Of a stretch of DNA of 64,000 nucleotides, positions 1 to 64,000 are shown in pieces. Source of the DNA: Sandaracinus amylolyticus. Lineage in GTDB: Bacteria; Myxococcota_A; Polyangia; Polyangiales; Sandaracinaceae. The stretch lies in contig NZ_CP011125.1 of the NCBI RefSeq assembly GCF_000737325.1, positions 9,114,001 through 9,178,000 of the forward strand, written 5' to 3'. Under the pieces are notes generated by a model. It was not told the DNA's origin, did not search any database, and saw nothing but the letters and a program-made list of their open reading frames with translations. Every line of letters begins with the position of its first letter. The stretch's first letter is position 1. The translations under genes were made by a program, and so were the position numbers.

Positions 1-378
1 CTCGTCGTGCAGGGCCTGACCGAGATCATCGGTGAGAGCCGGCAGGACATCACGACCGACACCGTGCCGGACGCGGCGGAGACGCGCCTGCCGGCGGGCT
101 TCGACACGACCGACTTCATCAAGGCGATCCGTCCGGTCCGCGGCATCCCGGAGATGCCCGCGGGCTACGACCGCCGCGACGAGACGACCTTCTACAACGT
201 CGCGCCCGACACGCGTGTCGTGTTCGAGGCCGACTTCTACAACGACTTCCAGCCCGGCGGCGCGACCGCGCAGGTGTTCCGCGCGACCATCCGGACGCTC
301 GGCCGCGCGCGCAGCGTCGTCGACAGCCGCGAGGTCTTCATGGTCGTTCCGGCCGAGGGTGGTGGCGGCCCGATCTGA
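1..378 (+). CDS. C-terminal part of an unknown protein (5' end outside window)
   Basis: The reading frame is open from the first base and stops at 376-378, so only the last 125 residues are visible. The segment is hydrophilic, with a beta-rich tail (around VVFEADFYNDF and VFRATIRTLGRA) and a short Gly-Pro end. It has no membrane anchor, Cys motif or catalytic signature. The tail resembles, from memory, the C-terminal beta domain of some myxobacterial von Willebrand factor A-type proteins, but the VWA core would lie upstream and cannot be checked. A strong intrinsic terminator follows at 415-443, so this is the last gene of its transcript. Confidence 0.6.
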   Translation, partial: LVVQGLTEIIGESRQDITTDTVPDAAETRLPAGFDTTDFIKAIRPVRGIPEMPAGYDRRDETTFYNVAPDTRVVFEADFYNDFQPGGATAQVFRATIRTLGRARSVVDSREVFMVVPAEGGGGPI

Positions 379-414
379 CGGCACGTCCCCCTGAGTGACT
401 GTTTCGAGAACGAG

Positions 415-443
415 GCCGGGATGGGCGACCATCCCGGCTTTTT
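415..443 (+). terminator. Intrinsic terminator after the first gene
   Basis: A perfect 9-bp GC-rich stem (415-423 with 430-438, loop ggcgac) is followed directly by TTTTT at 439-443 and more pyrimidines. It separates the truncated first gene from the aminotransferase. Confidence 0.9.
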
Positions 444-515
444 CTCTTGTTCCACCGCGGGTTTTGACGCAGCGCGCCTAGCGACGCACCGCGTCATGTG
501 ATATGGCGCGCCCGC

Positions 516-1718
516 ATGCCGTCCCTCGCCTCGCGCCTCTCGGTCATCAAGCCCTCGGCGACGATCGCCATCTCGGACCGCGCTGCGGCCCTCCGCGCCC
601 AGGGGATCGACGTGATCTCGTTCGGCGTGGGCGAGCCGGACTTCCCGACGCCGGCGCACATCCGCGAGGCGGCGAAGGCGGCGATCGACAAGGGCGCGAC
701 GAAGTACACGCGGGTCCGCGGCATCGCCCCGCTGATCACGGCGATCCAGGACGACTGCGAGAAGCGCCGCGGCGTGCGCCCGGGCGCGGACGAGATCGTC
801 TGCTCGGTCGGCGCGAAGCACACCCTCTACAACCTCGCGGTCGCGCTCTTCGAGCCGGGCGACGAGGTGATCATCCCTGCTCCGTATTGGGTGAGCTACC
901 CGGAGCAGGTGCTGCTCGTCGGCGCGACGCCGAAGATCGTCGAGACGCGCGAGGAGGACGGGTTCCTGCTGCGCCCCGACGCGCTCGAGAAGGCGATCGG
1001 GCCCAAGACGAAGGGCCTCGTGCTCTGCTCGCCGTCGAACCCGACGGGCGGCGCGTACTCGGAGGAGAAGCTCCGCGCGATCGCGGCGGTGCTCGCGAAG
1101 CACCCGAACGTCTGGGTGATCGTCGACGAGATCTACGCGCAGCTGGTGTACGGCGGGTTCCAGCAGCGCTCGCTGCTCTCGATCGCGCCCGAGCTGCGCG
1201 ATCGGCTCGTCATCGTCGACGGCGCGAGCAAGACGTACGCGATGACCGGCTGGCGCATGGGCTGGATGATCGCGCCCAAGGCGCTCTGCGACGCGTGCGA
1301 GATGGTGCAGAGCCAGTCGACGACGAACCCGACGTCGTTCGTGCAGCACGCGACGATCGCCGCGCTCCAGGGCGACAAGGCCGAGCTCGACGCGATGGTG
1401 CGCGAGTTCGAGGCGCGTCGCGATCTGATGGTCAGCGGGCTCAACGGGGTGCCCGGGATCACGTGCCGCGTGCCCGAGGGCGCGTTCTACGCGTTCCCGA
1501 GCGTGAAGGGCCTCCTCGGGAAGAAGACCGCGGACGGGACGGTGCTCGCCGACGACGTCGCGGTCGCGTCGTGGATGCTCGAGGAAGCGAAGAGCGCGGT
1601 GGTGCCGGGCTCGGCGTTCGGCGCGCCGGGGTACGTGCGGCTCAGCTACGCGACGTCGCGCGAGCTGATCTCGAGCGGGGTCGCGCGCATCGCGGCGGCG
1701 GTGAAGACGCTGCGCTGA
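516..1718 (+). CDS. aspC: Class I PLP-dependent aminotransferase, aspartate type
   Basis: 400-residue fold-type I aminotransferase that would move the amino group between aspartate and 2-oxoglutarate in the cytoplasm. The start of the protein (KPSATIAISDRAAALRAQG) and GVGEPDFPTP are typical of the Thermus/Bacillus-type aspartate aminotransferases. SPSNPTGG and VDEIYAQLVYGG carry the usual PLP-contacting Asn and Asp. The Schiff-base lysine is in GASKTYAMTGWR near residue 238, and the substrate-carboxylate Arg is in VRLSYATS near the C-terminus. I chose ATG 516; an in-frame ATG at 498 would add six residues not expected in the family. It is flanked by a terminator upstream and an intergenic repeat downstream, so it looks monocistronic. 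Prephenate- or other 2-oxo-acid specificity cannot be excluded. Confidence 0.9.
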   Translation: MPSLASRLSVIKPSATIAISDRAAALRAQGIDVISFGVGEPDFPTPAHIREAAKAAIDKGATKYTRVRGIAPLITAIQDDCEKRRGVRPGADEIVCSVGAKHTLYNLAVALFEPGDEVIIPAPYWVSYPEQVLLVGATPKIVETREEDGFLLRPDALEKAIGPKTKGLVLCSPSNPTGGAYSEEKLRAIAAVLAKHPNVWVIVDEIYAQLVYGGFQQRSLLSIAPELRDRLVIVDGASKTYAMTGWRMGWMIAPKALCDACEMVQSQSTTNPTSFVQHATIAALQGDKAELDAMVREFEARRDLMVSGLNGVPGITCRVPEGAFYAFPSVKGLLGKKTADGTVLADDVAVASWMLEEAKSAVVPGSAFGAPGYVRLSYATSRELISSGVARIAAAVKTLR

Positions 1719-1803
1719 GAGTGCTCGTCCCGCAGATCCCGGACGGGAGCGCGCGAAGCGCGCGGACGGTAGGGACCGGCGGGCGAGCCGATTTTGACAG
1801 TCG
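1719..1803. repeat. Intergenic repeat element, copy A (second copy at 14361-14446)
   Basis: About 85 bp lying between the convergent aminotransferase and the 1812-2216 gene. It matches 14361-14446 over nearly its whole length: shared blocks include gagtgctcgtcccgc, cggacgggagcgcgcgaa and gggaccggcgggcgagccga. It contains short inverted repeats (tcccg/cggga and cgcgc-gaa-gcgcg) and ends in gattttgac. It may act as a terminator or be a REP-like element. Confidence 0.75.
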
Positions 1804-1811
1804 GTGAGCGC

Positions 1812-2216
1812 TCAGGCGCGCTTGCGGGCGTCACGCATCTCGCGGACCGCTTGGAGCGCCTCTTCGTACGTCTCGAACAGGTTCGAGCGCATGCCGCTCT
1901 TCTGGTGCTTGAGCGCCTCGGTCCGGATGTACGAGCGCAGCACCGGGTCGTTCGCCGCGTAGCGCACCGCGCCCGCGAGCCGCGCGTTCCACTTCGCGGC
2001 GCGGGCGCCGTAGTGCGCCGCGACGGCCGGGCTGCCGATCTCGACGTCCTTCCAGCAGATCATCGCGTAGCGCCCGGGGTACTTCTCGGCGAGCGCGTCG
2101 AGCTCGTCGAAGATCGCGTCGACCATCTCGATCGTGCTCGCCTTGATGCCCGTCGCGTCGACGAAGAGGAGGTCGTTCTCGGCGTCGTAACGAGAGATCC
2201 GGCGCGGGAGCTTCAC
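1812..2216 (-). CDS. Small conserved protein, STAS/SpoIIAA-like in appearance
   Basis: 134 residues starting at a GTG (2214-2216). The opening RRISRYDAENDLLFVDATGIKASTIEMVDAIFDEL looks like a strand-turn-strand followed by a helix, as in SpoIIAA-like STAS proteins. The middle has a conserved-looking KDVEIGSPAVAAHYG stretch, and the tail is a charged helix. There is no signal peptide or metal motif, so it is probably cytosolic. It stands alone between a convergent repeat element and the MYXO-CTERM gene upstream on the same strand. The fold call comes from sequence appearance only, and no function is assigned. Confidence 0.7.
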   Translation of the reverse strand: MKLPRRISRYDAENDLLFVDATGIKASTIEMVDAIFDELDALAEKYPGRYAMICWKDVEIGSPAVAAHYGARAAKWNARLAGAVRYAANDPVLRSYIRTEALKHQKSGMRSNLFETYEEALQAVREMRDARKRA

Positions 2217-2262
2217 GCCCCGATTCGTCGCCCGGAAGACGGGCGTCGCGCAACCGCGAAGC

Positions 2263-3687
2263 TCAGGCGCGACGGCGGCGCATGACGAGGATCATCGCGA
2301 ACGCCGCGATGCCGAGGGCGCCGATGGGCGACCCACCTCCGGTGCCGGCGCTGCGACACGCACAGCCGCCCGCGGTGTCGGGCCCACCGCGACGCCCTGC
2401 ATCGCCCGCGAAGCCGCCGTCGGCGCCCGCGACGCCGACGCCCTCGAGCCGCACGATCACCGTGGACTCGTCGGGGTCGTCGCTGTCGAGGAAGAGCATC
2501 GCCGCCGCCTCGCCGACCTCGACCGGCGCGAAGGCGACCTCGACGCTGCGCGAGCTGCGCGGCGGGACGACGACGGTGGTCGTGTCGAGCGCGAAGGGCT
2601 CGCGCGCCGCGCGCGGGGTGACGCGGAGCTCGGCCTCGCCCTCGTTGCGGATCTCGAGGAGCTGGGTCGTGCTCAGGCCGAGCTCGACCTCGCCGAAGTC
2701 GACGTTGCGCGGCTCGATGCGCAGATCGGGCAGCGGGACGTGGACGGTCACGCTGGGGAAGCGGATCTCGCGATCGAGATCGAGCAGCGGGACGTCGAGC
2801 GTCGTGATCGGGAGGTCGAAGCGGCGTCCCGCGATCTCGACGAAGAGCGCGGGCGCGACCGCGACGACGCCGTCGTAGTCGAGGTCACCGACCGGCGTGA
2901 TGACGACGTCCTTCGCGGCGCCGAAGCCGGTCTCGCCCTCGTCGGCGGTGGCGACCGTCGAGCCACCCTCGGTGACGATCGGGAGCGCGGCGTCGCCGAT
3001 CTCGATGCGCGTGGTCTGGTACGCGGCGCTCATGCGCGGCTGGAAGTCGACGACGAGCCCACCGCCGATCCCGGGCAGCGGGATGATCGCGTCGGTGATG
3101 TCGACCTCGTAGCGGAACGGCGTCGTCATGTCGCTGATCGCGACCGGACGCGGCAGCTGCGGCGGAAGGAGCATCGAGTCGAAGCCGACCATCGCGGCGA
3201 GGCGCAGGTCGCGCGGGATGTTGCCGGGGAGCGGGATGTCGCCCTCCCACGTGTAGCGGGTGCCCGCGACGGTCACGTCGAAGCGCACCTTCGCGACGAT
3301 CTCGAGGCCGTAGTCGATCGACAGGCGTCCGCTGCCCGGTGTGCCCGGCACCGCGATCGAGAGCGGCGCGGGCCAGAACGTGATGCTGCGCCCCGCGAGA
3401 CCGATCTCCGTCTCGCCGCCTCCGGCGATCGCGAATCGCACCTGGAGCGGAGAGCCCGAGGGGATCCATCCGGTGTCGTACGAGAAGGAGTCGAAGAAGC
3501 CTTCGCGATAGTGGAACTCGAGATCACCGGACTCGTGACACCCGTCGCGCAGCTCGGGGCACGTGGTGATCGGGACGCCTTCCTGCGCGTGCGAGCGCGC
3601 TGGAAATGCCGCGAAGATCGCGAGGAGCGAGGCGGTGAAGAGGCTCGACGACGCGTCGAGAATTCGATCAAGCAAGCGCGTGCTCAT
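2263..3687 (-). CDS. Secreted Ig/ASPM-like protein with MYXO-CTERM tail
   Basis: 474 residues starting at ATG 3687. A signal peptide (residues 1-35, ending in ARSHAQ) leads into a beta-rich region of about 300 residues. An Ig-like block near 335-430 (IEPRNVDFGEVELGLSTTQLLEIRNEGEAEL) is of the ASPM/SPD-2/Hydin or choice-of-anchor type. The C-terminus has a Gly-rich linker with paired cysteines (GGCACRS), a hydrophobic segment and MRRRRA. That is the MYXO-CTERM sorting-signal layout, which in myxobacteria directs proteins to the envelope and is processed by a dedicated protease. The ligand or role is unknown. It is divergent from the lipoprotein at 3892, with a 204-bp shared upstream region. 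Confidence 0.85.
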   Translation of the reverse strand: MSTRLLDRILDASSSLFTASLLAIFAAFPARSHAQEGVPITTCPELRDGCHESGDLEFHYREGFFDSFSYDTGWIPSGSPLQVRFAIAGGGETEIGLAGRSITFWPAPLSIAVPGTPGSGRLSIDYGLEIVAKVRFDVTVAGTRYTWEGDIPLPGNIPRDLRLAAMVGFDSMLLPPQLPRPVAISDMTTPFRYEVDITDAIIPLPGIGGGLVVDFQPRMSAAYQTTRIEIGDAALPIVTEGGSTVATADEGETGFGAAKDVVITPVGDLDYDGVVAVAPALFVEIAGRRFDLPITTLDVPLLDLDREIRFPSVTVHVPLPDLRIEPRNVDFGEVELGLSTTQLLEIRNEGEAELRVTPRAAREPFALDTTTVVVPPRSSRSVEVAFAPVEVGEAAAMLFLDSDDPDESTVIVRLEGVGVAGADGGFAGDAGRRGGPDTAGGCACRSAGTGGGSPIGALGIAAFAMILVMRRRRA

Positions 3688-3891
3688 GTTCGGCTCGAGC
3701 CGATGTTCGAGAAAAGCGCGACGATCTGCAATGCCTCGGACTCGGACGCGACTTTTCGCATCGGCGAGCACGCACGAACTGCGTCGCTCGTGCGCGCTTG
3801 TGCTAAGCGTCGAATCCGGATGGCGCCCCTCGCGAGCGACACGATCGCTCGAGCGCGTCCGAGGACGTAAGCCGCAGATTCTTGGCGGATC

Positions 3892-4830
3892 GTGACGCGC
3901 AGCAGAGCCACATGCGATTTCGAGGCTGAGGCGCGACTCGTGGGGTCGTTGCTCCGCGCGCTGTCGACGATCGTCTCGCTGCTGCTCTGTGCAGTGATCG
4001 CCACCGGGTGCTCCGACGAGGAGCGCGAGGAAGCGGGCGAAGGAACGCGCGCGACCGATGGACGTCGCGCGACGACGCCGAGCCCGCCGAGCTACGAGCC
4101 GATCGAGGTCGTGAACGGCGGGACGATCACCGGCAGCGTGCAGTGGGCGGGTGAGCGTCCCGCGCCGATCGAGATCGCGGTGCCGATGCACGCGGCGCGA
4201 TGTGGTGAGTCGCAGCGCTCGCCGGCGATCGAGATCTCGCGGCGCGGCGGCGTGAGCGGCACGGTGGTGTGGCTCGAGGGCATCCGTCGCGGTCGCGCGC
4301 TGCAGGTGCCGGCGGAGCCGGTGGTGGTGTCGATCGCGGACTGCGGGTTCCGGCCGCACGTGGTCGCGGTGCCGGTGGGCGCGCGCGTCGCGTGGCGGAA
4401 CGACGAGCCGATCCTGCACAACGTGCACGCGAGCTTCTTCGAGCGGGCGCGCCCGCCGCGGAGCTGGTTCTCGGAGGGGCTTCCCGAGCAGGGCGCGTCG
4501 CACGAGGTGACGATCGAGCGCGCGGGCGCGGTGCGCGTGGTCGACGACGCGGGGCATCCGTGGATGCTCGGCTGGGTGCACGCGTTCGAGCATCCGTACT
4601 TCGCGGTGAGCGACGCCGAAGGGCGATTCCAGCTCACGGGCATCCCGCCCGGGCAGTACGTGGTGCGGGTGTGGCACGAGGGATTCCTGACGAGCGGAGC
4701 GACGGAGTCGGGACGTCCGGTGTACTCGGCGCCGATCGTGATGAGTCGGCCGGTGACGGTGTCGACGGGGCACGACACGCCGGTGGACTTCGAGGTGGGG
4801 GTCGCTGCGGCGCTCGCTGCCGGGGAGTGA
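3892..4830 (+). CDS. Cupredoxin-like lipoprotein with carboxypeptidase-regulatory-like domain
   Basis: 312 residues from ATG 3892; GTG 3940 is an equally good start and gives a tighter signal peptide. A lipobox (IATGC at about residues 36-40) marks a lipoprotein. After a low-complexity linker comes an Ig-like segment (GTITGSVQWAG), then a plastocyanin-like region near residues 145-235 (VPVGARVAWRNDEPILHNVHASF, later HPWMLGWVHAFEHPYFAV). The His residues and the missing classical Cys make copper binding possible but unproven. A C-terminal beta domain (FQLTGIPPGQYVVRVWHEG) matches the carboxypeptidase-regulatory-like type. It is likely a periplasmic or surface redox or adhesion protein and appears to be transcribed alone. 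Confidence 0.8.
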   Translation: MTRSRATCDFEAEARLVGSLLRALSTIVSLLLCAVIATGCSDEEREEAGEGTRATDGRRATTPSPPSYEPIEVVNGGTITGSVQWAGERPAPIEIAVPMHAARCGESQRSPAIEISRRGGVSGTVVWLEGIRRGRALQVPAEPVVVSIADCGFRPHVVAVPVGARVAWRNDEPILHNVHASFFERARPPRSWFSEGLPEQGASHEVTIERAGAVRVVDDAGHPWMLGWVHAFEHPYFAVSDAEGRFQLTGIPPGQYVVRVWHEGFLTSGATESGRPVYSAPIVMSRPVTVSTGHDTPVDFEVGVAAALAAGE

Positions 4831-4915
4831 TCGCGCTCGGGTGCTGTGACGCGCGATTCGTGAGTCGCAGTCGGCTCGCGCGCGCGTTTCGCGCCGCGCT
4901 CGTCTGCAGTGGCGA

Positions 4916-5560
4916 TCAGTCGCGGGTGGTCGGCGATCGGTGGCGGGCGGCGTGCTCGTCGGCGCTGCGGCGGGCTCGGGCGTGCTGAGCTGCGATCGAC
5001 TCGAGCGTGGTCGGGCCCGCGACCCCGGCGAGCTCGAGCTGGATCGCGAGCGCGGCCTCGAGCGCGGTGCGGTTCGGTGGTGTGGGGCTCTGGTAGAACG
5101 CGCGCCACGCGCGGCTGATCGCGGTCTCGGCGAGCGACGTGTCGAGCAGCGCGCGCTCTTCGGCCGGCCACTCGGCGGCGAGCTCGGTCGTGAGGTCGAC
5201 GCCGGTCCAGGCGCGCGAGATGCGGAGCAGGTTGGCGACCCAGCGGATGCGCCACGCTCGCGAGAGGACGTCCCACGAGACCTCGAGCACGAGGCGCGGG
5301 CTCGGCGACGCGACGTCGCGCGTCACCGCCAGCCACGCCGGGGCGAGCAGCGCGCGGACCTCGGGCTCGCAGTACGGCGCGACGTCGTCGGAGAGATCGG
5401 CGGGCCACATTTGCTCGAGCGCCTCGACGACACGCGCGCCGAGCGGGGTGCGATCGTCGCCCCGCTCCCGCAGACACGCGACGAGGCCGAGACGAACGGC
5501 TTCGGCGCTGCCAGTCGACATCCACACCGAGTCGCCCGCGACCGAGATGATCGCGCCCAT
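4916..5560 (-). CDS. Hypothetical protein
   Basis: 214 residues from ATG 5560. Mostly helical and rich in Arg, Ala and Trp, with no signal peptide, membrane segment or known motif. The start (MGAIISVAGDSVWMSTGSAEAV) is hydrophobic but lacks a cleavage site. Codon third positions are strongly GC, as in neighbouring genes, which supports coding. It lies downstream of the membrane protein at 5631-6761 on the same strand (70-bp gap) and convergent with the cupredoxin lipoprotein. I do not recognise the family. Confidence 0.65.
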   Translation of the reverse strand: MGAIISVAGDSVWMSTGSAEAVRLGLVACLRERGDDRTPLGARVVEALEQMWPADLSDDVAPYCEPEVRALLAPAWLAVTRDVASPSPRLVLEVSWDVLSRAWRIRWVANLLRISRAWTGVDLTTELAAEWPAEERALLDTSLAETAISRAWRAFYQSPTPPNRTALEAALAIQLELAGVAGPTTLESIAAQHARARRSADEHAARHRSPTTRD

Positions 5561-5630
5561 TTCGGCGAGGATACGCGACCCAGGGCGACGACGACGCGAC
5601 GCGAACGAGCGTCCGCGCGCAGGACGCGCG

Positions 5631-6761
5631 TCAGGGCTCCGACGCGGCCTTCGATGCTCGCTCGGCGTCCTCGGCGGGCGCTGGCTCGCGCTCGGCCTCG
5701 GGCTCCGGCTCGCGCTCGATGATCGCGCTCGCGCCGCGCGTGGGCGGGGAGCGCCACCGGAGCGCGGCGCGGCGGAGGCCTTCGGGGTCCGCCGCCTGGG
5801 CCGCGCGCGCCAAGAGGATGATCCCGAGCACCGCGTCGAGGAGCTGGATCGGGCTCCGCGCGGCGTAGCCGCCCGCGATCCACAGCGCCATGCCCGCGCC
5901 GAGCTGGCGCTTCCACGGATCGTCGGACGTCATCCCCGCGAACGCCGCCGCGAAGCCGACCGTCGCGACGAGCACGTAGAGGATCGTCGCTTCCTCGGGG
6001 AGCGCCGCGACGCGGAACGCACCGTAGAGCACCGTGCTGTAGTGCGGCGGGAGCGCGTCCTGTCCGGCCATCGCGAGCGCGATGCCGATCACCAGGACGA
6101 GCGCGGCGGCGCCCCACGAGATCATCGCGCGCCGATCACGCCCGCGCGGCAGCGCCGCGGGCACCAGCACCAGCGGCACGAGCAGCCACGTCAGCTCGCC
6201 GCCGTGACGGCACAGGTAGGCGATCGGGCCGCCGATGCCGCCGCCGAGCACCGCGCGGAGGCTCGCGATCGTGACGACCACGAGCGCCTGGAGCGCCGTC
6301 GCGACCGCGAGGATCAGCGCGACCTTGAGGACTCGGTCGCGGTAGCTCGCGCCCGCCGAGCCGAAGAGCGAGATCAACGCGTTCGTCGCGAACATGCCGA
6401 TCAGCACGATCAGCGGTGTGAGGCGCTCCCGCGGCAACATCAGCGCGATCGTCAGGCTCGGCATCAGGATGCCGGCGAACCCCGCGACCGGGAGGCGCAC
6501 GTAGAGCGGCGCGAACCCCGGCATGCGCAGGTAGGTCGTCAGCGCCGAGACGAGCGCGTAGAGCCCCGCGATGCCGGCGAGGTTCCGCGGGAGCGCGCCC
6601 ATCCGCATCCACTCGAGCAGGACGGGGGCCTCGACGCTCTCCGCGGCGGCGCGCACCACGACGCGGTTGATCGCGAGATCCACGACGGCCGCGAGCGCGG
6701 CGAGGATCGCGAGCGGCGGCGCGGCGCGGAGCGCTTGGACTCGCGGGTCGGACGACGACAC
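5631..6761 (-). CDS. Multi-pass membrane protein of unknown function
   Basis: 376 residues from a GTG start. Roughly nine hydrophobic segments are spread over residues 14-320, followed by a cytoplasmic tail rich in Glu, Pro and Ala (around EREPEPEAEREPAPAEDAE). No transporter signature, His cluster or enzyme motif is visible. It may be co-transcribed with 4916-5560 and is divergent, across 78 bp, from the DUF2135 gene. Membrane location is clear; the role is not. Confidence 0.75.
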   Translation of the reverse strand: MSSSDPRVQALRAAPPLAILAALAAVVDLAINRVVVRAAAESVEAPVLLEWMRMGALPRNLAGIAGLYALVSALTTYLRMPGFAPLYVRLPVAGFAGILMPSLTIALMLPRERLTPLIVLIGMFATNALISLFGSAGASYRDRVLKVALILAVATALQALVVVTIASLRAVLGGGIGGPIAYLCRHGGELTWLLVPLVLVPAALPRGRDRRAMISWGAAALVLVIGIALAMAGQDALPPHYSTVLYGAFRVAALPEEATILYVLVATVGFAAAFAGMTSDDPWKRQLGAGMALWIAGGYAARSPIQLLDAVLGIILLARAAQAADPEGLRRAALRWRSPPTRGASAIIEREPEPEAEREPAPAEDAERASKAASEP

Positions 6762-6839
6762 GGGAGCCGGACCCTAGCACCGTCTGGGACGCGGGTGCGC
6801 ACGAGGAACTCTCGCGTCCCGCCGCTGTCGGAGCGCGAC

Positions 6840-7745
6840 GTGCGTACGGCGCTCGTCCCTCTCGGCGCGGTCCTCGCGGCCGCGCTCGCCTTTCCATCCC
6901 CGGCGATCGCGCAGACGCCGCTCACGGTGTCGATCGAGAGCCCGACACCGGGCGTCGCGGACGTGCACGGCAACGCGACGACGCTCGAGGCCGTGGTGTC
7001 GGACCCGACGCTGCGCACCGCGACGCTCACGATCCACGGCGCGAGCTACTCGGTGCCGATCGAGCACGGGCGGATCACGCAGCAGCTCGTGGTCGCGGGC
7101 GGCGTGAACCGCGTGGGCATCACCGTGCAGCGCGGGGACGAGGTCGCGCGCGACGCGGTCACGTGGTTCGTGCGCGGCGAGACCACCGAGCTGCTCGTGC
7201 TCGCGACGTGGGAGGCGACCGGCGAGATCATCGATCTCTGGGTCCGCGAGCCGGGCGGCGAGACGTGCAAATGGGACCATCGCTCGACCGAGCGCGGCGG
7301 GCGCCTGCTCGACTTCTCGACGAGCGCGATCGGGCTGGGATCGCAGGGGTTCGTCGCGCCCGAGGTCGAGGCGGGGACCTATCGCATCAAGGTCCACTAC
7401 TGGGGCGGCTTCGGCGACGAGGACCAGCGGTGGAGCGGCGACTACGAGCAGCTCATCGGCGAGCTCGACGCCGCGGAGCTCGCGCTCACGACCGCGGTGG
7501 GCGCGCTGCGGGTGATGCGGATGCGCGAGCGTGATCGGCTCGCGGCGCGGCTCGATCGCTGGGCACTGCCCGGGGCGCCGCAGACCGCGGTGCACGTCGA
7601 GGCGATCCTCTTCCCGGGCACGCCCCACGAGCGGCGGTGGCGCTTCGATCGACGGGTCGATCGCACCGGGCACCTCGCGACGCTGGGCGAGATCGAGATC
7701 GACGAGGCGCTGATCCGCGCGGCGCGCGCGGGGCGGGAGCGATGA
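6840..7745 (+). CDS. Secreted DUF2135 (YfaP-like) protein
   Basis: 301 residues from GTG 6840, chosen because it gives a clean signal peptide (VRTALVPL...SPAIAQ). Residues 25-110 form an Ig-like strand pattern. The core near 125-200 (IDLWVREPGGETCKWDHRST, then GLGSQGFVAPEVEAGTYRIKVHYWGG) is a good DUF2135 match: the usual D-L-V-P-G-E block followed by a G-Y-x-V strand. The last 60 residues are a hydrophilic beta segment. Its stop overlaps the ATG of the alpha-2-macroglobulin-like gene by 4 nt, so the two are translationally coupled. The pairing echoes the E. coli yfaS/yfaP neighbourhood and suggests a periplasmic or surface protein that works with the macroglobulin. Confidence 0.8.
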   Translation: MRTALVPLGAVLAAALAFPSPAIAQTPLTVSIESPTPGVADVHGNATTLEAVVSDPTLRTATLTIHGASYSVPIEHGRITQQLVVAGGVNRVGITVQRGDEVARDAVTWFVRGETTELLVLATWEATGEIIDLWVREPGGETCKWDHRSTERGGRLLDFSTSAIGLGSQGFVAPEVEAGTYRIKVHYWGGFGDEDQRWSGDYEQLIGELDAAELALTTAVGALRVMRMRERDRLAARLDRWALPGAPQTAVHVEAILFPGTPHERRWRFDRRVDRTGHLATLGEIEIDEALIRAARAGRER

Positions 7746-10700
7746 CGATGAGGCGGTGGAGCGCGCTCGGAGTGGTGCTCGTGATCGCGCTGGGCACCGG
7801 TGCCCCCGCGCGTGGCGTGGACCTGACCACGTCGCTGCCGATCCCGTTGCCGAATCGGCCCTTCTTGTTGGTCGACGCGCCGCGGCGGTTCCTGCCGAGC
7901 GAGAGCGCGGAGGTGAACGTCGATCTCGCCGAGGAGGGCACGGTCGGGGTCGCGGTGCTGCGGGTGCACGATCCGGTCGCGCTGCTCGCGATGTCGCCCT
8001 CGCGCCAGGGGATCTCGGTGGCGCCGACCGCGCTCGGGCGCGAGTCCGAGGCGCTGATGGCGCAGTCGGGCCCGCTGCCGCGCCGAGGGACCGCGCTGAC
8101 GCTGATCGCGACGCGCGACGAGCCGCTGCGGATTCGGCGCGGACGCGGGCGCGTCGCGTCCGCGGGGGAGAGCGCGGTCTACGACAGCTACGAGGGCGAG
8201 GAGAGCGACGTCGAGACCTACGGCGTGCACGCAGGTGCGTGGGCGACCGGGAGCATCGCGCTCGGGCGCTTGCCCGAGGGCCTCTATCTCGTGCGCGTCA
8301 CCCGCGGCGCGTGGGCGGGCTCGACGCTGGTCTCGGTGGGACGCGACGTGCTGCTGGTGCGGCGCGGCGATCTCCACGACGAGGTGCGCGTGATCGGAGC
8401 CGACGGCGCGCCGCGCGCGAACGTGCGCGTGGAAGCGCGCGTGGGCGCGAGCGTGATCGCCGCGGGCGTGACCAACGCGCAGGGCGCGCTGCGGGTGCCT
8501 GCGTCGGATCGCGAGCGGCTGCGGTTCGTCGCGCGCGAGGGCGAGGACGTGACGTGGGCCGACGTCGCGCACGCCCGGATGGCGGCGTGTGATCCGCGGG
8601 TGTTCCTCGGCACCGGGCGTCCGGTGTTCCGCGCGGGCGACGTGATCCACGTGCGCGGTCAGGTGCGCGGCTGCGACACGCGCGGCGAGGAGCGCCCGCT
8701 CGCCGACGAGCCGCTCGTGCTCGCGCCCGGCGACGTCACGGTGCGCAGCGATGCGAACGGCGACTTCGTCGCGGAGCTGATCGCGCCGGCCGACGGCATC
8801 CTGCGAGCACGGGTGCGCGGGCACGAGTCGGTGCGCGACGTGACGATCGATCCGCGTCGTCTGCCGGACCGCGCGCTGACGGTGCGCGTCGATCGTGCGT
8901 ACGCCGCGTCGGGTGAGCGCGTCGCGGTCGAGGTCGCCGACGCCGACGGTGGATGGCCGCGCGTCGCGCAGGTCTCGCTGCGCACCCCGGTGGGCACGAT
9001 GTCGAGCGAGATCGGCCCCTCGCGGCCGGCGCGCTTCTCGTTCGTCATGCCGCGTCGCGACGAGGTGCTCGCGCGCGTGTCGCTCGAGGCGACCCTCGCG
9101 CAGCCGGGGCGCGTGCAGACCGCGCACGCCGAGCTGTGGACCGGCCGTCGCGCGGAGATCGTGGAGCTGTCGAGCGATCGCTCGCACGGACAGGAGAACG
9201 CGCGCATGCCGGTCCGGGTGCGCGCGAGCGATCTCGCGGGGAACGCGCGTCCGGGCGCGATCGTGGTGAGCCTGCACGGCAGTGACGGGAACGCGCGCGG
9301 CCCCGAGCGTGCGCGCTGGGACGTGCAGGCCGGCGAGGACGGATGGGCGACGCTCGACGTCGAGCTGCGCGGCGGCGGACCGTGGTGGATCGAGGCGCGC
9401 CGCGGGGAGAGCGTGGCGTCGCTGGTGGTGCGCAATCGCCCGGGCCCGCCGCAGCTCGGCACGCGCGGAGAGCTCGCGGTGCAGCCGCGCGCCGAGATCG
9501 TGGAGCCGGGCGGGACGCTCGAGGTCGACGTGCGGATGCGCGCCGGCGCGAGCGCGTGGGTGACGCTCGAGCAGGGCAGCGTGCACGCGAGCCGGCTGGT
9601 GCGCGGCTCGCAGCGCGTGACGCTCGACGTGCCGCGCGAGGCGCGCGGAATGGCGACCGTCGTCGCGACCGAGGTGCGCGGCGCCGAGGTGAAGAGCGCG
9701 AGCGCGACCGTCGAGGTGCGCACCAGCCGTCGCTTCGCGATGAGCACGGCCACCGAGCGGCGCAGCTACGCCGAGGGCGAGCGCGCGCAGGTGACGATCG
9801 AGGCGCGCGATCACGCGGGCGCGCCGCGCGACGCGGTGGTGTCGGTGTGGATGGCCGACGCGGGGTGGTGGGAGCTCGGCGACGAGCGGCACCCCGCGCC
9901 CGACGACTACTTCCGGATCGCGGGGCGCCCGGCGAGCGCCGGCGACGGCAGCGCGCCGGTGGTGTACGGCGCCGAGGAAGGGCGGCACGTCGACGCGTGG
10001 ATGGAGTGGAACGGCACGCGCGTCGAGCGCGCGAGCTTCCGTCACGGCTGGGGCTTCGGCGGCGCGCTGGTCGCGATGGAGCGCTCGGGCTCGCTGCGCG
10101 ACGTGGTGCAGGCGCTCGCGCAGGCGGCCGGGCTGCGCGGTGCCGAGGTGTGCGAGCGCGCGAACGCGCGCCACGAGCCGGTGAGCGTGCGCGCGCAGCA
10201 GCTGCCGTGGGATCTGATCGCGATGCGCACCCACGAGCTCGCGAGCGTGCAGCTCGACGGCGAGGAAGCGCTCGGTGAGCCGTACGTGCAGGGCGGCGTG
10301 CTGCACTTCGAGTGCGGCGGGGGCACCGGCGTGTCGGGCGCCGGCGCGAGCGGAAGCGGGAGCGGGTACGGCTCGGGCACCGGCGGGATGGGCATGCGCG
10401 GCGGGGCGCGCGAGGAGCGGCTCGAGGGCACGCTGTTCTTCCTCGGGCGCCTCGCGCTCGGCGCCGACGGTCGCGAGGTGATCGAGATCCCGCTCCCGGC
10501 GCACCCGGGGCGCTGGCGCATCGAGGCGCTGGCGATCGCGGACGATGGAGGGGGCGCCTCGGCGAGCGCGGTCGTGCACACCACGCGTCCGGTCGTCGCG
10601 ACGATCCAGGCGCCGCGGCGGCTCGCGGTGGGCGACGAGAGCGAGCTGCGCATCGACGTGCTCGCGCCGAGCGCGGCGGGCGCCACCGTGGAGATCGCGA

Positions 10701-12370
10701 TCGCGAGCGGCGGGGAGCTCGTGATCGAAGGCGAAGCGCGCTCGGTCGCGATCGACGCCCGCGGGCACGGCTCGCTGCCGCTGCGGGTGCGCGCGGTGCG
10801 GGAAGGGCGATCATCGGTGACGGTTCGCGCTGCGGTCGCGAGCGGCGCCGACGACGAGGTGCGCACCGACGTCGAGGTCGCACCGAGCGCGACGTCGCAG
10901 CCGGTCGCGATGCGCGCGGTCATCGGGCCCGACGCGACCGACGTGATGATCCCGGTCCCGCCTCGAGTGCGCGACGCCGTGCTGCGCGTCCGTGTGGGCA
11001 GCGACGTCGCGGCGATGGTGCGCGAGCGGCTCGAGGTGCTCCACGCGCCGCAGTGGCAGGTCCCGGTGCTGCGCGCGGATCGCCTCGGCGCGCTCCTCGC
11101 GCTGGCGCGCGCGAGCGATGACGACGCGGTCGTGCGCGCGGTGCGCGGGGAAGCAGCAGCGCTGATCGCGAGCGCGGAGGCGGACGCCGGCGGAGACGGA
11201 TCGCTCTCGTGGTGGGCCGGCATCGCGCGCGACGACGTGATGACCGCCGAGCTCGTCTGGGGGCTCGCGCCGTGGCGCGACGACGCCGCGCTTCGCGCGG
11301 GGTGGGTGCGCGCCGCGGAGGCGCTTCGCACGCGGATGGACGCGGGAGAGATCGACGCTCGCGAAGCCGCCGCGGTCGCGGCGGCGCTGGCGCGCGCAGG
11401 TGATCGCGATCGTGCGCGGCGCTTGCTGAGCGACGCCGCGCTCGATCATCCGGACGCGCTGGTGTGGGCCGTGCGCGCGGCGCGCGCGGCGGGAGACTCG
11501 GCGTCGCCCTACGGCGCGCGGCTCGAGCCGATCGTCGACGCGATGCTCACCTCGCGCGCGACCGGCGGCACCTGCTTCACCGGGTTCCTCTGCACGGCCC
11601 GTCAGAGCGAGCGCGCGACGATGGCGCGCGCCGCCGAGGCGCTGATCGAGAGCGGGCGTCCTGGCGCGCGCGAGCGTGCGGCGCGCATCGCGATGCGGAT
11701 CGCGGAGCGCCCCGCCGACGTCGGCGCGTGGACGTGGGGCGACGCCGACGCGGACGTGCTCGCGCTCATCGCGCGGCTCGAGGACGGGCACGCCGACGAC
11801 GTCGTCGCGACGGTGGTGCAGGGCGAGCGACGCCTCGCGCGGGTGCGCGGCGACGCGAGCGTCGTGGTGCCCGCGGGAGACGAGCCGATCGCGCTGCGCT
11901 TCGAAGGCGGGCGCGGGCGCTTCGTGCTCGCGTCGATCGACGGCGTGGTCGACGTCGACGCGACGCGCGCCGGGCGCGGGAACGTGCCCGTCGAGCGGCG
12001 ATTCGTGAGCGAGCGCGGCGGGCAGTTCGTGGAGATCGAGCTGACGCTGCGCCGCGATGCGCGGGACGTCGCGCTGTCGGTCCCGCTGCCCGCCGGGCTC
12101 GAGCTCGGGCGCGCGACCGTCGGCGTGAGCGCGACCGGGCGCCGCTTCACGTGGTGGGGCGCCGAGGTCGACGCCGGGCCCGAGGTGCCGCGTCTGGCGC
12201 GCGATGCGTCGGGGCTCGCGCTGCGCTGGGAGCGCTTGCGCGCCGGGCGCTACGTAGTGCGCGTGCCGCTCGTCCAGAGCGCGCGCGGTCGCTTCACCGC
12301 GGGCGCGGTGCTGCTGCGCACCGCCGACGACACGACGTGGGGCCTCGCCCCGCCGCTCGTGCTGGAGTGA
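7742..12370 (+). CDS. Alpha-2-macroglobulin-like protein without thioester, with an STN-like insert
   Basis: 1542 residues with a signal peptide (cleavage near APARG). An MG2-type domain starts near residue 290 (FRAGDVIHVRGQVRG), more macroglobulin strands follow, and a second MG block sits near 670 (AEGERAQVTIEARD). The A2M core is near 895-935 (LFFLGRLALGADGREVIEIPLPAHPGRWRIEALA), with a helical thioester-domain-like region near 1110-1400. No CxEQ thioester motif is present, so covalent trapping of proteases is unlikely. Just before a Gly/Ser-rich linker (about 860-885), residues about 780-835 (LRDVVQALAQAAGL...VSVRAQQLPWDLIAM) look like a secretin/TonB short N-terminal domain. It is coupled to the upstream DUF2135 gene and probably acts in the periplasm as a protease-inhibitor-like or structural protein. 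Confidence 0.85.
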   Translation: MTMRRWSALGVVLVIALGTGAPARGVDLTTSLPIPLPNRPFLLVDAPRRFLPSESAEVNVDLAEEGTVGVAVLRVHDPVALLAMSPSRQGISVAPTALGRESEALMAQSGPLPRRGTALTLIATRDEPLRIRRGRGRVASAGESAVYDSYEGEESDVETYGVHAGAWATGSIALGRLPEGLYLVRVTRGAWAGSTLVSVGRDVLLVRRGDLHDEVRVIGADGAPRANVRVEARVGASVIAAGVTNAQGALRVPASDRERLRFVAREGEDVTWADVAHARMAACDPRVFLGTGRPVFRAGDVIHVRGQVRGCDTRGEERPLADEPLVLAPGDVTVRSDANGDFVAELIAPADGILRARVRGHESVRDVTIDPRRLPDRALTVRVDRAYAASGERVAVEVADADGGWPRVAQVSLRTPVGTMSSEIGPSRPARFSFVMPRRDEVLARVSLEATLAQPGRVQTAHAELWTGRRAEIVELSSDRSHGQENARMPVRVRASDLAGNARPGAIVVSLHGSDGNARGPERARWDVQAGEDGWATLDVELRGGGPWWIEARRGESVASLVVRNRPGPPQLGTRGELAVQPRAEIVEPGGTLEVDVRMRAGASAWVTLEQGSVHASRLVRGSQRVTLDVPREARGMATVVATEVRGAEVKSASATVEVRTSRRFAMSTATERRSYAEGERAQVTIEARDHAGAPRDAVVSVWMADAGWWELGDERHPAPDDYFRIAGRPASAGDGSAPVVYGAEEGRHVDAWMEWNGTRVERASFRHGWGFGGALVAMERSGSLRDVVQALAQAAGLRGAEVCERANARHEPVSVRAQQLPWDLIAMRTHELASVQLDGEEALGEPYVQGGVLHFECGGGTGVSGAGASGSGSGYGSGTGGMGMRGGAREERLEGTLFFLGRLALGADGREVIEIPLPAHPGRWRIEALAIADDGGGASASAVVHTTRPVVATIQAPRRLAVGDESELRIDVLAPSAAGATVEIAIASGGELVIEGEARSVAIDARGHGSLPLRVRAVREGRSSVTVRAAVASGADDEVRTDVEVAPSATSQPVAMRAVIGPDATDVMIPVPPRVRDAVLRVRVGSDVAAMVRERLEVLHAPQWQVPVLRADRLGALLALARASDDDAVVRAVRGEAAALIASAEADAGGDGSLSWWAGIARDDVMTAELVWGLAPWRDDAALRAGWVRAAEALRTRMDAGEIDAREAAAVAAALARAGDRDRARRLLSDAALDHPDALVWAVRAARAAGDSASPYGARLEPIVDAMLTSRATGGTCFTGFLCTARQSERATMARAAEALIESGRPGARERAARIAMRIAERPADVGAWTWGDADADVLALIARLEDGHADDVVATVVQGERRLARVRGDASVVVPAGDEPIALRFEGGRGRFVLASIDGVVDVDATRAGRGNVPVERRFVSERGGQFVEIELTLRRDARDVALSVPLPAGLELGRATVGVSATGRRFTWWGAEVDAGPEVPRLARDASGLALRWERLRAGRYVVRVPLVQSARGRFTAGAVLLRTADDTTWGLAPPLVLE

Positions 12371-12427
12371 GGAAATCCATCGGGGGCGTCCTTCCAAGCG
12401 CAGGACGCTCACCGATAGACTCGTCGC

Positions 12428-14350
12428 GTGCGCACCACGAGCTTCGCCTACGCGGTCTTCGTCTGTCTGATCTCGCTGCTCGCTCCACCCGCTCGCGTGC
12501 ACGCGCAGGCGACGTGCGTCGACGCGACCGGCGATGCGTGCCGCAACGTGCTGCGCACCGCGCGCCCCGACGGCGTCGTCAACGACGTCTTCACCACGCG
12601 CGACGGGCTCTACGGCCCGCAGCTCAGCTTCGCGAGCTACGTGCGCGGCGCGAACGGCTGCTACGGCGTGAGCGATCGCCCGACGATCCTCGAGGGCTAC
12701 ACCTGCACCGACACCGGCGTGCCCGCGCTCGGCGCCGATCGCGCGCCCTACGCGAACTCGCTCGACTGGTACTGGACGCAGGTCTACCGCACGCGCGACG
12801 ACGGCGTGACGTTCGTCGGCGACGGCGAGCCCGGCTTCTACGAGCCCTCGCGCGGGCGCATCTACGACCTCGGCGGCGAGGCGAACCGCGTGGTGCTCTT
12901 CCCGATCACCGATCACCCGCCGCTGCCCTGCGAAGCGTTCGAGTACAGCGTCTATCTCTCGAACGATCCCAACGCGACGGTCACCGCGTCGCCCGACGCG
13001 CCGAACCCGCTGCACTGGAACCCGGCGCGGCTCATCCGCGCGTACGAGCAGGGCTGGACCCGCAACCCGACCGCGCGCGGCGCGTCGGAGGCCGCGCGCC
13101 CCGACCTCGGCACGTGGCTGCGCGACAACAGCGCGGGCGAGGCGGTCTCGGACGCGCTCGTGACGGTGTGGGCGCTCCCGTGCGGCCTCTCGTTCCGCTA
13201 CGCGTCGATTGTCGCGGGCAACTACGGCAACCCCGGCCCCGAGTGCGTCTACCACAGCAACGAGGACGAGCTCGACGCGGTCGCGGGCCTCAACGAGGAC
13301 GACACCGCGATCTGCATCGACGCCGACGGCGACGGGCACCGCGCCGCGAGCTGTGGCGGAAGTGACTGCGACGATAGCGATCCCGCCGTGCACCCCGGCG
13401 CGTTCGAGCCCTGCGACGCGACGCGCGATCTCGACTGCATGCCGATGGCGGAGTGTCCCTCGGGCACGCGCTGCGAGAGCGCGAGCGGGCTCTGCGTGAC
13501 CACGTGCTTCGAGGGTGGCTGCGGCGCGGGCTTCACGTGCACCGGGAGCGGGCTCTGCGTCGAGAGCGCGTGCGCGGCGCGCACCGAGCCCTGCCCTGCC
13601 GGCACGATCTGCCGCGCGGGCGAGTGCCGCGCGCCGTGCGACGGAGTCGTGTGCCCGCGCGGCCAGGTGTGCACCGGCGGCGCGTGCATCGATCCCTGCG
13701 CCGGCGTGGTCTGCCCGGTGAACCAGACGTGCATCGCGGGCACGCCGGGCGCGGTGACGCTCTGCGGGCCCGCGTGCACCTGCGACGAGATCTCGACGCC
13801 GCTCTGCGGCGAGGGCCGCGCGTGCGACGCGCGCGCCGACTCCCCGACGCGCGGCGAGTGTGTCGATCCCGGGTGCGAGACCGCGACCTGCGCCGCGAGC
13901 GAGGTGTGCGTCGGCGGTTCGTGCGTCGATGCGTGCGCCGGCGTGACGTGCCCGATCGGACAGCGCTGCGACGCGGGCGCGTGCGTCGTCGATCGCTGCG
14001 CGTCGGTGACGTGCCCCGGCGGTCGCGTGTGCCGCGCGGGCGAGTGCGTCGACGCGTGCGAGGGCGTGACGTGCGGCGAGGGCGAGCGCTGCCGCAACGG
14101 CGCGTGCATGCCCGACCCGTGCGCCGGGATCACCTGCGCGCCGGGCTTCGTGTGCAACGAGGGCACGTGCGTGGTGTCGGGCCCGCAGGACGCGGGCGGC
14201 AACGGCATGGACGGCGGCGGGCGCGGGCCGCGCGGGACGACCGACGGCGGATGCTGTCGCGTCGCGGGCGGCGGCGATCGCGGCACGAGCGGCGTGGTGC
14301 TGCTGGTGATCGCGCTCGCGATCGTGATCGCGGCGCGCCGTCGTGGCTGA
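12428..14350 (+). CDS. Secreted Cys-rich repeat protein with MYXO-CTERM tail
   Basis: 640 residues from GTG 12428, with a signal peptide ending in VHAQA. The N-terminal half is an unrecognised extracellular region. A Ca-binding-like DADGDGHRAASCGGSDCDDSDPAVHPGA segment near 298-325 matches the MopE/thrombospondin-type-3-like Asp/Cys repeat common in myxobacterial surface proteins. Residues about 340-580 hold repeated units of the form C-x-G-V-x-C-P-x-G-x-x-C-x-x-G-x-C-V-D. The tail has GCCRV, a hydrophobic stretch (VVLLVIALAIVIA) and ARRRG, the MYXO-CTERM layout. Probably exported and surface-displayed. The repeats resemble those in 28422-30296. Confidence 0.87.
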   Translation: MRTTSFAYAVFVCLISLLAPPARVHAQATCVDATGDACRNVLRTARPDGVVNDVFTTRDGLYGPQLSFASYVRGANGCYGVSDRPTILEGYTCTDTGVPALGADRAPYANSLDWYWTQVYRTRDDGVTFVGDGEPGFYEPSRGRIYDLGGEANRVVLFPITDHPPLPCEAFEYSVYLSNDPNATVTASPDAPNPLHWNPARLIRAYEQGWTRNPTARGASEAARPDLGTWLRDNSAGEAVSDALVTVWALPCGLSFRYASIVAGNYGNPGPECVYHSNEDELDAVAGLNEDDTAICIDADGDGHRAASCGGSDCDDSDPAVHPGAFEPCDATRDLDCMPMAECPSGTRCESASGLCVTTCFEGGCGAGFTCTGSGLCVESACAARTEPCPAGTICRAGECRAPCDGVVCPRGQVCTGGACIDPCAGVVCPVNQTCIAGTPGAVTLCGPACTCDEISTPLCGEGRACDARADSPTRGECVDPGCETATCAASEVCVGGSCVDACAGVTCPIGQRCDAGACVVDRCASVTCPGGRVCRAGECVDACEGVTCGEGERCRNGACMPDPCAGITCAPGFVCNEGTCVVSGPQDAGGNGMDGGGRGPRGTTDGGCCRVAGGGDRGTSGVVLLVIALAIVIAARRRG

Positions 14351-14360
14351 GTGATCGCGG

Positions 14361-14446
14361 GAGTGCTCGTCCCGCCGGGCCCGGACGGGAGCGCGCGAAC
14401 CGCGCGCACGGGAGGGACCGGCGGGCGAGCCGATCTTCGACCGTCG
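14361..14446. repeat. Intergenic repeat element, copy B (see 1719-1803)
   Basis: 86 bp beginning 10 nt after the MYXO-CTERM gene stop and ending next to the upstream block of the OsmC gene. It aligns along its length with copy A with a handful of substitutions. In both copies it immediately follows a plus-strand gene, which is consistent with a 3'-end or terminator role. Confidence 0.75.
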
Positions 14447-14448
14447 TC

Positions 14449-14498
14449 GATTCCACGCGGGCTTCCACGCCCGCTCCAACGCGGGCCCCGCACACCGG
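14449..14498 (+). promoter_or_regulatory. Conserved upstream block of the OsmC gene
   Basis: This 50-bp stretch aligns without gaps to 18370-18419 upstream of the diiron gene, about 37 of 50 positions identical by eye. Shared cores are gattccacgcg, gct-ccacg, caacgc and gcaca-cgg. The two blocks lie at similar distances from their start codons (92 and 85 nt). A CAAC ... CGGTC arrangement could be an ECF-type promoter, which is inference. Confidence 0.5.
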
Positions 14499-14540
14499 TC
14501 TCGTCCCGCCCGAGTCGGGCGACACGAGGAGACCGACGAC

Positions 14541-15119
14541 ATGGATCACGCTCAGCAGGTTCCCGCGCAGCCCACGACCCTCAACGGCATCGACCTCACC
14601 GCCCTCGCCACCGCGGGCGCGGCGCTCGCGAGCGACCCGACGCTCGCGCCCGTGACGTTCCGCGCCTCGACCTCGTGGCGCGGCGCGTTCCGCACCGTCA
14701 CCGAGATCGCCGACTACGACATCGGCGGCAACACCGTGTCGCGCCGCCATCGCATCGTGACCGACGAGCCGCTCGAGATCCTCGGCGGCGACAGCGCGCC
14801 GAACCCGCAGGACCTCATCCTCGCGGCGCTCGGCTCGTGCATGATGGTCGGCTTCGTCGCGGGCGCGACCCAGCGCGGCATCCGCATCGAGTCGCTCCGG
14901 ATCGACACCGCGTGCTCGTTCGATCTGCGCGGCGCGTTCGGGCTCGATCCCTCGCTCCCGCCGGGCGCGACGGTGTTCCACTACACGATCCGCGTGAGCG
15001 CGCCCGGCGCGAGCGCCGACGCGCTGCGCGAGATCCACGACGAGGTGAAGGCGCGCTCGCCGAACCGCTTCCACCTCACGACGCCCATCCGCATGGAGTC
15101 GTCGCTCGTCGTGGAGTGA
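14541..15119 (+). CDS. OsmC family protein
   Basis: 192-residue cytosolic OsmC/Ohr-superfamily protein, a family that reduces organic hydroperoxides through a reactive cysteine. The characteristic NPQDLILAALGSCMMVGFVAGA helix carries Cys100, and a second Cys sits 25 residues on (DTACSF). The closing FHLTTPIRMESSLVVE matches the usual last strand. The Ohr-type active-site Arg/Glu pair is not obvious, so it may belong to one of the less studied OsmC branches. The start (ATG 14541) follows an aggag element (14526-14530). A strong hairpin follows at 15126-15163, and the upstream 50-bp block is shared with the diiron gene. Confidence 0.88.
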   Translation: MDHAQQVPAQPTTLNGIDLTALATAGAALASDPTLAPVTFRASTSWRGAFRTVTEIADYDIGGNTVSRRHRIVTDEPLEILGGDSAPNPQDLILAALGSCMMVGFVAGATQRGIRIESLRIDTACSFDLRGAFGLDPSLPPGATVFHYTIRVSAPGASADALREIHDEVKARSPNRFHLTTPIRMESSLVVE

Positions 15120-15125
15120 TCCGTG

Positions 15126-15163
15126 ACGCAGCCCGGCGCGCCTCGTTGCGCGCCGGGCTGCGT
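15126..15163 (+). terminator. Strong hairpin between OsmC and the regulator
   Basis: A 16-bp perfect GC-rich stem (15126-15141 with 15148-15163, loop ctcgtt) starts 6 nt after the OsmC stop. There is no T-run. It fits a terminator or attenuator and argues that the regulator gene starts after it, at 15192. Confidence 0.75.
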
Positions 15164-15191
15164 GCTTGCACACGCTCCCTCGGAGGTGCGC

Positions 15192-18122
15192 GTGGATCCC
15201 GGATCGCGTCCCGGCCTGCACCTGCGACTGCTCGGTGAGCTCGAGGCGAGCGCCTCGGGAGCGCGACTCGCGCTCCCGCCGTCGAAGAAGACTCGCGCGC
15301 TGCTCGCGTACCTCGCGCTCACCGGGCGCGCGCATCGACGCGAGCGGCTGAGCGATCTGCTCTGGGACGTGACCGACGATCGTCGCGCCGCGCTGCGGTG
15401 GAGCCTCACCAAGCTGCGCGACGTCGTCGACGTGGAGGGGCGCGAGCGGCTGCGCGCGGATCGCGAGCACGTCTCCCTCGACCTCTCCGACGTGCACGTC
15501 GACGTGCTCGAGGTGCGCGAGATGGTCGGCAGCGACGTCGAGTCCGCGCCGACGCCGGTGCTCGAGCGCGCGCTCGAGCGCTTCGGGGGCGAGCTGCTCG
15601 AGGGGCTCGATCTCGATGATTTCCCGGTGTTCCACGCGTGGTGCGTCGCCGAGCGCAGCGACGTGCGGCAGCTCCGCGCGCGCATCCTGACGACGCTGCT
15701 CGAGCGCGCGCGCGGGAACCCGCAGCGCGCCCTGCCCTACGCGCGCGATCTCGTGCAGCTCGATCCGAGCGACGCCGCGGCGCGCGCCCGGCTCCAGGAG
15801 CTGCTTCACGCGAGCGGCCGCTATCGCGAGGCCGAGGCGCAGTCGCGCACCGACCGGCGCCTCCTCGGCGCGCCCGCGCTCGAGGCGCTCGGTGACGCAC
15901 GCATCTCGTCGTCGCCGCGTGCGCCCGGCTCGCTCGCGCCGCTGGTCGGCCGGCGCGCCGAGCTCGCGTCGGTGCGCGCCGCGATCGAGGCGGGCGCGCC
16001 GCCCGTGCTCGTGCTCCTCGGCGAGCCCGGGATCGGCAAGTCGCGGCTCTGCGCGGAGATCGTGCGCGAGCTGCGCGACCGCGGCGCGCCGGTGCTCGAG
16101 GGGCGCGCGCTCGAGGTGCACCCGGGCTGGCCGTTCGGCGCGTGGATCGACGCGTTCCGCGCGCTCGACACGAGCGGCCTCGACCCCGTGCTCGCGACCA
16201 CGCTCGCGCCGCTGCTCACGCCCGCGGTCGCGCCCGACGAAGCCCCGGCGCAAGGGCGCGAGCGCCTCTTCCACGCAGCATCGGAAGCGCTCGCCTCGCG
16301 CGGCGTCTGGGTCGTCCTCGAGGACGCGCACTGGCTCGACGAGTCGTCGATCGCGCTCGCGCACCACGTCGTGCACGCGTGCGCCCAGCGCGGCGTCCGG
16401 CTGCTGCTCACCGCGCGCGAAGGAGAGCTCGCCGACAACCCGTTCGTGTCGCGCGTGCTGCGCGCGCTGCGCAAGGCGGACCTCGTCCACGAGATCCAGC
16501 TCGCGCCGCTGGGACGCGACGAGACCGCGCAGCTCGTGGGCTCCGATGCCGACGATCTCTACGAGCAGAGCGGCGGCAACCCGCTCTTCGCGCTCGAGCT
16601 CGCGCGCGCGCCGCGCACGTCGGGCACCGTGCCGCGCTCGATCACGCGCGTGGTGCGCGATCGGCTCGACGCGCTGTCCGCCGAGACCGGAGACGCGCTG
16701 CGCTGGGCCGCGGTGCTGGGCGCGAGCTTCGACCTCGTGATGCTCGAAGGCGCGCTCGCAGTGTCGGAGGACGCGCTCGTCGGCACCATCGAGGAGCTCG
16801 AGCGCCACGGCTGGGTGCTCGCGGTCACCTCGGACGTCGAGCGCGCGCCGGTGTACCGCTTCGCGCACGAGATCGTCCGGCGCGCGGTGTACGACGCGCT
16901 CTCCGAGCCGCGCCGCCGCCTCATGCACGGCAAGGTCGCGCGCCTCGTCGCGGCGCGCCCCGACGTCGATGGCTCGGCGGTGTCGACGATCGCGCACCAC
17001 GCCGCGCTCGCGGGCGACTTCGCGCTCGCGGCGCGCGCGTGTCGCGACGCCGGCGAGCGCTCGATGCGCCTCCACGCCGCCGCCGACGCGTTCGCGCTCG
17101 CGCGGCGAGGCCTCTCGTACGTCGACAAGCTCGCCGATCCCGAGCGCACCACGCGCGCGATCGATCTGCTCTACCTCGCGCTGCGCGCGCGCCGTCCCGA
17201 CGATCGTGGCGAGGCGATCGCGAAGCTCGCCGAGCTCACCGAGCGCGCGCTCGACCTCGGCGCGCACGATCACGCGCGGATCGGCTTCTATCTGCGTGCG
17301 TTCCTCGAGTGGGAGGACGGCGAGGCCGGCGACGTGCGCAGCCTCTCGGACGCGATCGAGCGCACCTCGCGCCTCGGCAGCGCGCGCGAGCGCGTGCTCG
17401 GCTTCGGCGACGCCGCGCACTGTCTCGTCTCGATCGAGCGCGACCTGCCCCGCGCCGAGGCGCTGATCCTCGAGGCCGAGGCGATCGCGGCGCGCGAGCA
17501 CGTCGAGTCGTTCGCGGTGTCGCTCACCCGCGCGATGCTGCGCGCGCACAAGGGCGACCTCGACGCCGCCGAGGAGCACCTCGAGCGCGCGCTCGAGATC
17601 GCGCGTCGCACCGGCGACCGGCTCCAGGAGTACGTCGCGCTGGAGCGCCAGATCGACGTCGACCTCCAGCGCGGCGCGCTCGATCGCGCGCGCGGGCGCG
17701 CGGAGCGCCTCATCGCGCTCGGAGAGCGCACCCGCGAGGGCAGCGAGCGCCCGCATGCACGCGCGCTGCGCGCGCTGATCGAGCACGCGACCGAGCGCGG
17801 GCACGAGGCCGCGCTCGACGAGGCGATCGCCGCGCTCATCGCCGCCGACTCGAAGCGGCGCTGCGCCTACGTCCTGGTGCGCGCCGCCGAGATCGAGCTC
17901 GATCGCGGAGAGCACGATACCGCGCGCCGCCACGCGCTCGACGCCCTCGACTTCGCGCGGCGCATCGACGCGCCGAGCGACATCGCGGGCGCGCTCGCGG
18001 CGCTCGCCCGCATCGGCGATCACGACGCGCTCGGGGCGCTGCGCGACGCGACGTCGCGTGTCATCTCCGAGCGTGCTCGCCGCGCGGCGGCGAAGGTGGG
18101 AGGCACCACGTGGAGCGCGTGA
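15192..18122 (+). CDS. BTAD/AAA-type transcriptional regulator with TPR tail
   Basis: 976 residues as annotated. The frame is open back to GTG 15123, but that would place a 16-bp hairpin inside the gene; GTG 15192 has ggagg at 15182-15186. Residues 5-100 form an OmpR/SARP-like winged helix (LHLRLLGELEAS...LALPPSKKTRALLAYLAL). A bacterial transcriptional activation (BTAD) TPR domain follows to about 230. An AAA/STAND ATPase comes next, with Walker A GEPGIGKSRL near 278 and Walker B VWVVLEDAHWLDE near 375, then a long TPR-like helical C-terminus. It probably senses a ligand or partner and activates nearby genes; OsmC just upstream and the DUF4242 gene overlapping its end are candidates. Confidence 0.88.
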   Translation: MDPGSRPGLHLRLLGELEASASGARLALPPSKKTRALLAYLALTGRAHRRERLSDLLWDVTDDRRAALRWSLTKLRDVVDVEGRERLRADREHVSLDLSDVHVDVLEVREMVGSDVESAPTPVLERALERFGGELLEGLDLDDFPVFHAWCVAERSDVRQLRARILTTLLERARGNPQRALPYARDLVQLDPSDAAARARLQELLHASGRYREAEAQSRTDRRLLGAPALEALGDARISSSPRAPGSLAPLVGRRAELASVRAAIEAGAPPVLVLLGEPGIGKSRLCAEIVRELRDRGAPVLEGRALEVHPGWPFGAWIDAFRALDTSGLDPVLATTLAPLLTPAVAPDEAPAQGRERLFHAASEALASRGVWVVLEDAHWLDESSIALAHHVVHACAQRGVRLLLTAREGELADNPFVSRVLRALRKADLVHEIQLAPLGRDETAQLVGSDADDLYEQSGGNPLFALELARAPRTSGTVPRSITRVVRDRLDALSAETGDALRWAAVLGASFDLVMLEGALAVSEDALVGTIEELERHGWVLAVTSDVERAPVYRFAHEIVRRAVYDALSEPRRRLMHGKVARLVAARPDVDGSAVSTIAHHAALAGDFALAARACRDAGERSMRLHAAADAFALARRGLSYVDKLADPERTTRAIDLLYLALRARRPDDRGEAIAKLAELTERALDLGAHDHARIGFYLRAFLEWEDGEAGDVRSLSDAIERTSRLGSARERVLGFGDAAHCLVSIERDLPRAEALILEAEAIAAREHVESFAVSLTRAMLRAHKGDLDAAEEHLERALEIARRTGDRLQEYVALERQIDVDLQRGALDRARGRAERLIALGERTREGSERPHARALRALIEHATERGHEAALDEAIAALIAADSKRRCAYVLVRAAEIELDRGEHDTARRHALDALDFARRIDAPSDIAGALAALARIGDHDALGALRDATSRVISERARRAAAKVGGTTWSA

Positions 18123-18358
18123 TCGTCGAGCGTGAATTCGACGTCCCGGTCGATCTGGGCGAGCTCGTCGAGAGAGCGAAGCGCAACGCGCTCTGTTACG
18201 AGCTGCGCCACGTGAAGCACGTGCGCACCGTCGTGTCGAACGACGGGCGCCGCATGATCTGCGAGTACGACGCGCCCGACGCGGAGTCGGTGCGCGAAGC
18301 GAACGATCTCGCCGGCGTGCCGTACGTGCGCGTGTGGACCGCGCGGCGCATCGAGTGA
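18110..18358 (+). CDS. DUF4242-like small protein
   Basis: 82 residues. GTG 18110 is preferred because gggagg lies at 18098-18103; GTG 18119 is possible. The pattern VIVEREFDVPVDLGELVERAK...ELRHVKHVRTVVSNDGRRMICEYDAPDAESVREANDLAGVPYVRVWTA fits DUF4242, a ferredoxin-like alpha/beta fold called a nickel-binding-like family in some databases. It overlaps the 3' end of the BTAD regulator by 13 nt, so it is translated from the same mRNA. The function is unknown. Confidence 0.75.
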   Translation: MERVIVEREFDVPVDLGELVERAKRNALCYELRHVKHVRTVVSNDGRRMICEYDAPDAESVREANDLAGVPYVRVWTARRIE

Positions 18359-18369
18359 GCGCCGCAGAC

Positions 18370-18419
18370 GATTCCACGCGCGCTCCCACGGGGACGACAA
18401 CGCCCGCGCGGCACATCGG
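18370..18419 (+). promoter_or_regulatory. Conserved upstream block of the diiron gene
   Basis: Gapless partner of 14449-14498. It ends 35 nt before ATG 18455. It suggests that the OsmC and diiron genes share a regulator or sigma factor. Confidence 0.5.
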
Positions 18420-18454
18420 AGCAGCCCGACGTCGTGCGGGCGGAAGGAGCCCCG

Positions 18455-19372
18455 ATGAGCACCGGTCCCGTCTTCACCTACCAGGACGCGCTCGACGCGT
18501 CGCAGCGCACCCGCTGGACCCTCGAGGACGTCCTCGACGAGCGCGTGCCCTTCGACCTGCGCCGTCCGTTCCTGCCCGAGCCCCTCGCGCGCACCGCGCG
18601 CCTCGGATCGCTCGCGCCGCGCGACCGGCTGCTGCTCAACCAGATCCGCGGGCACGCGTACCTGTGCATCTTCGGGCTGGTGGAGGAGTTCATCCTGCCC
18701 TTCGTGCTCGACCACGCGCGCTCGCAGCTCGCGGGCGACGACGTGCGCACCCGCGCGCTCCTGCACTTCGTCGAAGAAGAGGCGAAGCACATCCACCTGT
18801 TCAAGCGCTTCCGCGATCACTTCGCGCGCAGCTCGGGCCTCGACTGCGACGTGATCGGACCGCCCGCCGACGTCGCGCGCGAGGTGCTCTCGCACGGCCC
18901 GCTCGCGGTCGCGATCACGATCCTGCACATCGAGTGGATGACCCAGCGCCACTACGCCGAGTCGATCCACGGCGACGACGCGCTCGAGCCGCAGTTCGCG
19001 CGCCTGCTCAAGTGCCACTGGATCGAGGAGGCGCAGCACGCGCAGCTCGACACGCTGATCACGCGCGAGCTCGCCGCGGAGCTCGACGCGCGCGACGTCG
19101 GCGCGAGCATCGACGAGTACCTCGAGATCGGCGGCGCGCTCGACGGGCTCCTCGCGAAGCAGGTCGAGCTCGATCTCGACGCGCTCGAGCGCGCGCGCGG
19201 CGCGCGGCTCGCCCCCGATCAGCGCGAAGAGGTGCGCATCGTGCAGCGCGCGGCGAACCGCTGGACCTATCTCGGCTCGGGCATGTCGCACCCGGTGTTC
19301 CTGTCGATCCTGCGCGGTCTGCACCCCGAGGGCGCGGAGCGCGTGCGCCGCGCTGCCCCGGCGCTCTCGTGA
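18455..19372 (+). CDS. Ferritin-like diiron protein (AurF-like oxygenase family)
   Basis: 305 residues from ATG 18455, preceded by ggaaggag. The helical protein carries a diiron ligand set: an early Glu in GLVEEFILPFV near 78, EEEAKHIHLF near 110, a HIEW helix near 158, and HWIEEAQHAQLD near 190. This E...ExxxH...E...ExxH layout fits the p-aminobenzoate N-oxygenase (AurF)-like diiron oxygenase family, which hydroxylates aromatic amines or related substrates. No other biosynthetic genes lie next to it. The upstream block shared with OsmC hints at an oxidative-stress role instead. The substrate is unknown. It is convergent with the P460-like gene and the two abut. Confidence 0.8.
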   Translation: MSTGPVFTYQDALDASQRTRWTLEDVLDERVPFDLRRPFLPEPLARTARLGSLAPRDRLLLNQIRGHAYLCIFGLVEEFILPFVLDHARSQLAGDDVRTRALLHFVEEEAKHIHLFKRFRDHFARSSGLDCDVIGPPADVAREVLSHGPLAVAITILHIEWMTQRHYAESIHGDDALEPQFARLLKCHWIEEAQHAQLDTLITRELAAELDARDVGASIDEYLEIGGALDGLLAKQVELDLDALERARGARLAPDQREEVRIVQRAANRWTYLGSGMSHPVFLSILRGLHPEGAERVRRAAPALS

Positions 19373-19978
19373 TCAGCGCAGCGAGAGCGCCGGCGTGATC
19401 GCGCCGTCGCTCTGCCACGCGGCCGCGTGGCAGTCGTTGCACACGAGCGCGACCGGCTCTGTGCCCGCGTCGCGATGCATCGCCGCGTAGCCGTGACCGC
19501 TCGGAGGGCCGGGGCCGCGCCACACGATCACCGGCGCGTCCTCCTCGCCCTCGGGGAAGCGCAGCTCGAAGAACTCCCAGCCGATCGTGCCCGCGCGGTT
19601 GTAGGGCACGCCGCGCTTCACCATCGCGTGGATCGTCCACGCGCTCGGCGGGCCGACCTCGATCGACTTCACGAGGATCGTCCCCACCGGCCAGCGCGAC
19701 GCGCCCTCGGGCGCGCGCCCGCTCGCGTAGACGTAGGTCGGGCCCTCGGGCGCGCCGATCGGCACCATCGCGCCCTCGACGGCGATCCGCTCCCAGCGTC
19801 GGAAGCCCGCGAAATCACGCGCGAACGCGACGAACGGCCCGGAGCCGGCGTCGACCCCGGCGTCGCTCGGCGCGCTCGCGACCGCGGGCATCTCGACCGT
19901 GCTCGCGACGCTCACCAGCGCGCCGGTGAGCGCGGCGGCGACGAGCACGACGACGAGCGATGCGAAGGCGGAGCGCAT
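19373..19978 (-). CDS. Cytochrome P460-like secreted heme protein
   Basis: 201 residues with an N-terminal signal or anchor segment. The body (FRRWERIAVEG...GTILVKSIEVG...NRAGTIGWEFFELRF) follows the cytochrome P460/c'-beta pattern, and a single c-type heme site, CNDCH, lies near residue 182. P460-type proteins handle hydroxylamine or NO in other bacteria; here that role is only inferred from the family. It is the last gene of the reverse-strand redox cluster, 6 nt after the imelysin-like gene. Confidence 0.8.
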   Translation of the reverse strand: MRSAFASLVVVLVAAALTGALVSVASTVEMPAVASAPSDAGVDAGSGPFVAFARDFAGFRRWERIAVEGAMVPIGAPEGPTYVYASGRAPEGASRWPVGTILVKSIEVGPPSAWTIHAMVKRGVPYNRAGTIGWEFFELRFPEGEEDAPVIVWRGPGPPSGHGYAAMHRDAGTEPVALVCNDCHAAAWQSDGAITPALSLR

Positions 19979-19984
19979 GATCGT

Positions 19985-20992
19985 TCACCGCGCGATCGGC
20001 GCGATCCCCATCGCCTCCCCGGCGCGTCGCAGCCGCGCGGCGAGCGAGCCCTCGGCGCGCGGATCGCTCGCGCGCGAGAGCATCACGAAGAGCCGCCCGT
20101 AGGGCGTGTCGTCGCGCGGCGCGTCGGGATCGAATCCGTCGGGCACGGGCGGCAGCGCGTCCTCACCGCTCTCCGCGTACACGCGCTCGAGCGCGCGGAG
20201 CTCGCGGTCGATCGCGGCACGCTCGTCCGCTGCGATCGGCATCGCCGCGAACGCGTCGAGCACCGCGCGCCCGCCCTCGAGGTTCGCGCGCATGTCCGCG
20301 AGCGTGTGCTGCGCGTAGCGCGACTCGTCCTCGCCCGTCGTGCCGAGCCGCACCTTCTCGGCCTGCTCCTCGATCGAGCCGACGATGCCGCGCCACGCGG
20401 TGGCGGGATCGAGCGCGAGCGGCCCGAGCGCGCGCTCCATCGCGCGCACGTCGCGGCTCAGCCGCGCGCAGAGCGCGCCCTGGAACGCGCGCGCCTCGGC
20501 CTCGCTCGCCGGCGTCCGCGGCGGCGTGTAGCTCGCCAGCGCGCGCTCGAAGCGCTCGGTGGGCGCGGGGATCGCGTCGGACCAGAGGATGCGCTCGATC
20601 GCGTGCATCCCGACGAACCCGTTCGCATCGAAGGGCGTGTCGTCACGCCGCAGCTCGACCTCGTGCTCGTAGCGCCCGTCGACCGCCGCGTCGGTGTCGG
20701 GGAAGAGGATCGCGATCGCGCCCTCGACGTGCTCGTACGCCCGACGTGCGCGGCGCCACTCCGCGCGCATGCGCTCGACCGCCTCGCGATCGCTCGCGAT
20801 CGACCAGCCATCGGCATCGGGCGCGGGCGCAGCGGCACAGAGCGCATCACACGCGCGCGCGAGCTCCGCGACCTCGGCGTCGACGTACGACTTCACCGCG
20901 CGCGTCGCCTGCTCGTCGGGCGCGACGATCGGCGCTTCGTCGCGCGCCCCGCACGCGACGAGCACGAGGCCGAGCCACGCGCCGCGCATCAC
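19985..20992 (-). CDS. Imelysin-family (M75) lipoprotein
   Basis: 335 residues. The lipobox-like LVACG near 12-15 marks a lipoprotein. The GMHAIERILW motif near 123-132 is the imelysin GxHxxE signature, and the all-helical body matches the EfeO/IrpA fold. Imelysins are surface or periplasmic iron-regulated proteins that likely bind metal. GTG 20992 overlaps the LolA-like stop by 4 nt; ATG 20989 is the alternative start. Imelysin next to a CxxCH di-heme oxidoreductase is a known iron-limitation arrangement in Gram-negative bacteria, which supports a metal-uptake role. Confidence 0.85.
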   Translation of the reverse strand: MMRGAWLGLVLVACGARDEAPIVAPDEQATRAVKSYVDAEVAELARACDALCAAAPAPDADGWSIASDREAVERMRAEWRRARRAYEHVEGAIAILFPDTDAAVDGRYEHEVELRRDDTPFDANGFVGMHAIERILWSDAIPAPTERFERALASYTPPRTPASEAEARAFQGALCARLSRDVRAMERALGPLALDPATAWRGIVGSIEEQAEKVRLGTTGEDESRYAQHTLADMRANLEGGRAVLDAFAAMPIAADERAAIDRELRALERVYAESGEDALPPVPDGFDPDAPRDDTPYGRLFVMLSRASDPRAEGSLAARLRRAGEAMGIAPIAR

Positions 20993-21636
20993 AGCTCGCG
21001 CGCGCCCGCGGGCGGCGTGAAGCTGAACGTGCTCGGATCGATCGGCGCGTCGAACGCGAGCTCGTCGAGCGCGAACGTGTTCCAGTTCCCCTCGTGATCG
21101 AGCAGCCCGACGCGCCGCACCGCGCCGCGCGCGTCGACGTGGAGCCGCACGCAGCGATGGTGGGGATCGCGCTGCACCGGCACGAGCTCGAGCGCGTCGG
21201 TGTCGGCCGGCGCGCCCGCCGATCGATCGGCGACCGACGCGCGGTACGCATCGAGCGAGATCGCGCCGCTGAGGATCCCGAGCGCCGCGATCAGCGCGCT
21301 CGACGTGCCGCGCGAGAACTGCCCCGGACCGCCGTCGAACGGCTCGTACATCAGCCAGCGCGCGCCCTCGGCGACGAAGATCTTCCCGTTCGGCGGGTCG
21401 TAGTCGAAGCGCACGCGACCGGGGCGCTCGATCGCGATGCGCCCGCGCGACGTGCTCGTCCGCCCATACGCGCGCGACCAGAAGAACTGGCTGAAGCGCG
21501 CGCGGATCGTGCGGGTGCGCCCGTGGAACGCATCGACACGCGCCACGAGCTCGGCCGCGGTCGGACGTGCCTGCGCGAGCGCGATCCCGGGTGCGCCGAG
21601 GAGGAGAAGAGCGCCGACGAGCTCCCGCCGCTTCAT
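20989..21636 (-). CDS. LolA-like outer-membrane lipoprotein carrier protein
   Basis: 215 residues from ATG 21636; an upstream in-frame start at 21654 adds six residues. A signal peptide (KRRELVGALLLLGAPGIALAQA) precedes a LolA-type beta-barrel half: ARFSQFFWSRAYGRTSTSRGRIAIERPGRVRFDYDPPNGKIFVAEGARWLMYEP, then a C-terminal strand region ending FSFTPPAGAREL. LolA-family proteins carry lipoproteins or lipids across the periplasm. A specialised copy inside a cluster with two secreted heme proteins and an imelysin lipoprotein suggests it serves their delivery or handles a related hydrophobic ligand. It overlaps the next gene by 4 nt. Confidence 0.83.
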   Translation of the reverse strand: MKRRELVGALLLLGAPGIALAQARPTAAELVARVDAFHGRTRTIRARFSQFFWSRAYGRTSTSRGRIAIERPGRVRFDYDPPNGKIFVAEGARWLMYEPFDGGPGQFSRGTSSALIAALGILSGAISLDAYRASVADRSAGAPADTDALELVPVQRDPHHRCVRLHVDARGAVRRVGLLDHEGNWNTFALDELAFDAPIDPSTFSFTPPAGAREL

Positions 21637-21658
21637 CGCGCCCGACCGTATCACGGCA

Positions 21659-22786
21659 TCACAGCGCCTCGACGAACGTGATCAGCGCGCGCTGCTCGTC
21701 CTCGCCCAGCGCGCGCCACCTCGCGACCACCTCGTTCGCCTCCGAGCCCTCCGACGCGTGCGCGTCGATCGCCTCGCGCACCGTGCGCGCCCGTCCGTCG
21801 TGCATCAGCCCGCGCAGGTGACGCACCCCGACGAGCGGCGCCGTCCGCCACTCGCGCCCGCTCGCCGCGCCCTCCTCGATGCCGTCCGCGAGCCCGTCGC
21901 CCATGTCGTGCAGCAGCAGATCGCTGTAGATCGCCGCGTCCACGTCACGGAGCGCGCGCACCGGATGATCGTCCCGGGTGCGCATGCTCGGCAGGTGGCA
22001 CGTCGCGCAGCCGATCTCCTCGAACACCGTCCCGTCGCGCGCTTCTCTCCGCGGCATCGCGAGCAGCCGCACGTAGTCCGCGAGCAGCGCGATCTCCTCG
22101 TCGCTCACGTCGACGCCCGGCTTCGCATCGTCGCGAATCCCCTCGGGCCCCGGCAGCTCCTCGGGGCGCACCGGTGAGGTCAGCCCCATGTCGCCCAGCA
22201 GCGCGTCCGCGACGAACTCGTCGAGCGTCGCGGTCCGCGCCTTGTGCCCGAAGCGCCCGATCCGCCCGTCGCGCAGCCGCGCCACCCGCCCGCCCGTCCC
22301 GCGCCGCGCGTTCGCCTCGATCGCCGCGTCGGGGATCGCCTCGATCAGCCCGCGCGCGAACACCGCCGGCGCCAGCCGCACCGCCTCGCCGATCGCCGGA
22401 TGCGCCGGCGCCATCACCGGCACCGAAGCGCCCGCCGTCATCCGCGGCCGCACCACGTCGCCCCACGGCAGCGCCGGCGCGTCCGCGCCGCGCCGCACGA
22501 TCCGCCGCACCGCGCCCGGCCCGCGCGCGTCGTCCTCGTGGCAGCTCGTGCACGCGCGATGGATGTAGAGCGGCCCGAGCCCCTGGGCCTCGCGGAACGG
22601 CAGCTCGAAGCGTGCATCGCCGTCCTCGAAGCGCACCAGCTCCTCCTCGCTCAGCCCCGCGAGCGGCGCGTCGCTCGGGTCCTCCACCACCCGCTCGATC
22701 GGCGCGGCCGCGATCTCCGGCAGCGCGGGCGGCTCGTCCCCGCACGCCGCCGCCAGCGCGATCCCCACCGCCGCCCACGCCCTCAC
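21659..22786 (-). CDS. Di-heme c-type oxidoreductase lipoprotein (DUF1111 type)
   Basis: 375 residues from GTG 22786, which gives a short lipoprotein signal ([10 protein letters not shown]); GTG 22822 is the longer option. Two heme-c sites are visible: CTSCH near residue 77 and CATCH near 260. The body fits the di-heme oxidoreductase (DUF1111, 'thiol oxidoreductase') family, related to MauG/cytochrome c peroxidase. It is the first gene of a four-gene reverse operon with LolA-like, imelysin and P460-like proteins. It is divergent from bioB, with 60 bp between starts, so their promoters overlap. An electron-transfer or metal-reduction role is inferred from family and context. Confidence 0.85.
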
Positions 22787-22846
22787 GGCGCCAGGATAAC
22801 CGTGTGCTTGCCTGGGGTGCACCGCGCGCGGTACGCCTGCGCACCC

Positions 22847-23908
22847 ATGCAGTCACCCGAGATCCGTCACGACTGGACCCTCGACGAGGTCCTCGCGATC
22901 CACGAGCTCCCGCTCACCGATCTCCTGCTCCGCGCGCAGATGGTGCATCGCCGCTTCCATCCGCCGGACTCGGTCCAGCTCTGCACGCTGCTCAGCGTGA
23001 AGACCGGCGGCTGCCCCGAGGACTGCGGCTACTGCCCGCAGTCGAGCAAACACGACACGAGCGTCGAGCCCGAGCGCCTGCTCAGCGTCGACGAGGTGCT
23101 CTCGTCGGCGCGCCGCGCGCGCGAGTCCGGCTCGACGCGCTTCTGCATGGGCGCGGCGTGGCGCGAGGTGAAGGACGGCCCGGCGTTCGATCGCGTCGTC
23201 GACATGGTCAAGGGCGTGCGCGAGCTCGGCCTCGAGGCGTGCGCGACGCTCGGCATGCTCACCGAAGATCAGGCGAAGAAGCTCGCGGCCGCGGGCCTCA
23301 CTGCCTACAACCACAACCTCGACACCTCGCGCGAGCACTACGGCGAGATCATCTCGACGCGCACCTACGACGATCGCCTGAAGACGATCTCGAACGTCGC
23401 GAAGGCGGGCATCTCGCTGTGCTGCGGCGGCATCCTCGGCATGGGCGAGTCCACGCGCGATCGCTGCGAGATGCTGCGCACGCTCGCGGCGCTCGATCCC
23501 CAGCCGGGCAGCGTGCCGATCAACGCGCTGGTCGCGGTCGAGGGCACGCCGCTCGAAGATCAGCCGAAGGTCGATCCCATCGACATGGTCCGCGCGATCG
23601 CGACCGCGCGCATCGTGATGCCGCGCGCGATGGTGCGCCTCAGCGCGGGCCGCGCCGACCTCTCGCGCGAGGCGCAGATCCTCTGCTTCATGGCGGGCGC
23701 GAACTCGATCTTCTACGGCGACAAGCTGCTCACGACGGGCAACCCCGACGTCGCCGCCGACCGCGCGCTGCTGCACGACGCGGGCATGAAGCCGATGCTC
23801 CCCTACGCGTCGCCCGACCCGACGGTCCAGAGCACGCGCGAGCGCGGCCCGCAGCCCAAGCCGGGCACGATCGCGCTCTCGGCGCGCATCCCCGCCGACG
23901 CCGAGTGA
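22847..23908 (+). CDS. bioB: Biotin synthase
   Basis: 353-residue radical SAM enzyme that inserts sulfur into dethiobiotin to make biotin. The SAM-cluster motif [14 protein letters not shown] (cysteines near 57-64) is exact for BioB. YNHNLDTS near 150 and [22 protein letters not shown] and [18 protein letters not shown] further on are also family hallmarks; the [2Fe-2S] cysteines are in the CMGAA and CCGGI segments plus the RLSAGR Arg. No other bio genes are adjacent. A long hairpin terminator follows at 23917-23950. Confidence 0.97.
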
Positions 23909-23916
23909 GCACGGCG

Positions 23917-23950
23917 ACCGGAGCTGCGCGACAGCGCGCGCAGCTCCGGT
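23917..23950. terminator. Bidirectional hairpin between bioB and the 23956 gene
   Basis: A 14-bp perfect stem (23917-23930 with 23937-23950, loop acagcg) sits in the 47-bp gap between two convergent genes. It has no T-run but can fold on both transcripts. Confidence 0.75.
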
Positions 23951-23955
23951 CCTCG

Positions 23956-24612
23956 TCACTCCTCGCCCGACGGATCGCCCTTGCGGCCGCGCCGCGCGCT
24001 CTTGCGGAAGTAGCTCTTCGCCTGGCGCTTGTCGCCGGGGAACAGCTCGATCAGCGCGCCCTCGTTGCGCTGCAGCGCGCGGATGAGCTCGACCCGCGCG
24101 AGGCGCTCGTCGCCCATCGCCGCGCTCAGCAGGCGCTCGGTCTCCAGCCACGCGCGCTCCGCCGTGACCGCCGCCGCCGCGAGCTCGGTGAGCGCCGCGC
24201 CGTGCGCCGCCGCGACGTCGGGGAAGTGCACGCCCAGCGCCGCGACCAGCGAGCGCGTCGCGCGCTCCTGCTCCTCCCCGCGCAGCGCGATCAGCGCGGT
24301 GAGCCCCTGCGGAAAGCACGCGCGATACCCCGGCGTGCTCCGGTCGCGCAGCACCGCGGTGAGCACCTCGAGCTCGACCCGGCGGGTGCGCGCATCGAGC
24401 GCGTAGTCGGCGCGCACCAGCCGCGCGTAGGCCTCGACCCGCGCGTCCTCGGCGGCTTCGGTGGCCTGGGCGGCGTCGCGCAACACCCGCTCCCCGGTCT
24501 CGACCCGCTCGGCCAGGTGCGCGGTCGTTGGGTCGGCCTTGATGGATGCGCGGTGATATCGCGCGTCGCGCAGGATGATCGTGCTCGCGCGATCGTCGGT
24601 CGGAAGGCTCAT
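23956..24612 (-). CDS. Hypothetical helical protein
   Basis: 218 residues from ATG 24612, preceded by a gaggga site. Almost entirely alpha-helical (rich in Ala, Arg, Glu), with a basic C-terminus (KSYFRKSARRGRKGD). No signal peptide or known motif. It may be a coiled-coil or four-helix protein. The region upstream is the repeat field at 24713-24963, so its promoter may lie in or before those repeats. Confidence 0.65.
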   Translation of the reverse strand: MSLPTDDRASTIILRDARYHRASIKADPTTAHLAERVETGERVLRDAAQATEAAEDARVEAYARLVRADYALDARTRRVELEVLTAVLRDRSTPGYRACFPQGLTALIALRGEEQERATRSLVAALGVHFPDVAAAHGAALTELAAAAVTAERAWLETERLLSAAMGDERLARVELIRALQRNEGALIELFPGDKRQAKSYFRKSARRGRKGDPSGEE

Positions 24613-25125
24613 CGGTCCCTCGTTTCTGCCCCGGTGAGGCGTCGCGAAGGTGCTCGCGGGCGCGCCCGGGGAGCAACCGAGGCCGTCCGTTCAGGCCGCT
24701 TTCGCGGACGGAGCGCGCCCAGCGGCGGTCCGACGCGTCGTGGTGACGCCTTGCGCGCGCCCAGTCGCGATCCGACGGGCACGATCGGTCTCACGCGCGC
24801 GCCAGGTGTCGCACCGACGAGACCGAGCGCGATCTCGCGCGCGCAAGATCGCGATCCCACGCGCCGGGAGCGCGCTCCGCGATGTGCAAAGTCGCGTTCT
24901 GGCGTGTCCGATCGCCATCTCGCGCGCGCCCAGCCTCGTCGAGACCGGCCGGAACGCGGCTGGGCGCTCGCCGGCGCCGACGGCGTCGATCGACCCCACC
25001 TGCGCGCGGAGCGCCGGGCGCTCCGGGAGCACCGCGCGCGCGGCTCTGAGCGCTGGAAATCGCTAGCGAATTCGCGTCCCCCGCGGTGGACTGATCCGTG
25101 CTGGGCGAGCTGCGGATCTCGCCTC
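24613..25125. other. 513-bp stretch with no gene, largely a degenerate repeat
   Basis: No frame here has a credible start, Shine-Dalgarno site and composition together. The bulk is the degenerate ~42-bp repeat at 24713-24963. The rest is GC-rich sequence with no clear promoter. It separates the divergent genes at 24612 and 25126, so it must carry their control regions. Confidence 0.6.
24713..24963. repeat. Degenerate ~42-bp tandem repeat, about six units
   Basis: A gcgcgcccag/gcgcgccag/gcgcgcaag core recurs, with its CCAG or AAG end at 24719-24722, 24761-24764, 24802-24805, 24844-24847, 24888-24891 and 24930-24933, a spacing of 41-44 bp. Each core is usually followed by a cgcgatcc-acg-like block. 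One forward frame accordingly shows a 14-residue periodicity (ARPxAxRR...), but the units are too diverged and start-less to call a gene. Confidence 0.65.
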
Positions 25126-26124
25126 ATGCATCACCGGATCTGCGTGCTCCTGGTCTCGCTCGGCGCGACGTCGAGCCTCGCGTGCTCGCTCGAGCGCGTG
25201 GGGTTCGAGCCACCCCCGCGCGACTGCCCCGGACAGGACTGTCCCGCCCCCGCCGGCGACGGCGGGACACCGCGGCCCGGCGCGTGCGGCGACGCGGTGT
25301 GCGCAGCCGGCGAGGACTGCGCGTCGTGCCCCGCGGACTGCGGCGCGTGCACCGACGCGTGCGAGAGCGGGCTCGCGCCCAACGTCGACTACGGCGAGGA
25401 TGTCCAGCCGATCTTCGACGCGCGCTGCGTCGGCTGCCACGGCGGGACCGATCCCGCGGCCGGCCTGCGCCTCGACACCCTGCTCGGCTTGCTCGCGGGC
25501 AGCGCCTCGGGCCCGGTGATCACGCCGTGCAGCTGCCGCGACAGCTTGCTCTGGAAGAAGCTCGGGCCCGACCCGTTCACCGGCGATCGCATGCCGCTCG
25601 GGGGCGCGCCGCTCTCGGACGCGGAGATCGCGCGCATCTGCCAGTGGCTCGACGAAGGCGCGGAGTCGCGCTTCGACCCCACGACCTGCGGCGCGCCGGT
25701 GGGCCCTCCGCGCGGCGCGTGCGACGAGTGCGGCGACGGAGTGTGCGGCGTGACCGAGTCGTGCGGGTCGTGCGTGATCGACTGCGGGTGCGAGCCCCCG
25801 CCGCCCGAGCGCGACGTCACCGCGCCGGCGTTCGAGGGCGCGCGCGACGCCGAGTCACCCTCGCCGGCGCAGTGCGTGGTGTCGTGGCGCCCGGCGGTCG
25901 ACGACGTGACGCCGTCGGAGGCGATCGTCTACGAGGTGTTCGCCGGGCCGCGCGACACGGTCCCCGACCTCTCGCGCCCCGTCGCGGTCACCGCGCCCGG
26001 CGCGACGTCGCACGTGCTCGCGATCGGACCGGGCGAGCGCGTCGACGTCGTGGTGCGCGCGGTCGACGCCGCGGGCAACCGCGACACGAACCTGCGCGCC
26101 CGCGAGTGCGACGGGCGGGACTAG
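25126..26124 (+). CDS. Cys-rich lipoprotein with a cytochrome-c-like CxxCH motif
   Basis: 332 residues from ATG 25126. The lipobox is TSSLAC (Cys near 20). Two Cys-rich modules of the form CGDxVCxxxExCxSCxxDCG flank the core (near 48-70 and 200-225). The core, residues about 85-185, reads DVQPIFDARCVGCHGGTDPAAGLRL...MPLGGAPLSDAEIARICQWLDEG, the pattern of cytochrome-c-like PSCyt-type domains with one CVGCH heme site. The C-terminus is a fibronectin III-like beta domain (CVVSWRPAVDDVTP...VRAVDAAGNRDTN). Probably surface-attached; heme binding is likely but unproven. Confidence 0.8.
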   Translation: MHHRICVLLVSLGATSSLACSLERVGFEPPPRDCPGQDCPAPAGDGGTPRPGACGDAVCAAGEDCASCPADCGACTDACESGLAPNVDYGEDVQPIFDARCVGCHGGTDPAAGLRLDTLLGLLAGSASGPVITPCSCRDSLLWKKLGPDPFTGDRMPLGGAPLSDAEIARICQWLDEGAESRFDPTTCGAPVGPPRGACDECGDGVCGVTESCGSCVIDCGCEPPPPERDVTAPAFEGARDAESPSPAQCVVSWRPAVDDVTPSEAIVYEVFAGPRDTVPDLSRPVAVTAPGATSHVLAIGPGERVDVVVRAVDAAGNRDTNLRARECDGRD

Positions 26125-26153
26125 CTCCCCGACCGCGTCCCGTTCCCGAACGA

Positions 26154-26471
26154 TCAACCGCGCGTCGAGAGCGACACGCGCTTGTCGAAGTTGCCGCTCA
26201 GCCGGCTGTACGTGAGCTTCGCGTCGACGATCGCGACCTGGCGGAAGCCCGACGCGGGATCGAGCTTCAGCTCGAAGCGCTGCTTGCGCGCGATCGTGCC
26301 CGCGAGGTGGATCGCGGTCTCGAGCACGTGCTCGCCCGGCTCGATCTCGACGCTCACCGAGAAGCCGTCGCGGAAGCTCCCGTCGTAGAGCATCCGATCG
26401 CCGAGCGTCACCACGAGGCGCGGATCGTTCAGGAAGAACCCGGGCGGCGGAAAGCTGACGTTCAGACGCAT
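26154..26471 (-). CDS. Small hypothetical beta-rich protein
   Basis: 105 residues from ATG 26471, predicted as an all-beta sandwich (LVVTLGDRMLYDGSFRDGFSVSVEIEPGEHVLETAIHLAGTIARKQRFELKL). No signal peptide and no known motif. It follows the YdeI-like gene on the same strand after 20 bp and may be the last gene of the 30296-to-26154 transcript. Confidence 0.65.
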   Translation of the reverse strand: MRLNVSFPPPGFFLNDPRLVVTLGDRMLYDGSFRDGFSVSVEIEPGEHVLETAIHLAGTIARKQRFELKLDPASGFRQVAIVDAKLTYSRLSGNFDKRVSLSTRG

Positions 26472-26491
26472 GGGCTCAGGATGTCACGGCC

Positions 26492-27067
26492 TCATCGCTC
26501 GTGGATCTTCTCGCCCCGCTCGAGCATCGCGACGAACTGCTCGATGCGCCGCGCCCGCGTCTCGGGCTTCTTCGCGGTCTGGAGGCGATGGAGGATCGCG
26601 TAGCGGTTCGTCGCGTCGAGCGTCGCGAACGACGCGCGCGCCTCCGCGCTCTTCGCGAGCGCGGCCTCGAGATCCTCGGGCACCTTCGCGTTGCTCGGCG
26701 AGTCGTATGCCGCGTCCCAGCGGCCGTCGGCCTTCGCGCGCTCGACCTCGCGCAGCCCGGCCTCGCGCATCGCGCCGCTCGCGATCAGCGCCTCGGCCTT
26801 CGCGCGGTTGATCTTCGACCAGATGCTGCGCGCGCCGCGCGGGGTGAAGCGCTGGAGCCACCACTCCGCGCCGTCGCCCTTCTTCTGGCCGTCGATCCAC
26901 CCGAAGCAGAGCGCGACGTCGAGCGCCTCGGGGTACGTGACCGAGGGCGTGCCCGTCCCCTTCTTCGCGAGCCGGAGCCACAGGCCGCGCGAGCTCGTGT
27001 GGTTCGCCTCGAGCCACTCGCGCCACGCATCGGGCGACGCGAACGTGCGCGTCTCGTCGGTCGTCAT
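26492..27067 (-). CDS. YdeI/OmpD-associated-family protein
   Basis: 191 residues. The N-terminal half (FASPDAWREWLEANHTSSRGLWLRLAKKG...SVTYPEALDVALCFGWIDGQKKGDGAEWWLQRFTPRGARSIWSKINR) is diagnostic of this family. The C-terminal half has the usual VPEDLEAALAKSAEARASFATLDATNRYAILHRLQTAKKPETRARRI block. The biochemical function is not established. Its ATG overlaps the GH1 stop by 4 nt, so the two are coupled. Confidence 0.88.
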   Translation of the reverse strand: MTTDETRTFASPDAWREWLEANHTSSRGLWLRLAKKGTGTPSVTYPEALDVALCFGWIDGQKKGDGAEWWLQRFTPRGARSIWSKINRAKAEALIASGAMREAGLREVERAKADGRWDAAYDSPSNAKVPEDLEAALAKSAEARASFATLDATNRYAILHRLQTAKKPETRARRIEQFVAMLERGEKIHER

Positions 27068-28425
27068 CGCACCTCCATCGCGTCGCTCACGCCGTTGGCG
27101 CGGCAGATCGCCGAGTACACGTCGGCGCTGCGGCGCGCGGTGCGCGCCTGGGTCGCGCGATCGAGCGCGAGCAGGCCGAACGGGGTGGACCATCCCTCGG
27201 CCCACTCGAAGTTGTCGAGCAGCGACCACACGAAGTAGCCGCGCACGTCGGCGCCCTGCGCGATCGCGTCGTGCACCGCGCGCACGTGCGAGACGAGGTA
27301 GCTCGGGCGGCGCGTGTCGGTGGGATCGAACATGCCGTTCTCGGTCACGTAGAGCGGCAGCCGCGGGAACGTGCGCGAGAGGCGCAGCAGCTGGCGCGTG
27401 AGGCCCTCGGGGTGGATCTCGCCCCAGTCGTTCGAGTCGGTGTGCACGGTGTCGCGCGCGTCGCGGCGACCGAAGAGCTCGCCCGGATGGCGCGCGTCGA
27501 AGCGCACGCGGTAGCGCCCGTAGTAGTTGAGCCCGACGAAGTCGAGCGCGGGGCCGCCCGAGACGCGCAGGATCGGCGCGCGCTCTTCGCGGAGCGCGAG
27601 CGGGAACCGGAAGCGTGCGTGGGCGAGCGCGTCGAGCACGACGCCGTTGAACGCCCAGTCCTGCGCCGCCGCGACCGCGCGATCGCGCACGCTCGAGGGG
27701 TCGAACGGATCGAGCGCGGGCATGTTGATCACGAGCCCGACCTGCGCGTCGGGGCGCGCGTCGTGCACCGCGTGGAACGCGGCGCCGTGGGCGACGAGCT
27801 GCGCGCGCAGCGCCTTCATGCCGAGCGCGGGGTTGCCGCGCCCGGGCGGCCACGCGGTGCCGACGTAGCCCATCAGCGCGAGCACCGAGGGCTCGTTCAG
27901 CGTGGTCCACAGCGGGACGAGATCACCGAGCCGGCGCGCGCAGCGATCGGCGTAGCGCGCGAAGCGATCGGGCGCGTCCTCCGCGAGCCAGCTCCCGCGC
28001 ACCGCGAGCCAGTACGGCAGCGTGAAGTGGTTGAGGCCGACCATCGTGGTGAGCCCGAGCTCGCGCGCCTTCTCGAGCAGGCGCGCGTAGCGATCGAACG
28101 CGCCCTCGTCGAACACCCCGGGCCGCGGCTCGAGCCGGCTCCACTCGAGCGAGAGACGGATCGCGGAGTGGCCCATCGTGCGCGCCCGCGCGAAGTCCTC
28201 CTCCGCGCGCCCGGCCCACCACTCGCACGCGCGCCCGGCGCGATCGCCGCCGTGGATGCGCCCGGTCCGCGCTTCCCACGCGGCCCAGTCGCTCTGGGTC
28301 TGCGCGCCCTCGACCTGATGCGACGAGGTCGCGGTGCCCCACAGGAAGCGCGGTGGGAACGTGATCGCGGACGCGCCGCGCTGCGCGCGCGACGCGTCCT
28401 CTCGCTCGATCGTCGGTCGGCTCAC
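27064..28425 (-). CDS. Glycoside hydrolase family 1 beta-glycosidase
   Basis: 453-residue cytosolic (beta/alpha)8 enzyme that hydrolyses beta-glucosides or related sugars. FPPRFLWGTATSSHQVEG at the start is the GH1 signature. The acid/base Glu is in TTLNEPS near residue 178, and the nucleophile Glu is in LYVTENGMFDP near 362. SLLDNFEWAEGW closes the active site with the usual aglycone-site residues. The GTG start (28425) overlaps the stop of the upstream NIDO/MYXO-CTERM gene by 4 nt, and its stop overlaps the YdeI-like start, so three genes form one unit. No signal peptide is present, so uptake of the substrate is implied. Confidence 0.92.
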   Translation of the reverse strand: MSRPTIEREDASRAQRGASAITFPPRFLWGTATSSHQVEGAQTQSDWAAWEARTGRIHGGDRAGRACEWWAGRAEEDFARARTMGHSAIRLSLEWSRLEPRPGVFDEGAFDRYARLLEKARELGLTTMVGLNHFTLPYWLAVRGSWLAEDAPDRFARYADRCARRLGDLVPLWTTLNEPSVLALMGYVGTAWPPGRGNPALGMKALRAQLVAHGAAFHAVHDARPDAQVGLVINMPALDPFDPSSVRDRAVAAAQDWAFNGVVLDALAHARFRFPLALREERAPILRVSGGPALDFVGLNYYGRYRVRFDARHPGELFGRRDARDTVHTDSNDWGEIHPEGLTRQLLRLSRTFPRLPLYVTENGMFDPTDTRRPSYLVSHVRAVHDAIAQGADVRGYFVWSLLDNFEWAEGWSTPFGLLALDRATQARTARRSADVYSAICRANGVSDAMEVR

Positions 28426-30296
28426 CCGCGCATCGTACGACGGCGACGCAGGCGCGTGATCGCGGCGAGCCCGATCACGATCCCGAAGACGAGCGCTCCG
28501 TCCTGACGCCCGCGCTCCGCGCCGGCGGCGACCGTGCAGCACCCGTCGCCGGTGCCCGGCGGACGACGACGACGGCCCGCGTCGGGCTCGCTCATGCCGG
28601 CGTCGAGCATGTTGACCGGCGGCATCCCCGAGTCCACGCCGCTCACGCCGCCGTCGGGACGCGGCGTGCCCGCGTCGACCTCGGGCGGCATCGCGACGCA
28701 CGCGCCCGCGCGGCAGATCTCGCCCTCGGGGCACGTCGCGCCCACGCACGCGTCGACGCACGCGCCGGCGCGACAGATCATGCCGGGGCTGCACGACACC
28801 GTCGCGCACCCGCTGGGCACGCAGCGCCCGGTGCTCGCCTGGCACTCCTCGCCCGCGCCGCACGAGCCGCCGAGATCACAGCGCGGCGCGCACGATCCGT
28901 CGTCGCAGGCGGTGCACTCGTCGCACATCACGGAGGCGCAGGGATCGACGCACGCGCCGCCGATGCAGATGGTCGGCGCGGGGCACGTCACGCCGCCGCA
29001 CGCATCGACGCAGGCGCCGCCGCGGCAGCGCTCGCCGGGCGGGCACGTCACGCCGACGCACGCGCTCTCGACGCAGCCGGTGTCGGTGCAGGTCAAGCCG
29101 GTGGGGCACCCACCCTCGAAGCACGTGCCCACGCACGCGCCGTCGATGCAGCGCTGGCCCGATGCGCAGAGCGCGCCCTCGCCCTCGTCGTCGACCATGC
29201 CGTCGCAGTCGTCGTCGAGCTGGTTGCAGCGCTCGGCGCGCGGCGTCACCTGGGGCACGCACGAGGTCGTGCACGACGCGCCGCTGCACGCGCACGAGAT
29301 GCGGCCCGCCGCGCACGCGCCCTCCATCTCGGTGTCGCACTCCTGGCCGGCCGTCGGGCACTGCACCGCGCCGCCGCGCAGCTGGAACCGCCACACACCG
29401 GGCATGCCGACGTTCGACTCCTCGCAGAGCCGGCGGTTGATCGTGCGGCTCTCGCGCGACCCCGGGATCTCGTAGAAGTTCGTCATGTTCCCGGCGTCGA
29501 AGCCCGACTGCACGGCGACGCCGGCGCGGCAGCGCCCGCCGGTGCACGGTGCGGTGGGATCGATCGGGCAGACGCCGAACAAGCAGGTGGCCTCCTGCGC
29601 GAAGCCACCGGAGCCGCCGCTCGCGTCACCGACGTCCCACTCGCAGCGGTTGAACCGGAACTCGACGTTGAAGTCGCCCGCGCTCTCGCCGCACACCTCG
29701 GCGGCCTCGAGGATGAGCTGGAAGCTGTTGCGGCGATCGTCGTGGCAGTCGAAGTAGCCGACCTCGTCCCAGGTGAAGACCGCGAGGCCCTCCTCGAAGT
29801 GCCACCACACCTGGTTGTCGGCGAAGGGCTGGCAGGGGCCGCACTCGGTGCAGGTCTGACCGAACGACTCCTGGCACATGTCGTCGGCGGTGCGGATGTC
29901 CACGTCCGCCCAGAAGGGCGCGATCATCGGCTGGTTCGCGACCGGGAACGGATCGGGCGTGAACGTGCGGACGCGGCCGCTGAACGTGATGTTGCCGTTC
30001 GTGTTGACGAAGATCTGGTTGTGCGTGCGGTCGAAGAACCGCAGGCCCATCGGGAAGTAGGGCCGGATGTCGATCGGCGGCGAGCTGCCGTCGTCGTTCT
30101 GCGACAGACAGCTCGCGTTCGTGCCGAACCCCGCGGCGCCGCCGAAGCCCGTGCGGAGATCGGTGCCGCAGAAGCGGTTCCCTGCGACGTCGTCGGTGGT
30201 GTCGCCGGGAAGGCAGCGCTGCGCGGACGCAGACGCGCATGGAACGAGCGCCGCGATCAGCACGGCGAGACAAGCGAAGTCACGAAGTCGAAGCAT
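28422..30296 (-). CDS. NIDO-domain Cys-rich secreted protein with MYXO-CTERM tail
   Basis: 624 residues from ATG 30296; GTG 30305 in frame is too close to the gagggg site. Signal peptide to about residue 26 (CASASAQ). Residues about 50-230 match the nidogen-like NIDO domain (FFDRTHNQIFVNTNGNITFSG...QPMIAPFWADVDIRTAD...VWWHFEEGLAVFTWDEVGYF...FQLIL). A MopE-like ERCNQLDDDCDGMVDDEGEG segment follows near 358. Then come EGF-like C-x-G-V-T-C-P-x-G-x-x-C-R-x-G-A-C-V-D repeats to about 540, an acidic Pro/Gly linker and a GCCTV/hydrophobic/RLRRRRT tail. It is the first gene of the GH1 operon and may be a surface adhesin. Confidence 0.88.
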   Translation of the reverse strand: MLRLRDFACLAVLIAALVPCASASAQRCLPGDTTDDVAGNRFCGTDLRTGFGGAAGFGTNASCLSQNDDGSSPPIDIRPYFPMGLRFFDRTHNQIFVNTNGNITFSGRVRTFTPDPFPVANQPMIAPFWADVDIRTADDMCQESFGQTCTECGPCQPFADNQVWWHFEEGLAVFTWDEVGYFDCHDDRRNSFQLILEAAEVCGESAGDFNVEFRFNRCEWDVGDASGGSGGFAQEATCLFGVCPIDPTAPCTGGRCRAGVAVQSGFDAGNMTNFYEIPGSRESRTINRRLCEESNVGMPGVWRFQLRGGAVQCPTAGQECDTEMEGACAAGRISCACSGASCTTSCVPQVTPRAERCNQLDDDCDGMVDDEGEGALCASGQRCIDGACVGTCFEGGCPTGLTCTDTGCVESACVGVTCPPGERCRGGACVDACGGVTCPAPTICIGGACVDPCASVMCDECTACDDGSCAPRCDLGGSCGAGEECQASTGRCVPSGCATVSCSPGMICRAGACVDACVGATCPEGEICRAGACVAMPPEVDAGTPRPDGGVSGVDSGMPPVNMLDAGMSEPDAGRRRRPPGTGDGCCTVAAGAERGRQDGALVFGIVIGLAAITRLRRRRTMRG

Positions 30297-30377
30297 CGGC
30301 TGCACCCCTCGGGCGCCGATTCTAGGAGCGCGGTCAAGCGGAGCCGGGCGAAGGGGGCCAGGAGACCCCGCGCCGGC

Positions 30378-30863
30378 TCACGCGGCGGCGCGACGCGCTT
30401 CCACCTGCGCGACGCGGCGCGCGCCCTGCACGAGCAGCTGGGCGAACGAGCGATGCGCAGGCAGCGACGCATCACGCGCGTCGGCGTCGATCCAGCGCGC
30501 GAGCGTGTCCGCGAAGCGGACCGCGCCGTCGTCGAGCGCGAGCGCGTGGCGCACCTCGCGAAGGAAGCGCGCTTCGCCGGGATCGATCACGCGGTCGGCC
30601 AGCGCGGTCCACACCGCGGCCGCGTACGCGAGCAGGCGCTCGCGATCCGATGCGCCCGCGAGCGTGCGCCACGCGTCGCTCGGCCCGTGCCCGATCGCGC
30701 TCGCCGCGTCGTCGCTCGGGTGCACGAGACCGAGCGCGATCTGCGCGCCGCGCGCTGCTGCGATCTCGCGATCGGCCACGTCCCCGTCGGCCCACAGCGT
30801 GGCGACGACGAGATCGAGGAGAGCACGCTGCAGCGTGGCGTCGAAGGCGAGGAGCGCGGACAT
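30378..30863 (-). CDS. TerB-like helical protein
   Basis: 161 residues from ATG 30863 with an upstream ggagg. The two DGD/DPGE helix starts (LWADGDVADREIAAARG near 25-41 and ADRVIDPGEARFLREVRHALALDD near 89-112) are typical of the TerB-like fold, whose acidic residues can bind metal. Family members occur in tellurite-resistance and stress contexts; no ter genes are adjacent here, so the role is open. It is divergent from the VanZ-like gene. Confidence 0.65.
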   Translation of the reverse strand: MSALLAFDATLQRALLDLVVATLWADGDVADREIAAARGAQIALGLVHPSDDAASAIGHGPSDAWRTLAGASDRERLLAYAAAVWTALADRVIDPGEARFLREVRHALALDDGAVRFADTLARWIDADARDASLPAHRSFAQLLVQGARRVAQVEARRAAA

Positions 30864-31024
30864 CGAAACCTCCGGGGGCGCGTCGATGCGACGACGACGT
30901 GAGACGCGCGAGCGCGGCGTTCGGTTCGTGCGCGTTGCAACCGAGCGCGCGGTGTCGTGATTCCCTCTGGGGCGGATCGCGCCCGACGGGAAGAGACCGA
31001 CGCCCGCGCGACGTAGGATCCACG

Positions 31025-31435
31025 ATGGGCACCGAACGACGCGGCGCGGTCGCGCTCGCCACGATGGTCGCGGTCGCGCTCGCGACGCTGGTCGTCCTCG
31101 CGGACACCGATCGCATCACGCCGCTGCTCGTCTTCGTCCACGCGGTGCCGCTCGGGGACAAGCTCGGGCACCTCGTGCTGATCGGGCTGCTCGCGCTCGT
31201 CGTCGAGCTCGCGACCGCCGGGCGCGTCGTGTCGATCGCGCGCGCGCCGATCCGCATCGGCAGCGCGGTCGTGCTCGCGCTCGTCGTGCTCGAGGAGATC
31301 TCGCAGCGCTGGGTGCCGGCGCGCAGCTTCGACTACGGCGATCTCGCGGCGGACGTGATCGGCATCGCGGTGCTCGGCACGCTCGGCGCGCGCCTCGCGC
31401 GGCAGCGCGCGCGCACGACCGGTGCGGCGACGTGA
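31025..31435 (+). CDS. VanZ-like membrane protein
   Basis: 136 residues with four hydrophobic segments. GDKLGHLVLIGLLALVVELA near 44-63 and LEEISQRWVPARSFDYGDLAADVIGIAVLG near 90-119 are the VanZ/teicoplanin-resistance-associated signature (K-x-x-H and E-x-x-Q...D-x-x-D-x-x-x-N/D-x-x-G). The biochemical role of such small VanZ proteins is unsettled. It is convergent with the large esterase and has no van genes around it. Confidence 0.85.
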   Translation: MGTERRGAVALATMVAVALATLVVLADTDRITPLLVFVHAVPLGDKLGHLVLIGLLALVVELATAGRVVSIARAPIRIGSAVVLALVVLEEISQRWVPARSFDYGDLAADVIGIAVLGTLGARLARQRARTTGAAT

Positions 31436-31460
31436 TCGTCGCCGCGTCCGATCGCGTGCG

Positions 31461-34214
31461 TCACTCCCAGACCTGGATCGTCTCGGGCGCGCGCGTGCGG
31501 TACGTCGCGTCGACGTAGTCGACCACGTCGAGCAGGAAGGTCTCCATCGCGGGCCCGTTCGGCGTGCTCTCGGGCGCGTCGGTGTAGAACGTCCCGTTCA
31601 CGCACTCCGCGCCGCGACAGCGGCCGTCGGGGAACACGAAGATCGCCTTCTGGAACCGCTGCGCCTGGGGCAGGCGCGCGTCGCTCATGAAGTTCCAGAG
31701 CAGGAGCCCGGTCGCGAGCAGATCGCTCGGCTCCATGCCGTAGCCGTGGAGGAAGTAGACGACCGGATAGCGATACTCCGCGTACTGCGGATGGAAATAG
31801 CCGGGCGGCAGGATGATCGTCACCGGACCGCTCCGCTGCGCGGTCGGCGCGTCGAAGTCGAGCTCGATCGAGTTCACGTGATCGCAGCCCGATCCGATCT
31901 CCGAGCACAACGAGTCGCGCACGACCTCGCGATCACCGCCGGGCCAGCGGCGATCCATCGCCGCGAGCGACGAGAACAGCCGGTGCTGGATCTGCACCAC
32001 GGTGCCGACGTGACCGCCGTCGCCGTTGATCTTCTCCTGCTCGGTCGCGTCGATCGATCCGTAGCGGACCATCGCGTGCCGTCCGATCTCGTTCCACGGC
32101 ACGGCCGAGAACACGAAGTCCTGGTCGCGGCCGTCGAGATAGAGCGCGCTGTGCCCGTTGTAGAAGCGCACCGGGATGCCGCGCGACGCGAACGCGCCCA
32201 TCGAGTGGTGCCCCATCACGACCCAGTTGAAGAGGTCGCGCACGCCGCCGTCGGCGAACACGTCCTGCGCGCGCGCCGTCGCGTCGTCCATCTCGCGCAG
32301 CATCCCGCGCGGCGAGGCGTCGATCATGCGCTGCGCGCCCTGGGTGCGCGTGAAGACGCCGTCGCCCTCGCCCGAGTCGTACCCGCCGTCGGCGAGCTGC
32401 GCGGTGCCGTCGACTCCGTCGATGCCGAAGTCGTCGAACGGCTCGCCGTCCTGGCGATCCCAGTCGCCCTCGGTGCCGAGCGGGTTGTACTGGAAGTCGT
32501 AGTCGTCCCCCGCGGGATCGGGGTTCGTGATCGCGTCGTAGCCCTCTTCCATCTCGCTCGGGAGCCCGTCGCTCCCGACGTCGCGATAGGGCTCGCGGCC
32601 GTTGCGGATCACCGGCTCGCCGGGATCGCGGCGGCCATTGCCGTTCACGTCGACCGCATAAGCGACCTCCGCCGGAGCGCTGTTGTCGCCCTCGGGCGCC
32701 CATCGTCCGGTGTCGCCCGGCACCTCGGCTCCGTCGCAGAAGCTGATGACCGGATATCGACCCTCGGGGTTGTACTCGTCGTCGAACCATCCGGTCGCCG
32801 CGAGCTCGTCGCCGCCCTCGGGCTCGGGCGCGATGCGGATCACGTTCTCGAGCGCGCAGCGCTCGGCCGGAAGTCGATAACGCTCGGAGTCGGGCGTGCC
32901 CGGGGGCGCGACGTTCGGATCGTCGGCGTCGAGCCCGGCGTCGGTGTTCGCGTTGCCGAACATCGCCGAGAGATCACGGAAGATCTCGAGGTACTCGCGG
33001 CGATCGAAGCGCCCGCCCTGCCCGTCGTACGCGTCCTCGTACCACCAGTTCTCGAAGTGCTGCACGTGCTCCATGAACTGGCCGCGCGCGGGCGCGCGAT
33101 CCTGCGACGCAGCGCTGCAGTCCACGGTGCCCGACTGGCGCTCTTCCTCGGTGCAGAACCCGCCGAGGTGATAGCGGCGGATGTACTCGAGCATGTATTG
33201 CCAATCGGTCGGGCCACCGAGCGGAGCGACGAAGTCGAAGCGATCCGGATTGCCGAGCCCGACTCGACCGCTCCCGCTGCCACCCATCGAGACGCCGGTG
33301 ATGCCGCGATAGACGAAGCGGCGATCGCGGCGCTGCGGTCCCTCGTCACGCGTCACGACCTGGTACGTGCCGAGGCGCGGCGCGCGGAAGTGGAAGACGC
33401 CGTCGCCCGCGCTGCCTTCGAACACCGGATCGGCGATCGGCACGATGCGCGGCTCGGTCACGCCCGGGCCGACGTACGCGACCTCGACGTGGCCGCGATG
33501 CGCGTGCGAGGGGAGCAGCGCGAGGCGGATCGGCACCGCGAGATCGAGCTCGCGCGGGAAGCGCGTGCGACCCGCGCTGCTCGCGAGCGACACCGCAGGA
33601 CCGAGCGCGCGGTAGCCCTCGGGCACGATCGCGTCGCTCGCGCACGCGATCTGCGCGTCGAACGCGTCGACCTGGAACTCGTCCTCGCGCGACGCGCCCT
33701 CGGCGAGCGCGATGCGCGCGCCGCGCAGCGATCCGCTGGTCGCCTCGATCGCCCCGCCCGGCGCGACGTTCCCGCTCGCCTCGCCCTCGCACTGCGGCAC
33801 CGTCGTGCCGGTGATCGCGACCTCGAGCTCGGCCTCGACGCGCTGGCCGTCCTCGCTCGTCGCGGTCGCGGTCACGGTGAGCACACCCTCGCTCACGCCG
33901 GTGATCTCGAGCGCGTGGCGCGACGTGCCGAGCGGCTCGATCACGAGATCGCCGGGCAGCGCTTCGATCGATCCCGCGCCGCTCGTCTCGAACGAGAGCG
34001 AGACGTCGTTGCACGAGAACGGGCGCGTCAGCTCGATGGTCACGTCGCGCGTCGCGCCGACGGTCACACCGACGCTGGCGTGCGACCAGGCGACGGGCTG
34101 GAGCACGCACGGCGTGCCGCCGTCGGGCGCGGGCGGCGCGACGTCGTCGTCGCCGCAGCCGGTCAGCGAGAGCACGATGGACGTGAAGAGAAGCGCGCGG
34201 ATACGGCAGGACAT
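31461..34214 (-). CDS. Lipoprotein esterase with circularly permuted alpha/beta-hydrolase motifs
   Basis: 917 residues from ATG 34214. The lipobox is SLTGC (Cys near 20). Residues 30-130 look Ig-like. The PF00756-type esterase motifs occur in an unusual order: GITGVSMGGSGSGRVGLGNPDRFDFVAPLGG (nucleophile Ser near 310) comes first. An Asp-rich, EF-hand-like insert follows (AYAVDVNGNGRRDPGE, about 500-600). NGDGGHVGTVVQIQHRLF near 731 gives a likely catalytic His. Only at the end, near 808-917, comes YRYPVVYFLHGYGMEP...AIFVFPDGRC...METFLLDVVDYVDATYRTR, which normally precedes the GxSxGG strand. It probably faces the periplasm or surface and may cleave acyl or carbohydrate esters. Confidence 0.8.
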   Translation of the reverse strand: MSCRIRALLFTSIVLSLTGCGDDDVAPPAPDGGTPCVLQPVAWSHASVGVTVGATRDVTIELTRPFSCNDVSLSFETSGAGSIEALPGDLVIEPLGTSRHALEITGVSEGVLTVTATATSEDGQRVEAELEVAITGTTVPQCEGEASGNVAPGGAIEATSGSLRGARIALAEGASREDEFQVDAFDAQIACASDAIVPEGYRALGPAVSLASSAGRTRFPRELDLAVPIRLALLPSHAHRGHVEVAYVGPGVTEPRIVPIADPVFEGSAGDGVFHFRAPRLGTYQVVTRDEGPQRRDRRFVYRGITGVSMGGSGSGRVGLGNPDRFDFVAPLGGPTDWQYMLEYIRRYHLGGFCTEEERQSGTVDCSAASQDRAPARGQFMEHVQHFENWWYEDAYDGQGGRFDRREYLEIFRDLSAMFGNANTDAGLDADDPNVAPPGTPDSERYRLPAERCALENVIRIAPEPEGGDELAATGWFDDEYNPEGRYPVISFCDGAEVPGDTGRWAPEGDNSAPAEVAYAVDVNGNGRRDPGEPVIRNGREPYRDVGSDGLPSEMEEGYDAITNPDPAGDDYDFQYNPLGTEGDWDRQDGEPFDDFGIDGVDGTAQLADGGYDSGEGDGVFTRTQGAQRMIDASPRGMLREMDDATARAQDVFADGGVRDLFNWVVMGHHSMGAFASRGIPVRFYNGHSALYLDGRDQDFVFSAVPWNEIGRHAMVRYGSIDATEQEKINGDGGHVGTVVQIQHRLFSSLAAMDRRWPGGDREVVRDSLCSEIGSGCDHVNSIELDFDAPTAQRSGPVTIILPPGYFHPQYAEYRYPVVYFLHGYGMEPSDLLATGLLLWNFMSDARLPQAQRFQKAIFVFPDGRCRGAECVNGTFYTDAPESTPNGPAMETFLLDVVDYVDATYRTRAPETIQVWE

Positions 34215-34286
34215 CGCGCGCGAGGATAACGCGACCGACTCGTGCGCTGGAAAGCACGAACATGAGTTCGGGCGAGCGCGCTCACG

Positions 34287-34328
34287 CTGGCCGCTCGGAA
34301 CGTTGAGCTGGCCGTTTGGGACATCCTC
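34287..34328. repeat. Two-unit 21-bp direct repeat
   Basis: ctggccg-t-gga/gac units of 21 bp at 34287-34307 and 34308-34328 lie in the 122-bp gap between two same-strand genes. Two diverged copies only, so this may be a relic. Confidence 0.35.
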
Positions 34329-34336
34329 GCCGCGGA

Positions 34337-34927
34337 TCAGACGTCCGCGTCGAGCCCCGTCGCGCGATGGATGTCGCGCACCGCGTCGCGCAGTCGATCG
34401 ACCAGCGGATGATCGAAGTCGTGCGCGAGCGCGCGCACCACCTCGCGGTAGTACCAGAGCGTCTCTTCGCGCGACGCCGTGAAGCGCGTGAACACCTCGT
34501 CGCCCATGCGCTGGTGGTCGTCGACGATGCTGCGCGCGTTGTGCAGCTTGTCCGCGGCGCTGATCAGCTTCACCTCCGCGGGCTCGTCGCGCAGGTGCGC
34601 GAGGTACGCGAGCTTGCGCGGCTTCCACGGCGCCTTGTTCTGCGCGTCGGTCGCGTCGGAGAGCGCGCGCACCAGCCGCGTCACGCGCGCGCCGAAGCGC
34701 GCCTCGAGCTCCGACGCTTGCGCGCCCGGGATGTCCTCGAGGTAGTCGTGGAGCGCGGCCGCGCAGATCTGATCTTCGTCGCCGCCGTGCTCCATCACGA
34801 GCGTCGTGACCGAGAGCAGGTGCGTCAGGTACGGCGCGCCGCTGCCCTTGCGCGCGCGTGCCGCGAACGCATCGGCGGCGAGCTGCAGCGCTTCTCCCAC
34901 GCGCGGTCCGTAGAACGCGTGCGCCAT
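34337..34927 (-). CDS. HD-domain phosphohydrolase, small (p)ppGpp-hydrolase type
   Basis: 196 residues from ATG 34927. The HD pattern is complete: YLTHLLSVTTLVMEHGGDEDQICAAALHDYLEDIPG supplies the first His, the HD pair and the ED, and a later Asp is in KLISAADKLHNARSIVDD. This matches the small SpoT/MESH1-like hydrolases that remove pyrophosphate from (p)ppGpp using Mn2+. No synthetase, TGS or ACT domain is present, so it would only degrade alarmone. ADP-ribose-type or other nucleotide substrates are possible. It lies alone between the esterase and an SDR gene. Confidence 0.87.
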   Translation of the reverse strand: MAHAFYGPRVGEALQLAADAFAARARKGSGAPYLTHLLSVTTLVMEHGGDEDQICAAALHDYLEDIPGAQASELEARFGARVTRLVRALSDATDAQNKAPWKPRKLAYLAHLRDEPAEVKLISAADKLHNARSIVDDHQRMGDEVFTRFTASREETLWYYREVVRALAHDFDHPLVDRLRDAVRDIHRATGLDADV

Positions 34928-35010
34928 GACTGGGATGCTGCCATGCGCGTGATAGGCTCGCGAGCCCGCGCGCGACCTTCGTGGGAGGCGCACGCGGCAG
35001 GAGACTTCGA

Positions 35011-35847
35011 ATGACGACGAGCAAGATCCCCAGCGGTGCGCGTTCGGTCATCACGGGCGCGGGTAGCGGCTTCGGGCGAGCGGTGTCGCTCGCGCTCGCG
35101 GAGCGCGGCGCGCGGCTGCTGCTGAGCGACGTGTCGAAGGAGGGCCTCGCCGAGAGCGTCTCGATGGCGCGCGGCAAAGGCGCCCAGATCGAGTCGATGA
35201 TCGTCGACGTGCGCGACGCCGCGCAGATCGAGGGCATGGCGAAGCGCGCCGAAGAGATGTGGGGCGGCGTCGACGTGCTCGTGAACAACGCGGGCGTCGC
35301 GGTCGCGGGCGAGGTCGGATCGATCCCGCTCGACGACTGGAAGTGGCAGGTCGACATCAACCTCTGGGGCGTCATCTACGGCTGCCACTACTTCGTGCCG
35401 AAGATGAAGGCGCACAAGTCGGGGTGGATCCTCAACGTCGCGTCGATCGCGGGCGTCGTCTCCGCGCCGATGATGGGCCCGTACAACGTGACGAAGGCGG
35501 GCGTGATCGCGCTGAGCGAGACGCTCGCGACCGAGCTCGCGACGAGCGGCATCAAGGTCACCGCGCTGTGCCCGAGCTTCTTCCGCACCAACATCCACAA
35601 GGGATCGCGCGCGACCGGGATGCTCACCGGGCGCACCGAGAAGCTCGTCACGCAGTCGAAGTGGAGCGCCGAGGAGATCGCGGAGCACGCGCTGCGCGGC
35701 CTCGAGCGCGGCCAGCTCTACGTGATGCCGCAGTCCGACGCGAAGGCGATGTGGCGCCTCAAGCGCGCGCTCGGCGGCGGATTCTTCGGCGCGATCGGCG
35801 CGGCCGCGAAGCGCGGCGTGCTCGATCGGGTGATGGGCCGGGACTGA
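35011..35847 (+). CDS. Short-chain dehydrogenase/reductase
   Basis: 278 residues from ATG 35011 (aggag upstream). Classical SDR: cofactor loop VITGAGSGFGRAV near 14-26, acidic LLLSDVSKE suggesting NAD(H) preference, NNAG near 93, catalytic Ser in ILNVASIAG near 148, and Tyr/Lys in YNVTKAG near 161-165. The long C-terminal part (MWRLKRALGGGFFGAIGAAAKRGVLDRVMG) resembles SDRs acting on lipophilic substrates. The substrate is unknown. It is convergent with the small membrane gene at 35848. Confidence 0.92.
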   Translation: MTTSKIPSGARSVITGAGSGFGRAVSLALAERGARLLLSDVSKEGLAESVSMARGKGAQIESMIVDVRDAAQIEGMAKRAEEMWGGVDVLVNNAGVAVAGEVGSIPLDDWKWQVDINLWGVIYGCHYFVPKMKAHKSGWILNVASIAGVVSAPMMGPYNVTKAGVIALSETLATELATSGIKVTALCPSFFRTNIHKGSRATGMLTGRTEKLVTQSKWSAEEIAEHALRGLERGQLYVMPQSDAKAMWRLKRALGGGFFGAIGAAAKRGVLDRVMGRD

Positions 35848-36036
35848 TCAGCGCGCCGGCTCGACCGAGGGCTGGTGCTCGACGTGGGTCGTCGCGTGGC
35901 TCCACGCGATCATCGCGATCACCAGCAGCGTCGGCACGATCAAGAGGAGCAGGGCCCCGAGCAGCGCGCCCTTCAGCGCGCGCGGGCTCAGCCCGGAGCC
36001 GAAGGGCTCGCGACCGCGGTCGAAGGTCTCGGCCAT
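35848..36036 (-). CDS. Small single-pass membrane protein
   Basis: 62 residues from ATG 36036 with gaggagc upstream. A basic N-terminal region precedes one hydrophobic segment (ALLGALLLLIVPTLLVIAMIAW, about 24-45) and a short His-containing tail. It is the second of two small tandem membrane genes (12-bp gap). No family is recognised. Confidence 0.65.
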   Translation of the reverse strand: MAETFDRGREPFGSGLSPRALKGALLGALLLLIVPTLLVIAMIAWSHATTHVEHQPSVEPAR

Positions 36037-36048
36037 GACGTCAGCTCC

Positions 36049-36240
36049 TCACTTCGCGCTCTCGATCGCGCGGTCGTCCGGCACCACGATGCGATTGCGA
36101 TCGCCGACCTCCGCGATGAGCAGGATCAGCGTCGCGACCAGCGGCGGGACGAGCAGCGCGAACAGCACGATCGCGACGAGCTTGCGCGCGTCGCTCTTGG
36201 TGTTGGGCTCGAGCGGGTGTCGTGAGTAGACCTCGGCCAT
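36049..36240 (-). CDS. Small single-pass membrane protein
   Basis: 63 residues from ATG 36240 (gagga about 8 nt upstream; ATG 36270 is a longer alternative). One hydrophobic segment at about 19-43 ([26 protein letters not shown]) and a charged C-terminus. It shares layout with the downstream 62-residue protein, so the pair could form a complex. A weak -24/-12-like motif lies at 36266-36281 on this strand. Confidence 0.62.
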
Positions 36241-36337
36241 CTTCGCGTCCTCGCGCGCGAACGCGTGCATCGATCGCGCCTGTGAACGCGGCCGAGGCGC
36301 GTCGACACGCGAGGCATCGTTCCGCGATACTGCGCGC

Positions 36338-38089
36338 GTGGCGTACGACCTCGCGATCGTGAACGGGATGGTGGTCGACGGAACCGGCGCGCCCGCGCGG
36401 CGCGCCGACGTCGGCGTGAAGGACGGGCGCATCGTGGCGATCGGCGCGCTCGAGGAGCGCGCGGCGCGCACGATCGACGCGGAGGGCGCGCTCGTCACGC
36501 CGGGGTTCGTCGATCTGCACACGCACTACGACGGACAGGCATCGTGGGACGCGTCGATGCTGCCGAGCTCGGCGCACGGCGTGACCACCGCGGTGATGGG
36601 CAACTGCGGCGTGGGATTCGCGCCGGTGCGCCCGCGCGATCGCGAGCGGCTCATCGCGCTGATGGAAGGCGTCGAGGACATCCCGGGCAGCGCGCTCGCC
36701 GAGGGCATCCGCTGGGAGTGGGAGCAGTTCGGCGAGTACCTCGACGCGCTCGATCGACGTCCGCGCACGATCGACGTCGCGGCGCAGGTGCCGCACGACG
36801 CGCTGCGCGTGTACGTGATGGGCGAGCGCGCGGTCGCGGGTGGACGCGCCACCGACGACGACGTGGCCGGGATGCGCGCGATGCTGCGCGCCGCGCTCGA
36901 GCAGGGGGCGCTCGGGTTCTCGACCGGGCGCAGCGACAACCATCGCGCCAAGGACGGCAGCGAGACGCCCGCCGCCGACGCCGAGGCGCGCGAGCTCGCG
37001 GGCATCGCGCGCGCGTTCGAGGGGCTCGGCCGCGGCGTGCTCCAGGCGGTGAGCGACTTCGACATGCACGTCTCGCCGGAGCGCTTCGACCCCGAGTTCG
37101 ACGTGCTCGAGGCGATGGCCGAAGCAGCGGGCCGTCCGCTCGCGATCTCGACGCTGCAGCGCGACTCGGCGACCGATCAGTGGCGCAAGATCCTCGCGCG
37201 CATCGAGCGCGCGAGCGCGCGCGGCGTCACGATGAACGCGCTGGTCGCGCCGCGGCCGATCGGCGTGATCCTCGGGCTCGACGCCACGTTCCATCCGTTC
37301 ATCGGGTTCCCCTCGTACAAGGCGATCGCGCACCTGCCGCTCGCGGAGCGCGTCGCGATCCTCTCGCGCCCCGACGTGAAGGCGAAGTTGTTGAGCGAGC
37401 GTTCAGAAAAGGTCGCGGGGGATGGATCGCCGATCCCGCCCCTCGCCGATCAGCTGCTCGCCGCGATCGACTTCGTCGCGATGCGTCTCTTCCGCATGGG
37501 CGCGACGCCGAGCTACGAGCCGCAGCGGCAGGACGCGCTCTTCGCCGAGGCGATGCGCCGCGGGGTGCCTGCGCTCGAGGTGGTCTACGACGCACTGCTC
37601 GAGGAGAGCGGCAACGCGCTGCTCTACTTCCCGCTCTACAATTACGGCGGCTACTCGCTCGACGACGTCGCGGAGATGCTGCACCACCCGCGCGCGATGG
37701 TCTCGCTCGGCGACGGCGGCGCGCACGTCGGCACGATCTGCGACGCGAGCATGTTCACGTACTTCCTCGTGCACTGGGCGCGCGATCGCGAGCGCGGTCG
37801 GTTCTCGATCGAAGACGCGGTGCGCAAGCTGACGAGCGAGCCCGCGCGCTGGGCGGGGCTCGTCGATCGCGGGGAGATCGCGATCGGTCGGCGCGCGGAT
37901 CTGAACGTGATCGAGCTCGATCGTCTGGCGCTGCGCGCGCCGCGCCTGGTGCGCGATCTGCCCGCGGGCGGAAAGCGCTTCCTGCAGGACGCGATCGGCT
38001 ATCGCGCGACGATCGTGCGCGGCGAGCCGATCGCGATCGATGGCGCGCTCACCGGCGCGACCCCGGGCCGCATCGTGCGCGCGTCGTGA
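36338..38089 (+). CDS. D-aminoacylase / N-acyl-D-amino-acid deacylase-like amidohydrolase
   Basis: 583 residues from GTG 36338. The amidohydrolase fold carries the metal-binding [15 protein letters not shown] near 54-67, [12 protein letters not shown] near 87-98 as in D-aminoacylases, and a late [15 protein letters not shown] region near 458-472 supplying the catalytic Asp/His. [27 protein letters not shown] is the usual C-terminal beta-sandwich entry. Members hydrolyse N-acyl-D-amino acids or related amides in the cytoplasm. The exact substrate cannot be told. It is transcribed alone, divergent from the two small membrane genes. Confidence 0.9.
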
Positions 38090-38596
38090 TCAATCGACCT
38101 CGGCGCGCCACAGCGCGTCGAGGTCGAGCTCGAGCGCGTCGATCCACACGATGCACTGCTCGGGGTTCACGTCGATGCCGCGGTCGACGAGCTCGACGAG
38201 CGCTGGCGGCACCCAGCACACGAGCATCGACCCGTACGACGGGCAGCCGTGAGCGCGGTCGTGGACCGAGATCCACGTGTCCCACGGGGGCACGTTGTCG
38301 GCGTCGAAGAAGCCATCGGTCTCGAGCTCCGCTGCGCCGCAGGAGAGGTTCGCGTCCGGGAAGTACACGAGGAGGCGCCCGCTCGCGGGACGCGTGCTGG
38401 GCGGGATCGGCTCGCCGCGCACGCGCCGGTCACGACGCGACACCAGCCACGCGACCGTCTGCGCACGATCGCGCGCGAGGAGTTGCGGCTGGAGCTGTGG
38501 ATCGCGCAGGGAGCGGCGCGGATCTCCGATGCCCGCGCGCGGCGCGCACCACGCGATCGTCTCCGCGAGCCGCTGCGCGAACGTGCTCCTCTTCAT
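38090..38596 (-). CDS. Hypothetical protein
   Basis: 168 residues from ATG 38596. An N-terminal helical part precedes a region with LLVYFPDANLSCGAAELETDGFFDADNVPPWDTWISV and CWVPPALVELVDRGIDVNPEQCIVWI. It has no signal peptide or catalytic motif. The ATG overlaps the stop of 38593-39054 by 4 nt, so the two form a unit. The DNVPPWDTWI segment resembles immunity-type or SMI1-like small proteins only vaguely. No function is assigned. Confidence 0.65.
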   Translation of the reverse strand: MKRSTFAQRLAETIAWCAPRAGIGDPRRSLRDPQLQPQLLARDRAQTVAWLVSRRDRRVRGEPIPPSTRPASGRLLVYFPDANLSCGAAELETDGFFDADNVPPWDTWISVHDRAHGCPSYGSMLVCWVPPALVELVDRGIDVNPEQCIVWIDALELDLDALWRAEVD

Positions 38597-39054
38597 GGCG
38601 TCTTGGTGCGCGGCCACCAGCGACGGCCGGGGCCGAACGGCTTGGTGCCCGCGGGTGATCGCAACGACACGTGCGTGCGGATGTCGAGCACGAGCCCCGG
38701 CATGCCGCCGCCGTCGACGAGCTCGGCGAGCGTCGTGTCGAGGAACGTGTCGTAGATCTCCGCGCCGAACGCCGCCGCGCGGAACGTCGGCGCGCCGCGT
38801 AGCTCGCGCTCGAACCATCGCGCCGCAGCTTCGCGCGCCTCGGGCGCGACGAGGCGCGCGTCGTCGCAGGTGCCGTAGCTCATGCCCACCGGCCAGAGCC
38901 CCACGAGCCAGCCTTGCGGCGTCTCGCGCAGCGTGATGTCGAGGACGAGGTCCCCGTGCTCGATCGGGATCGTTCGCCCGTGGAAGTGCGCGACGAACGC
39001 TTCCGCTTCGTCGCGCGCGCCCACGAACGCTGCGAGGTTGTAGTAGATGGCCAC
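38593..39054 (-). CDS. Hypothetical protein
   Basis: 153 residues from GTG 39054, chosen for the ggggga site just upstream; the frame is open to 39168. Contains VAIYYNLAAFVGARDEAEAFVAHFHGRTIPI and a compact alpha/beta middle. No known motif, signal peptide or membrane segment. It is translationally coupled to the 168-residue protein that follows. Confidence 0.62.
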   Translation of the reverse strand: MAIYYNLAAFVGARDEAEAFVAHFHGRTIPIEHGDLVLDITLRETPQGWLVGLWPVGMSYGTCDDARLVAPEAREAAARWFERELRGAPTFRAAAFGAEIYDTFLDTTLAELVDGGGMPGLVLDIRTHVSLRSPAGTKPFGPGRRWWPRTKTP

Positions 39055-39133
39055 CGTTTCCCCCGCGATCGAGCGTACCGCGAGCGTGCGGTCGCATGCG
39101 ATGCGCGGGGTACGCAGGCCGTGCGCGCCGCGA

Positions 39134-39895
39134 TCAGAATTGCGGCTGGAAGAGCCCGATGTGCGCACCCGTCGGATCTTGGATGAACGAGATGCGCCCG
39201 ACGTTCGGCACCTCGATGAGCGGCACCACGATCGTCGCGCCGAGCGTCTCCGCCTTCGCGCGCGCGGCCTCGACCGTCTCGACCACGACGTAGGTCACCC
39301 ACATCGGGGGGAAGCCCTCGGCCTTGCCGAGGTCCGCGACGCCGTCCTCCATCCCCGTGCCGGTCGCGAACACGGTGCTGCTGCCGCCCGGCATCTGCGT
39401 CTCGATCCAGCCGAGCACGCTCGTGTAGACCTTCTTCGCGCGCGCGAGATCGGGGCTCGTGATCGTCTCCCAGCAGAACTCGCCCGGCTGCGGGCGACCC
39501 CCTGCGGGATCGTCGCCGTTCGACTTCAGCAGACCGATCGTCGCGCCCGCGAAGTCCGAGACGATCGCGAGACGACCGACCTCGGGCACGTCGGTCGGCG
39601 GCATCATCGTGGACCCTCCGAGCTCGCTCATGCGCGCGACGGTCGCGTCGACGTCCTCGACCGATACGTAGCTCAGCCAGAACGGCGGGAACGGCGCGCC
39701 CTCGGGCTTCTTCATGATCCCGCCGATGCTCTTCTCGCCGACGTGCGCGATCGGGTACGGCGGCGCGCCTTCGCCCATCGGGAAGTCGACGAAGCGCCAT
39801 CCGAAGAGCGCCGAATAGAACGCCTTCGCCTTCTCGACGTCGTCGGTCGTGAGCTCGCGCCAGACCACGCGACCGGGTGTCCGCTTCACGCTCAT
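39134..39895 (-). CDS. Two-domain VOC (glyoxalase/dioxygenase superfamily) protein
   Basis: 253 residues from ATG 39895 (gaggagc upstream). Two vicinal-oxygen-chelate repeats: RVVWRELTTDDVEKAKAFYSALFGWRF near 8-34 and GEFCWETITSPDLARAKKVYTSVLGWIE near 135-162. Each closes with a strand pair such as VGRISFIQDPTGAHIGLFQP. The two-domain, 27-kDa size is typical of hydroxylase-like or AfsA-unrelated VOC proteins of unknown substrate. Metal-binding His residues of the glyoxalase I type are incomplete, so an enzymatic role is not certain. Confidence 0.87.
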   Translation of the reverse strand: MSVKRTPGRVVWRELTTDDVEKAKAFYSALFGWRFVDFPMGEGAPPYPIAHVGEKSIGGIMKKPEGAPFPPFWLSYVSVEDVDATVARMSELGGSTMMPPTDVPEVGRLAIVSDFAGATIGLLKSNGDDPAGGRPQPGEFCWETITSPDLARAKKVYTSVLGWIETQMPGGSSTVFATGTGMEDGVADLGKAEGFPPMWVTYVVVETVEAARAKAETLGATIVVPLIEVPNVGRISFIQDPTGAHIGLFQPQF

Positions 39896-39961
39896 CACAT
39901 GCTCCTCGTCGTGCCGGCGCCCCCCGCGGGCGCGGCGCGCGAGCATCGGTAACACGAAGCG

Positions 39962-39997
39962 CGAAGGCCGCGCGCTCTCTCGAGCACGCGGCCTTCG
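39962..39997. terminator. Hairpin at the end of the flotillin operon
   Basis: An 11-bp stem (39962-39972 with 39987-39997, loop 14 nt) lies just after the flotillin stop on the reverse strand and upstream of the VOC gene. No long T-run. Confidence 0.6.
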
Positions 39998-40018
39998 TTC
40001 GATCACGCTCGGTCGGCG

Positions 40019-41356
40019 TCAGCCGTTGTCGCCGCGACGCGGCGCGACGCCGGGCGGCAGCGTGCGCGCGCTGGGCGGCACCGTCGGCGGCTTCGGCGAA
40101 CCGAACTTGTCGCGGAGGATCTCCGGCACGTCGAGCCCCGTCGCCGCCTTGATCTGCTCGCTCGTCGCGACGAGCTTGCCCGCGAGGCTCCCGTCGCCGC
40201 CGCTGCCGTTGCCGTGGCCCGGGCCGATCACGGTGAGGCGATCGATCTTGAGCTCACCGATCGTGCCCGTGATCTGACCGAGCATCGGCACGAGCTTCTG
40301 CATCAGCAGCACGTCGCGCCCGTTCGTCCCGCTCCCGCGATACGTCGCGGCGAGGTTCTTCAGCACGAGCGCGGTCGCGCGACCCTGCTCGACGATGCGC
40401 GCGGCCTCGGCCTTCGCGTTCTGCTCGGCCTTCTGACGCGCTGCCTCCGCGGGCTGGATGATGTCCGCCTGCAGCTGCAGCTTCACCTGCTCGATGCGCG
40501 CGTCCTGCATGCCGATCTCGGCCTGCGACTGCGCGATCAGCGCCTGCACCTCGGCCTGCTGCTCCGCGATCATCGCCTCGCGCTTCGTGCGCGCGTCGAG
40601 GATGCGTCGCTCGTTCTCCTTCGCCGCGACCTGCATCTGCGCGTCGAGCTTGGAGACCTCGGCCTCCATCGTGTTGCGCCACTTCTGCTCGGCCGCTTCC
40701 GCCTTGGTGCGCGCCTCCGCGATCTGCGCGTTGCGTCGCACCTGCGCGCTGAGCATCCGTCCGATCGCGTCGAGGTAGCCGACCTCGTCGGTCACGTTCT
40801 GGATCTTCAGCGTGTCGAGCACGAGCCCGATCGTCGACAGATCGTGCTCGGCCTCCTCGGTGAGCTTCGCCGCGAACGCTTCCTTGTCCTGGTTGACCTG
40901 CTCGGGCGTCAGCGTCGCGAGCACGCCGCGCAGGTTGCCCTCGAGCGTCTCCTGCGCGATCTCCATGATCTCGTTGCGCGACTTACCGAGGAAGCGCTCG
41001 ACCACGTTGTGGATGAGCGGCTCTTCACCGGGCACCTTGATGTTGGCGACGCCCTGCACGGTGAGCGGGATGCCGCCCTTCGAGTAGGCGTTCTTCACCT
41101 GCAGCTCGATGATCATGTTCGTGAGATCCATCCGATCCACGGTCTCGAACAGCGGGATGCGGAACGTGCGGCCGCCCTTGATGAAGCGATATCCGATCGT
41201 CTTCCCGTCGGCGGTGGTCTGCTTGCCCCACCCCGAGAAGACGAGGACCTCGTTCGGGCCGCTCACGTAGAGCACGTTCTTGATGACGACGAGCATCGCG
41301 ATGACGGCGACGACGCCGATGATCGCGAGCGCGAAGAGCGGAACGACGAACGCCAT
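40019..41356 (-). CDS. Flotillin-like SPFH protein
   Basis: 445 residues. An N-terminal membrane segment (residues 4-28) is followed by an SPFH domain (YVSGPNEVLVFSGWGKQ...YRFIKGGRTFRIPLFETVDRMDL...SKGGIPLTVQGVANIKV). A long Ala/Glu/Gln-rich coiled coil follows at about 205-330 (AEARTKAEAAEQKWRN...AEQQAEVQALIAQSQAEIG), then a Gly/Pro-rich tail. Flotillins organise membrane microdomains. Last of a three-gene operon after NfeD-like and a second flotillin (3-nt gap), a standard partnership. Confidence 0.92.
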   Translation of the reverse strand: MAFVVPLFALAIIGVVAVIAMLVVIKNVLYVSGPNEVLVFSGWGKQTTADGKTIGYRFIKGGRTFRIPLFETVDRMDLTNMIIELQVKNAYSKGGIPLTVQGVANIKVPGEEPLIHNVVERFLGKSRNEIMEIAQETLEGNLRGVLATLTPEQVNQDKEAFAAKLTEEAEHDLSTIGLVLDTLKIQNVTDEVGYLDAIGRMLSAQVRRNAQIAEARTKAEAAEQKWRNTMEAEVSKLDAQMQVAAKENERRILDARTKREAMIAEQQAEVQALIAQSQAEIGMQDARIEQVKLQLQADIIQPAEAARQKAEQNAKAEAARIVEQGRATALVLKNLAATYRGSGTNGRDVLLMQKLVPMLGQITGTIGELKIDRLTVIGPGHGNGSGGDGSLAGKLVATSEQIKAATGLDVPEILRDKFGSPKPPTVPPSARTLPPGVAPRRGDNG

Positions 41357-41359
41357 GGC

Positions 41360-42721
41360 TCAGGCCCTCCCCTGCGACGCGCCGTTGCCGCGTCCATCAC
41401 CACCGAGGATCGCCGGCACGTCGACGCCGGTCGTCTCGCGCAGCGCGCTCATCACCGCCGCGACCATCTTCGGGTAGGTCGCCGCGTAGCTCGCGAGCGC
41501 GCTTCCATCGCCCTGATCGAGCACGTTCACCTCGTCGACGGACACGTTCTCGAGCGAGCGCACGACCGTGCCCACGATCTCCTCGAGGTGCTGGATGACG
41601 TAGATCTCGCGCGCCTGCGGTCCCATCGACTGCCAGGCGTCGCTCATCAGCGCGAGGATCTCCGCCGCCGCCGCGCCGTTCTCCGCGGTGGGCGCGGCCG
41701 CGCCCTTCGCGAGGATCTGCTGCGCCTGGCGCTGGAACTCCGCGGGGATGACGACCTCGGCCTGGAGGCGACGCCCCTCGAGCGCGGCGCGCACTTCCTG
41801 GAGCTGACGCTCCGCCATCGCGCGCGCCGTCTTCGCCGCGGCCTCGGCCTCGCGCTCGACGGCCTGCGCTTCGCCCTCGAGGTTCGCCTTGAGCGTGCGC
41901 AGCTGGTTCTGCTTCTGCTGGATGACCATCTGCGCGGTCGCGCGCGCGACCTCGGCGCGACGCGTCGCCTCGGCCTGCGCCTGCTGCGTCTCCTGCGCGG
42001 CCTGCGACTCCGCGTTCTCCGCGTCGCGCAGCGCCGCCGCGATCACCGGGCGACCGATCGAGTCGAGATAGCCGGTCTGATCGCTGACGCTCTGGATCTT
42101 CAGCGTGTCGAGCGCGAGCCCGAGCTTCTGCAGATCGTCCTCGGCGGCGTGGATCAGCTTCTCCGCGAACTTGAGGCGATCGGTGTTCACCTCTTCGGGC
42201 GAGAGCTGCGCGAGCACCTCGCGCAGCGCGCCCTCGAGCGTCTGCTGCGCGACGACCTGGATGTCGCGCTGGCCACGGCCGAGGAAGCGCTCGACCGCGT
42301 TGCGGATCCACCGCAGGTCGCCGTGGACCTTCACGTTCGCGATCGCGTGGATCTGCAGCGGGATGTTGCCGCGCGAGTAGGCGTTCTCGACGACGATGTC
42401 GATCGGGATGATCGTCATGTCGAGGCGATCGACCTTCTCGAGGATCGGGATGCGGAAGGCGCGATGCCCGCCCTTCACGATGCGGTACCCGAGCTCGGTC
42501 CCGTCCTCCATCTTGTAGCGCTTGCCGCTGAAGACGAGCGCTTCGTTCGGCTGCGCGACGTAGAGGAACTGCTTCACGATCTGGATCAGCACGAGCGTGC
42601 CGATCGCGATCACGATCGCAGCGCCGACGACCATCCAGAGGATCGACGGATCGATCGGGAACTGCTGCGCCTGGACCGGTGCGTACGGGTCCTGATAGGG
42701 CTGATATCCGTACTGCTGCAT
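41360..42721 (-). CDS. Flotillin-like SPFH protein, paralogue
   Basis: 453 residues from ATG 42721 with ggaggga upstream. A Tyr/Pro/Gln-rich start (MQQYGYQPYQDPYAPVQAQQ) precedes one membrane segment (about 25-50). The SPFH domain reads YVAQPNEALVFSGKRYKMEDGTELGYRIVKGGHRAFRIPILEKVDRLDMT. A coiled coil at about 230-330 and a distinct C-terminus differ from the paralogue. The two proteins probably hetero-oligomerise in one membrane scaffold. Confidence 0.92.
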   Translation of the reverse strand: MQQYGYQPYQDPYAPVQAQQFPIDPSILWMVVGAAIVIAIGTLVLIQIVKQFLYVAQPNEALVFSGKRYKMEDGTELGYRIVKGGHRAFRIPILEKVDRLDMTIIPIDIVVENAYSRGNIPLQIHAIANVKVHGDLRWIRNAVERFLGRGQRDIQVVAQQTLEGALREVLAQLSPEEVNTDRLKFAEKLIHAAEDDLQKLGLALDTLKIQSVSDQTGYLDSIGRPVIAAALRDAENAESQAAQETQQAQAEATRRAEVARATAQMVIQQKQNQLRTLKANLEGEAQAVEREAEAAAKTARAMAERQLQEVRAALEGRRLQAEVVIPAEFQRQAQQILAKGAAAPTAENGAAAAEILALMSDAWQSMGPQAREIYVIQHLEEIVGTVVRSLENVSVDEVNVLDQGDGSALASYAATYPKMVAAVMSALRETTGVDVPAILGGDGRGNGASQGRA

Positions 42722-42869
42722 TCTCTCGCTCTCCCTCCGATCACGCTCGCTCGTGACGCGCACGATCGAGCGTCCTCGCCTCTCGCGCCGCGGCGCAGAC
42801 CCCCCGCGCACGCAGCCGCCCCGACTGCCGGCAGGCAGCCGAGAGCGTAGACGATCCCCAGCGCGGAGA

Positions 42870-43454
42870 TCAGGCTTTGCTGAGACGGTCGGGCGTGAGG
42901 CGCGCGACCTTCGCGCGCGTGCCCTCCATCTCGACGACGATCACTTCTTCCTCGAGCGCGAACGACGCTCCGTCGATCGACACCGCGAGCAGATCGATGG
43001 TGCTGCCGCGCACCTCGACCCGGACCTTCCCGGTGCGCCCCGGACCGAACGCGACGAGCACGCGCGCCGTCTTGCCGACGTAGTCCTGCGTGGTCGCGGC
43101 GCTGTTCGAGTCGTCGGCGCGCACCCGGCGCATCAGCCACACAGCGCCGCCGCCCGCACCGAGGCCCATCGCGAGCGCGAGGATCGCCGCGACGATCGTG
43201 CTCGCCACGAGCCCGAGCCCGTCGAGCACGACGCCCGTCAGGCCGAAGAACGCGAGGAAGAACGTCCAGAACCGCAGCGAGAGGAACGCGACGAGGAAGG
43301 TCTCGAACCCGCCTGGCGCGTCGTGCCCGTCGGCGCTCGCGGCGCCCTCGGTGCCGTGCGATCCGTCGCCGTGCGACTCACCGCCGCCCAGCAGCATCGA
43401 CGCGCCGAGCAGCACGCCCCCGAGCACCAGCGCGAATACGTAGACGTAGATCAA
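42870..43454 (-). CDS. NfeD/YuaF-like membrane protein
   Basis: 194 residues from TTG 43454 (gaggggag upstream). Membrane segments at about 1-22, 62-80 and 84-110. The C-terminal OB-like beta barrel (TTQDYVGKTARVLVAFGPGRTGKVRVEVRGSTIDLLAVSIDGASFALEEEVIVVEMEGTRAKVARL) is the NfeDb-type domain. Proteins of this type are co-encoded with flotillins and help place them in the membrane. First gene of the flotillin operon. Confidence 0.87.
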   Translation of the reverse strand: MIYVYVFALVLGGVLLGASMLLGGGESHGDGSHGTEGAASADGHDAPGGFETFLVAFLSLRFWTFFLAFFGLTGVVLDGLGLVASTIVAAILALAMGLGAGGGAVWLMRRVRADDSNSAATTQDYVGKTARVLVAFGPGRTGKVRVEVRGSTIDLLAVSIDGASFALEEEVIVVEMEGTRAKVARLTPDRLSKA

Positions 43455-43643
43455 CGGCTCCCCTCGCTGCTCCGGTGTACCAGCCTCGCGTCTCGGCGCT
43501 CAACCGGATGCTGTGGGCACACATTCCAACGCTTCGTGAAGTGATGCATCGTGACGCGCGCGCGAGGATACGCGGCGCCCCCGGCCTCGCTCCCCCGCGG
43601 CTTGCTTGACCGTGCAGAGCGGCGCCGTGTACGCAGGGGCGCC

Positions 43644-44297
43644 ATGTCGGACCCCCTCGATCTCCTGCGCGAGAAGCGACTCGCCGCGATCGTCCAGGCG
43701 CCCGAGCGCGCGGCGCTCATCGCGCGCGCGGAGGCGGCGGCGCGCGGTGGGATCACGCTGCTCGCGCTGCCGGTGTCGGTCCCGTTCGTCGCGGAGATCG
43801 CGGCGGAGATCGCGGATCGCACCGACGCGATGGTCGGGCTCTGCGAGGTCGTGGAGAGCGAGCACCTCAACGTCGCGCTCGCCGCGGGCGCCGAGTGGGT
43901 GATCTCGCCGGTGTTCGACGCCGAGCTGATCGCGGCGTGCCGCCAGCGCGGGCTCGGGATCGTGCCGAGCGTCGCGACGCCGAGCGAGCTGCTCGCGGCG
44001 AGCCGCGCGCACGAAGGGCCGATCGCGATCTATCCCGCGGGCGCGCTCGGCGGGCTCGACTACGTGCAGCGCCTCGCGCGGGTGCGTCCGAGCGTGCCGC
44101 TGGTCGCGGCGGGCGGCATCGGGCCCGACAACGGGCCGCAGTACCTCGAGGTCGGCGCGGCCGCGATCATCGTCGACGTCGGGCTCTTCCCGGCGGAGAA
44201 CGATCCCGCGTCGCAGGAGATCATCGCGGTGCGCGCGAGCGCGCTCGTCGAGATGTGCGGCCTCGCGCAGCCCGGCATGCGCGCGTCGCGCCCTTGA
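43644..44297 (+). CDS. KDPG/KHG-aldolase-like protein lacking catalytic residues
   Basis: 217 residues from ATG 43644. The whole length follows the Eda fold: LREKRLAAIVQAPERAALIARAEAAARGGITLLALP, GAEWVISPVFDAELIAACRQRGLGIVPSVATPSELLAA, IAIYPAGALGGLDYVQRLA, VPLVAAGGIGPDN. In active Eda enzymes the Schiff-base lysine sits in K-F-F-P-A-E and the base Glu in L-E-V-T-L-R. Here those positions read A-I-Y-P-A-G and L-A-L-P-V-S, so both Lys and Glu appear lost. It is probably a pseudoenzyme or has a different reaction. No sugar-acid pathway genes are adjacent. Confidence 0.82.
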   Translation: MSDPLDLLREKRLAAIVQAPERAALIARAEAAARGGITLLALPVSVPFVAEIAAEIADRTDAMVGLCEVVESEHLNVALAAGAEWVISPVFDAELIAACRQRGLGIVPSVATPSELLAASRAHEGPIAIYPAGALGGLDYVQRLARVRPSVPLVAAGGIGPDNGPQYLEVGAAAIIVDVGLFPAENDPASQEIIAVRASALVEMCGLAQPGMRASRP

Positions 44298-44321
44298 GGC
44301 GCGACCGCGCTCGGACGAACG

Positions 44322-44870
44322 TCAGCGCGCGCGATGCCCGCGCGTCGCGCCCTGGACCTTCTCGCCCAGGAACGCGCCGAAGAGCGACAGCATCACGCCG
44401 ATGAAGCCCCCGACCACGTACGCCATGATCGTGGGGTCGAGGCCGCCTCCGGGCTCGCCCGGCGTGCGCCACATCAGGTACCCGATCGTCGGGATCGTCG
44501 CGATCACCGCGGCGAGCGCGGGCTCGAGGAACGTGCGGCCCGGCGACACGTAGCCGACCACGATGCCGCCGATGAACCAGGTCAGCGACGAGATCAGGAT
44601 GCCCCACACGTTCTGGAACGGGTCGTACGCGGGGATCACCGCCGGGAGCACCGCGAGCGCGATCGCCTGGAACACGAAGTAGATCACGAACGCGATCGCG
44701 ACCCACTTGAGCTCGAACCCCGTCTGCTGGTTCCTGCGCGCGGCCTCTTCCTCCGTCGAGTAGTCGGCGGAGACCGCCTCGAGCTTGGCGCCGCAGGAGA
44801 CGCAGCGCGTCGCGTCGAACGCGTTCTTGAAGCCGCAGACGTGACAGACGATCGGGTCCTTCGAAGCCAT
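44322..44870 (-). CDS. Zinc-ribbon membrane protein
   Basis: 182 residues. The N-terminal zinc ribbon CHVCGFKNAFDATRCVSCGAKL has two CxxC pairs (near 9-12 and 23-26). After a polar helix come four membrane segments (about 53-75, 85-107, 115-132, 147-166). Typical of uncharacterised double-zinc-ribbon or DZANK-type membrane proteins. Divergent from the sigma-54-like-promoted 45125 gene. Confidence 0.75.
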   Translation of the reverse strand: MASKDPIVCHVCGFKNAFDATRCVSCGAKLEAVSADYSTEEEAARRNQQTGFELKWVAIAFVIYFVFQAIALAVLPAVIPAYDPFQNVWGILISSLTWFIGGIVVGYVSPGRTFLEPALAAVIATIPTIGYLMWRTPGEPGGGLDPTIMAYVVGGFIGVMLSLFGAFLGEKVQGATRGHRAR

Positions 44871-45062
44871 CGAGGTCCTCTTCCTCTCGCGCCTTCCCCC
44901 GCGATCGCGCGGACGAACGGGGCCGCATTGTCGCGCTCCTACCCGTAGCTCCGCAACTCCGAAGCGAAACGGAGAGCCTCACGACGTGGCGCGAGGACCC
45001 TCGCGTGGCGCCCTGCCCCCACGAACCGGGCCCCGCGGAAGCAGTCCGCGCGAAGCCGTGGG

Positions 45063-45078
45063 CGGCACCTCGCTTGCT
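45063..45078 (+). promoter_or_regulatory. -24/-12 (sigma-54-like) promoter of the 45125 gene
   Basis: CGGCACCTCGCTTGCT matches the TGGCACG-N4-TTGCW consensus at 10 of 12 fixed positions, with GG and GC correctly spaced. The predicted start near 45089 leaves a 36-nt leader containing aggagg. Confidence 0.6.
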
Positions 45079-45124
45079 CCACACCGGAGCACCCGTTCGA
45101 GCCCCGAGCCCAGGAGGTCGTTCG

Positions 45125-45415
45125 ATGGTCGACATCACGAAGACGATCGCGTCGATCGGCAATCGTCCCGAGGTCCGCAAAGCCGTCCGCTCGCTGCGCG
45201 AGGTCGGCGTGGGCAACGCGATCGCGGCGGTCGGCATCGTCCCGGTCGTCGGCACCGCGCTGATTCCCGGCGTGTTCGCCGCGGGCGCGTTGTTCGGCGC
45301 CGCGGCCGCGCTCGTCTTCACGCCGCGCACCCGCGAGGCGCTGAAGAAGGACATCGACGAGATGCTCGAGCAGCTGCGCGCCGGCGGGCGCGAGGACGCG
45401 GCGACCGCGGGCTGA
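45125..45415 (+). CDS. Small YtxH-like membrane-associated protein
   Basis: 96 residues from ATG 45125 with a perfect aggagg at 45113-45118. A polar N-terminus precedes a hydrophobic Gly/Ala-rich segment (about 32-64, AVGIVPVVGTALIPGVFAAGALFGAAAALVF) and a charged helix (TREALKKDIDEMLEQL), the layout of YtxH-like stress proteins. A sigma-54-like promoter precedes it. The EEP gene 28 nt downstream may be co-transcribed. Confidence 0.7.
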   Translation: MVDITKTIASIGNRPEVRKAVRSLREVGVGNAIAAVGIVPVVGTALIPGVFAAGALFGAAAALVFTPRTREALKKDIDEMLEQLRAGGREDAATAG

Positions 45416-45443
45416 CGCAGCGGCGCGCGGCGACGACGACGCG

Positions 45444-46232
45444 ATGACCGACGCCGACGTCGAGCTGCAGGCGCCCCCGCCGACGCTGCGCGTGATGACC
45501 TACAACACGCACGGCTGCGTCGGCACCGACGGAGTGCGCGCGCTCGAGCGCATCGCGGACGTGCTGCGCGCGTGCGACGCCGACGTGATCGGTCTCCAGG
45601 AGATCGACGTCGGGCGCACCCGCAGCGGCGGCCTCGACCAGGCCGAGGCGATCGCGGTGCGCCTCGGCATGAGCCACGTGTTCGGCGCCGCGCTCTACGA
45701 CGGCCGCGGGCACTACGGCAACGCAGTGCTCTCGCGCCATCCGATCGAGCACGTGCGCACCGAGAAGCTGCCGACGTGGCGCGCCGTGAGCGAGCCGCGA
45801 TGTTTCGTCCACACGCGCGTCGCCGCGCCGGGCGGCGAGCTCGACGTCGTGGTCACGCACTTCGGGCTCGGTCCGATCGAGCGCATGGGCCAGGCGCGCC
45901 ACGTCGCGGCCGAGATCGAGCGGACGTCCTCGCCGCACACGGTGCTGCTCGGCGACTTCAACTGCGGGCGTGGGTCGATCGCCTACCGGCGCCTCACGAC
46001 GAGCCTCGCCGATGCGCAGCAGCTGGGGCGCCCCGGGTACGTCTGCGCCACGTATCCGTCCTGGCGACCCATCTTGCGGATCGACCACGTCCTGGTGGGC
46101 GCCGGGCTCGAGGTCCTCGCCGCGGAAGTCCCGAACAAAGGGCTGGTTCGCGAGGCGTCGGATCATCTCCCGGTCGTCGTATCCGTGCGCCGGGCGCGCG
46201 CGGTGGAGCGTGCGCGCGGACGCCTCGCGTGA
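45444..46232 (+). CDS. Endonuclease/exonuclease/phosphatase-family protein
   Basis: 262 residues, with no signal peptide. EEP-fold landmarks: RVMTYNTHGCVG near 16-27, DVIGLQEIDVGRTRSGG near 47-63 (metal Glu), THFGL near 138, LLGDFNCGRGS near 169-179, IDHVLVG near 213 and the final ASDHLPVVVSV near 234 (catalytic Asp-His). Closest in style to the cytosolic YafD/CapA-type or phosphodiesterase members. The substrate may be a phospholipid headgroup, nucleic acid or sugar phosphate and cannot be chosen. Probably in an operon with the YtxH-like gene. Confidence 0.88.
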   Translation: MTDADVELQAPPPTLRVMTYNTHGCVGTDGVRALERIADVLRACDADVIGLQEIDVGRTRSGGLDQAEAIAVRLGMSHVFGAALYDGRGHYGNAVLSRHPIEHVRTEKLPTWRAVSEPRCFVHTRVAAPGGELDVVVTHFGLGPIERMGQARHVAAEIERTSSPHTVLLGDFNCGRGSIAYRRLTTSLADAQQLGRPGYVCATYPSWRPILRIDHVLVGAGLEVLAAEVPNKGLVREASDHLPVVVSVRRARAVERARGRLA

Positions 46233-46310
46233 GGCGCGGTGCCACAGCAGGGAGCACGCAGTCAGGGCGTGTCTTTCGCGATCTCGACGTGATCTCGGCC
46301 CTCCGCGCCG

Positions 46311-46326
46311 TGGCACCAGCCGTGCA
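46311..46326 (+). promoter_or_regulatory. -24/-12 (sigma-54-like) promoter of the sigma-factor gene
   Basis: TGGCACCAGCCGTGCA: perfect TGGCAC half, correct GG-GC spacing, 10 of 12 fixed positions. It predicts an 80-nt leader to ATG 46417. Confidence 0.55.
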
Positions 46327-46416
46327 GAACGGCCCCGCGCACCCCCCGACGAACCCGATGGTTTCTCGACGCGCGTGGCCCCGGAGGCCCGCGCTCCTGC
46401 ACGTCTCGGAGGAACG

Positions 46417-47253
46417 ATGTCGATCCACAGCGCACGCGAAGGTTCCCTCGGCGCATATCTGCGCGCGGTCACCCGGATTCCCATGCTCACCCGCGAGGAA
46501 GAGCGCGATCTGGTGACGCGGATGAAGTCGACCGGCGAAGAGTCGCTGCGTCGCCGTCTCGTCGAGAGTCACCTGCGCCTCGTCGTGAAGATCGTGCGCG
46601 GCTACCCGGCGCTCCAGCGCTGCATGATGGACGCGATCCAGGAGGGCAACGTCGGCCTCCTCGTCGCGGCCGACCGCTTCGACCCCGAGCGCGGGGTGCT
46701 CTTCTCGACCTACGCGTCGCTCTGGATCCGCGCGTACGTCATCGCGTTCCTGCGTGATCGCCTGCGCGTCGTGCGCAGCTCGACGACCCGCGCGGGCCGC
46801 CGCCTCTTCTTCAACGTGGGCCGCGCGCACGCGTCGCTGCTCGCCGAGAACATCGAGCCGACGCGCGAGGCGATCGCGGAGCGCCTCGGCGTGGACGCGA
46901 GCGAGGTCGAGTCGCTGCTCGCGCGCCTCGAGAACCGCGACGTGAGCCTGAGCGCGGCGACCGGCGACGGAAGCCGCCGCACGGTCGAGGACACGCTCGC
47001 GAACGATCTGCCGGGCCCGGAGGAGGTCGTGGCGGCGCACGAGGAGCGCGAGCGCGCGGTCTCGGCGATCAACCACTTCCGCCAGCAGCTCGGCGATCGC
47101 GACGCGTGCATCTTCGATCACCGCCTCGTCGCCGACGAGCCCGCGTCGCTGCGCGCGGTCGGCGAGCAGATCGGCGTGAGCGGCGAGCGCGTGCGCCAGC
47201 TCGAGCGCCGGCTGCGCGACCGGCTCGCGGATCACCTGCGCGCCTGCGCCTGA
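46417..47253 (+). CDS. RpoH-like RNA polymerase sigma-70-family factor
   Basis: 278 residues from ATG 46417 (ggaggaac). Region 1.2/2: LGAYLRAVTRIPMLTREEERDLVTRMK, then SHLRLVVKIVRGYPALQRCMMDAIQEGNVGLLVAADRFDPERGVLFSTYASLWIRAYVIAFLRD. Region 3 is in the middle, and region 4 is DEPASLRAVGEQIGVSGERVRQLERRLRDRLADHL. Length and region 4 resemble the sigma-32 class (group 3). In region 2.1 the usual sigma-32 wording is altered (MMDAIQEG for DLIQEG), so the targets may be specialised. A sigma-54-like promoter upstream would make it part of a two-sigma cascade. A strong terminator follows. Confidence 0.88.
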   Translation: MSIHSAREGSLGAYLRAVTRIPMLTREEERDLVTRMKSTGEESLRRRLVESHLRLVVKIVRGYPALQRCMMDAIQEGNVGLLVAADRFDPERGVLFSTYASLWIRAYVIAFLRDRLRVVRSSTTRAGRRLFFNVGRAHASLLAENIEPTREAIAERLGVDASEVESLLARLENRDVSLSAATGDGSRRTVEDTLANDLPGPEEVVAAHEERERAVSAINHFRQQLGDRDACIFDHRLVADEPASLRAVGEQIGVSGERVRQLERRLRDRLADHLRACA

Positions 47254-47278
47254 GAACGTCGCGTCGGTGCGTCGGATG

Positions 47279-47320
47279 AAGCCCGCGCGTCCCTCCGGGG
47301 GGACGACGCGGGCTTTGTGT
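47279..47320 (+). terminator. Intrinsic terminator of the sigma-factor gene
   Basis: A 15-bp stem with one bulged A (47279-47293 with 47300-47315, loop tccggg) is followed by a tttgtgttt tract. Confidence 0.88.
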
Positions 47321-47376
47321 TTCGACGGGTCGACGTCCGGGGTCGGGGGTGGGCGGGCCGAGGTCGCGGTGCGCGC

Positions 47377-47622
47377 CAGACGATTTCGTCGAAAAGCGGG
47401 TGCCGACGACCCCCCGCCAGACGATTTCGTCAAAAAGCGGGTGCCGACGACCCCCCGCCAGACGATTTCGTCAAAAAGCGGGTGCCGACGATCCCCCGCC
47501 AGACGATTTCGTCAAAAAGCGGGTGCCGACGACCCCCCGCCCGACGATTTCGTCAAAAAGCGGGTGCCGACGACCCCCCGCCAGACGATTTCGTCAAAAA
47601 GCGGGCGCCGACGACCCCTCGC
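47377..47622. repeat. Six tandem 41-bp repeats with terminator-like units
   Basis: Units begin at 47377, 47418, 47459, 47500, 47541 and 47582 with only a few substitutions (first unit g for a in the poly-A, fifth cc for ca, sixth some). Each holds the near-palindrome gacgatttcgtc. Read on the reverse strand, each also has GCGGG ... CCCGC followed by TTTTT, an intrinsic-terminator-like element. They lie just downstream of the reverse-strand response regulator. Confidence 0.9.
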
Positions 47623-47690
47623 TGGCCAGACGGAAACGTCCGAGTCGAGCGAGCGTGCGCGGTCGCGACGCGCGCGACGCGGGGACGAGC

Positions 47691-48110
47691 TCACCCGAGC
47701 AGCCGGCGCTTCGTCGGGACCAAGCACGCGATGGCGAGCACGAGGTCCTCCGGCGCGAGCGGCTTGCGGACGTGCGCGTGGAAGCCCGCGCGCGCTGCTT
47801 CGTCGACGTGGTCCTCTTCGCCGAGCGCGGTCACCGCGAGCGCCGGGACGCTCGCCGCGCGGCCGCCCCGCGCGCGCACGCGGCGCATGAGCTCGAAGCC
47901 GTCGACCTCGGGCATCGACAGGTCGCTCACGATCACGTCGAACGACGCGCCCGTGTCGAGCACCTCCAGCGCCGCGCGCGCCGAGCCGACGGCGTGCACG
48001 TCCGCGCCCGCCTCGCGCAGCGCGATCGCGTGGAGCTCGAGGATGTCGGGGTCGTCCTCGACGACGAGGACGTGGGCACCTTCGAGCGGCCTGACGGTCT
48101 TCACGATCAT
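47691..48110 (-). CDS. Stand-alone response-regulator receiver protein
   Basis: 139 residues from ATG 48110, only a CheY-like domain. LVVEDDPDILEL supplies the acidic pocket, VIVSDLSMPEVDGFELM the phospho-acceptor Asp near 63, the Thr/Ala switch is in LAVTALG, and the Lys is in HVRKPLAPEDL. No output domain, so it signals by protein contact. The partner kinase is not adjacent; the hybrid kinase at 51630 is a candidate. It is followed by the repeat array that looks like a terminator cluster. Confidence 0.92.
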   Translation of the reverse strand: MIVKTVRPLEGAHVLVVEDDPDILELHAIALREAGADVHAVGSARAALEVLDTGASFDVIVSDLSMPEVDGFELMRRVRARGGRAASVPALAVTALGEEDHVDEAARAGFHAHVRKPLAPEDLVLAIACLVPTKRRLLG

Positions 48111-48189
48111 GGCGGCGTGCGCGTTGGCAAACGACGTTCCGTCGTGCGTCGCGTCCGGCTCGGGCGCGACGCACGGCGGGTCCGCGTGA

Positions 48190-48456
48190 TCACGCGAGCC
48201 GGCGCCGCGTGGCGAACATCATCAACACGAGCAGCAGGATCGCACCGAGCACCGAGCCGATGAAGCCCGCGGCGTGCACCTGCAGCGCCGTGTTGCCCGC
48301 GAGCAGGTTGCCGACCAGGCCACCGACGAACGAGCCGGCGACGCCGAGGAGGATCGTGCCGGGGATGCTCATGGGCTGCGAGCCGGGCACCACTGCGCGC
48401 GCGATGAAGCCGACGACGAGACCGAAGACGATCCAGGTCAGGATGGTGATCAACAT
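48190..48456 (-). CDS. GlsB/YeaQ/YmgE-family membrane protein
   Basis: 88 residues from ATG 48456 with ggagg upstream. Three hydrophobic segments and the family glycine pattern ([44 protein letters not shown]) identify it. Family members are small general-stress inner-membrane proteins. The promoter at 48525-48540 looks sigma-54-like. Paralogue at 54878-55162. Confidence 0.92.
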
Positions 48457-48524
48457 GGGTCCTCCAGTCGCTCGCGCGTCGCGTCTCCATCGAACGCGCC
48501 GACGTCGAGCGCTGCCTCGTGCTC

Positions 48525-48540
48525 AGCAACGAAGAGGCCA
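48525..48540 (-). promoter_or_regulatory. -24/-12 (sigma-54-like) promoter of the first GlsB-like gene
   Basis: On the reverse strand, TGGCCTCTTCGTTGCT: both TGGC and TTGCT halves intact and correctly spaced. Predicted leader about 58 nt. Confidence 0.5.
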
Positions 48541-48629
48541 TCCGAGGACTCGCGTCTGCGCCACGCCGCCCGTCGTCGCAGCGGCGCGTCGTGCCTCGCG
48601 CCGACGCGGAAATCCCGGTCCTTCGGCGA

Positions 48630-48645
48630 GGGCACGCGTGCTGCA
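48630..48645 (+). promoter_or_regulatory. -24/-12 (sigma-54-like) promoter of the 48684 gene
   Basis: GGGCACGCGTGCTGCA, 10 of 12 fixed positions. Forms a divergent pair with the site at 48525-48540. Predicted start near 48656, about 28 nt before ATG 48684; aggagg lies at 48665-48670. Confidence 0.5.
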
Positions 48646-48683
48646 CTCGGCCTCACGCGGGAGCAGGAGGACGAATCGGTCGT

Positions 48684-49319
48684 ATGGAGCGGCACCTCGC
48701 GACGAAGGGATCACGCGGCAACACGCGACGGAGCGTGCGGCACGCGGCCACGATCGCGCTCGCGATGCTCGCGTCGGCGCTCGTTCCAGCGTCGGGCGCG
48801 CGGGCGCAGCAGTACTACGAGCCGCTGCCCGAGGGTTACTACACCGACGATCGCGTGCGCTTCGCGGTCGACGGTCTGCTCGGCGGAATGGCGGGCGCGG
48901 AGGGCGGAGTCGGCGGCGGCGTGTCGGTGCACGTCGGGCTGCAGCTCAACGACATCGTCGCGACGTACGCGGTGCACCGGCTCTGGCTCGCCGATCTCGT
49001 CGCGAGCGATCGGGGCACGTTCGCGGTGTCGACGAACTCGGTCGTGATCGACCTGACGCTCTTCGAGCACGTGCAGTTCGGCGCCGGGCCTTCGCTCGAC
49101 GTCGGCATCGGCGGGCTCTGCGGCCAGGACGCGAGGCGCTGCGACGGCCTCGGCGATCTGCACCTCGGGCTCGAGGCGCGCCTCGCGGTGGTGCTCGGCG
49201 AGCGCACGCGCGCGCGCCGGCGCGGCCTCGTGATCAGCGCGAACGTCCACCCGATCTTCATCGATCGGAACGTCACGGTCGTGATCATGGGGCTCGCGGT
49301 CGGCTACCAGATGTACTGA
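48684..49319 (+). CDS. Predicted exported beta-rich protein, outer-membrane-barrel-like
   Basis: 211 residues. Signal peptide to about 40 (IALAMLASALVPASGARAQ). The rest alternates hydrophobic residues in short strands and ends VVIMGLAVGYQMY, an aromatic-final strand typical of small outer-membrane barrels. A Tyr-rich start to the mature part (QYYEPLPEGYYTDD) and one Cys pair are also present. No known family. ATG 48684 is somewhat far (13 nt) from the aggagg, so the start is moderately sure. Confidence 0.68.
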   Translation: MERHLATKGSRGNTRRSVRHAATIALAMLASALVPASGARAQQYYEPLPEGYYTDDRVRFAVDGLLGGMAGAEGGVGGGVSVHVGLQLNDIVATYAVHRLWLADLVASDRGTFAVSTNSVVIDLTLFEHVQFGAGPSLDVGIGGLCGQDARRCDGLGDLHLGLEARLAVVLGERTRARRRGLVISANVHPIFIDRNVTVVIMGLAVGYQMY

Positions 49320-49352
49320 CCCGCCGGTCGTGAGCCCGCCGCGAGAGAGCAA

Positions 49353-49443
49353 GCGGGGCTGGGGCCCCGCGCGCAGCGTTCGGGATGGGGGGCCCCGATC
49401 CGGCTTCGCCGGTCGGGGGGAAGGGGTCATCCACGACCCTTCC
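49353..49443. terminator. Hairpins between convergent genes
   Basis: gcggggc/gccccgc with a 4-nt loop (49353-49359 with 49364-49370) and an imperfect stem at 49419-49428 with 49435-49443 lie in the 129-bp gap between the 48684 and universal-stress genes. Confidence 0.5.
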
Positions 49444-49448
49444 GAGAC

Positions 49449-49901
49449 TCAGCTCTCGCGATGGTGGGGCACGACGAGCACGGGCATCGGCGCGGTGCGC
49501 ACGACGCGCTCGGCGGTGCTGCCGAGCAGCAGGTGCGCGAGCCCGGTGCGCCCGTGGGTGCCCATCACGATCATGCCGGCGCCGATGCTCTTCGCGAGCT
49601 TCACGATCTCGCGCGCGGCGGTGCCGGTGACGACGTGCACGTGCGGCTCGAGGCAGAGCTGCGTCGCGAGCTGACGAAGGCTCGCGGACGCCTCGCGCTG
49701 CATCTGCGGCAGCGGCGGGCCCATCATCTCCTGCGGCGCGAGGCCGATCTCGGGCACCGGCATCGCCGGCATCGGGAGCGGGACGACGTGCGCGAGGTGG
49801 ACCTCGGCGCCGAGATCGCGCGCGATCGACGAAGCGAAGCGCGCGGCAGCCTCGGAACTCGCCGAGAAGTCGACGGGGCAGAGAATGGCCGCGATGTTCA
49901 C
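49449..49901 (-). CDS. Universal stress protein (UspA family)
   Basis: 150 residues from GTG 49901 (ggagg 5 nt upstream). One Usp domain: AILCPVDFSASSEAAARFA at the start and the ATP-binding-type GMIVMGTHGRTGLAHLLLGSTAERVVRTAPMPVLVV (G-x2-G-x9-G-S) near 112-146. A Met/Pro-rich loop lies at 45-70. It would bind ATP in the cytoplasm under stress. The GTG overlaps the BrkB-like stop by 4 nt, so the two are co-expressed. Confidence 0.93.
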   Translation of the reverse strand: MNIAAILCPVDFSASSEAAARFASSIARDLGAEVHLAHVVPLPMPAMPVPEIGLAPQEMMGPPLPQMQREASASLRQLATQLCLEPHVHVVTGTAAREIVKLAKSIGAGMIVMGTHGRTGLAHLLLGSTAERVVRTAPMPVLVVPHHRES

Positions 49902-50920
49902 GTAGACCTCCGGCCCGTTCCCAGCACGGGCGGTGCCACGCGCGGAGGTGCGGCGCGCCTCGATCGTGCGCGCGCGGGCACGCTCGCCACGGGCTCGTCG
50001 TCGACCCACGGCGGCGCGCCCTCGCGGGCCCTCACGTGGCCGCCGCGCATCGCCACGACGCGCGTGAGCTCGGCGCCGAACACCAGGATCTGCCCGGAGA
50101 ACGCGAGCCAGAGGAGCACCACGATCACCGAGCCCGCCGCGCCGTACGCCGCGCCGACGTCGACGCGCGCGAAGTACGCGCCGAGCAGCGCGTTGCCGAT
50201 GCTGAAGAGCAGCGCGGTGACCATCGCGCCGATCCAGGTCTCGTGGAGCTCGACGTGGCGGTGCGGAGCGCGCCGGAACGCGAGCGCGAACGCGAGCGTG
50301 AGCACGCCGATCGAGAGCATCGCGTGCGCGCCGCGCAGCGCGAGGTGCACCGCGACGCCGCGATCCGCGAGCTGCACGGTGATGAGATCGAGCACCGTCT
50401 GCGCGACGAGCGAGCCCGCGATGACGAGCCCGAAGCCGAGCACCAGCACGAACGAGATCGCGCGCTGCACGACCATCCAGCGCACCGCGCCGCGCACGCT
50501 CTCGTGCTCCTTCACCGGCGCGTCCCACACCGCGTCGAGCGTCGACTCGAGCTGCGCGAACACGCGCGACGCGCCGAGCGCGAAGAGCACGAGGCCGATC
50601 ACCGTCGCCTCCGAGCTCGCCGCGCTCGCCTCGTCGGTCCACGCGCCGACCATCGCGGCGGCGCGCTCGCCCGCGAAGCCCTCGATCGCGCGCATCAGCT
50701 GCATGCGCGCGTTGCCCTCGCCGAACACGACGCCGGCGATCGCGACCGCGACGACGAGGAGCGGGGCGATCGAGAGCAGCGTGTAGAACGCGAGCGCCGC
50801 ACCGAGCAGGCTGCCGCGGTGGCGCTGGTAGGACGCGAGCGCCTCGCGCACGACGGCGACGAAGGCCCGCACCACCCCGATCGCGCCGTGGCGGACCTCG
50901 GTGCGCGCGTGGTGCCACAT
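49898..50920 (-). CDS. YihY/BrkB-family membrane protein
   Basis: 340 residues as annotated from ATG 50920. The family core GSLLGAALAFYTLLSIAPLLVVAVAIAGVVFG near 37-68 and SRVFAQLESTLDAVWDAP are clear, with six membrane segments and a polar C-terminal tail. Function is not firmly known in the family. A -24/-12-like motif at 50935-50950 would start transcription about 4 nt before this ATG, so either the motif is false or the start is a later GTG (near 50875-50878). Coupled to the universal stress gene. Confidence 0.85.
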   Translation of the reverse strand: MWHHARTEVRHGAIGVVRAFVAVVREALASYQRHRGSLLGAALAFYTLLSIAPLLVVAVAIAGVVFGEGNARMQLMRAIEGFAGERAAAMVGAWTDEASAASSEATVIGLVLFALGASRVFAQLESTLDAVWDAPVKEHESVRGAVRWMVVQRAISFVLVLGFGLVIAGSLVAQTVLDLITVQLADRGVAVHLALRGAHAMLSIGVLTLAFALAFRRAPHRHVELHETWIGAMVTALLFSIGNALLGAYFARVDVGAAYGAAGSVIVVLLWLAFSGQILVFGAELTRVVAMRGGHVRAREGAPPWVDDEPVASVPARARSRRAAPPRVAPPVLGTGRRST

Positions 50921-51026
50921 CGAGGCGGGGTCGGAGCAAGCACGATGCCCTCGAACGCGCGACGCGAGCGGGGCGATGCGCCTCGGTCCACGCGCGATGT
51001 TCCGGCGCATCACGCGCGATTCGCGT

Positions 51027-51042
51027 GGCACCCCCTCTGCTA
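51027..51042 (+). promoter_or_regulatory. -24/-12 (sigma-54-like) promoter of the 51085 gene
   Basis: TGGCACCCCCTCTGCT: intact TGGCAC and correct spacing, 10 of 12 fixed positions. Predicted 32-nt leader that includes the ggagg before GTG 51085. Confidence 0.58.
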
Positions 51043-51084
51043 CTCGGTCTGACCGACTGCTTTCCGACGTCTCGTGGAGGACAC

Positions 51085-51507
51085 GTGGAAACTCGGACCG
51101 TTCCCGCTCACACGCCGCGCACCACGCGCAACGAGTCGATCACCCGCTGGAGCCGCAGCGCGCGCATGGTGCTCGGCATCGTGCTGGCCGTCGTCATCGT
51201 GACGTTCGCGGTGTCCGCGATCGCCAGCTTCGCGGTTCCGACGCCGCCGGAGAGAGTGAGCCTCATCCACTGGAGCCTCTTCGTCGCGACGTTCATGCAG
51301 TACTTGCTCTGCCTGTTCTTCATCTCGTTCGCGGCGCAGAACCCGCGGAGCGACAACCGAGGGCTCTGGATCGCGGGGATGGTGCTGCTCCCCTGGGGCA
51401 TCCTGCCGGTGTACTGGTGGGCTCACGTCTGGAACGCCCCTTACGTCAGCGATCCCAGCCACGACTACAACGTGCCGGGCGGCCAGCTCACGCCGCAGGC
51501 GGACTGA
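51085..51507 (+). CDS. Three-segment membrane protein of unknown function
   Basis: 140 residues from GTG 51085 (ggagg 4 nt upstream). Hydrophobic segments at about 26-51, 63-85 and 95-112, the last followed by PWGILPVYWWAHVW. The C-terminus is short and polar. No family recognised. A good -24/-12 promoter precedes it, which places it in the same putative regulon as the neighbouring stress genes. Confidence 0.7.
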   Translation: METRTVPAHTPRTTRNESITRWSRSARMVLGIVLAVVIVTFAVSAIASFAVPTPPERVSLIHWSLFVATFMQYLLCLFFISFAAQNPRSDNRGLWIAGMVLLPWGILPVYWWAHVWNAPYVSDPSHDYNVPGGQLTPQAD

Positions 51508-51629
51508 GGCGCGGGCGCGACGCCCAGGTCGCGTCACGGGCCGAGACATTTTTCACCACCCGGGGCGGTGTGCCTCGCCAGTGATCCCGCCCGGCTGCCC
51601 TGATCCGCAGGAAAGCCGGGCGTCCTCGC

Positions 51630-54563
51630 GTGGTGCGCGCCTTGCTGTGGCAGCGCCTCGAGGTGCGACGAGAATCGGTCACCGTTTCTCGGAAGGATCC
51701 GGTGCGGGGAGAGCGCGGCGACGTGCTGGGACCCCTCGCCGACATCCTTCCGCACGTGGTGTGGGAGACGGACCCGCGCGGTCAGCTCACCGCCGTCAAC
51801 GCTCGTTGGGTCGAGTACACCGGCGTCTGCGCCGACGACTCGATGCGGCTCGGCTGGTCCGCCGTGCTCCATCCCGACGACGTCGGCGCGCGGCTCGGGA
51901 CGCGGCCCGATGGGTTCGGCGACACCCAGATGTCGCGCGTCCGCGTGAGACGTCGCGACGGCGCGTGGCGATGGCACGAGCTCCGCGCGTGCGCGGTGCG
52001 CGAGAGCGACGGCACGCTGAGCCGGTGGGTGGGAACCCTGACCGACGTGCACGACGAGCAGAGCTCCGGCGAGACGACGTTGACCGACCGACCCGACCGA
52101 ACCGGCGCGATCCCGCGCACGCCGCCGAACCACGAGCGCGCGATCCTCGACGCACTGCTCGGCCAGGCGCCGATCGGCATCGCCATCCTCGATCGCGAGC
52201 TGCGCTACCTCGAGGTGAACGAGGTGCTCGCGCGCATGAACGGTCGCGCGCGCGACGCGCACCTCGGGCGCCACCTCGACGAGATCATCGACGCCGAGAG
52301 CGCGGCGCGCGCGAAGGAGATCGCGGCGGAGGTGCTCGCGTCGGGCCTGCCCTCGCCGCAGCTGCACGTGCGGTGGCGCGTCGGCGTCGGGGACGGCGCG
52401 GCGCCGAAGGTGAACGACGGGCTCGCGAGCTACGTGCCGGTGCGCTCGGGCGAGTCGATCGTCGGCATCGCGGTGATCATCGTCGACGTGACCGACGAGC
52501 GGCGCATGGCCGAGGCGCTCGCGGAGAGCGAGCGCCGGTTCCGCATGGTGCAGGACGCGTCGCACGAGGGGTTCCTCGCGCTGCGCGCCGAGCGCGCGGA
52601 GGGCGCGGGCGGGATCACGCTGCGCTGCGTGTACGCGAACCACGCGGCGAGCGAGACGCTCGGGAGCGAGCGCACGATCGCGGGCGCGGATCTGCGCGAG
52701 GTGTGGCCGGAGATCGAGCAGTCGATCCTCTGGGGGCTGCTCACGCGCGTGCTCGACGGCGGCGAGGCGCAGAGCGTCGAGGTCGCGCGTCCGACGCGCG
52801 GCGCGGGCTCGTGGTTCCAGTGCTGGGTCGCGCCGCTCGGGCCGGACGAGGTCGCGCTGCGCTTCGACGACATCACGGCGCGCAAGCGCGGCGAGCAAGC
52901 GCTCGCGATCGTCGGCGAGGTCACGCGCGCGCTCGGCGCGTCGCTGGTGCGCGAGGAGATGCTGCAGGGCTTCGCGCGATCGGTCGTCGTCGAGATGGCC
53001 GACGTGTGCGCGGTGCACCTGCGTGACGCGACGGGGCGCGTGCGCTGCGTCGCGACGGCGGACTCGCGCACCGACTCGCCGGACACGCGCGCGATCGCCG
53101 ATCTCTTCCGCGACGACGAGAGCGCGAAGCACGGGCTCGGCGCGGTGCTGCGCACCGGGACGAGTGATCTCGTGGCCGAGGTGACGCCCGACCTGCTGCG
53201 CTCGGTCGCGCGCGACGACGACGCGCGGCGCGCGCTCGAGGGGCTCGGCACGCGCGCGTGGATCTTCGTGCCGCTCTCGGTGCGTGGTGAGGTCGCGGGC
53301 GCGCTGACGCTCGAGTCCGCGCAGGCGGGTCGTCCGTACGACCTCGCGGATCGCTTCATCGCGGAGGAGCTCGGCCGTCGCGTGTCGGCGGCGCTCGAGA
53401 ACGTCCTGCTCTACGAAGAGGCGCAGCGCGCGAACGCGCTGAAGGACGAGTTCCTCTCGATCGTCTCGCACGAGCTGCGCACGCCGCTCTCGACGATCCT
53501 CGGTTGGTCGAAGCTGCTGATGGACGATCCCAAGCCCGCGCAGGAGCGCGTGCGCAAGGGGCTCGAGGTCATCCAGCGCAACGCGCAGGCGCAGGCGCGC
53601 ATCGTCGACGACATCCTCGACACGTCGCGCATCCTCCGGAACAAGATCACGCTCGATCCCAAGGTCGTGCCGGTCTCGGCGCCGATGGAGGAAGCCGTCG
53701 ATCTCGTGCGCAACGGCGCGACCGAGCGCGGGATCGAGATGGCGCTCGACGTCGATCGCGCCGCGACGGTGCGCGGCGACGCGATGCGCCTGCGCCAGAT
53801 CTTCTTCCACCTGCTGACGAACGCGGTGAAGTTCACGCCACAAGGCGGCCGCGTCACCGCGCGCGTGGTGCGCGACGGGAACGCGACGATCGCGCAGGTG
53901 ATCGACACCGGCGCGGGGATCGATCCGTCGTTCCTGCCGTTCTTGTTCGATCGCTTCCGCCAGGCCGACGCGAGCTCGACGCGCAGGCACGGCGGGCTCG
54001 GGCTCGGGTTGGCGATCTCGCGCAAGCTCGTCGAGCTACACGGCGGGACCATCTCGGTGCAGAGCGAAGGGCTCGGGCGCGGCGCGACGTTCACGGTGCG
54101 CCTGCCCGACGGGCGCGCCTCGAGCGAGCCGGGCACGTCGCCCGGCATCAGCATCGCGCCGCGCGCGAAGACGCCGGATCTCGTGGGCGTGCGCGTGCTG
54201 CTCGTCGACGATCACGACGACGCGCGCGAGCTCTACGGCTCGGTGCTCTCGCTGCGCGGCGCGCGCGTGACGCTCGCCGCGTCGGCGGCGCAGGCGCGCG
54301 CACGGCTCGCCGAGTCGCGCTTCGACATCCTCGTGAGCGACATCGCGATGCCCTACGAGGACGGGATCTCCCTGGTGAGCTTCGCGAAGAAGCACGATCC
54401 CGTGATGCAGGCGATCGCGATCTCCGCGTTCTCGCAGCCCGACGACGTCCGGCGCGCGCTCGAAGCAGGGTTCGAGCACTACCTGACGAAGCCGGTGGAC
54501 ACGCACGAGCTCGTGACCAAGGTCGCCGAGCTCTGCGACGTGCGGACGTCTTCGTACGGCTGA
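51630..54563 (+). CDS. Hybrid sensor histidine kinase (PAS-PAS-PAS-GAF-HisKA-HATPase-REC)
   Basis: 977 residues, no membrane segment, so cytoplasmic. PAS-like domains at about 38-145 (DILPHVVWETDPRGQLTAVNARWVEYTG), 175-290 and 300-425 (ESERRFRMVQDASHEGFLAL), then GAF to about 595. HisKA has SIVSHELRTPLSTILGWSK (His near 612). The ATPase has HLLTNAVKFTP, DTGAGIDPSFLPFLFDRFRQ and GGLGLGLAISRKLVELHGG. A C-terminal receiver has LLVDDHDDARE, VSDIAMPYEDG and YLTKPVD. GTG 51630 is assumed; a later GTG near 51681 is possible. The separate receiver at 47691 could be its partner. Confidence 0.92.
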   Translation: MVRALLWQRLEVRRESVTVSRKDPVRGERGDVLGPLADILPHVVWETDPRGQLTAVNARWVEYTGVCADDSMRLGWSAVLHPDDVGARLGTRPDGFGDTQMSRVRVRRRDGAWRWHELRACAVRESDGTLSRWVGTLTDVHDEQSSGETTLTDRPDRTGAIPRTPPNHERAILDALLGQAPIGIAILDRELRYLEVNEVLARMNGRARDAHLGRHLDEIIDAESAARAKEIAAEVLASGLPSPQLHVRWRVGVGDGAAPKVNDGLASYVPVRSGESIVGIAVIIVDVTDERRMAEALAESERRFRMVQDASHEGFLALRAERAEGAGGITLRCVYANHAASETLGSERTIAGADLREVWPEIEQSILWGLLTRVLDGGEAQSVEVARPTRGAGSWFQCWVAPLGPDEVALRFDDITARKRGEQALAIVGEVTRALGASLVREEMLQGFARSVVVEMADVCAVHLRDATGRVRCVATADSRTDSPDTRAIADLFRDDESAKHGLGAVLRTGTSDLVAEVTPDLLRSVARDDDARRALEGLGTRAWIFVPLSVRGEVAGALTLESAQAGRPYDLADRFIAEELGRRVSAALENVLLYEEAQRANALKDEFLSIVSHELRTPLSTILGWSKLLMDDPKPAQERVRKGLEVIQRNAQAQARIVDDILDTSRILRNKITLDPKVVPVSAPMEEAVDLVRNGATERGIEMALDVDRAATVRGDAMRLRQIFFHLLTNAVKFTPQGGRVTARVVRDGNATIAQVIDTGAGIDPSFLPFLFDRFRQADASSTRRHGGLGLGLAISRKLVELHGGTISVQSEGLGRGATFTVRLPDGRASSEPGTSPGISIAPRAKTPDLVGVRVLLVDDHDDARELYGSVLSLRGARVTLAASAAQARARLAESRFDILVSDIAMPYEDGISLVSFAKKHDPVMQAIAISAFSQPDDVRRALEAGFEHYLTKPVDTHELVTKVAELCDVRTSSYG

Positions 54564-54592
54564 GCACGCGCGCGGCGGGCGCGCGCGTGCTC
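54562..54592. terminator. Hairpin between the hybrid kinase and DUF1328 genes
   Basis: A 12-bp perfect stem (54562-54573 with 54581-54592) starts inside the kinase stop codon and sits before the DUF1328 stop on the other strand. A gtcgtttc tract follows on the plus side. Confidence 0.7.
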
Positions 54593-54607
54593 GTCGTTTC
54601 GTCCGCG

Positions 54608-54778
54608 TCAGGTGCGCAGCGTGGGACGGCGGCCCGCGACCAGGCTCAGCACCGCGAGCGCGAGGAACCCGACGAACAGGATCTTGCCGATCGTCGCAGC
54701 GCCCGCCGCGATCCCGCCGAAGCCGAAGATCGCCGCGATGAGCGCGAGGACGAAGAACACCACAGACCAGTACAACAT
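54608..54778 (-). CDS. DUF1328-family small membrane protein
   Basis: 56 residues from ATG 54778 with ggagga upstream. [50 protein letters not shown] is the DUF1328 (YtjA-like) signature: two membrane helices around a Gly-rich turn. Such proteins are stress- or biofilm-linked, function unknown. Promoter motif at 54837-54852. Confidence 0.9.
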
Positions 54779-54836
54779 GACGATCTCTCCTCCGTGATCT
54801 GCCGTGAAGTGCTCGTGATCTCTGCACGAGGTCCAC

Positions 54837-54852
54837 TGCACGGCAGATGCCA
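54837..54852 (-). promoter_or_regulatory. -24/-12 (sigma-54-like) promoter of the DUF1328 gene
   Basis: Reverse strand TGGCATCTGCCGTGCA, TGGCA and TGCA halves spaced correctly, 9 of 12 fixed positions. Same TGGCATC start as the 63365-63380 site. Leader about 48 nt. Confidence 0.45.
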
Positions 54853-54877
54853 CGGAGGGCCCTGCGGAATCACGCCA

Positions 54878-55162
54878 CTAGGACGTGCGCTGGGCCTGCG
54901 AAGCGCGGCGCCGCTGCCCCAGCGCGCCCGTCGCGACACCACCGATCGCGCCCATCGCGCCGCCCGCGAAGCCCGCTGCGTGCACGCCCCAGAGCGGCTC
55001 CCCGACCAGGTGGTTCGCGAGCGCCCCACCGATCAGCGCGCCGGTCATCCCGAGGACGAGGGTCACGTCGACGTCGATCGCGCCGTCGTCTGGAAGCAGC
55101 GCGTGGGCGAAGAGCGCGAAGAGGAACGCGACGACGATCCACGAGAGAATCAGGACTGCCAT
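54878..55162 (-). CDS. GlsB/YeaQ/YmgE-family membrane protein, paralogue
   Basis: 94 residues from ATG 55162 (ggaggg upstream). Three hydrophobic segments and the Gly pattern GMTGALIGGALANHLVGEPLWGVHAAGFAGGAMGAIGGV match the family, and WGVHAAGF parallels QVHAAGF in the 48190 paralogue. It overlaps the end of the upstream kinase gene by 13 nt, so kinase and membrane protein are translated from one mRNA. That direct coupling is unusual and may be functional. Confidence 0.88.
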   Translation of the reverse strand: MAVLILSWIVVAFLFALFAHALLPDDGAIDVDVTLVLGMTGALIGGALANHLVGEPLWGVHAAGFAGGAMGAIGGVATGALGQRRRASQAQRTS

Positions 55163-56175
55163 GGAACCCTCCGGGAGCCACCACCACGTCGGATGTGACG
55201 GGTGGTGCGTTCGTCGGGGCCCGCGTCGTCGATCGTGCGGATGGGCGCGCGCGTGGGATCCTCGACCCACGCCCGTGCGCCGCTCGGCAGACCGAGATCG
55301 CGCGCGAGCACGGCGAGCGCCTCGGCCGCAGCCGCCGCGCTCTGGTAGCGCGCGTTGCGGTCGACCGCGACGCAGCGCTTGACGATCGACTCGAGCCAGG
55401 GCGGACACTCGGGGCGCTTCTGGCGGACGGGCGGGAGCTCGTCGATCTCGAGCTCGGGCTCGACCGCGTAGCGCTCCACGAACGTCGGCCGCGGCGGCAC
55501 CGAGCCGGTGAGCGACTCGTAGAGGACGACGCCGAGCGAGTAGACGTCGGCGCGCGGATCGACGAGCTGCGCGCGCAGCTGCTCCGGCGCCATGTAGCTC
55601 GGGGTGCCGACGAGGAAGCCCTCGCCCTGATCGCCGCCGGCATTTCCGCGCAGCCGGCGCGCCACACCGAGATCGATCAGCTTCGCGCGCACGCCGCGAC
55701 GGCCTGGCTTCAGCATGATGTTCGAGGGCTTCACGTCGCGGTGGACGATGCCGTGCTGCGCGAGCGCGCTGAGCCCGGCGAGCACCTGCCGCGCGAGGTC
55801 GACCGCCTGCGCGATCGTGAGCGGTCCGCGATCGAGCCGCTCGCGGAGGGTCTCGCCCTCGACGAGCTCCATCACGAGGTAGGGCTCGCCCGCGGACGTG
55901 CTCCCGACGTCGAAGATCTTCAGCACGTTCGGGTGCCGCACGAGCGCGCCGATCTCGGCCTCGGTCAGGAGCCGCGAGCGCAGGTCGTCGGCGATCGCGG
56001 AGCGCGGATCGACCGAGAGCGTCTTGATCGCGACCGGGTAGCGCAGCCGCGCGTGCTGGCCTCGATAGACGCCGGCGTGGCCTCCGCGACCGAGCAGCGC
56101 GGTGATGCGCCACCGGCCCTCGAGCACGTCGCCGGGCGCGGGCCCACGGCTGATCGACGATCCTTCCTCGCTCAT
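55150..56175 (-). CDS. Hanks-type serine/threonine protein kinase
   Basis: 341 residues, soluble. Kinase motifs: glycine loop LLGRGGHAGVYRG near 28, VAIK near 49, Glu in the C-helix, catalytic HRDVKPSNIML near 145, then LIDLGVAR (DLG in place of DFG), activation loop with GTPSYMAPEQ, and DVYSLGVVLYESLTG. The C-terminus is short and lacks a sensor domain or membrane anchor. It overlaps the GlsB-like gene by 13 nt. A sigma-54-like promoter lies 20-30 nt upstream. No clear Shine-Dalgarno precedes ATG 56175. Confidence 0.92.
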   Translation of the reverse strand: MSEEGSSISRGPAPGDVLEGRWRITALLGRGGHAGVYRGQHARLRYPVAIKTLSVDPRSAIADDLRSRLLTEAEIGALVRHPNVLKIFDVGSTSAGEPYLVMELVEGETLRERLDRGPLTIAQAVDLARQVLAGLSALAQHGIVHRDVKPSNIMLKPGRRGVRAKLIDLGVARRLRGNAGGDQGEGFLVGTPSYMAPEQLRAQLVDPRADVYSLGVVLYESLTGSVPPRPTFVERYAVEPELEIDELPPVRQKRPECPPWLESIVKRCVAVDRNARYQSAAAAAEALAVLARDLGLPSGARAWVEDPTRAPIRTIDDAGPDERTTRHIRRGGGSRRVPWQS

Positions 56176-56205
56176 CGCGATGCTGCTGCCCCAGCGGATT
56201 CCGAG

Positions 56206-56221
56206 AGCACGGCGAGTGCCA
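56206..56221 (-). promoter_or_regulatory. -24/-12 (sigma-54-like) promoter of the kinase/GlsB-like operon
   Basis: Reverse strand TGGCACTCGCCGTGCT, intact TGGCAC and TGCT, 10 of 12 fixed positions. Predicted leader about 20 nt to ATG 56175. Confidence 0.6.
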
Positions 56222-56388
56222 CGCGAGGCGCGGCTTCGTGGGTGAGATCGCGAAGGAAATCAGGGCTCATGCGACGTCGAGAATCGAGAGGCGCCGGGCC
56301 CGAATGGGGCGCGGCGCCTCGTGGTGGTGTGCGGGTCTCACGCGCGTGCGGCACCTCGTGTCGAGAGCGCCGCGCGCGTGGTGTGGGC

Positions 56389-56529
56389 TCAGAGGAAGAG
56401 CCAGTCCTCTTCCCAGTCGTCGTCGTCCCACACGTCGTCCGCGCGCTCTTCGCGCGCCGGTGCGGGCCGCGTCGCGGGCTCGGGCTGGAATGCCGGGCGG
56501 TCGCGCTCTTCGGTGTCGAGTCCGATCAT
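56389..56529 (-). CDS. 46-residue acidic Trp-rich small protein
   Basis: Short ORF from ATG 56529 with a very strong agggagga Shine-Dalgarno about 7 nt upstream, ending in TGA at 56389-56391. The first 30 residues are Pro/Arg/Glu-rich (MIGLDTEERDRPAFQPEPAT...), and the end is DDVWDDDDWEEDWLFL. No signal peptide or membrane segment. It is the only ORF between the two kinase genes, and a sigma-54-like motif at 56587-56602 gives it a 47-nt leader. It resembles no family I know; the aromatic-acidic tail suggests a docking or degradation signal, a peptide precursor, or a kinase partner. Confidence 0.6.
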   Translation of the reverse strand: MIGLDTEERDRPAFQPEPATRPAPAREERADDVWDDDDWEEDWLFL

Positions 56530-56586
56530 CTGGTGCTTCCTCCCTGGTCCCGCGACTTCGCCCGTCGCGCGCGTGCCGCTCTGCCG

Positions 56587-56602
56587 AGCAATCGCGGGGC
56601 CA
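56587..56602 (-). promoter_or_regulatory. -24/-12 (sigma-54-like) promoter of the 46-residue ORF
   Basis: Reverse strand TGGCCCCGCGATTGCT: perfect TTGCT and TGGC halves, 10 of 12 fixed positions, correct spacing. Confidence 0.55.
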
Positions 56603-56751
56603 CCTCGAAAACCGTGAATTCCAAGGGATCGGCGCGGTGCTCGCCCTGGCGAGCGGGGCGATGCGTCGCACTGCGTGGCGACTTGCCCGCGCCTCGTCGC
56701 GAGAACGTCCCCGTCGCGCGTTCAGCGTCGCGCGAGCGCGCCTCCCCGACC

Positions 56752-57948
<1,197 letters not shown>

Positions 57949-58000
57949 GGTTCTGCCCTCCCAACTCTCCCGAAGAGACGACGACGACGAACGGCGGCGA

Positions 58001-58363
58001 TCAGTGCGTGAACCCCGGCGGATCGCTCGCGGGGAACGACTCCCACGACGCCTCTTCGACGACGTCGCGATCGAAGTCCTCGCCGTAGCGGCGCTCGAGA
58101 TCGGGGCGCGGGGCGAAGAGCTCGTCGCGCACGTGCGTGTAGAGCTCCTCTGCCGCGCGACGCAGCACGACGCCGCCCGCCGTCGCGAGCAGCGCGCCGA
58201 CGATGCCGCGGCGACGAACGCCGGAGACGAGCAGGACGCTGCCGATCACCGCACGCGCGACCGACCCGCCCGCGCCCTCGAGCGGATGCGGCGTGTGCAC
58301 GTGCCGCGCGCGCTCGCTCGTGGTCTGCGTGCTCGCTCCCGCCCTTGCCGTCCCCTGATGCAT
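58001..58363 (-). CDS. Small membrane-associated protein with a FPASDPP motif
   Basis: 120 residues from ATG 58363 (ggaggag upstream). The middle has two weakly hydrophobic Gly/Val-rich segments (ARAVIGSVLLVSGVRRRGIVGALLATAGGVVLRRA). The C-terminus VVEEASWESFPASDPPGF is a short motif that recurs at the ends of many small bacterial proteins of unknown role (EASxESFPASDPP). First gene of a probable operon with the anchored kinase. Confidence 0.75.
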   Translation of the reverse strand: MHQGTARAGASTQTTSERARHVHTPHPLEGAGGSVARAVIGSVLLVSGVRRRGIVGALLATAGGVVLRRAAEELYTHVRDELFAPRPDLERRYGEDFDRDVVEEASWESFPASDPPGFTH

Positions 58364-58423
58364 CTGCCCGCTCCTCCGTCGGTTTCGAGCTCGCTCGAGC
58401 CCTCGCCGTGTGCACCGCTTCCG

Positions 58424-58439
58424 AGCAGGCGACGTGCCA
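58424..58439 (-). promoter_or_regulatory. -24/-12 (sigma-54-like) promoter of the FPASDPP-protein/kinase operon
   Basis: Reverse strand TGGCACGTCGCCTGCT, 11 of 12 fixed positions, the best match in the window. Predicted start near 58413, leader about 50 nt. Confidence 0.72.
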
Positions 58440-58531
58440 TTCGCGATGGCTTGCATTCGGGGCTGCTCGCGCACCGAGCGCGTGGCGGTGCGCCCCGAGC
58501 GAGCCGGTCCGCGTCGCGCCTCGCCCACGAC

Positions 58532-58547
58532 GGGCCCGCGTGTTGCT
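58532..58547 (+). promoter_or_regulatory. -24/-12 (sigma-54-like) promoter of the 58578 gene
   Basis: GGGCCCGCGTGTTGCT with a perfect GTTGCT half, 10 of 12 fixed positions. Divergent partner of 58424-58439. Predicted leader about 20 nt containing aaggaga. Confidence 0.52.
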
Positions 58548-58577
58548 CTCGATCGGGGACGAAGGAGACGACGAGAG

Positions 58578-58820
58578 ATGGCGACCACGCACCAGCGAAT
58601 GTCCCCGCGCATCGCGCGACTTCCCGAGCCCGCGCGCACGAAGGCGATCGAGATGGTCAACGCGCTCGTGCGCGACGGCAGCAGCGAGGAAGAGGCGATC
58701 GAGCGCGCGGTCGCGATGTCGGCGCAGTGGGTCTACGAGCGCGCGCCGGGCGATCTCAGCGCGCTCGAGGGCGACGGAGCCACGACGCCCGAGCGGCCCG
58801 CGGCGCCGCCGCGGCGCTGA
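58578..58820 (+). CDS. Small soluble helical protein
   Basis: 80 residues from ATG 58578 (gaaggaga upstream). Two predicted helices (PARTKAIEMVNALVRDGSSEEEAIERAVAMSAQWVYER) and a Pro-rich tail. The central block resembles small DUF2188-unrelated helical stress proteins with a repeated 'A-x-A-x-A-x-W' ending. No certain family. It abuts the convergent 58821-59060 gene. Confidence 0.68.
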   Translation: MATTHQRMSPRIARLPEPARTKAIEMVNALVRDGSSEEEAIERAVAMSAQWVYERAPGDLSALEGDGATTPERPAAPPRR

Positions 58821-59060
58821 TCACAGCGCGATCGCGAGCAGCACGAAGTAGAGCGCGGCGAGCACGCCCCACGCGAGCGCGAGCGCGCGACGCCCTGCGC
58901 GCGCCGCGGCGACCGGAGCCGTCGGCGGGAAGCACGCGAAGGCGCGCTCGCGCGGGCTCGCGGCGCGCGTCCATGCCGCGGCCGTGGCGAGCGCGTGCAC
59001 CAGCGCCCACGACGCGAGCACGAGCGTGAGCGCGACGTAGAGCGCGATCGACGCGGTCAC
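58821..59060 (-). CDS. Small two-segment membrane protein
   Basis: 79 residues from GTG 59060 (gaggag upstream; overlaps the AsmA-like stop by 4 nt). Hydrophobic segments at about 4-29 and 58-78. Last gene of the AI-2E/AsmA-like operon. No family recognised. Confidence 0.7.
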   Translation of the reverse strand: MTASIALYVALTLVLASWALVHALATAAAWTRAASPRERAFACFPPTAPVAAARAGRRALALAWGVLAALYFVLLAIAL

Positions 59061-59983
59061 TTCGACTCCTCGTCGTCGTCGGGCCCCGCGTCCTCGTCGT
59101 CGAGCTGCACCGCGTCGGGCGCGCCGGCGATCGTCGTGACGAGCTCGACGCCGAACATCGCGAACATGCCGAGCGAGCCCGGCTCGGCGTCGGTCTGCAG
59201 GCGCGGGCGGACGCCGCCCTCTCCGTCGACGAGGTGCAGATCGAGGTCGATGTCGGAGCCGAGCACGGCGATGCGCATCTCGAAGAGGCCGAGCTGGCGC
59301 CATCCGGTGCGGATGCGCCCCGACGCGCGCTCGATGTCGGCCCGCACGTTCATCGGGAGCCCCTCGGTGCGCGCCTCGGCGCGGATGCGATCGAAGCGCA
59401 TCGCGATGCGGCCCTGGTCGTCGGTGTAGAAGCGCGCGAGACCCGAGGCGTCGTCGAGGTGGAACTCGGGCGCGTCCCCGACGCGCCACTCGCTGTCGAG
59501 GTCCTGGAACGCGACGTTCGCGAGGTCGAGCGTGATGCCGCGGCCCTGATCTTCGCCTTCGCTGCCCCGGTCGTCGTCGTCGTCGAACGCGCGCTCGAGG
59601 CCGAGACCGTCCTCGCCTTCGCGCTCGATCATGTAGAGCATCGCGCCCTCGATGCGCGCGCGGCGCACCGCGATCGCACCCTCGCGCACGAAGCGGCGCA
59701 CGTCGGGGTCGAGCTCGATGCGGCGGAAGCGCAGCGCCTCTTCGCCCTCGGGGGTCGTGAACACGACGTCGCGCGCGCGCACGTAGTCGGTGCGCAGCTC
59801 GTCGATCTCCCCGATGCGCATCGAGCCCGGGATCTCGTTCGAGATCACCGCCTGGAGCGCGTCGGCCGCGGCGCGACGGCCCACGGGAAGCGAGAGGTGC
59901 AGACGCGCCGCCGCGACGAGCGCGAGCACGAAGAGCGCGACCGCGGCGAGCACCCCGAGGGTGCGCCGAACGTTGGAGCTCAA
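59057..59983 (-). CDS. AsmA/TamB-like envelope protein, N-terminally anchored
   Basis: 308 residues from TTG 59983, supported by the aggaggaggag element. One membrane segment at about 9-28. The rest is periplasmic and beta-rich (ISNEIPGSMRIGEIDELRTDYVRARDVVFTTPEGEEALRFRRIELDPDVRRFVREGAIAVRRARIEGAMLYM), like the first repeats of AsmA-type lipid-transfer proteins. An acidic loop (AFDDDDDRGSEGEDQG) and an acidic C-terminus follow. The TTG overlaps the AI-2E-type permease stop by 4 nt, so the envelope functions are coupled. Confidence 0.72.
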   Translation of the reverse strand: MSSNVRRTLGVLAAVALFVLALVAAARLHLSLPVGRRAAADALQAVISNEIPGSMRIGEIDELRTDYVRARDVVFTTPEGEEALRFRRIELDPDVRRFVREGAIAVRRARIEGAMLYMIEREGEDGLGLERAFDDDDDRGSEGEDQGRGITLDLANVAFQDLDSEWRVGDAPEFHLDDASGLARFYTDDQGRIAMRFDRIRAEARTEGLPMNVRADIERASGRIRTGWRQLGLFEMRIAVLGSDIDLDLHLVDGEGGVRPRLQTDAEPGSLGMFAMFGVELVTTIAGAPDAVQLDDEDAGPDDDEESK

Positions 59984-61221
59984 ACGATCTCCTCCTCCTT
60001 CGCGATCCGGAGCGCCTCGAGCGTCAGGCGCACGACGAGCGGGCCGAGCATCAGGCCCCACCCGCCCGCGACGGCGAGCCCGCCGAGCATCGAGACCAGC
60101 ACCACGAAGGTGTGCATGTGCAGCCGCCCCCAGCGCGCGAGCACGGGGCGCAGCAGGTTGTCGACGGTGCCGACGACGAGGATGCCGACGCCCGCGAGCA
60201 GCGCGGCCTCCGACTCGCGACCGGTGAACGCGAGGCCGAGCGCGACCGGCACCCACACGAGCGCGGTGCCGACGGTCGGGATGAACGACGCGACGAACGT
60301 GAGCACGCCGAGCACGAACGGGCGCGGTACGCCGAGCGCCCAGTACGCGGCGGTCGCGATCACCGCCTGAACGAGCCCGGTGAGCCCGACGCCGACGAAG
60401 AGCCCGCGCCCCGTCTCGACGAACGCGCCGGCGAAGCGCAGCGCGTGGCGGTGCGCGATCGGCGTGTGACGCTCGACCCACTCGAACGCGCGCGGCCCGT
60501 CGACGAGACAGAAGAACGCAGCGGTGAAGAACACGAACAGGCCGAGCACGAGATCGGCGGTCGCGCCGGCGACGCTGCTCGCCATCGTCCACGCGCGCTC
60601 GCCCTGGCTGCGGAAGACGTGCACCACCGTCGGCACGTCGAGGTCGGGGCGCGGGATCGCGCCGTCGGGCGAGACGATCGCGATCACCGCCTGGCGCCCC
60701 GAGCGCGTCCGCGTGACCTCGTGCACGAGGTCCGCGGCATCGGCGGAGAGCGACACCGCGAGCCCGAGCAGCGGCCCGAGCGAGAGCACGAGCAGCAGCA
60801 TCGTGACCACCGCGGCCGCGGCGCGCCGCCCGTGGGTGACGCGCGCGAGGCGCTCGACGATCGGGCGCGCGAGCGCGGCGAACCACGCCGCGAGCGTGAG
60901 CCACGGCCAGAACGGCCAGAGCACGACGCAGGTCGCGACGAAGAGCAGCGCGAGCCCGACCCGCAGCGCGATGACGTGGCGCGGCGTCGGTGCGCCCGAC
61001 GAGGTCGTCGGCGGCGCGATCGGGACGCCGGGGTAGGAGCTGCTCGGGCTCGAGACGCTCGCGCGGAGCGGCGCGAGCGCGTCCACCGATGCGCGATCGA
61101 GATCGGGCGCTCCGAGCACGGGCGCGCGATCGAATGCGTCGAAGCGCGGATCGTCGTCGAGCGTGGCAGCGGTGCGTGCGACGACGGTGGCCGGCAACCT
61201 CACCGTCGTGCGCGTCGACAT
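59980..61221 (-). CDS. AI-2E/PerM-family membrane permease
   Basis: 413 residues from ATG 61221 (ggagg upstream). A polar 80-residue N-terminal extension precedes about eight membrane segments. Family marks: FWPWLTLAAWFAALARPIVERLARV, AFFCLVDG, GRGLFVGVGLTGLVQAVIATAAYWALGVPRPFVLGVLTFVASFIPTVGTALVWVPVAL, VDNLLRPVL. Members export small molecules or ions; autoinducer transport is not implied for this gene. First gene of a three-gene operon (AsmA-like, small membrane protein). Confidence 0.92.
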   Translation of the reverse strand: MSTRTTVRLPATVVARTAATLDDDPRFDAFDRAPVLGAPDLDRASVDALAPLRASVSSPSSSYPGVPIAPPTTSSGAPTPRHVIALRVGLALLFVATCVVLWPFWPWLTLAAWFAALARPIVERLARVTHGRRAAAAVVTMLLLVLSLGPLLGLAVSLSADAADLVHEVTRTRSGRQAVIAIVSPDGAIPRPDLDVPTVVHVFRSQGERAWTMASSVAGATADLVLGLFVFFTAAFFCLVDGPRAFEWVERHTPIAHRHALRFAGAFVETGRGLFVGVGLTGLVQAVIATAAYWALGVPRPFVLGVLTFVASFIPTVGTALVWVPVALGLAFTGRESEAALLAGVGILVVGTVDNLLRPVLARWGRLHMHTFVVLVSMLGGLAVAGGWGLMLGPLVVRLTLEALRIAKEEEIV

Positions 61222-61265
61222 CCCCCACCTCCTCGCGCGCTCTCGCGCCGCGTGCAGCCTCGTTG

Positions 61266-61281
61266 TGCAATCGTCGTGCGC
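61266..61281 (-). promoter_or_regulatory. -24/-12 (sigma-54-like) promoter of the AI-2E operon
   Basis: Reverse strand GCGCACGACGATTGCA: intact GCACG and TTGCA, 10 of 12 fixed positions, though the first G of the -24 GG is changed to C. Leader about 34 nt. Confidence 0.45.
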
Positions 61282-61288
61282 AACGCGA

Positions 61289-61648
61289 TCACGTGGATCC
61301 CACGGACGCGGCGCGTCCCGCTCCGTGGCTGCCGGCCGCGCCGTGCGTGCTCGCCTCGCCGGCTCGCCACGATCGCGCGCGCCGCGCTCGACGTCGCAAC
61401 ACGATCGTGATCGCCAAGCCCGCGACCGCGGCGCAGCCCGTCGCGACGTTGGTGGCGACGAACACCGCGTCCTCGATCAGCGCGCTGTAGATCGCGAAGC
61501 CGGTCGAGGCGCCGAGCTGTCCGATGAAGAGGAAGCGCGAGACGCCCTCGCTGCTCCCCTTCTTCCACTGCGCGCGCAGCTGCCAACAGAGGGTCGCGAC
61601 GAGCGTCATCGCGCTCGCGATGCCGATGGCTCGAGTGCCGGCGTCCAT
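61289..61648 (-). CDS. SemiSWEET/PQ-loop-like small membrane protein
   Basis: 119 residues from ATG 61648. Three predicted membrane segments. The first carries a PQ-loop-like Q after ATLCWQLRAQWKKGSSEGVSRFLFIGQLGASTGFAIYSALIEDAVFVATN, the pattern of bacterial SemiSWEET sugar transporters that work as dimers. The Arg/Gly-rich tail is cytosolic. The substrate is unknown; PQ-loop lipid or amino-acid carriers are possible. Divergent from the hydrolase at 61806. Confidence 0.72.
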   Translation of the reverse strand: MDAGTRAIGIASAMTLVATLCWQLRAQWKKGSSEGVSRFLFIGQLGASTGFAIYSALIEDAVFVATNVATGCAAVAGLAITIVLRRRARRARSWRAGEASTHGAAGSHGAGRAASVGST

Positions 61649-61805
61649 CGCGGCGAAGAAGAGCAGCCGCCGTACCGGACGAGGCCGAGGGCCGCGCTTG
61701 GGACACTCCGCCGCGCGGGCGGGGCACGATGCGCCGGATTTCGAGCGTTCGCGCGGCAATTCTTCGCCATCCAGCTCGGCACGACCGGTGCTCGTGGCTC
61801 ATCGC

Positions 61806-62738
61806 ATGGAGATGCTGGGTCACGCGCGGGTCGTGAGGGTGAACGACTGCGACGTGGCGTGGGGCGAGCTCGGCGAAGGCCCCCCGCTCGTGCTGCTGCA
61901 CGGGCTCGCGGACTCGCACCGCACGTTCCGGCGGATCGCGCCCGCGCTCGCGCGCACGCATCGCGTGCTGATGCCCGATCTACCGGGCCACGGGTACTCG
62001 GGGCGCCCCGCCGACGCGCCGTACGACGCGCCGTGGTTCGCATCGACGATCGCCGCGTGGATGGAGGCCGCGGGCGCGCCGCACGCGGCGATCTGCGGCC
62101 ACTCGTTCGGCGGCGGCGTCGCGCTCGCGATGCTGCGCGATCACGCGGCGCGCGTGGAGCGCCTCGCGCTGATCGCGCCCGGCGGGCTCGGCCGCGAGGT
62201 CACGCCGTGGCTGCGCTTCAGCGCGCTCCCGGTCGCGCGCGCGCTGCTCGGATCGATCCTCGCGCGTCGCATCGCGACGCGGCTCGCGGTGTCGCCGCTC
62301 GGCCCCGCGCGGTTCGCGCGCCCGGAGCCCGAAGAGCTCGCGCGCTACGCGGTGCTCGCGGCGATGCCGGGCACCGCCGAGGCGCTGCAGCGCATCCTCG
62401 ACGCGAGCCTCGACGTGAACGGACAGCGCGCGACGTTCTGGGAGGTCGTCGACGCGAAGACGACGCTCCCGCCGATCGCGGTGCTGTGGGGCATGCTCGA
62501 TCCGGTGCTGCCCTTCGCGCACGCGCGGCGCGCCGCCGAGAAGCTCCTGCACGCGTCGGTGCACGCGTACGAGCGCTGCGGCCACTTCCCGCACCTCGAC
62601 TGCCCGGAGCGCGTGCTCGCGGATCTCTCGGCGTTCCTCGGCGACGCGGAGCGCCCGTGCTGTCGGCTCGTCGACTGCGGCGACGACGGGACGCAGCGCG
62701 CGCAGTGGCTCGACGGTCTCGCGATGGCCGCGGAGTGA
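61806..62738 (+). CDS. Alpha/beta-fold hydrolase
   Basis: 310 residues (ATG 61806; ATG 61812 also possible). LVLLHGLADSHRTFRRIAPALARTHRVLMPDLPGHGYSGRP supplies the oxyanion region. The nucleophile Ser is in AICGHSFGGGVAL near 100, acid Asp in VLWGMLDPVLPFAHARRA near 233, and His in YERCGHFPHLDCPERV near 262. The canonical order contrasts with the permuted esterase at 31461. Substrate unknown; epoxide, ester or C-C substrates are all possible. Confidence 0.9.
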   Translation: MEMLGHARVVRVNDCDVAWGELGEGPPLVLLHGLADSHRTFRRIAPALARTHRVLMPDLPGHGYSGRPADAPYDAPWFASTIAAWMEAAGAPHAAICGHSFGGGVALAMLRDHAARVERLALIAPGGLGREVTPWLRFSALPVARALLGSILARRIATRLAVSPLGPARFARPEPEELARYAVLAAMPGTAEALQRILDASLDVNGQRATFWEVVDAKTTLPPIAVLWGMLDPVLPFAHARRAAEKLLHASVHAYERCGHFPHLDCPERVLADLSAFLGDAERPCCRLVDCGDDGTQRAQWLDGLAMAAE

Positions 62739-62754
62739 CGCGACGCGAACGACG

Positions 62755-62790
62755 AAGGAGCTCGTGCGTCGAGCGCGCACGAGCTCCTTT
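62755..62790 (+). terminator. Intrinsic terminator of the hydrolase gene
   Basis: A 14-bp stem (62755-62768 with 62776-62789) is followed by tttc. Confidence 0.85.
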
Positions 62791-62806
62791 CGCGTCCGAT
62801 CCGACC

Positions 62807-62836
62807 GAGGAGCTCGCGCATGCGCACGAGCTCCTC
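62807..62836 (-). terminator. Hairpin downstream of the 62847 gene, sharing arms with the previous one
   Basis: A 10-bp stem (62807-62816 with 62827-62836) around gcgcatgcgc lies 11 nt past the stop of the reverse-strand gene. Its cgagctcct arm is the same as in 62755-62790, so the arms could pair across hairpins. Confidence 0.55.
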
Positions 62837-62846
62837 TTCGTGATGA

Positions 62847-63335
62847 TCACGGGCTCGTGCGGCGACCGCGCACCGACGTCCTGCCCGGGCGCGCGCGCGG
62901 CAGCGTGTCGGCGTCCTCGTCGACGTCGGGCTGCTCCTCGTCGGTGCCCGCAGCGGAGTCGAGCGTCGCCTGCCCGACCAGCTGGGGCACGATGCCCGCT
63001 TCCATCGCGTCGCGATCGATCTGCTCCTCGAGCGAGTCGTCGCCCTCGATGCGCCGCGACCCACCGCCCTGCGTAGCGAGCAGGATCGCCTCGCCCGCGA
63101 GCTCTTCGACGGCCTGGGGATCGGTCGGCGAGTCGATCGGCGGGCGCTCGTGTCGATGCACGTCGGCGTCGTCCTCGGAGCGCGCCTCGCGGTCGAGCAT
63201 GCGATCGACGTCCTGCTCCTCGTGGAGCGCGGTGGGATCGGTCGTCGGCTCGAACGTCTTGGGCACGCTCAGCCCCGGCTGCGTCGCCGGGTCGCTGTCG
63301 ATCGTGCGGTCCTGATCGCGTCGTCGGCGGGACAT
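62847..63335 (-). CDS. Hydrophilic acidic protein of unknown function
   Basis: 162 residues from ATG 63335. Highly charged, with a basic start (MSRRRRDQDR), long Asp/Glu/Pro/Gly-rich low-complexity stretches and a basic end. Likely disordered, perhaps a nucleoid-, stress- or chaperone-like protein. No signal peptide. Shine-Dalgarno is weak. Divergent from the flavoprotein gene at 63480; both face -24/-12 motifs. Confidence 0.6.
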   Translation of the reverse strand: MSRRRRDQDRTIDSDPATQPGLSVPKTFEPTTDPTALHEEQDVDRMLDREARSEDDADVHRHERPPIDSPTDPQAVEELAGEAILLATQGGGSRRIEGDDSLEEQIDRDAMEAGIVPQLVGQATLDSAAGTDEEQPDVDEDADTLPRARPGRTSVRGRRTSP

Positions 63336-63364
63336 GGCTCGATGGAACCTCCGCGCTCTCTGGG

Positions 63365-63380
63365 TGCAGCCGCGATGCCA
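63365..63380 (-). promoter_or_regulatory. -24/-12 (sigma-54-like) promoter of the 62847 gene
   Basis: Reverse strand TGGCATCGCGGCTGCA, TGGCA-N7-TGCA spacing, 9 of 12 fixed positions. Leader about 19 nt. Confidence 0.45.
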
Positions 63381-63427
63381 CGCCGAGCGACCGAGCACGC
63401 GCGCGGCCTCTCGCCTCATCCTCGCCG

Positions 63428-63443
63428 TGGAACGCGGGTTGCG
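63428..63443 (+). promoter_or_regulatory. -24/-12 (sigma-54-like) promoter of the 63480 gene
   Basis: TGGAACGCGGGTTGCG, correct spacing, 10 of 12 fixed positions. Divergent partner of 63365-63380. Leader about 26 nt, containing cagga. Confidence 0.5.
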
Positions 63444-63479
63444 AAGCGAGGACGCGTCTCAGCCACAGGAGAACCGCCG

Positions 63480-64000
63480 ATGGAGAAGAACGCAGAGATC
63501 GCGCGGCTGCTCGACGTCGCGCGCGACTTCCGCTTCGCGATGCTCACGACGATCGCCGAGGACAAGCACCTTCATGCGCGCCCGATGACGATCGCCGAGC
63601 TCGACGAGGAGGACGGCGCGATCTGGTTCCTCGCCGCGAAGGACCACGCCTCGATCTCGGAGATCCAGCGCGACGCGCGCGCGCTCGTCACGATGCAGGG
63701 CGACGGCTCGTACGTGCAGTGGTCGGGTCGCGCCGCGATCGTCGACGATCCGATGCGCATCCACGAAGTGTGGAAGCCGAGCTTCTCGCTCTGGTTCCCG
63801 AAGGGACCCGAGGAAGGACGCCTCGCGCTGATCCGCGTCGACATCGAGGTCGGCGAGTACTGGGATCAGAGCGGCGTGATGAAGCTGCGCACGATGCTCC
63901 GGCGCGCGAAGGACGCGATCGCCGGGCGCGATGCCGACGAGACCCCGCGCGACGAGCGCGTCCACGGCCGCGTGAGCACGCAGCAGCCGAACGGTCGCGG
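63480..64000 (+). CDS. General-stress-26-like pyridoxamine 5'-phosphate oxidase-fold protein (3' end outside window)
   Basis: At least 173 residues from ATG 63480, open to the window end. FRFAMLTTIAEDKHLHARPMTIAELDEEDGAIWFLAAKDHASISEIQRDARALVTMQGDGSYVQWSGRAAIVDDPMRIHEVWKPSFSLWFPKGPEEGRLALIRVDIEVGEYWD is the split-barrel flavin-binding pattern of the GS26/pyridoxamine-oxidase-like family, usually FMN or F420 proteins of stress conditions. After about residue 145 the sequence becomes charged and may be a linker or tail. Fits the stress-regulon reading of its surroundings. Confidence 0.88.
   Translation, partial: MEKNAEIARLLDVARDFRFAMLTTIAEDKHLHARPMTIAELDEEDGAIWFLAAKDHASISEIQRDARALVTMQGDGSYVQWSGRAAIVDDPMRIHEVWKPSFSLWFPKGPEEGRLALIRVDIEVGEYWDQSGVMKLRTMLRRAKDAIAGRDADETPRDERVHGRVSTQQPNGR

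What the first reader, a model, noticed from the sequence alone, without database searches (positions are those of the whole stretch)
45063..63443. A dense set of sigma-54-like promoters links small envelope and stress genes into one island
Scanning upstream of genes from 45 to 63.5 kb, I found thirteen motifs with the TGGCACG-N4-TTGCW layout and exact GG-GC spacing. All lie on the correct strand and within about 20-80 nt of a start codon. Sites: 45063, 46311, 48525, 48630, 51027, 54837, 56206, 56587, 58424, 58532, 61266, 63365, 63428. Most match 9-11 of 12 fixed positions. They occur on both sides of three divergent pairs (48.5, 58.5 and 63.4 kb). The genes served are small membrane stress proteins, an RpoH-like sigma factor, Ser/Thr kinases, a permease operon and a flavoprotein. 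Upstream regions I checked before 45 kb gave no comparable site. Established: myxobacteria use sigma-54 heavily, and some of their activators carry FHA domains that read phosphothreonine. Inference: the two kinases here may feed such an activator.
Basis: partly seen in the sequence, partly recalled or inferred. Interest (0 to 1): 0.78.

Follow-up and report, generated by a model that had tools for sequence, protein, structure and literature searches.

The report
Sigma-54 stress-gene island with shared enhancer
A 21-kb block of stress and envelope genes in a Sandaracinus myxobacterium carries a sigma-54 promoter in front of nearly every gene, together with one shared upstream enhancer palindrome, so a single activator protein probably switches the whole block on, a job that most bacteria give to a dedicated stress sigma factor.

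Summary
A consensus sigma-54 matrix finds 14 sites of at least 11.5 bits in the 64-kb window, all between 45.06 and 63.43 kb. Two more lie just past the window, so the island runs to about 66.5 kb. Shuffles give 0.7 in the island; other genome stretches give about 0.8 per 20 kb. 61266 lacks the GG and is part of an inverted repeat. Four sites were missed (49923, 50935, 51631, 61777). A second Sandaracinus-genus genome keeps the island, with 99% of fixed -24/-12 positions conserved against about 80% of flanking sequence.

New here: 17 of 18 promoters carry an upstream palindrome, GDGGCR-N3-YGCCHC, rare at other sigma-54 promoters. Its best match outside the island lies before a gene for a two-receiver NtrC-type activator (genome 398.8 kb), itself behind a sigma-54 site. 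In four other genera, sigma-54 sites beside DUF1328 genes carry the same palindrome. Best explanation: a sigma-54 stress/envelope regulon driven by one response-regulator activator, which also switches on an RpoH-like sigma factor. The kinase-to-FHA link is unsupported. No expression data exist here; signal and activator identity remain inferred.

The parts
45063..45078 (+). sigma-54 site CGGCACCTCGCTTGCT before small membrane protein 45125-45415 (weak YtxH-like)
   Evidence: 13.1 bits; identical in G002
45005..45019 (+). upstream palindrome GTGGCGCCCTGCCCC
46311..46326 (+). sigma-54 site TGGCACCAGCCGTGCA before RpoH-like sigma factor gene 46417-47253
   Evidence: 13.6 bits; sigma regions 1.2/2/3/4, RpoH models best but below cut-off
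46231..46245 (+). upstream palindrome GAGGCGCGGTGCCAC
   Evidence: identical in G002; diverged form with sigma-54 site in a third Sandaracinus genome (L214)
46417..47253 (+). RpoH-like sigma factor, paralogue of the genome's other RpoH homologue at 5.106 Mb (42% identity); 89-100% identical copies only in this genus
48525..48540 (-). sigma-54 site TGGCCTCTTCGTTGCT before YeaQ/GlsB-type protein 48190-48456 (followed by receiver protein 47691-48110)
   Evidence: 12.7 bits; Transgly_assoc PF04226 and Response_reg
48583..48597 (.). palindrome GGCGCGTCGTGCCTC shared by the divergent pair 48525-/48630+
48630..48645 (+). sigma-54 site GGGCACGCGTGCTGCA before possible outer-membrane-type protein 48684-49319
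   Evidence: 11.7 bits; identical in G002
49923..49938 (-). sigma-54 site TGGCACCGCCCGTGCT before universal stress protein 49449-49901 (missed by reader)
   Evidence: 13.1 bits; Usp PF00582
49947..49961 (-). palindrome GAGGCGCGCCGCACC
50935..50950 (-). sigma-54 site GGGCATCGTGCTTGCT before BrkB/YihY-family membrane protein 49898-50920 (missed by reader)
   Evidence: 12.8 bits; PF03631
50970..50984 (.). 10/10 palindrome GGGGCGATGCGCCTC between 50935- and 51026+; G002 keeps half-sites with changed spacer (GAGGCCACGCGCCTC)
51026..51041 (+). sigma-54 site TGGCACCCCCTCTGCT before membrane protein 51085-51507
   Evidence: 13.7 bits
51562..51576 (+). 10/10 palindrome GGGGCGGTGTGCCTC
51631..51646 (+). 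sigma-54 site TGGTGCGCGCCTTGCT before PAS-GAF-HisKA-REC hybrid kinase, start probably 51702 (missed by reader)
   Evidence: 12.6 bits; domains
54837..54852 (-). sigma-54 site TGGCATCTGCCGTGCA before DUF1328 protein 54608-54778; no convincing palindrome
   Evidence: 13.3 bits; PF07043; site kept while sequence upstream diverged
56206..56221 (-). sigma-54 site TGGCACTCGCCGTGCT before Ser/Thr kinase 55150-56175 and small membrane protein 54878-55162
   Evidence: 14.5 bits; Pkinase
56306..56320 (-). 10/10 palindrome GAGGCGCCGCGCCCC
56587..56602 (-). sigma-54 site TGGCCCCGCGATTGCT before 46-aa protein 56389-56529
   Evidence: 13.1 bits
56675..56689 (-). weaker palindrome CGGGCAAGTCGCCAC
58424..58439 (-). 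sigma-54 site TGGCACGTCGCCTGCT before 58001-58363 and kinase 56752-57948
   Evidence: 15.8 bits, best in window
58482..58496 (.). palindrome GTGGCGGTGCGCCCC shared by divergent pair 58424-/58532+
58532..58547 (+). sigma-54 site GGGCCCGCGTGTTGCT before 80-aa protein 58578-58820
   Evidence: 10.5 bits; identical in G002
61254..61288 (.). claimed site 61266: GG absent; part of inverted repeat GTTGCGCA-N7-TGCACAAC, probably another operator for the AI-2E-family permease operon
   Evidence: 9.1 bits, conserved in G002
61721..61735 (+). palindrome GGGGCACGATGCGCC
61777..61792 (+). sigma-54 site CGGCACGACCGGTGCT before alpha/beta hydrolase 61806-62738 (missed by reader)
   Evidence: 10.6 bits; fixed positions identical in G002
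63365..63380 (-). sigma-54 site TGGCATCGCGGCTGCA before 162-aa protein 62847-63335
   Evidence: 13.9 bits
63403..63417 (.). weaker palindrome shared by divergent pair 63365-/63428+
   Evidence: 6.2 bits leave-one-out
63428..63443 (+). sigma-54 site TGGAACGCGGGTTGCG before pyridoxamine-phosphate-oxidase-like protein 63480-64000
   Evidence: 13.5 bits; PF16242

Best explanation
The stretch 45.0-66.5 kb is a regulon island. Nearly every transcription unit has its own sigma-54 (-24/-12) promoter, and a dimeric enhancer-binding activator reads a common palindrome, GDGGCR-N3-YGCCHC, lying mostly 15-110 bp upstream. The likeliest activator is the NtrC-type response regulator encoded at genome C1:398,822-400,807 (REC - AAA+ with GAFTDA loop - Fis-type helix-turn-helix - second REC), which appears to activate its own gene through the same elements. 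When phosphorylated it would turn on small envelope proteins (YeaQ/GlsB-type, DUF1328), a universal stress protein, BrkB-, alpha/beta-hydrolase- and PNPOx-family proteins, a hybrid histidine kinase, two Ser/Thr kinases and an RpoH-like sigma factor that could carry a second wave. Shown by computation: the sites, their conservation, the shared palindrome and its link to the activator gene. Inferred: binding, activation, the stress signal and the sigma cascade.
For: Density: 16 sites against 0.67 in shuffles, and about 0.8 per 20 kb elsewhere. All 18 face a gene. In a same-genus genome the island is syntenic and 214 of 216 fixed positions are identical, against 80% in the 100 bp upstream and 83% in the 30 bp downstream. 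Palindrome >=9/10 at 16/18 island sites within 14-110 bp, against 8/89 other sigma-54 promoters, Fisher p 2e-11; leave-one-out Mann-Whitney p 2.5e-9. Palindrome halves are 92% conserved, inner N3 74%, flanks 80%. Extra matches recur 19, 31 and 40 bp from the main one. Outside the island the top palindrome score among the sigma-54 sites scanned is in front of the REC-type activator gene. Related activators in other genera also have sigma-54 plus palindrome in front, and one lies about 4 kb from a DUF1328 gene (L052). In four other genera all 8 sigma-54 sites next to DUF1328 genes carry the palindrome. RpoN is present.
Against: No expression, footprint or ChIP data. Site s56 and the pair 63365-/63428+ have only weak palindromes (6-7 bits leave-one-out), and DUF1328 in this genome has none. 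The palindrome was derived from the island; relatives and the activator gene are the independent tests. The Usp palindrome sits very close to its promoter. The activator gene is far from the island (8.8 Mb away in record coordinates, about 1.6 Mb around if the chromosome is circular). A related activator in G004 sits in a sigma-54-rich stress cluster that lacks this palindrome, so the activator-palindrome link is not universal in the clade.
Confidence: 0.72

Rival explanations
1. The sigma-54 promoters are real and share the palindrome, but a different activator than the one at 398.8 kb (one of about 60 in the genome, possibly an FHA type fed by the island's kinases) binds it.
For: About 60 strong activator-type AAA+ matches exist, about 20 next to FHA domains. 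The G004 cluster contains a related activator but no such palindrome. Not every activator need regulate itself.
Against: Among about 120 other sigma-54 promoters scanned, the activator gene at 398.8 kb has the best palindrome; only two other activator genes have a sigma-54 site, with poorer palindrome scores. Relatives across genera keep the arrangement.
Confidence: 0.22
2. Several different activators serve the island's promoters, and the palindrome belongs to a separate dimeric regulator (for example a repressor) that overlays the sigma-54 promoters.
For: Palindrome distances vary (about -16 to -106 from the site start) and a few promoters have weak palindromes.
Against: The palindrome is tied to sigma-54 sites here, in front of activator genes and at DUF1328 loci of other genera; repeats 19, 31 and 40 bp apart fit paired enhancer sites.
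Confidence: 0.12
3. Chance or composition: G+C-rich sequence yields spurious -24/-12 matches.
For: A 12-position motif in a 10-Mb genome gives some chance matches; 27 of 180 matches scanned lie inside genes.
Against: Shuffles give 0.67 (maximum 3) against 16; 0 in the other 45 kb of the window; 99% conservation of fixed positions.
Confidence: 0.01

Closest known systems
NmpR regulon of Myxococcus xanthus (PMC11841059)
   Same: NtrC-type response regulator; palindromic enhancer with 5-bp halves and 5-bp spacer (GCGCA-N5-TGCGC) upstream of sigma-54 promoters, two sites per promoter; acts upstream of mxan_4236, first gene of a putative operon containing nmpR; targets include a universal stress protein.
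   Different: Half-site differs (GDGGC(R) here); NmpR's bound promoters are a handful at separate genes; no RpoH-like sigma factor, YeaQ/DUF1328 proteins or contiguous island in what was read; signal there is low oxygen, unknown here; orthology not tested.
Nla28 regulon of M. xanthus (PMC9765219)
   Same: Sigma-54 activator acting on many promoters, stress and starvation related, regulating its own operon.
   Different: Tandem 8-bp half-sites CT(C/G)CG(C/G)AG instead of this palindrome; most core promoters lie inside genes; targets scattered.
RpoS general stress regulon of Salmonella (PMC5437024)
   Same: Similar cargo: YmgE (transglycosylase-associated family) and YtjA (DUF1328) are RpoS-controlled small proteins.
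   Different: Control there is by a sigma-70-family stress sigma factor, here by sigma-54 plus an activator.
Rrp2-RpoN-RpoS cascade of Borrelia (named in the references of PMC3162934; details from general knowledge)
   Same: A sigma-54 activator of response-regulator type turns on a sigma-70-family alternative sigma factor.
   Different: Here the second sigma factor is RpoH-like and is one of about 18 parallel targets.

Membership tests
Sigma-54 (RpoN) promoter | GG and GC dinucleotides with N10 between them, in TGGCACG-N4-TTGCW context, upstream of a gene in the right orientation | tested here: met
   18 sites including two beyond the window, all oriented; 61266 not met
Sigma-54 (RpoN) promoter | Genome encodes sigma-54 and activators | tested here: met
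Sigma-54 (RpoN) promoter | Transcript starts about 12 nt downstream of GC and depends on rpoN | not testable with these tools
   needs 5'-end mapping and depletion
bEBP-controlled regulon (NtrC type) | Shared dyad-symmetric enhancer upstream of the promoters | tested here: met
bEBP-controlled regulon (NtrC type) | Activator with REC, AAA+ with GAFTGA-type loop and Fis-type HTH that binds the enhancer | tested here: inconclusive
   candidate at 398.8 kb has REC-AAA+-HTH_8-REC with GAFTDA; its binding to the palindrome is not shown
NmpR regulon | Enhancer GCGCA-N5-TGCGC | tested here: not met
   half-sites are GDGGC(R); only the 5-5-5 geometry is shared (PMC11841059)
NmpR regulon | Activator orthologous to NmpR | not tested
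   no named M. xanthus sequence was compared
RpoH (sigma-32) equivalog | Score above curated RpoH cut-off | tested here: not met
   46417-47253 scores 204 against a cut-off of 323 for TIGR02392: RpoH-like paralogue
General stress regulon | Induction by several unrelated stresses | not testable with these tools
   only gene content points to stress

The most novel reading that the evidence does not exclude
In Sandaracinus and related genera part of the general stress response is run by sigma-54 and one two-receiver NtrC-type activator instead of a stress sigma factor, with an RpoH-like sigma factor as a second tier, and in Sandaracinus the target genes have been gathered into one contiguous island.
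Probability: 0.45. Interest if true: 0.78.

Novelty: new variant of a known kind. Interest (0 to 1): 0.62.

Why it matters
Bacteria usually run general stress responses with a dedicated sigma-70-family factor (RpoS, SigB, EcfG). A large set of classic general-stress genes placed under sigma-54, which stays inactive without an ATP-driven activator, would be a different design, and it comes with an enhancer sequence and a named candidate activator that can be tested directly. It also suggests a use for at least one of the many unassigned activators of myxobacteria, and shows that a conserved enhancer palindrome can be paired with its activator by asking which activator gene carries the same site.

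Tried and rejected
Unconstrained 18-bp motif discovery on 13 upstream regions only modestly beat controls (54.8 against 44-50); the 5-5-5 palindrome was then read from its hits and tested separately. Considered and rejected: composition artefact; the RpoH-like factor as an old RpoH orthologue conserved across the order (only same-genus genomes have 89-100% copies); the G004 activator L047 2229-3587 as the regulator (its relative at 6.32 Mb in this genome has another recognition helix and no sigma-54 site or palindrome in its locus); the G004 stress cluster sharing the palindrome (not found); 61266 as a sigma-54 site (no GG). A first alignment of activators failed because the loop reads GAFTDA, not GAFTGA. 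Named M. xanthus activators could not be compared: the HTH search of genome contigs returned one Sandaracinus bin, two Deltaproteobacteria bins and more distant phyla.
Full report
Source. The genome holding the window is one contig of 10,327,335 bases. A same-genus genome, G001, matches the public record 'uncultured Sandaracinus sp. KT_bin-1087' (same contig number, 402, and length, 22,780), so the genus is Sandaracinus. The size agrees with the 10.33-Mb S. amylolyticus DSM 53668 genome (PMC5010890); that strain identity is an inference.

Observation. With a matrix approximated from the published consensus TGGCACG-N4-TTGCW, and no input from these sites, all 14 window hits of at least 11.5 bits lie in 45.06-63.43 kb. 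The thirteenth, 61266, lacks the GG and forms part of GTTGCGCA-N7-TGCACAAC, kept in the sister genome. Four good sites had been missed: 49923-, 50935-, 51631+, 61777+. Beyond the window edge a further divergent pair (66334-, 66507+) ends the island; the rest of the next 20 kb holds no further site of at least 11.5 bits. The island (21.7 kb) has 16 hits at that threshold, 60 dinucleotide shuffles average 0.67 (maximum 3), and the preceding 45 kb has none. Twenty 20-kb stretches of the genome hold 16, two of them the island's tail. Genome-wide, KGGCAYNNNNNNTGCW has 126 matches; of the 100 listed, no 20-kb stretch outside holds more than 4, against 9-10 here.

Conservation. In G002, a complete same-genus genome, gene order is kept from 45 to 66.5 kb and the sites stop at the same borders. 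All 18 sites are present. Their 12 fixed positions are 214/216 identical, against 80% in the 100 bp upstream and 83% in the 30 bp downstream. The DUF1328 promoter is the clearest case: the sequence upstream has diverged and the site has not. In a third Sandaracinus genome the sigma-factor gene again has a sigma-54 site (TGGCATCGCATCTGCA) and a palindrome (L214).

Shared enhancer. Upstream of the sites lies a palindrome with 5-bp halves and 5-bp spacer, GRGGC-N5-GCCYC, refined to GDGGCR-N3-YGCCHC. At least 9 of 10 positions match at 16 of 18 island promoters within 14-110 bp, at 8 of 89 other sigma-54 promoters of the genome and at 1 of 19 sites inside genes (Fisher p 2e-11). By matrix score 17 of 18 reach 8 bits; leave-one-out scoring keeps the contrast (14/18 against 17/120 at 8 bits, p 2.5e-9). 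Divergent pairs share one palindrome. Between species the halves are 92% identical, the inner three bases 74% and flanks 80%; at 50.97 kb GGGGCGATGCGCCTC becomes GAGGCCACGCGCCTC. Weaker second copies are enriched at 19, 31 and 40 bp, near whole helical turns. DUF1328 in this genome lacks a convincing copy.

Which activator. The genome has 78 matches to the sigma-54 activator domain, about 60 of them strong. In 1.35 Mb covering the neighbourhoods of nearly all the strong matches and about 100 listed sites, the best palindrome outside the island (14.6 bits) lies 60 bp upstream of a sigma-54 site in front of an activator gene at C1:398,822-400,807 (L211 12822-14807). Only two other activator genes scanned had a sigma-54 site, with scores of 8.4 and -0.4. 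The protein is REC - AAA+ (GAFTDA) - Fis-type HTH - linker - REC. Its neighbours include a histidine kinase, a lipid-kinase-like protein and an alpha/beta hydrolase. Relatives in G001, G003, G007 and G043 carry perfect or near-perfect GTGGCR-N3-YGCCAC copies at sigma-54 sites in front of the activator or its neighbouring gene; one relative lies about 4 kb from a DUF1328 gene in G053. In G003, G022, G043 and G053 all 8 sigma-54 sites within 450 bp of DUF1328 genes have the palindrome at 10-14 bits. These are independent tests, because the palindrome matrix was defined in the island only. A counter-example: G004 has its own sigma-54-rich stress contig (16 sites in 60 kb) with a related activator but without this palindrome.

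Cargo. Small membrane or envelope proteins (YeaQ/GlsB-type, DUF1328, others without family), universal stress protein, BrkB/YihY-family protein, PNPOx-like protein, alpha/beta hydrolase, PAS/GAF hybrid histidine kinase, receiver protein, two Ser/Thr kinases and an RpoH-like sigma factor. The last scores below the RpoH cut-off and is 42% identical to the genome's other RpoH homologue; close copies occur only in this genus. YmgE- and DUF1328-type proteins are RpoS-controlled in Salmonella (PMC5437024), so the cargo resembles a general stress regulon under a different master.

Mechanism and limits. Proposed: the activator is phosphorylated, its oligomer binds palindromes mostly 15-110 bp upstream and opens sigma-54 polymerase at many promoters at once, including its own; the RpoH-like factor may start a second tier. 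Site, palindrome, conservation and gene content are computed; binding, activation, signal and cascade are inferred.

Comparison. The closest described case found is NmpR of M. xanthus, which binds GCGCA-N5-TGCGC upstream of sigma-54 promoters, has a universal stress protein among its targets and acts at low oxygen (PMC11841059). Geometry and logic agree; half-site, target list and island layout differ, and orthology was not tested. Nla28 uses direct repeats (PMC9765219). Literature searches found no sigma-54 general stress regulon in myxobacteria, within the limits of the held library.

Noticed in passing
window 61254-61288: Inverted repeat GTTGCGCA-N7-TGCACAAC upstream of the AI-2E-family permease operon, kept in G002: probably an operator of another regulator.
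   Followed up: partly
window 47377-47615: About six tandem copies of a roughly 40-bp unit (CCAGACGATTTCGTCAAAAAGCGGGTGCCGACGACCCCCCG) between the sigma-factor gene and the receiver gene.
   Followed up: no
L047, L215, L216 (G004 C112:1-59999): A second sigma-54-rich cluster (16 sites in 60 kb) in a related genus with YeaQ, DUF1328, OmpA, hemerythrin and BrkB-like genes and two activators, but without this palindrome; perhaps the same idea with a different enhancer.
   Followed up: partly
L211 12822-14807: NtrC-type activator with a second receiver domain after the DNA-binding domain; the loop reads GAFTDA, as in nearly all its relatives examined here.
   Followed up: partly
L228 4922-6340 (genome 7.4929-7.4943 Mb): DUF748 protein gene with a sigma-54 site and a 14.0-bit palindrome: the strongest candidate regulon member outside the island and the activator locus.
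   Followed up: partly
L160 165-1478 (genome 2.280-2.281 Mb): Another Ser/Thr kinase gene with a sigma-54 site and palindrome GAGGCCTCACGCCAC.
   Followed up: no
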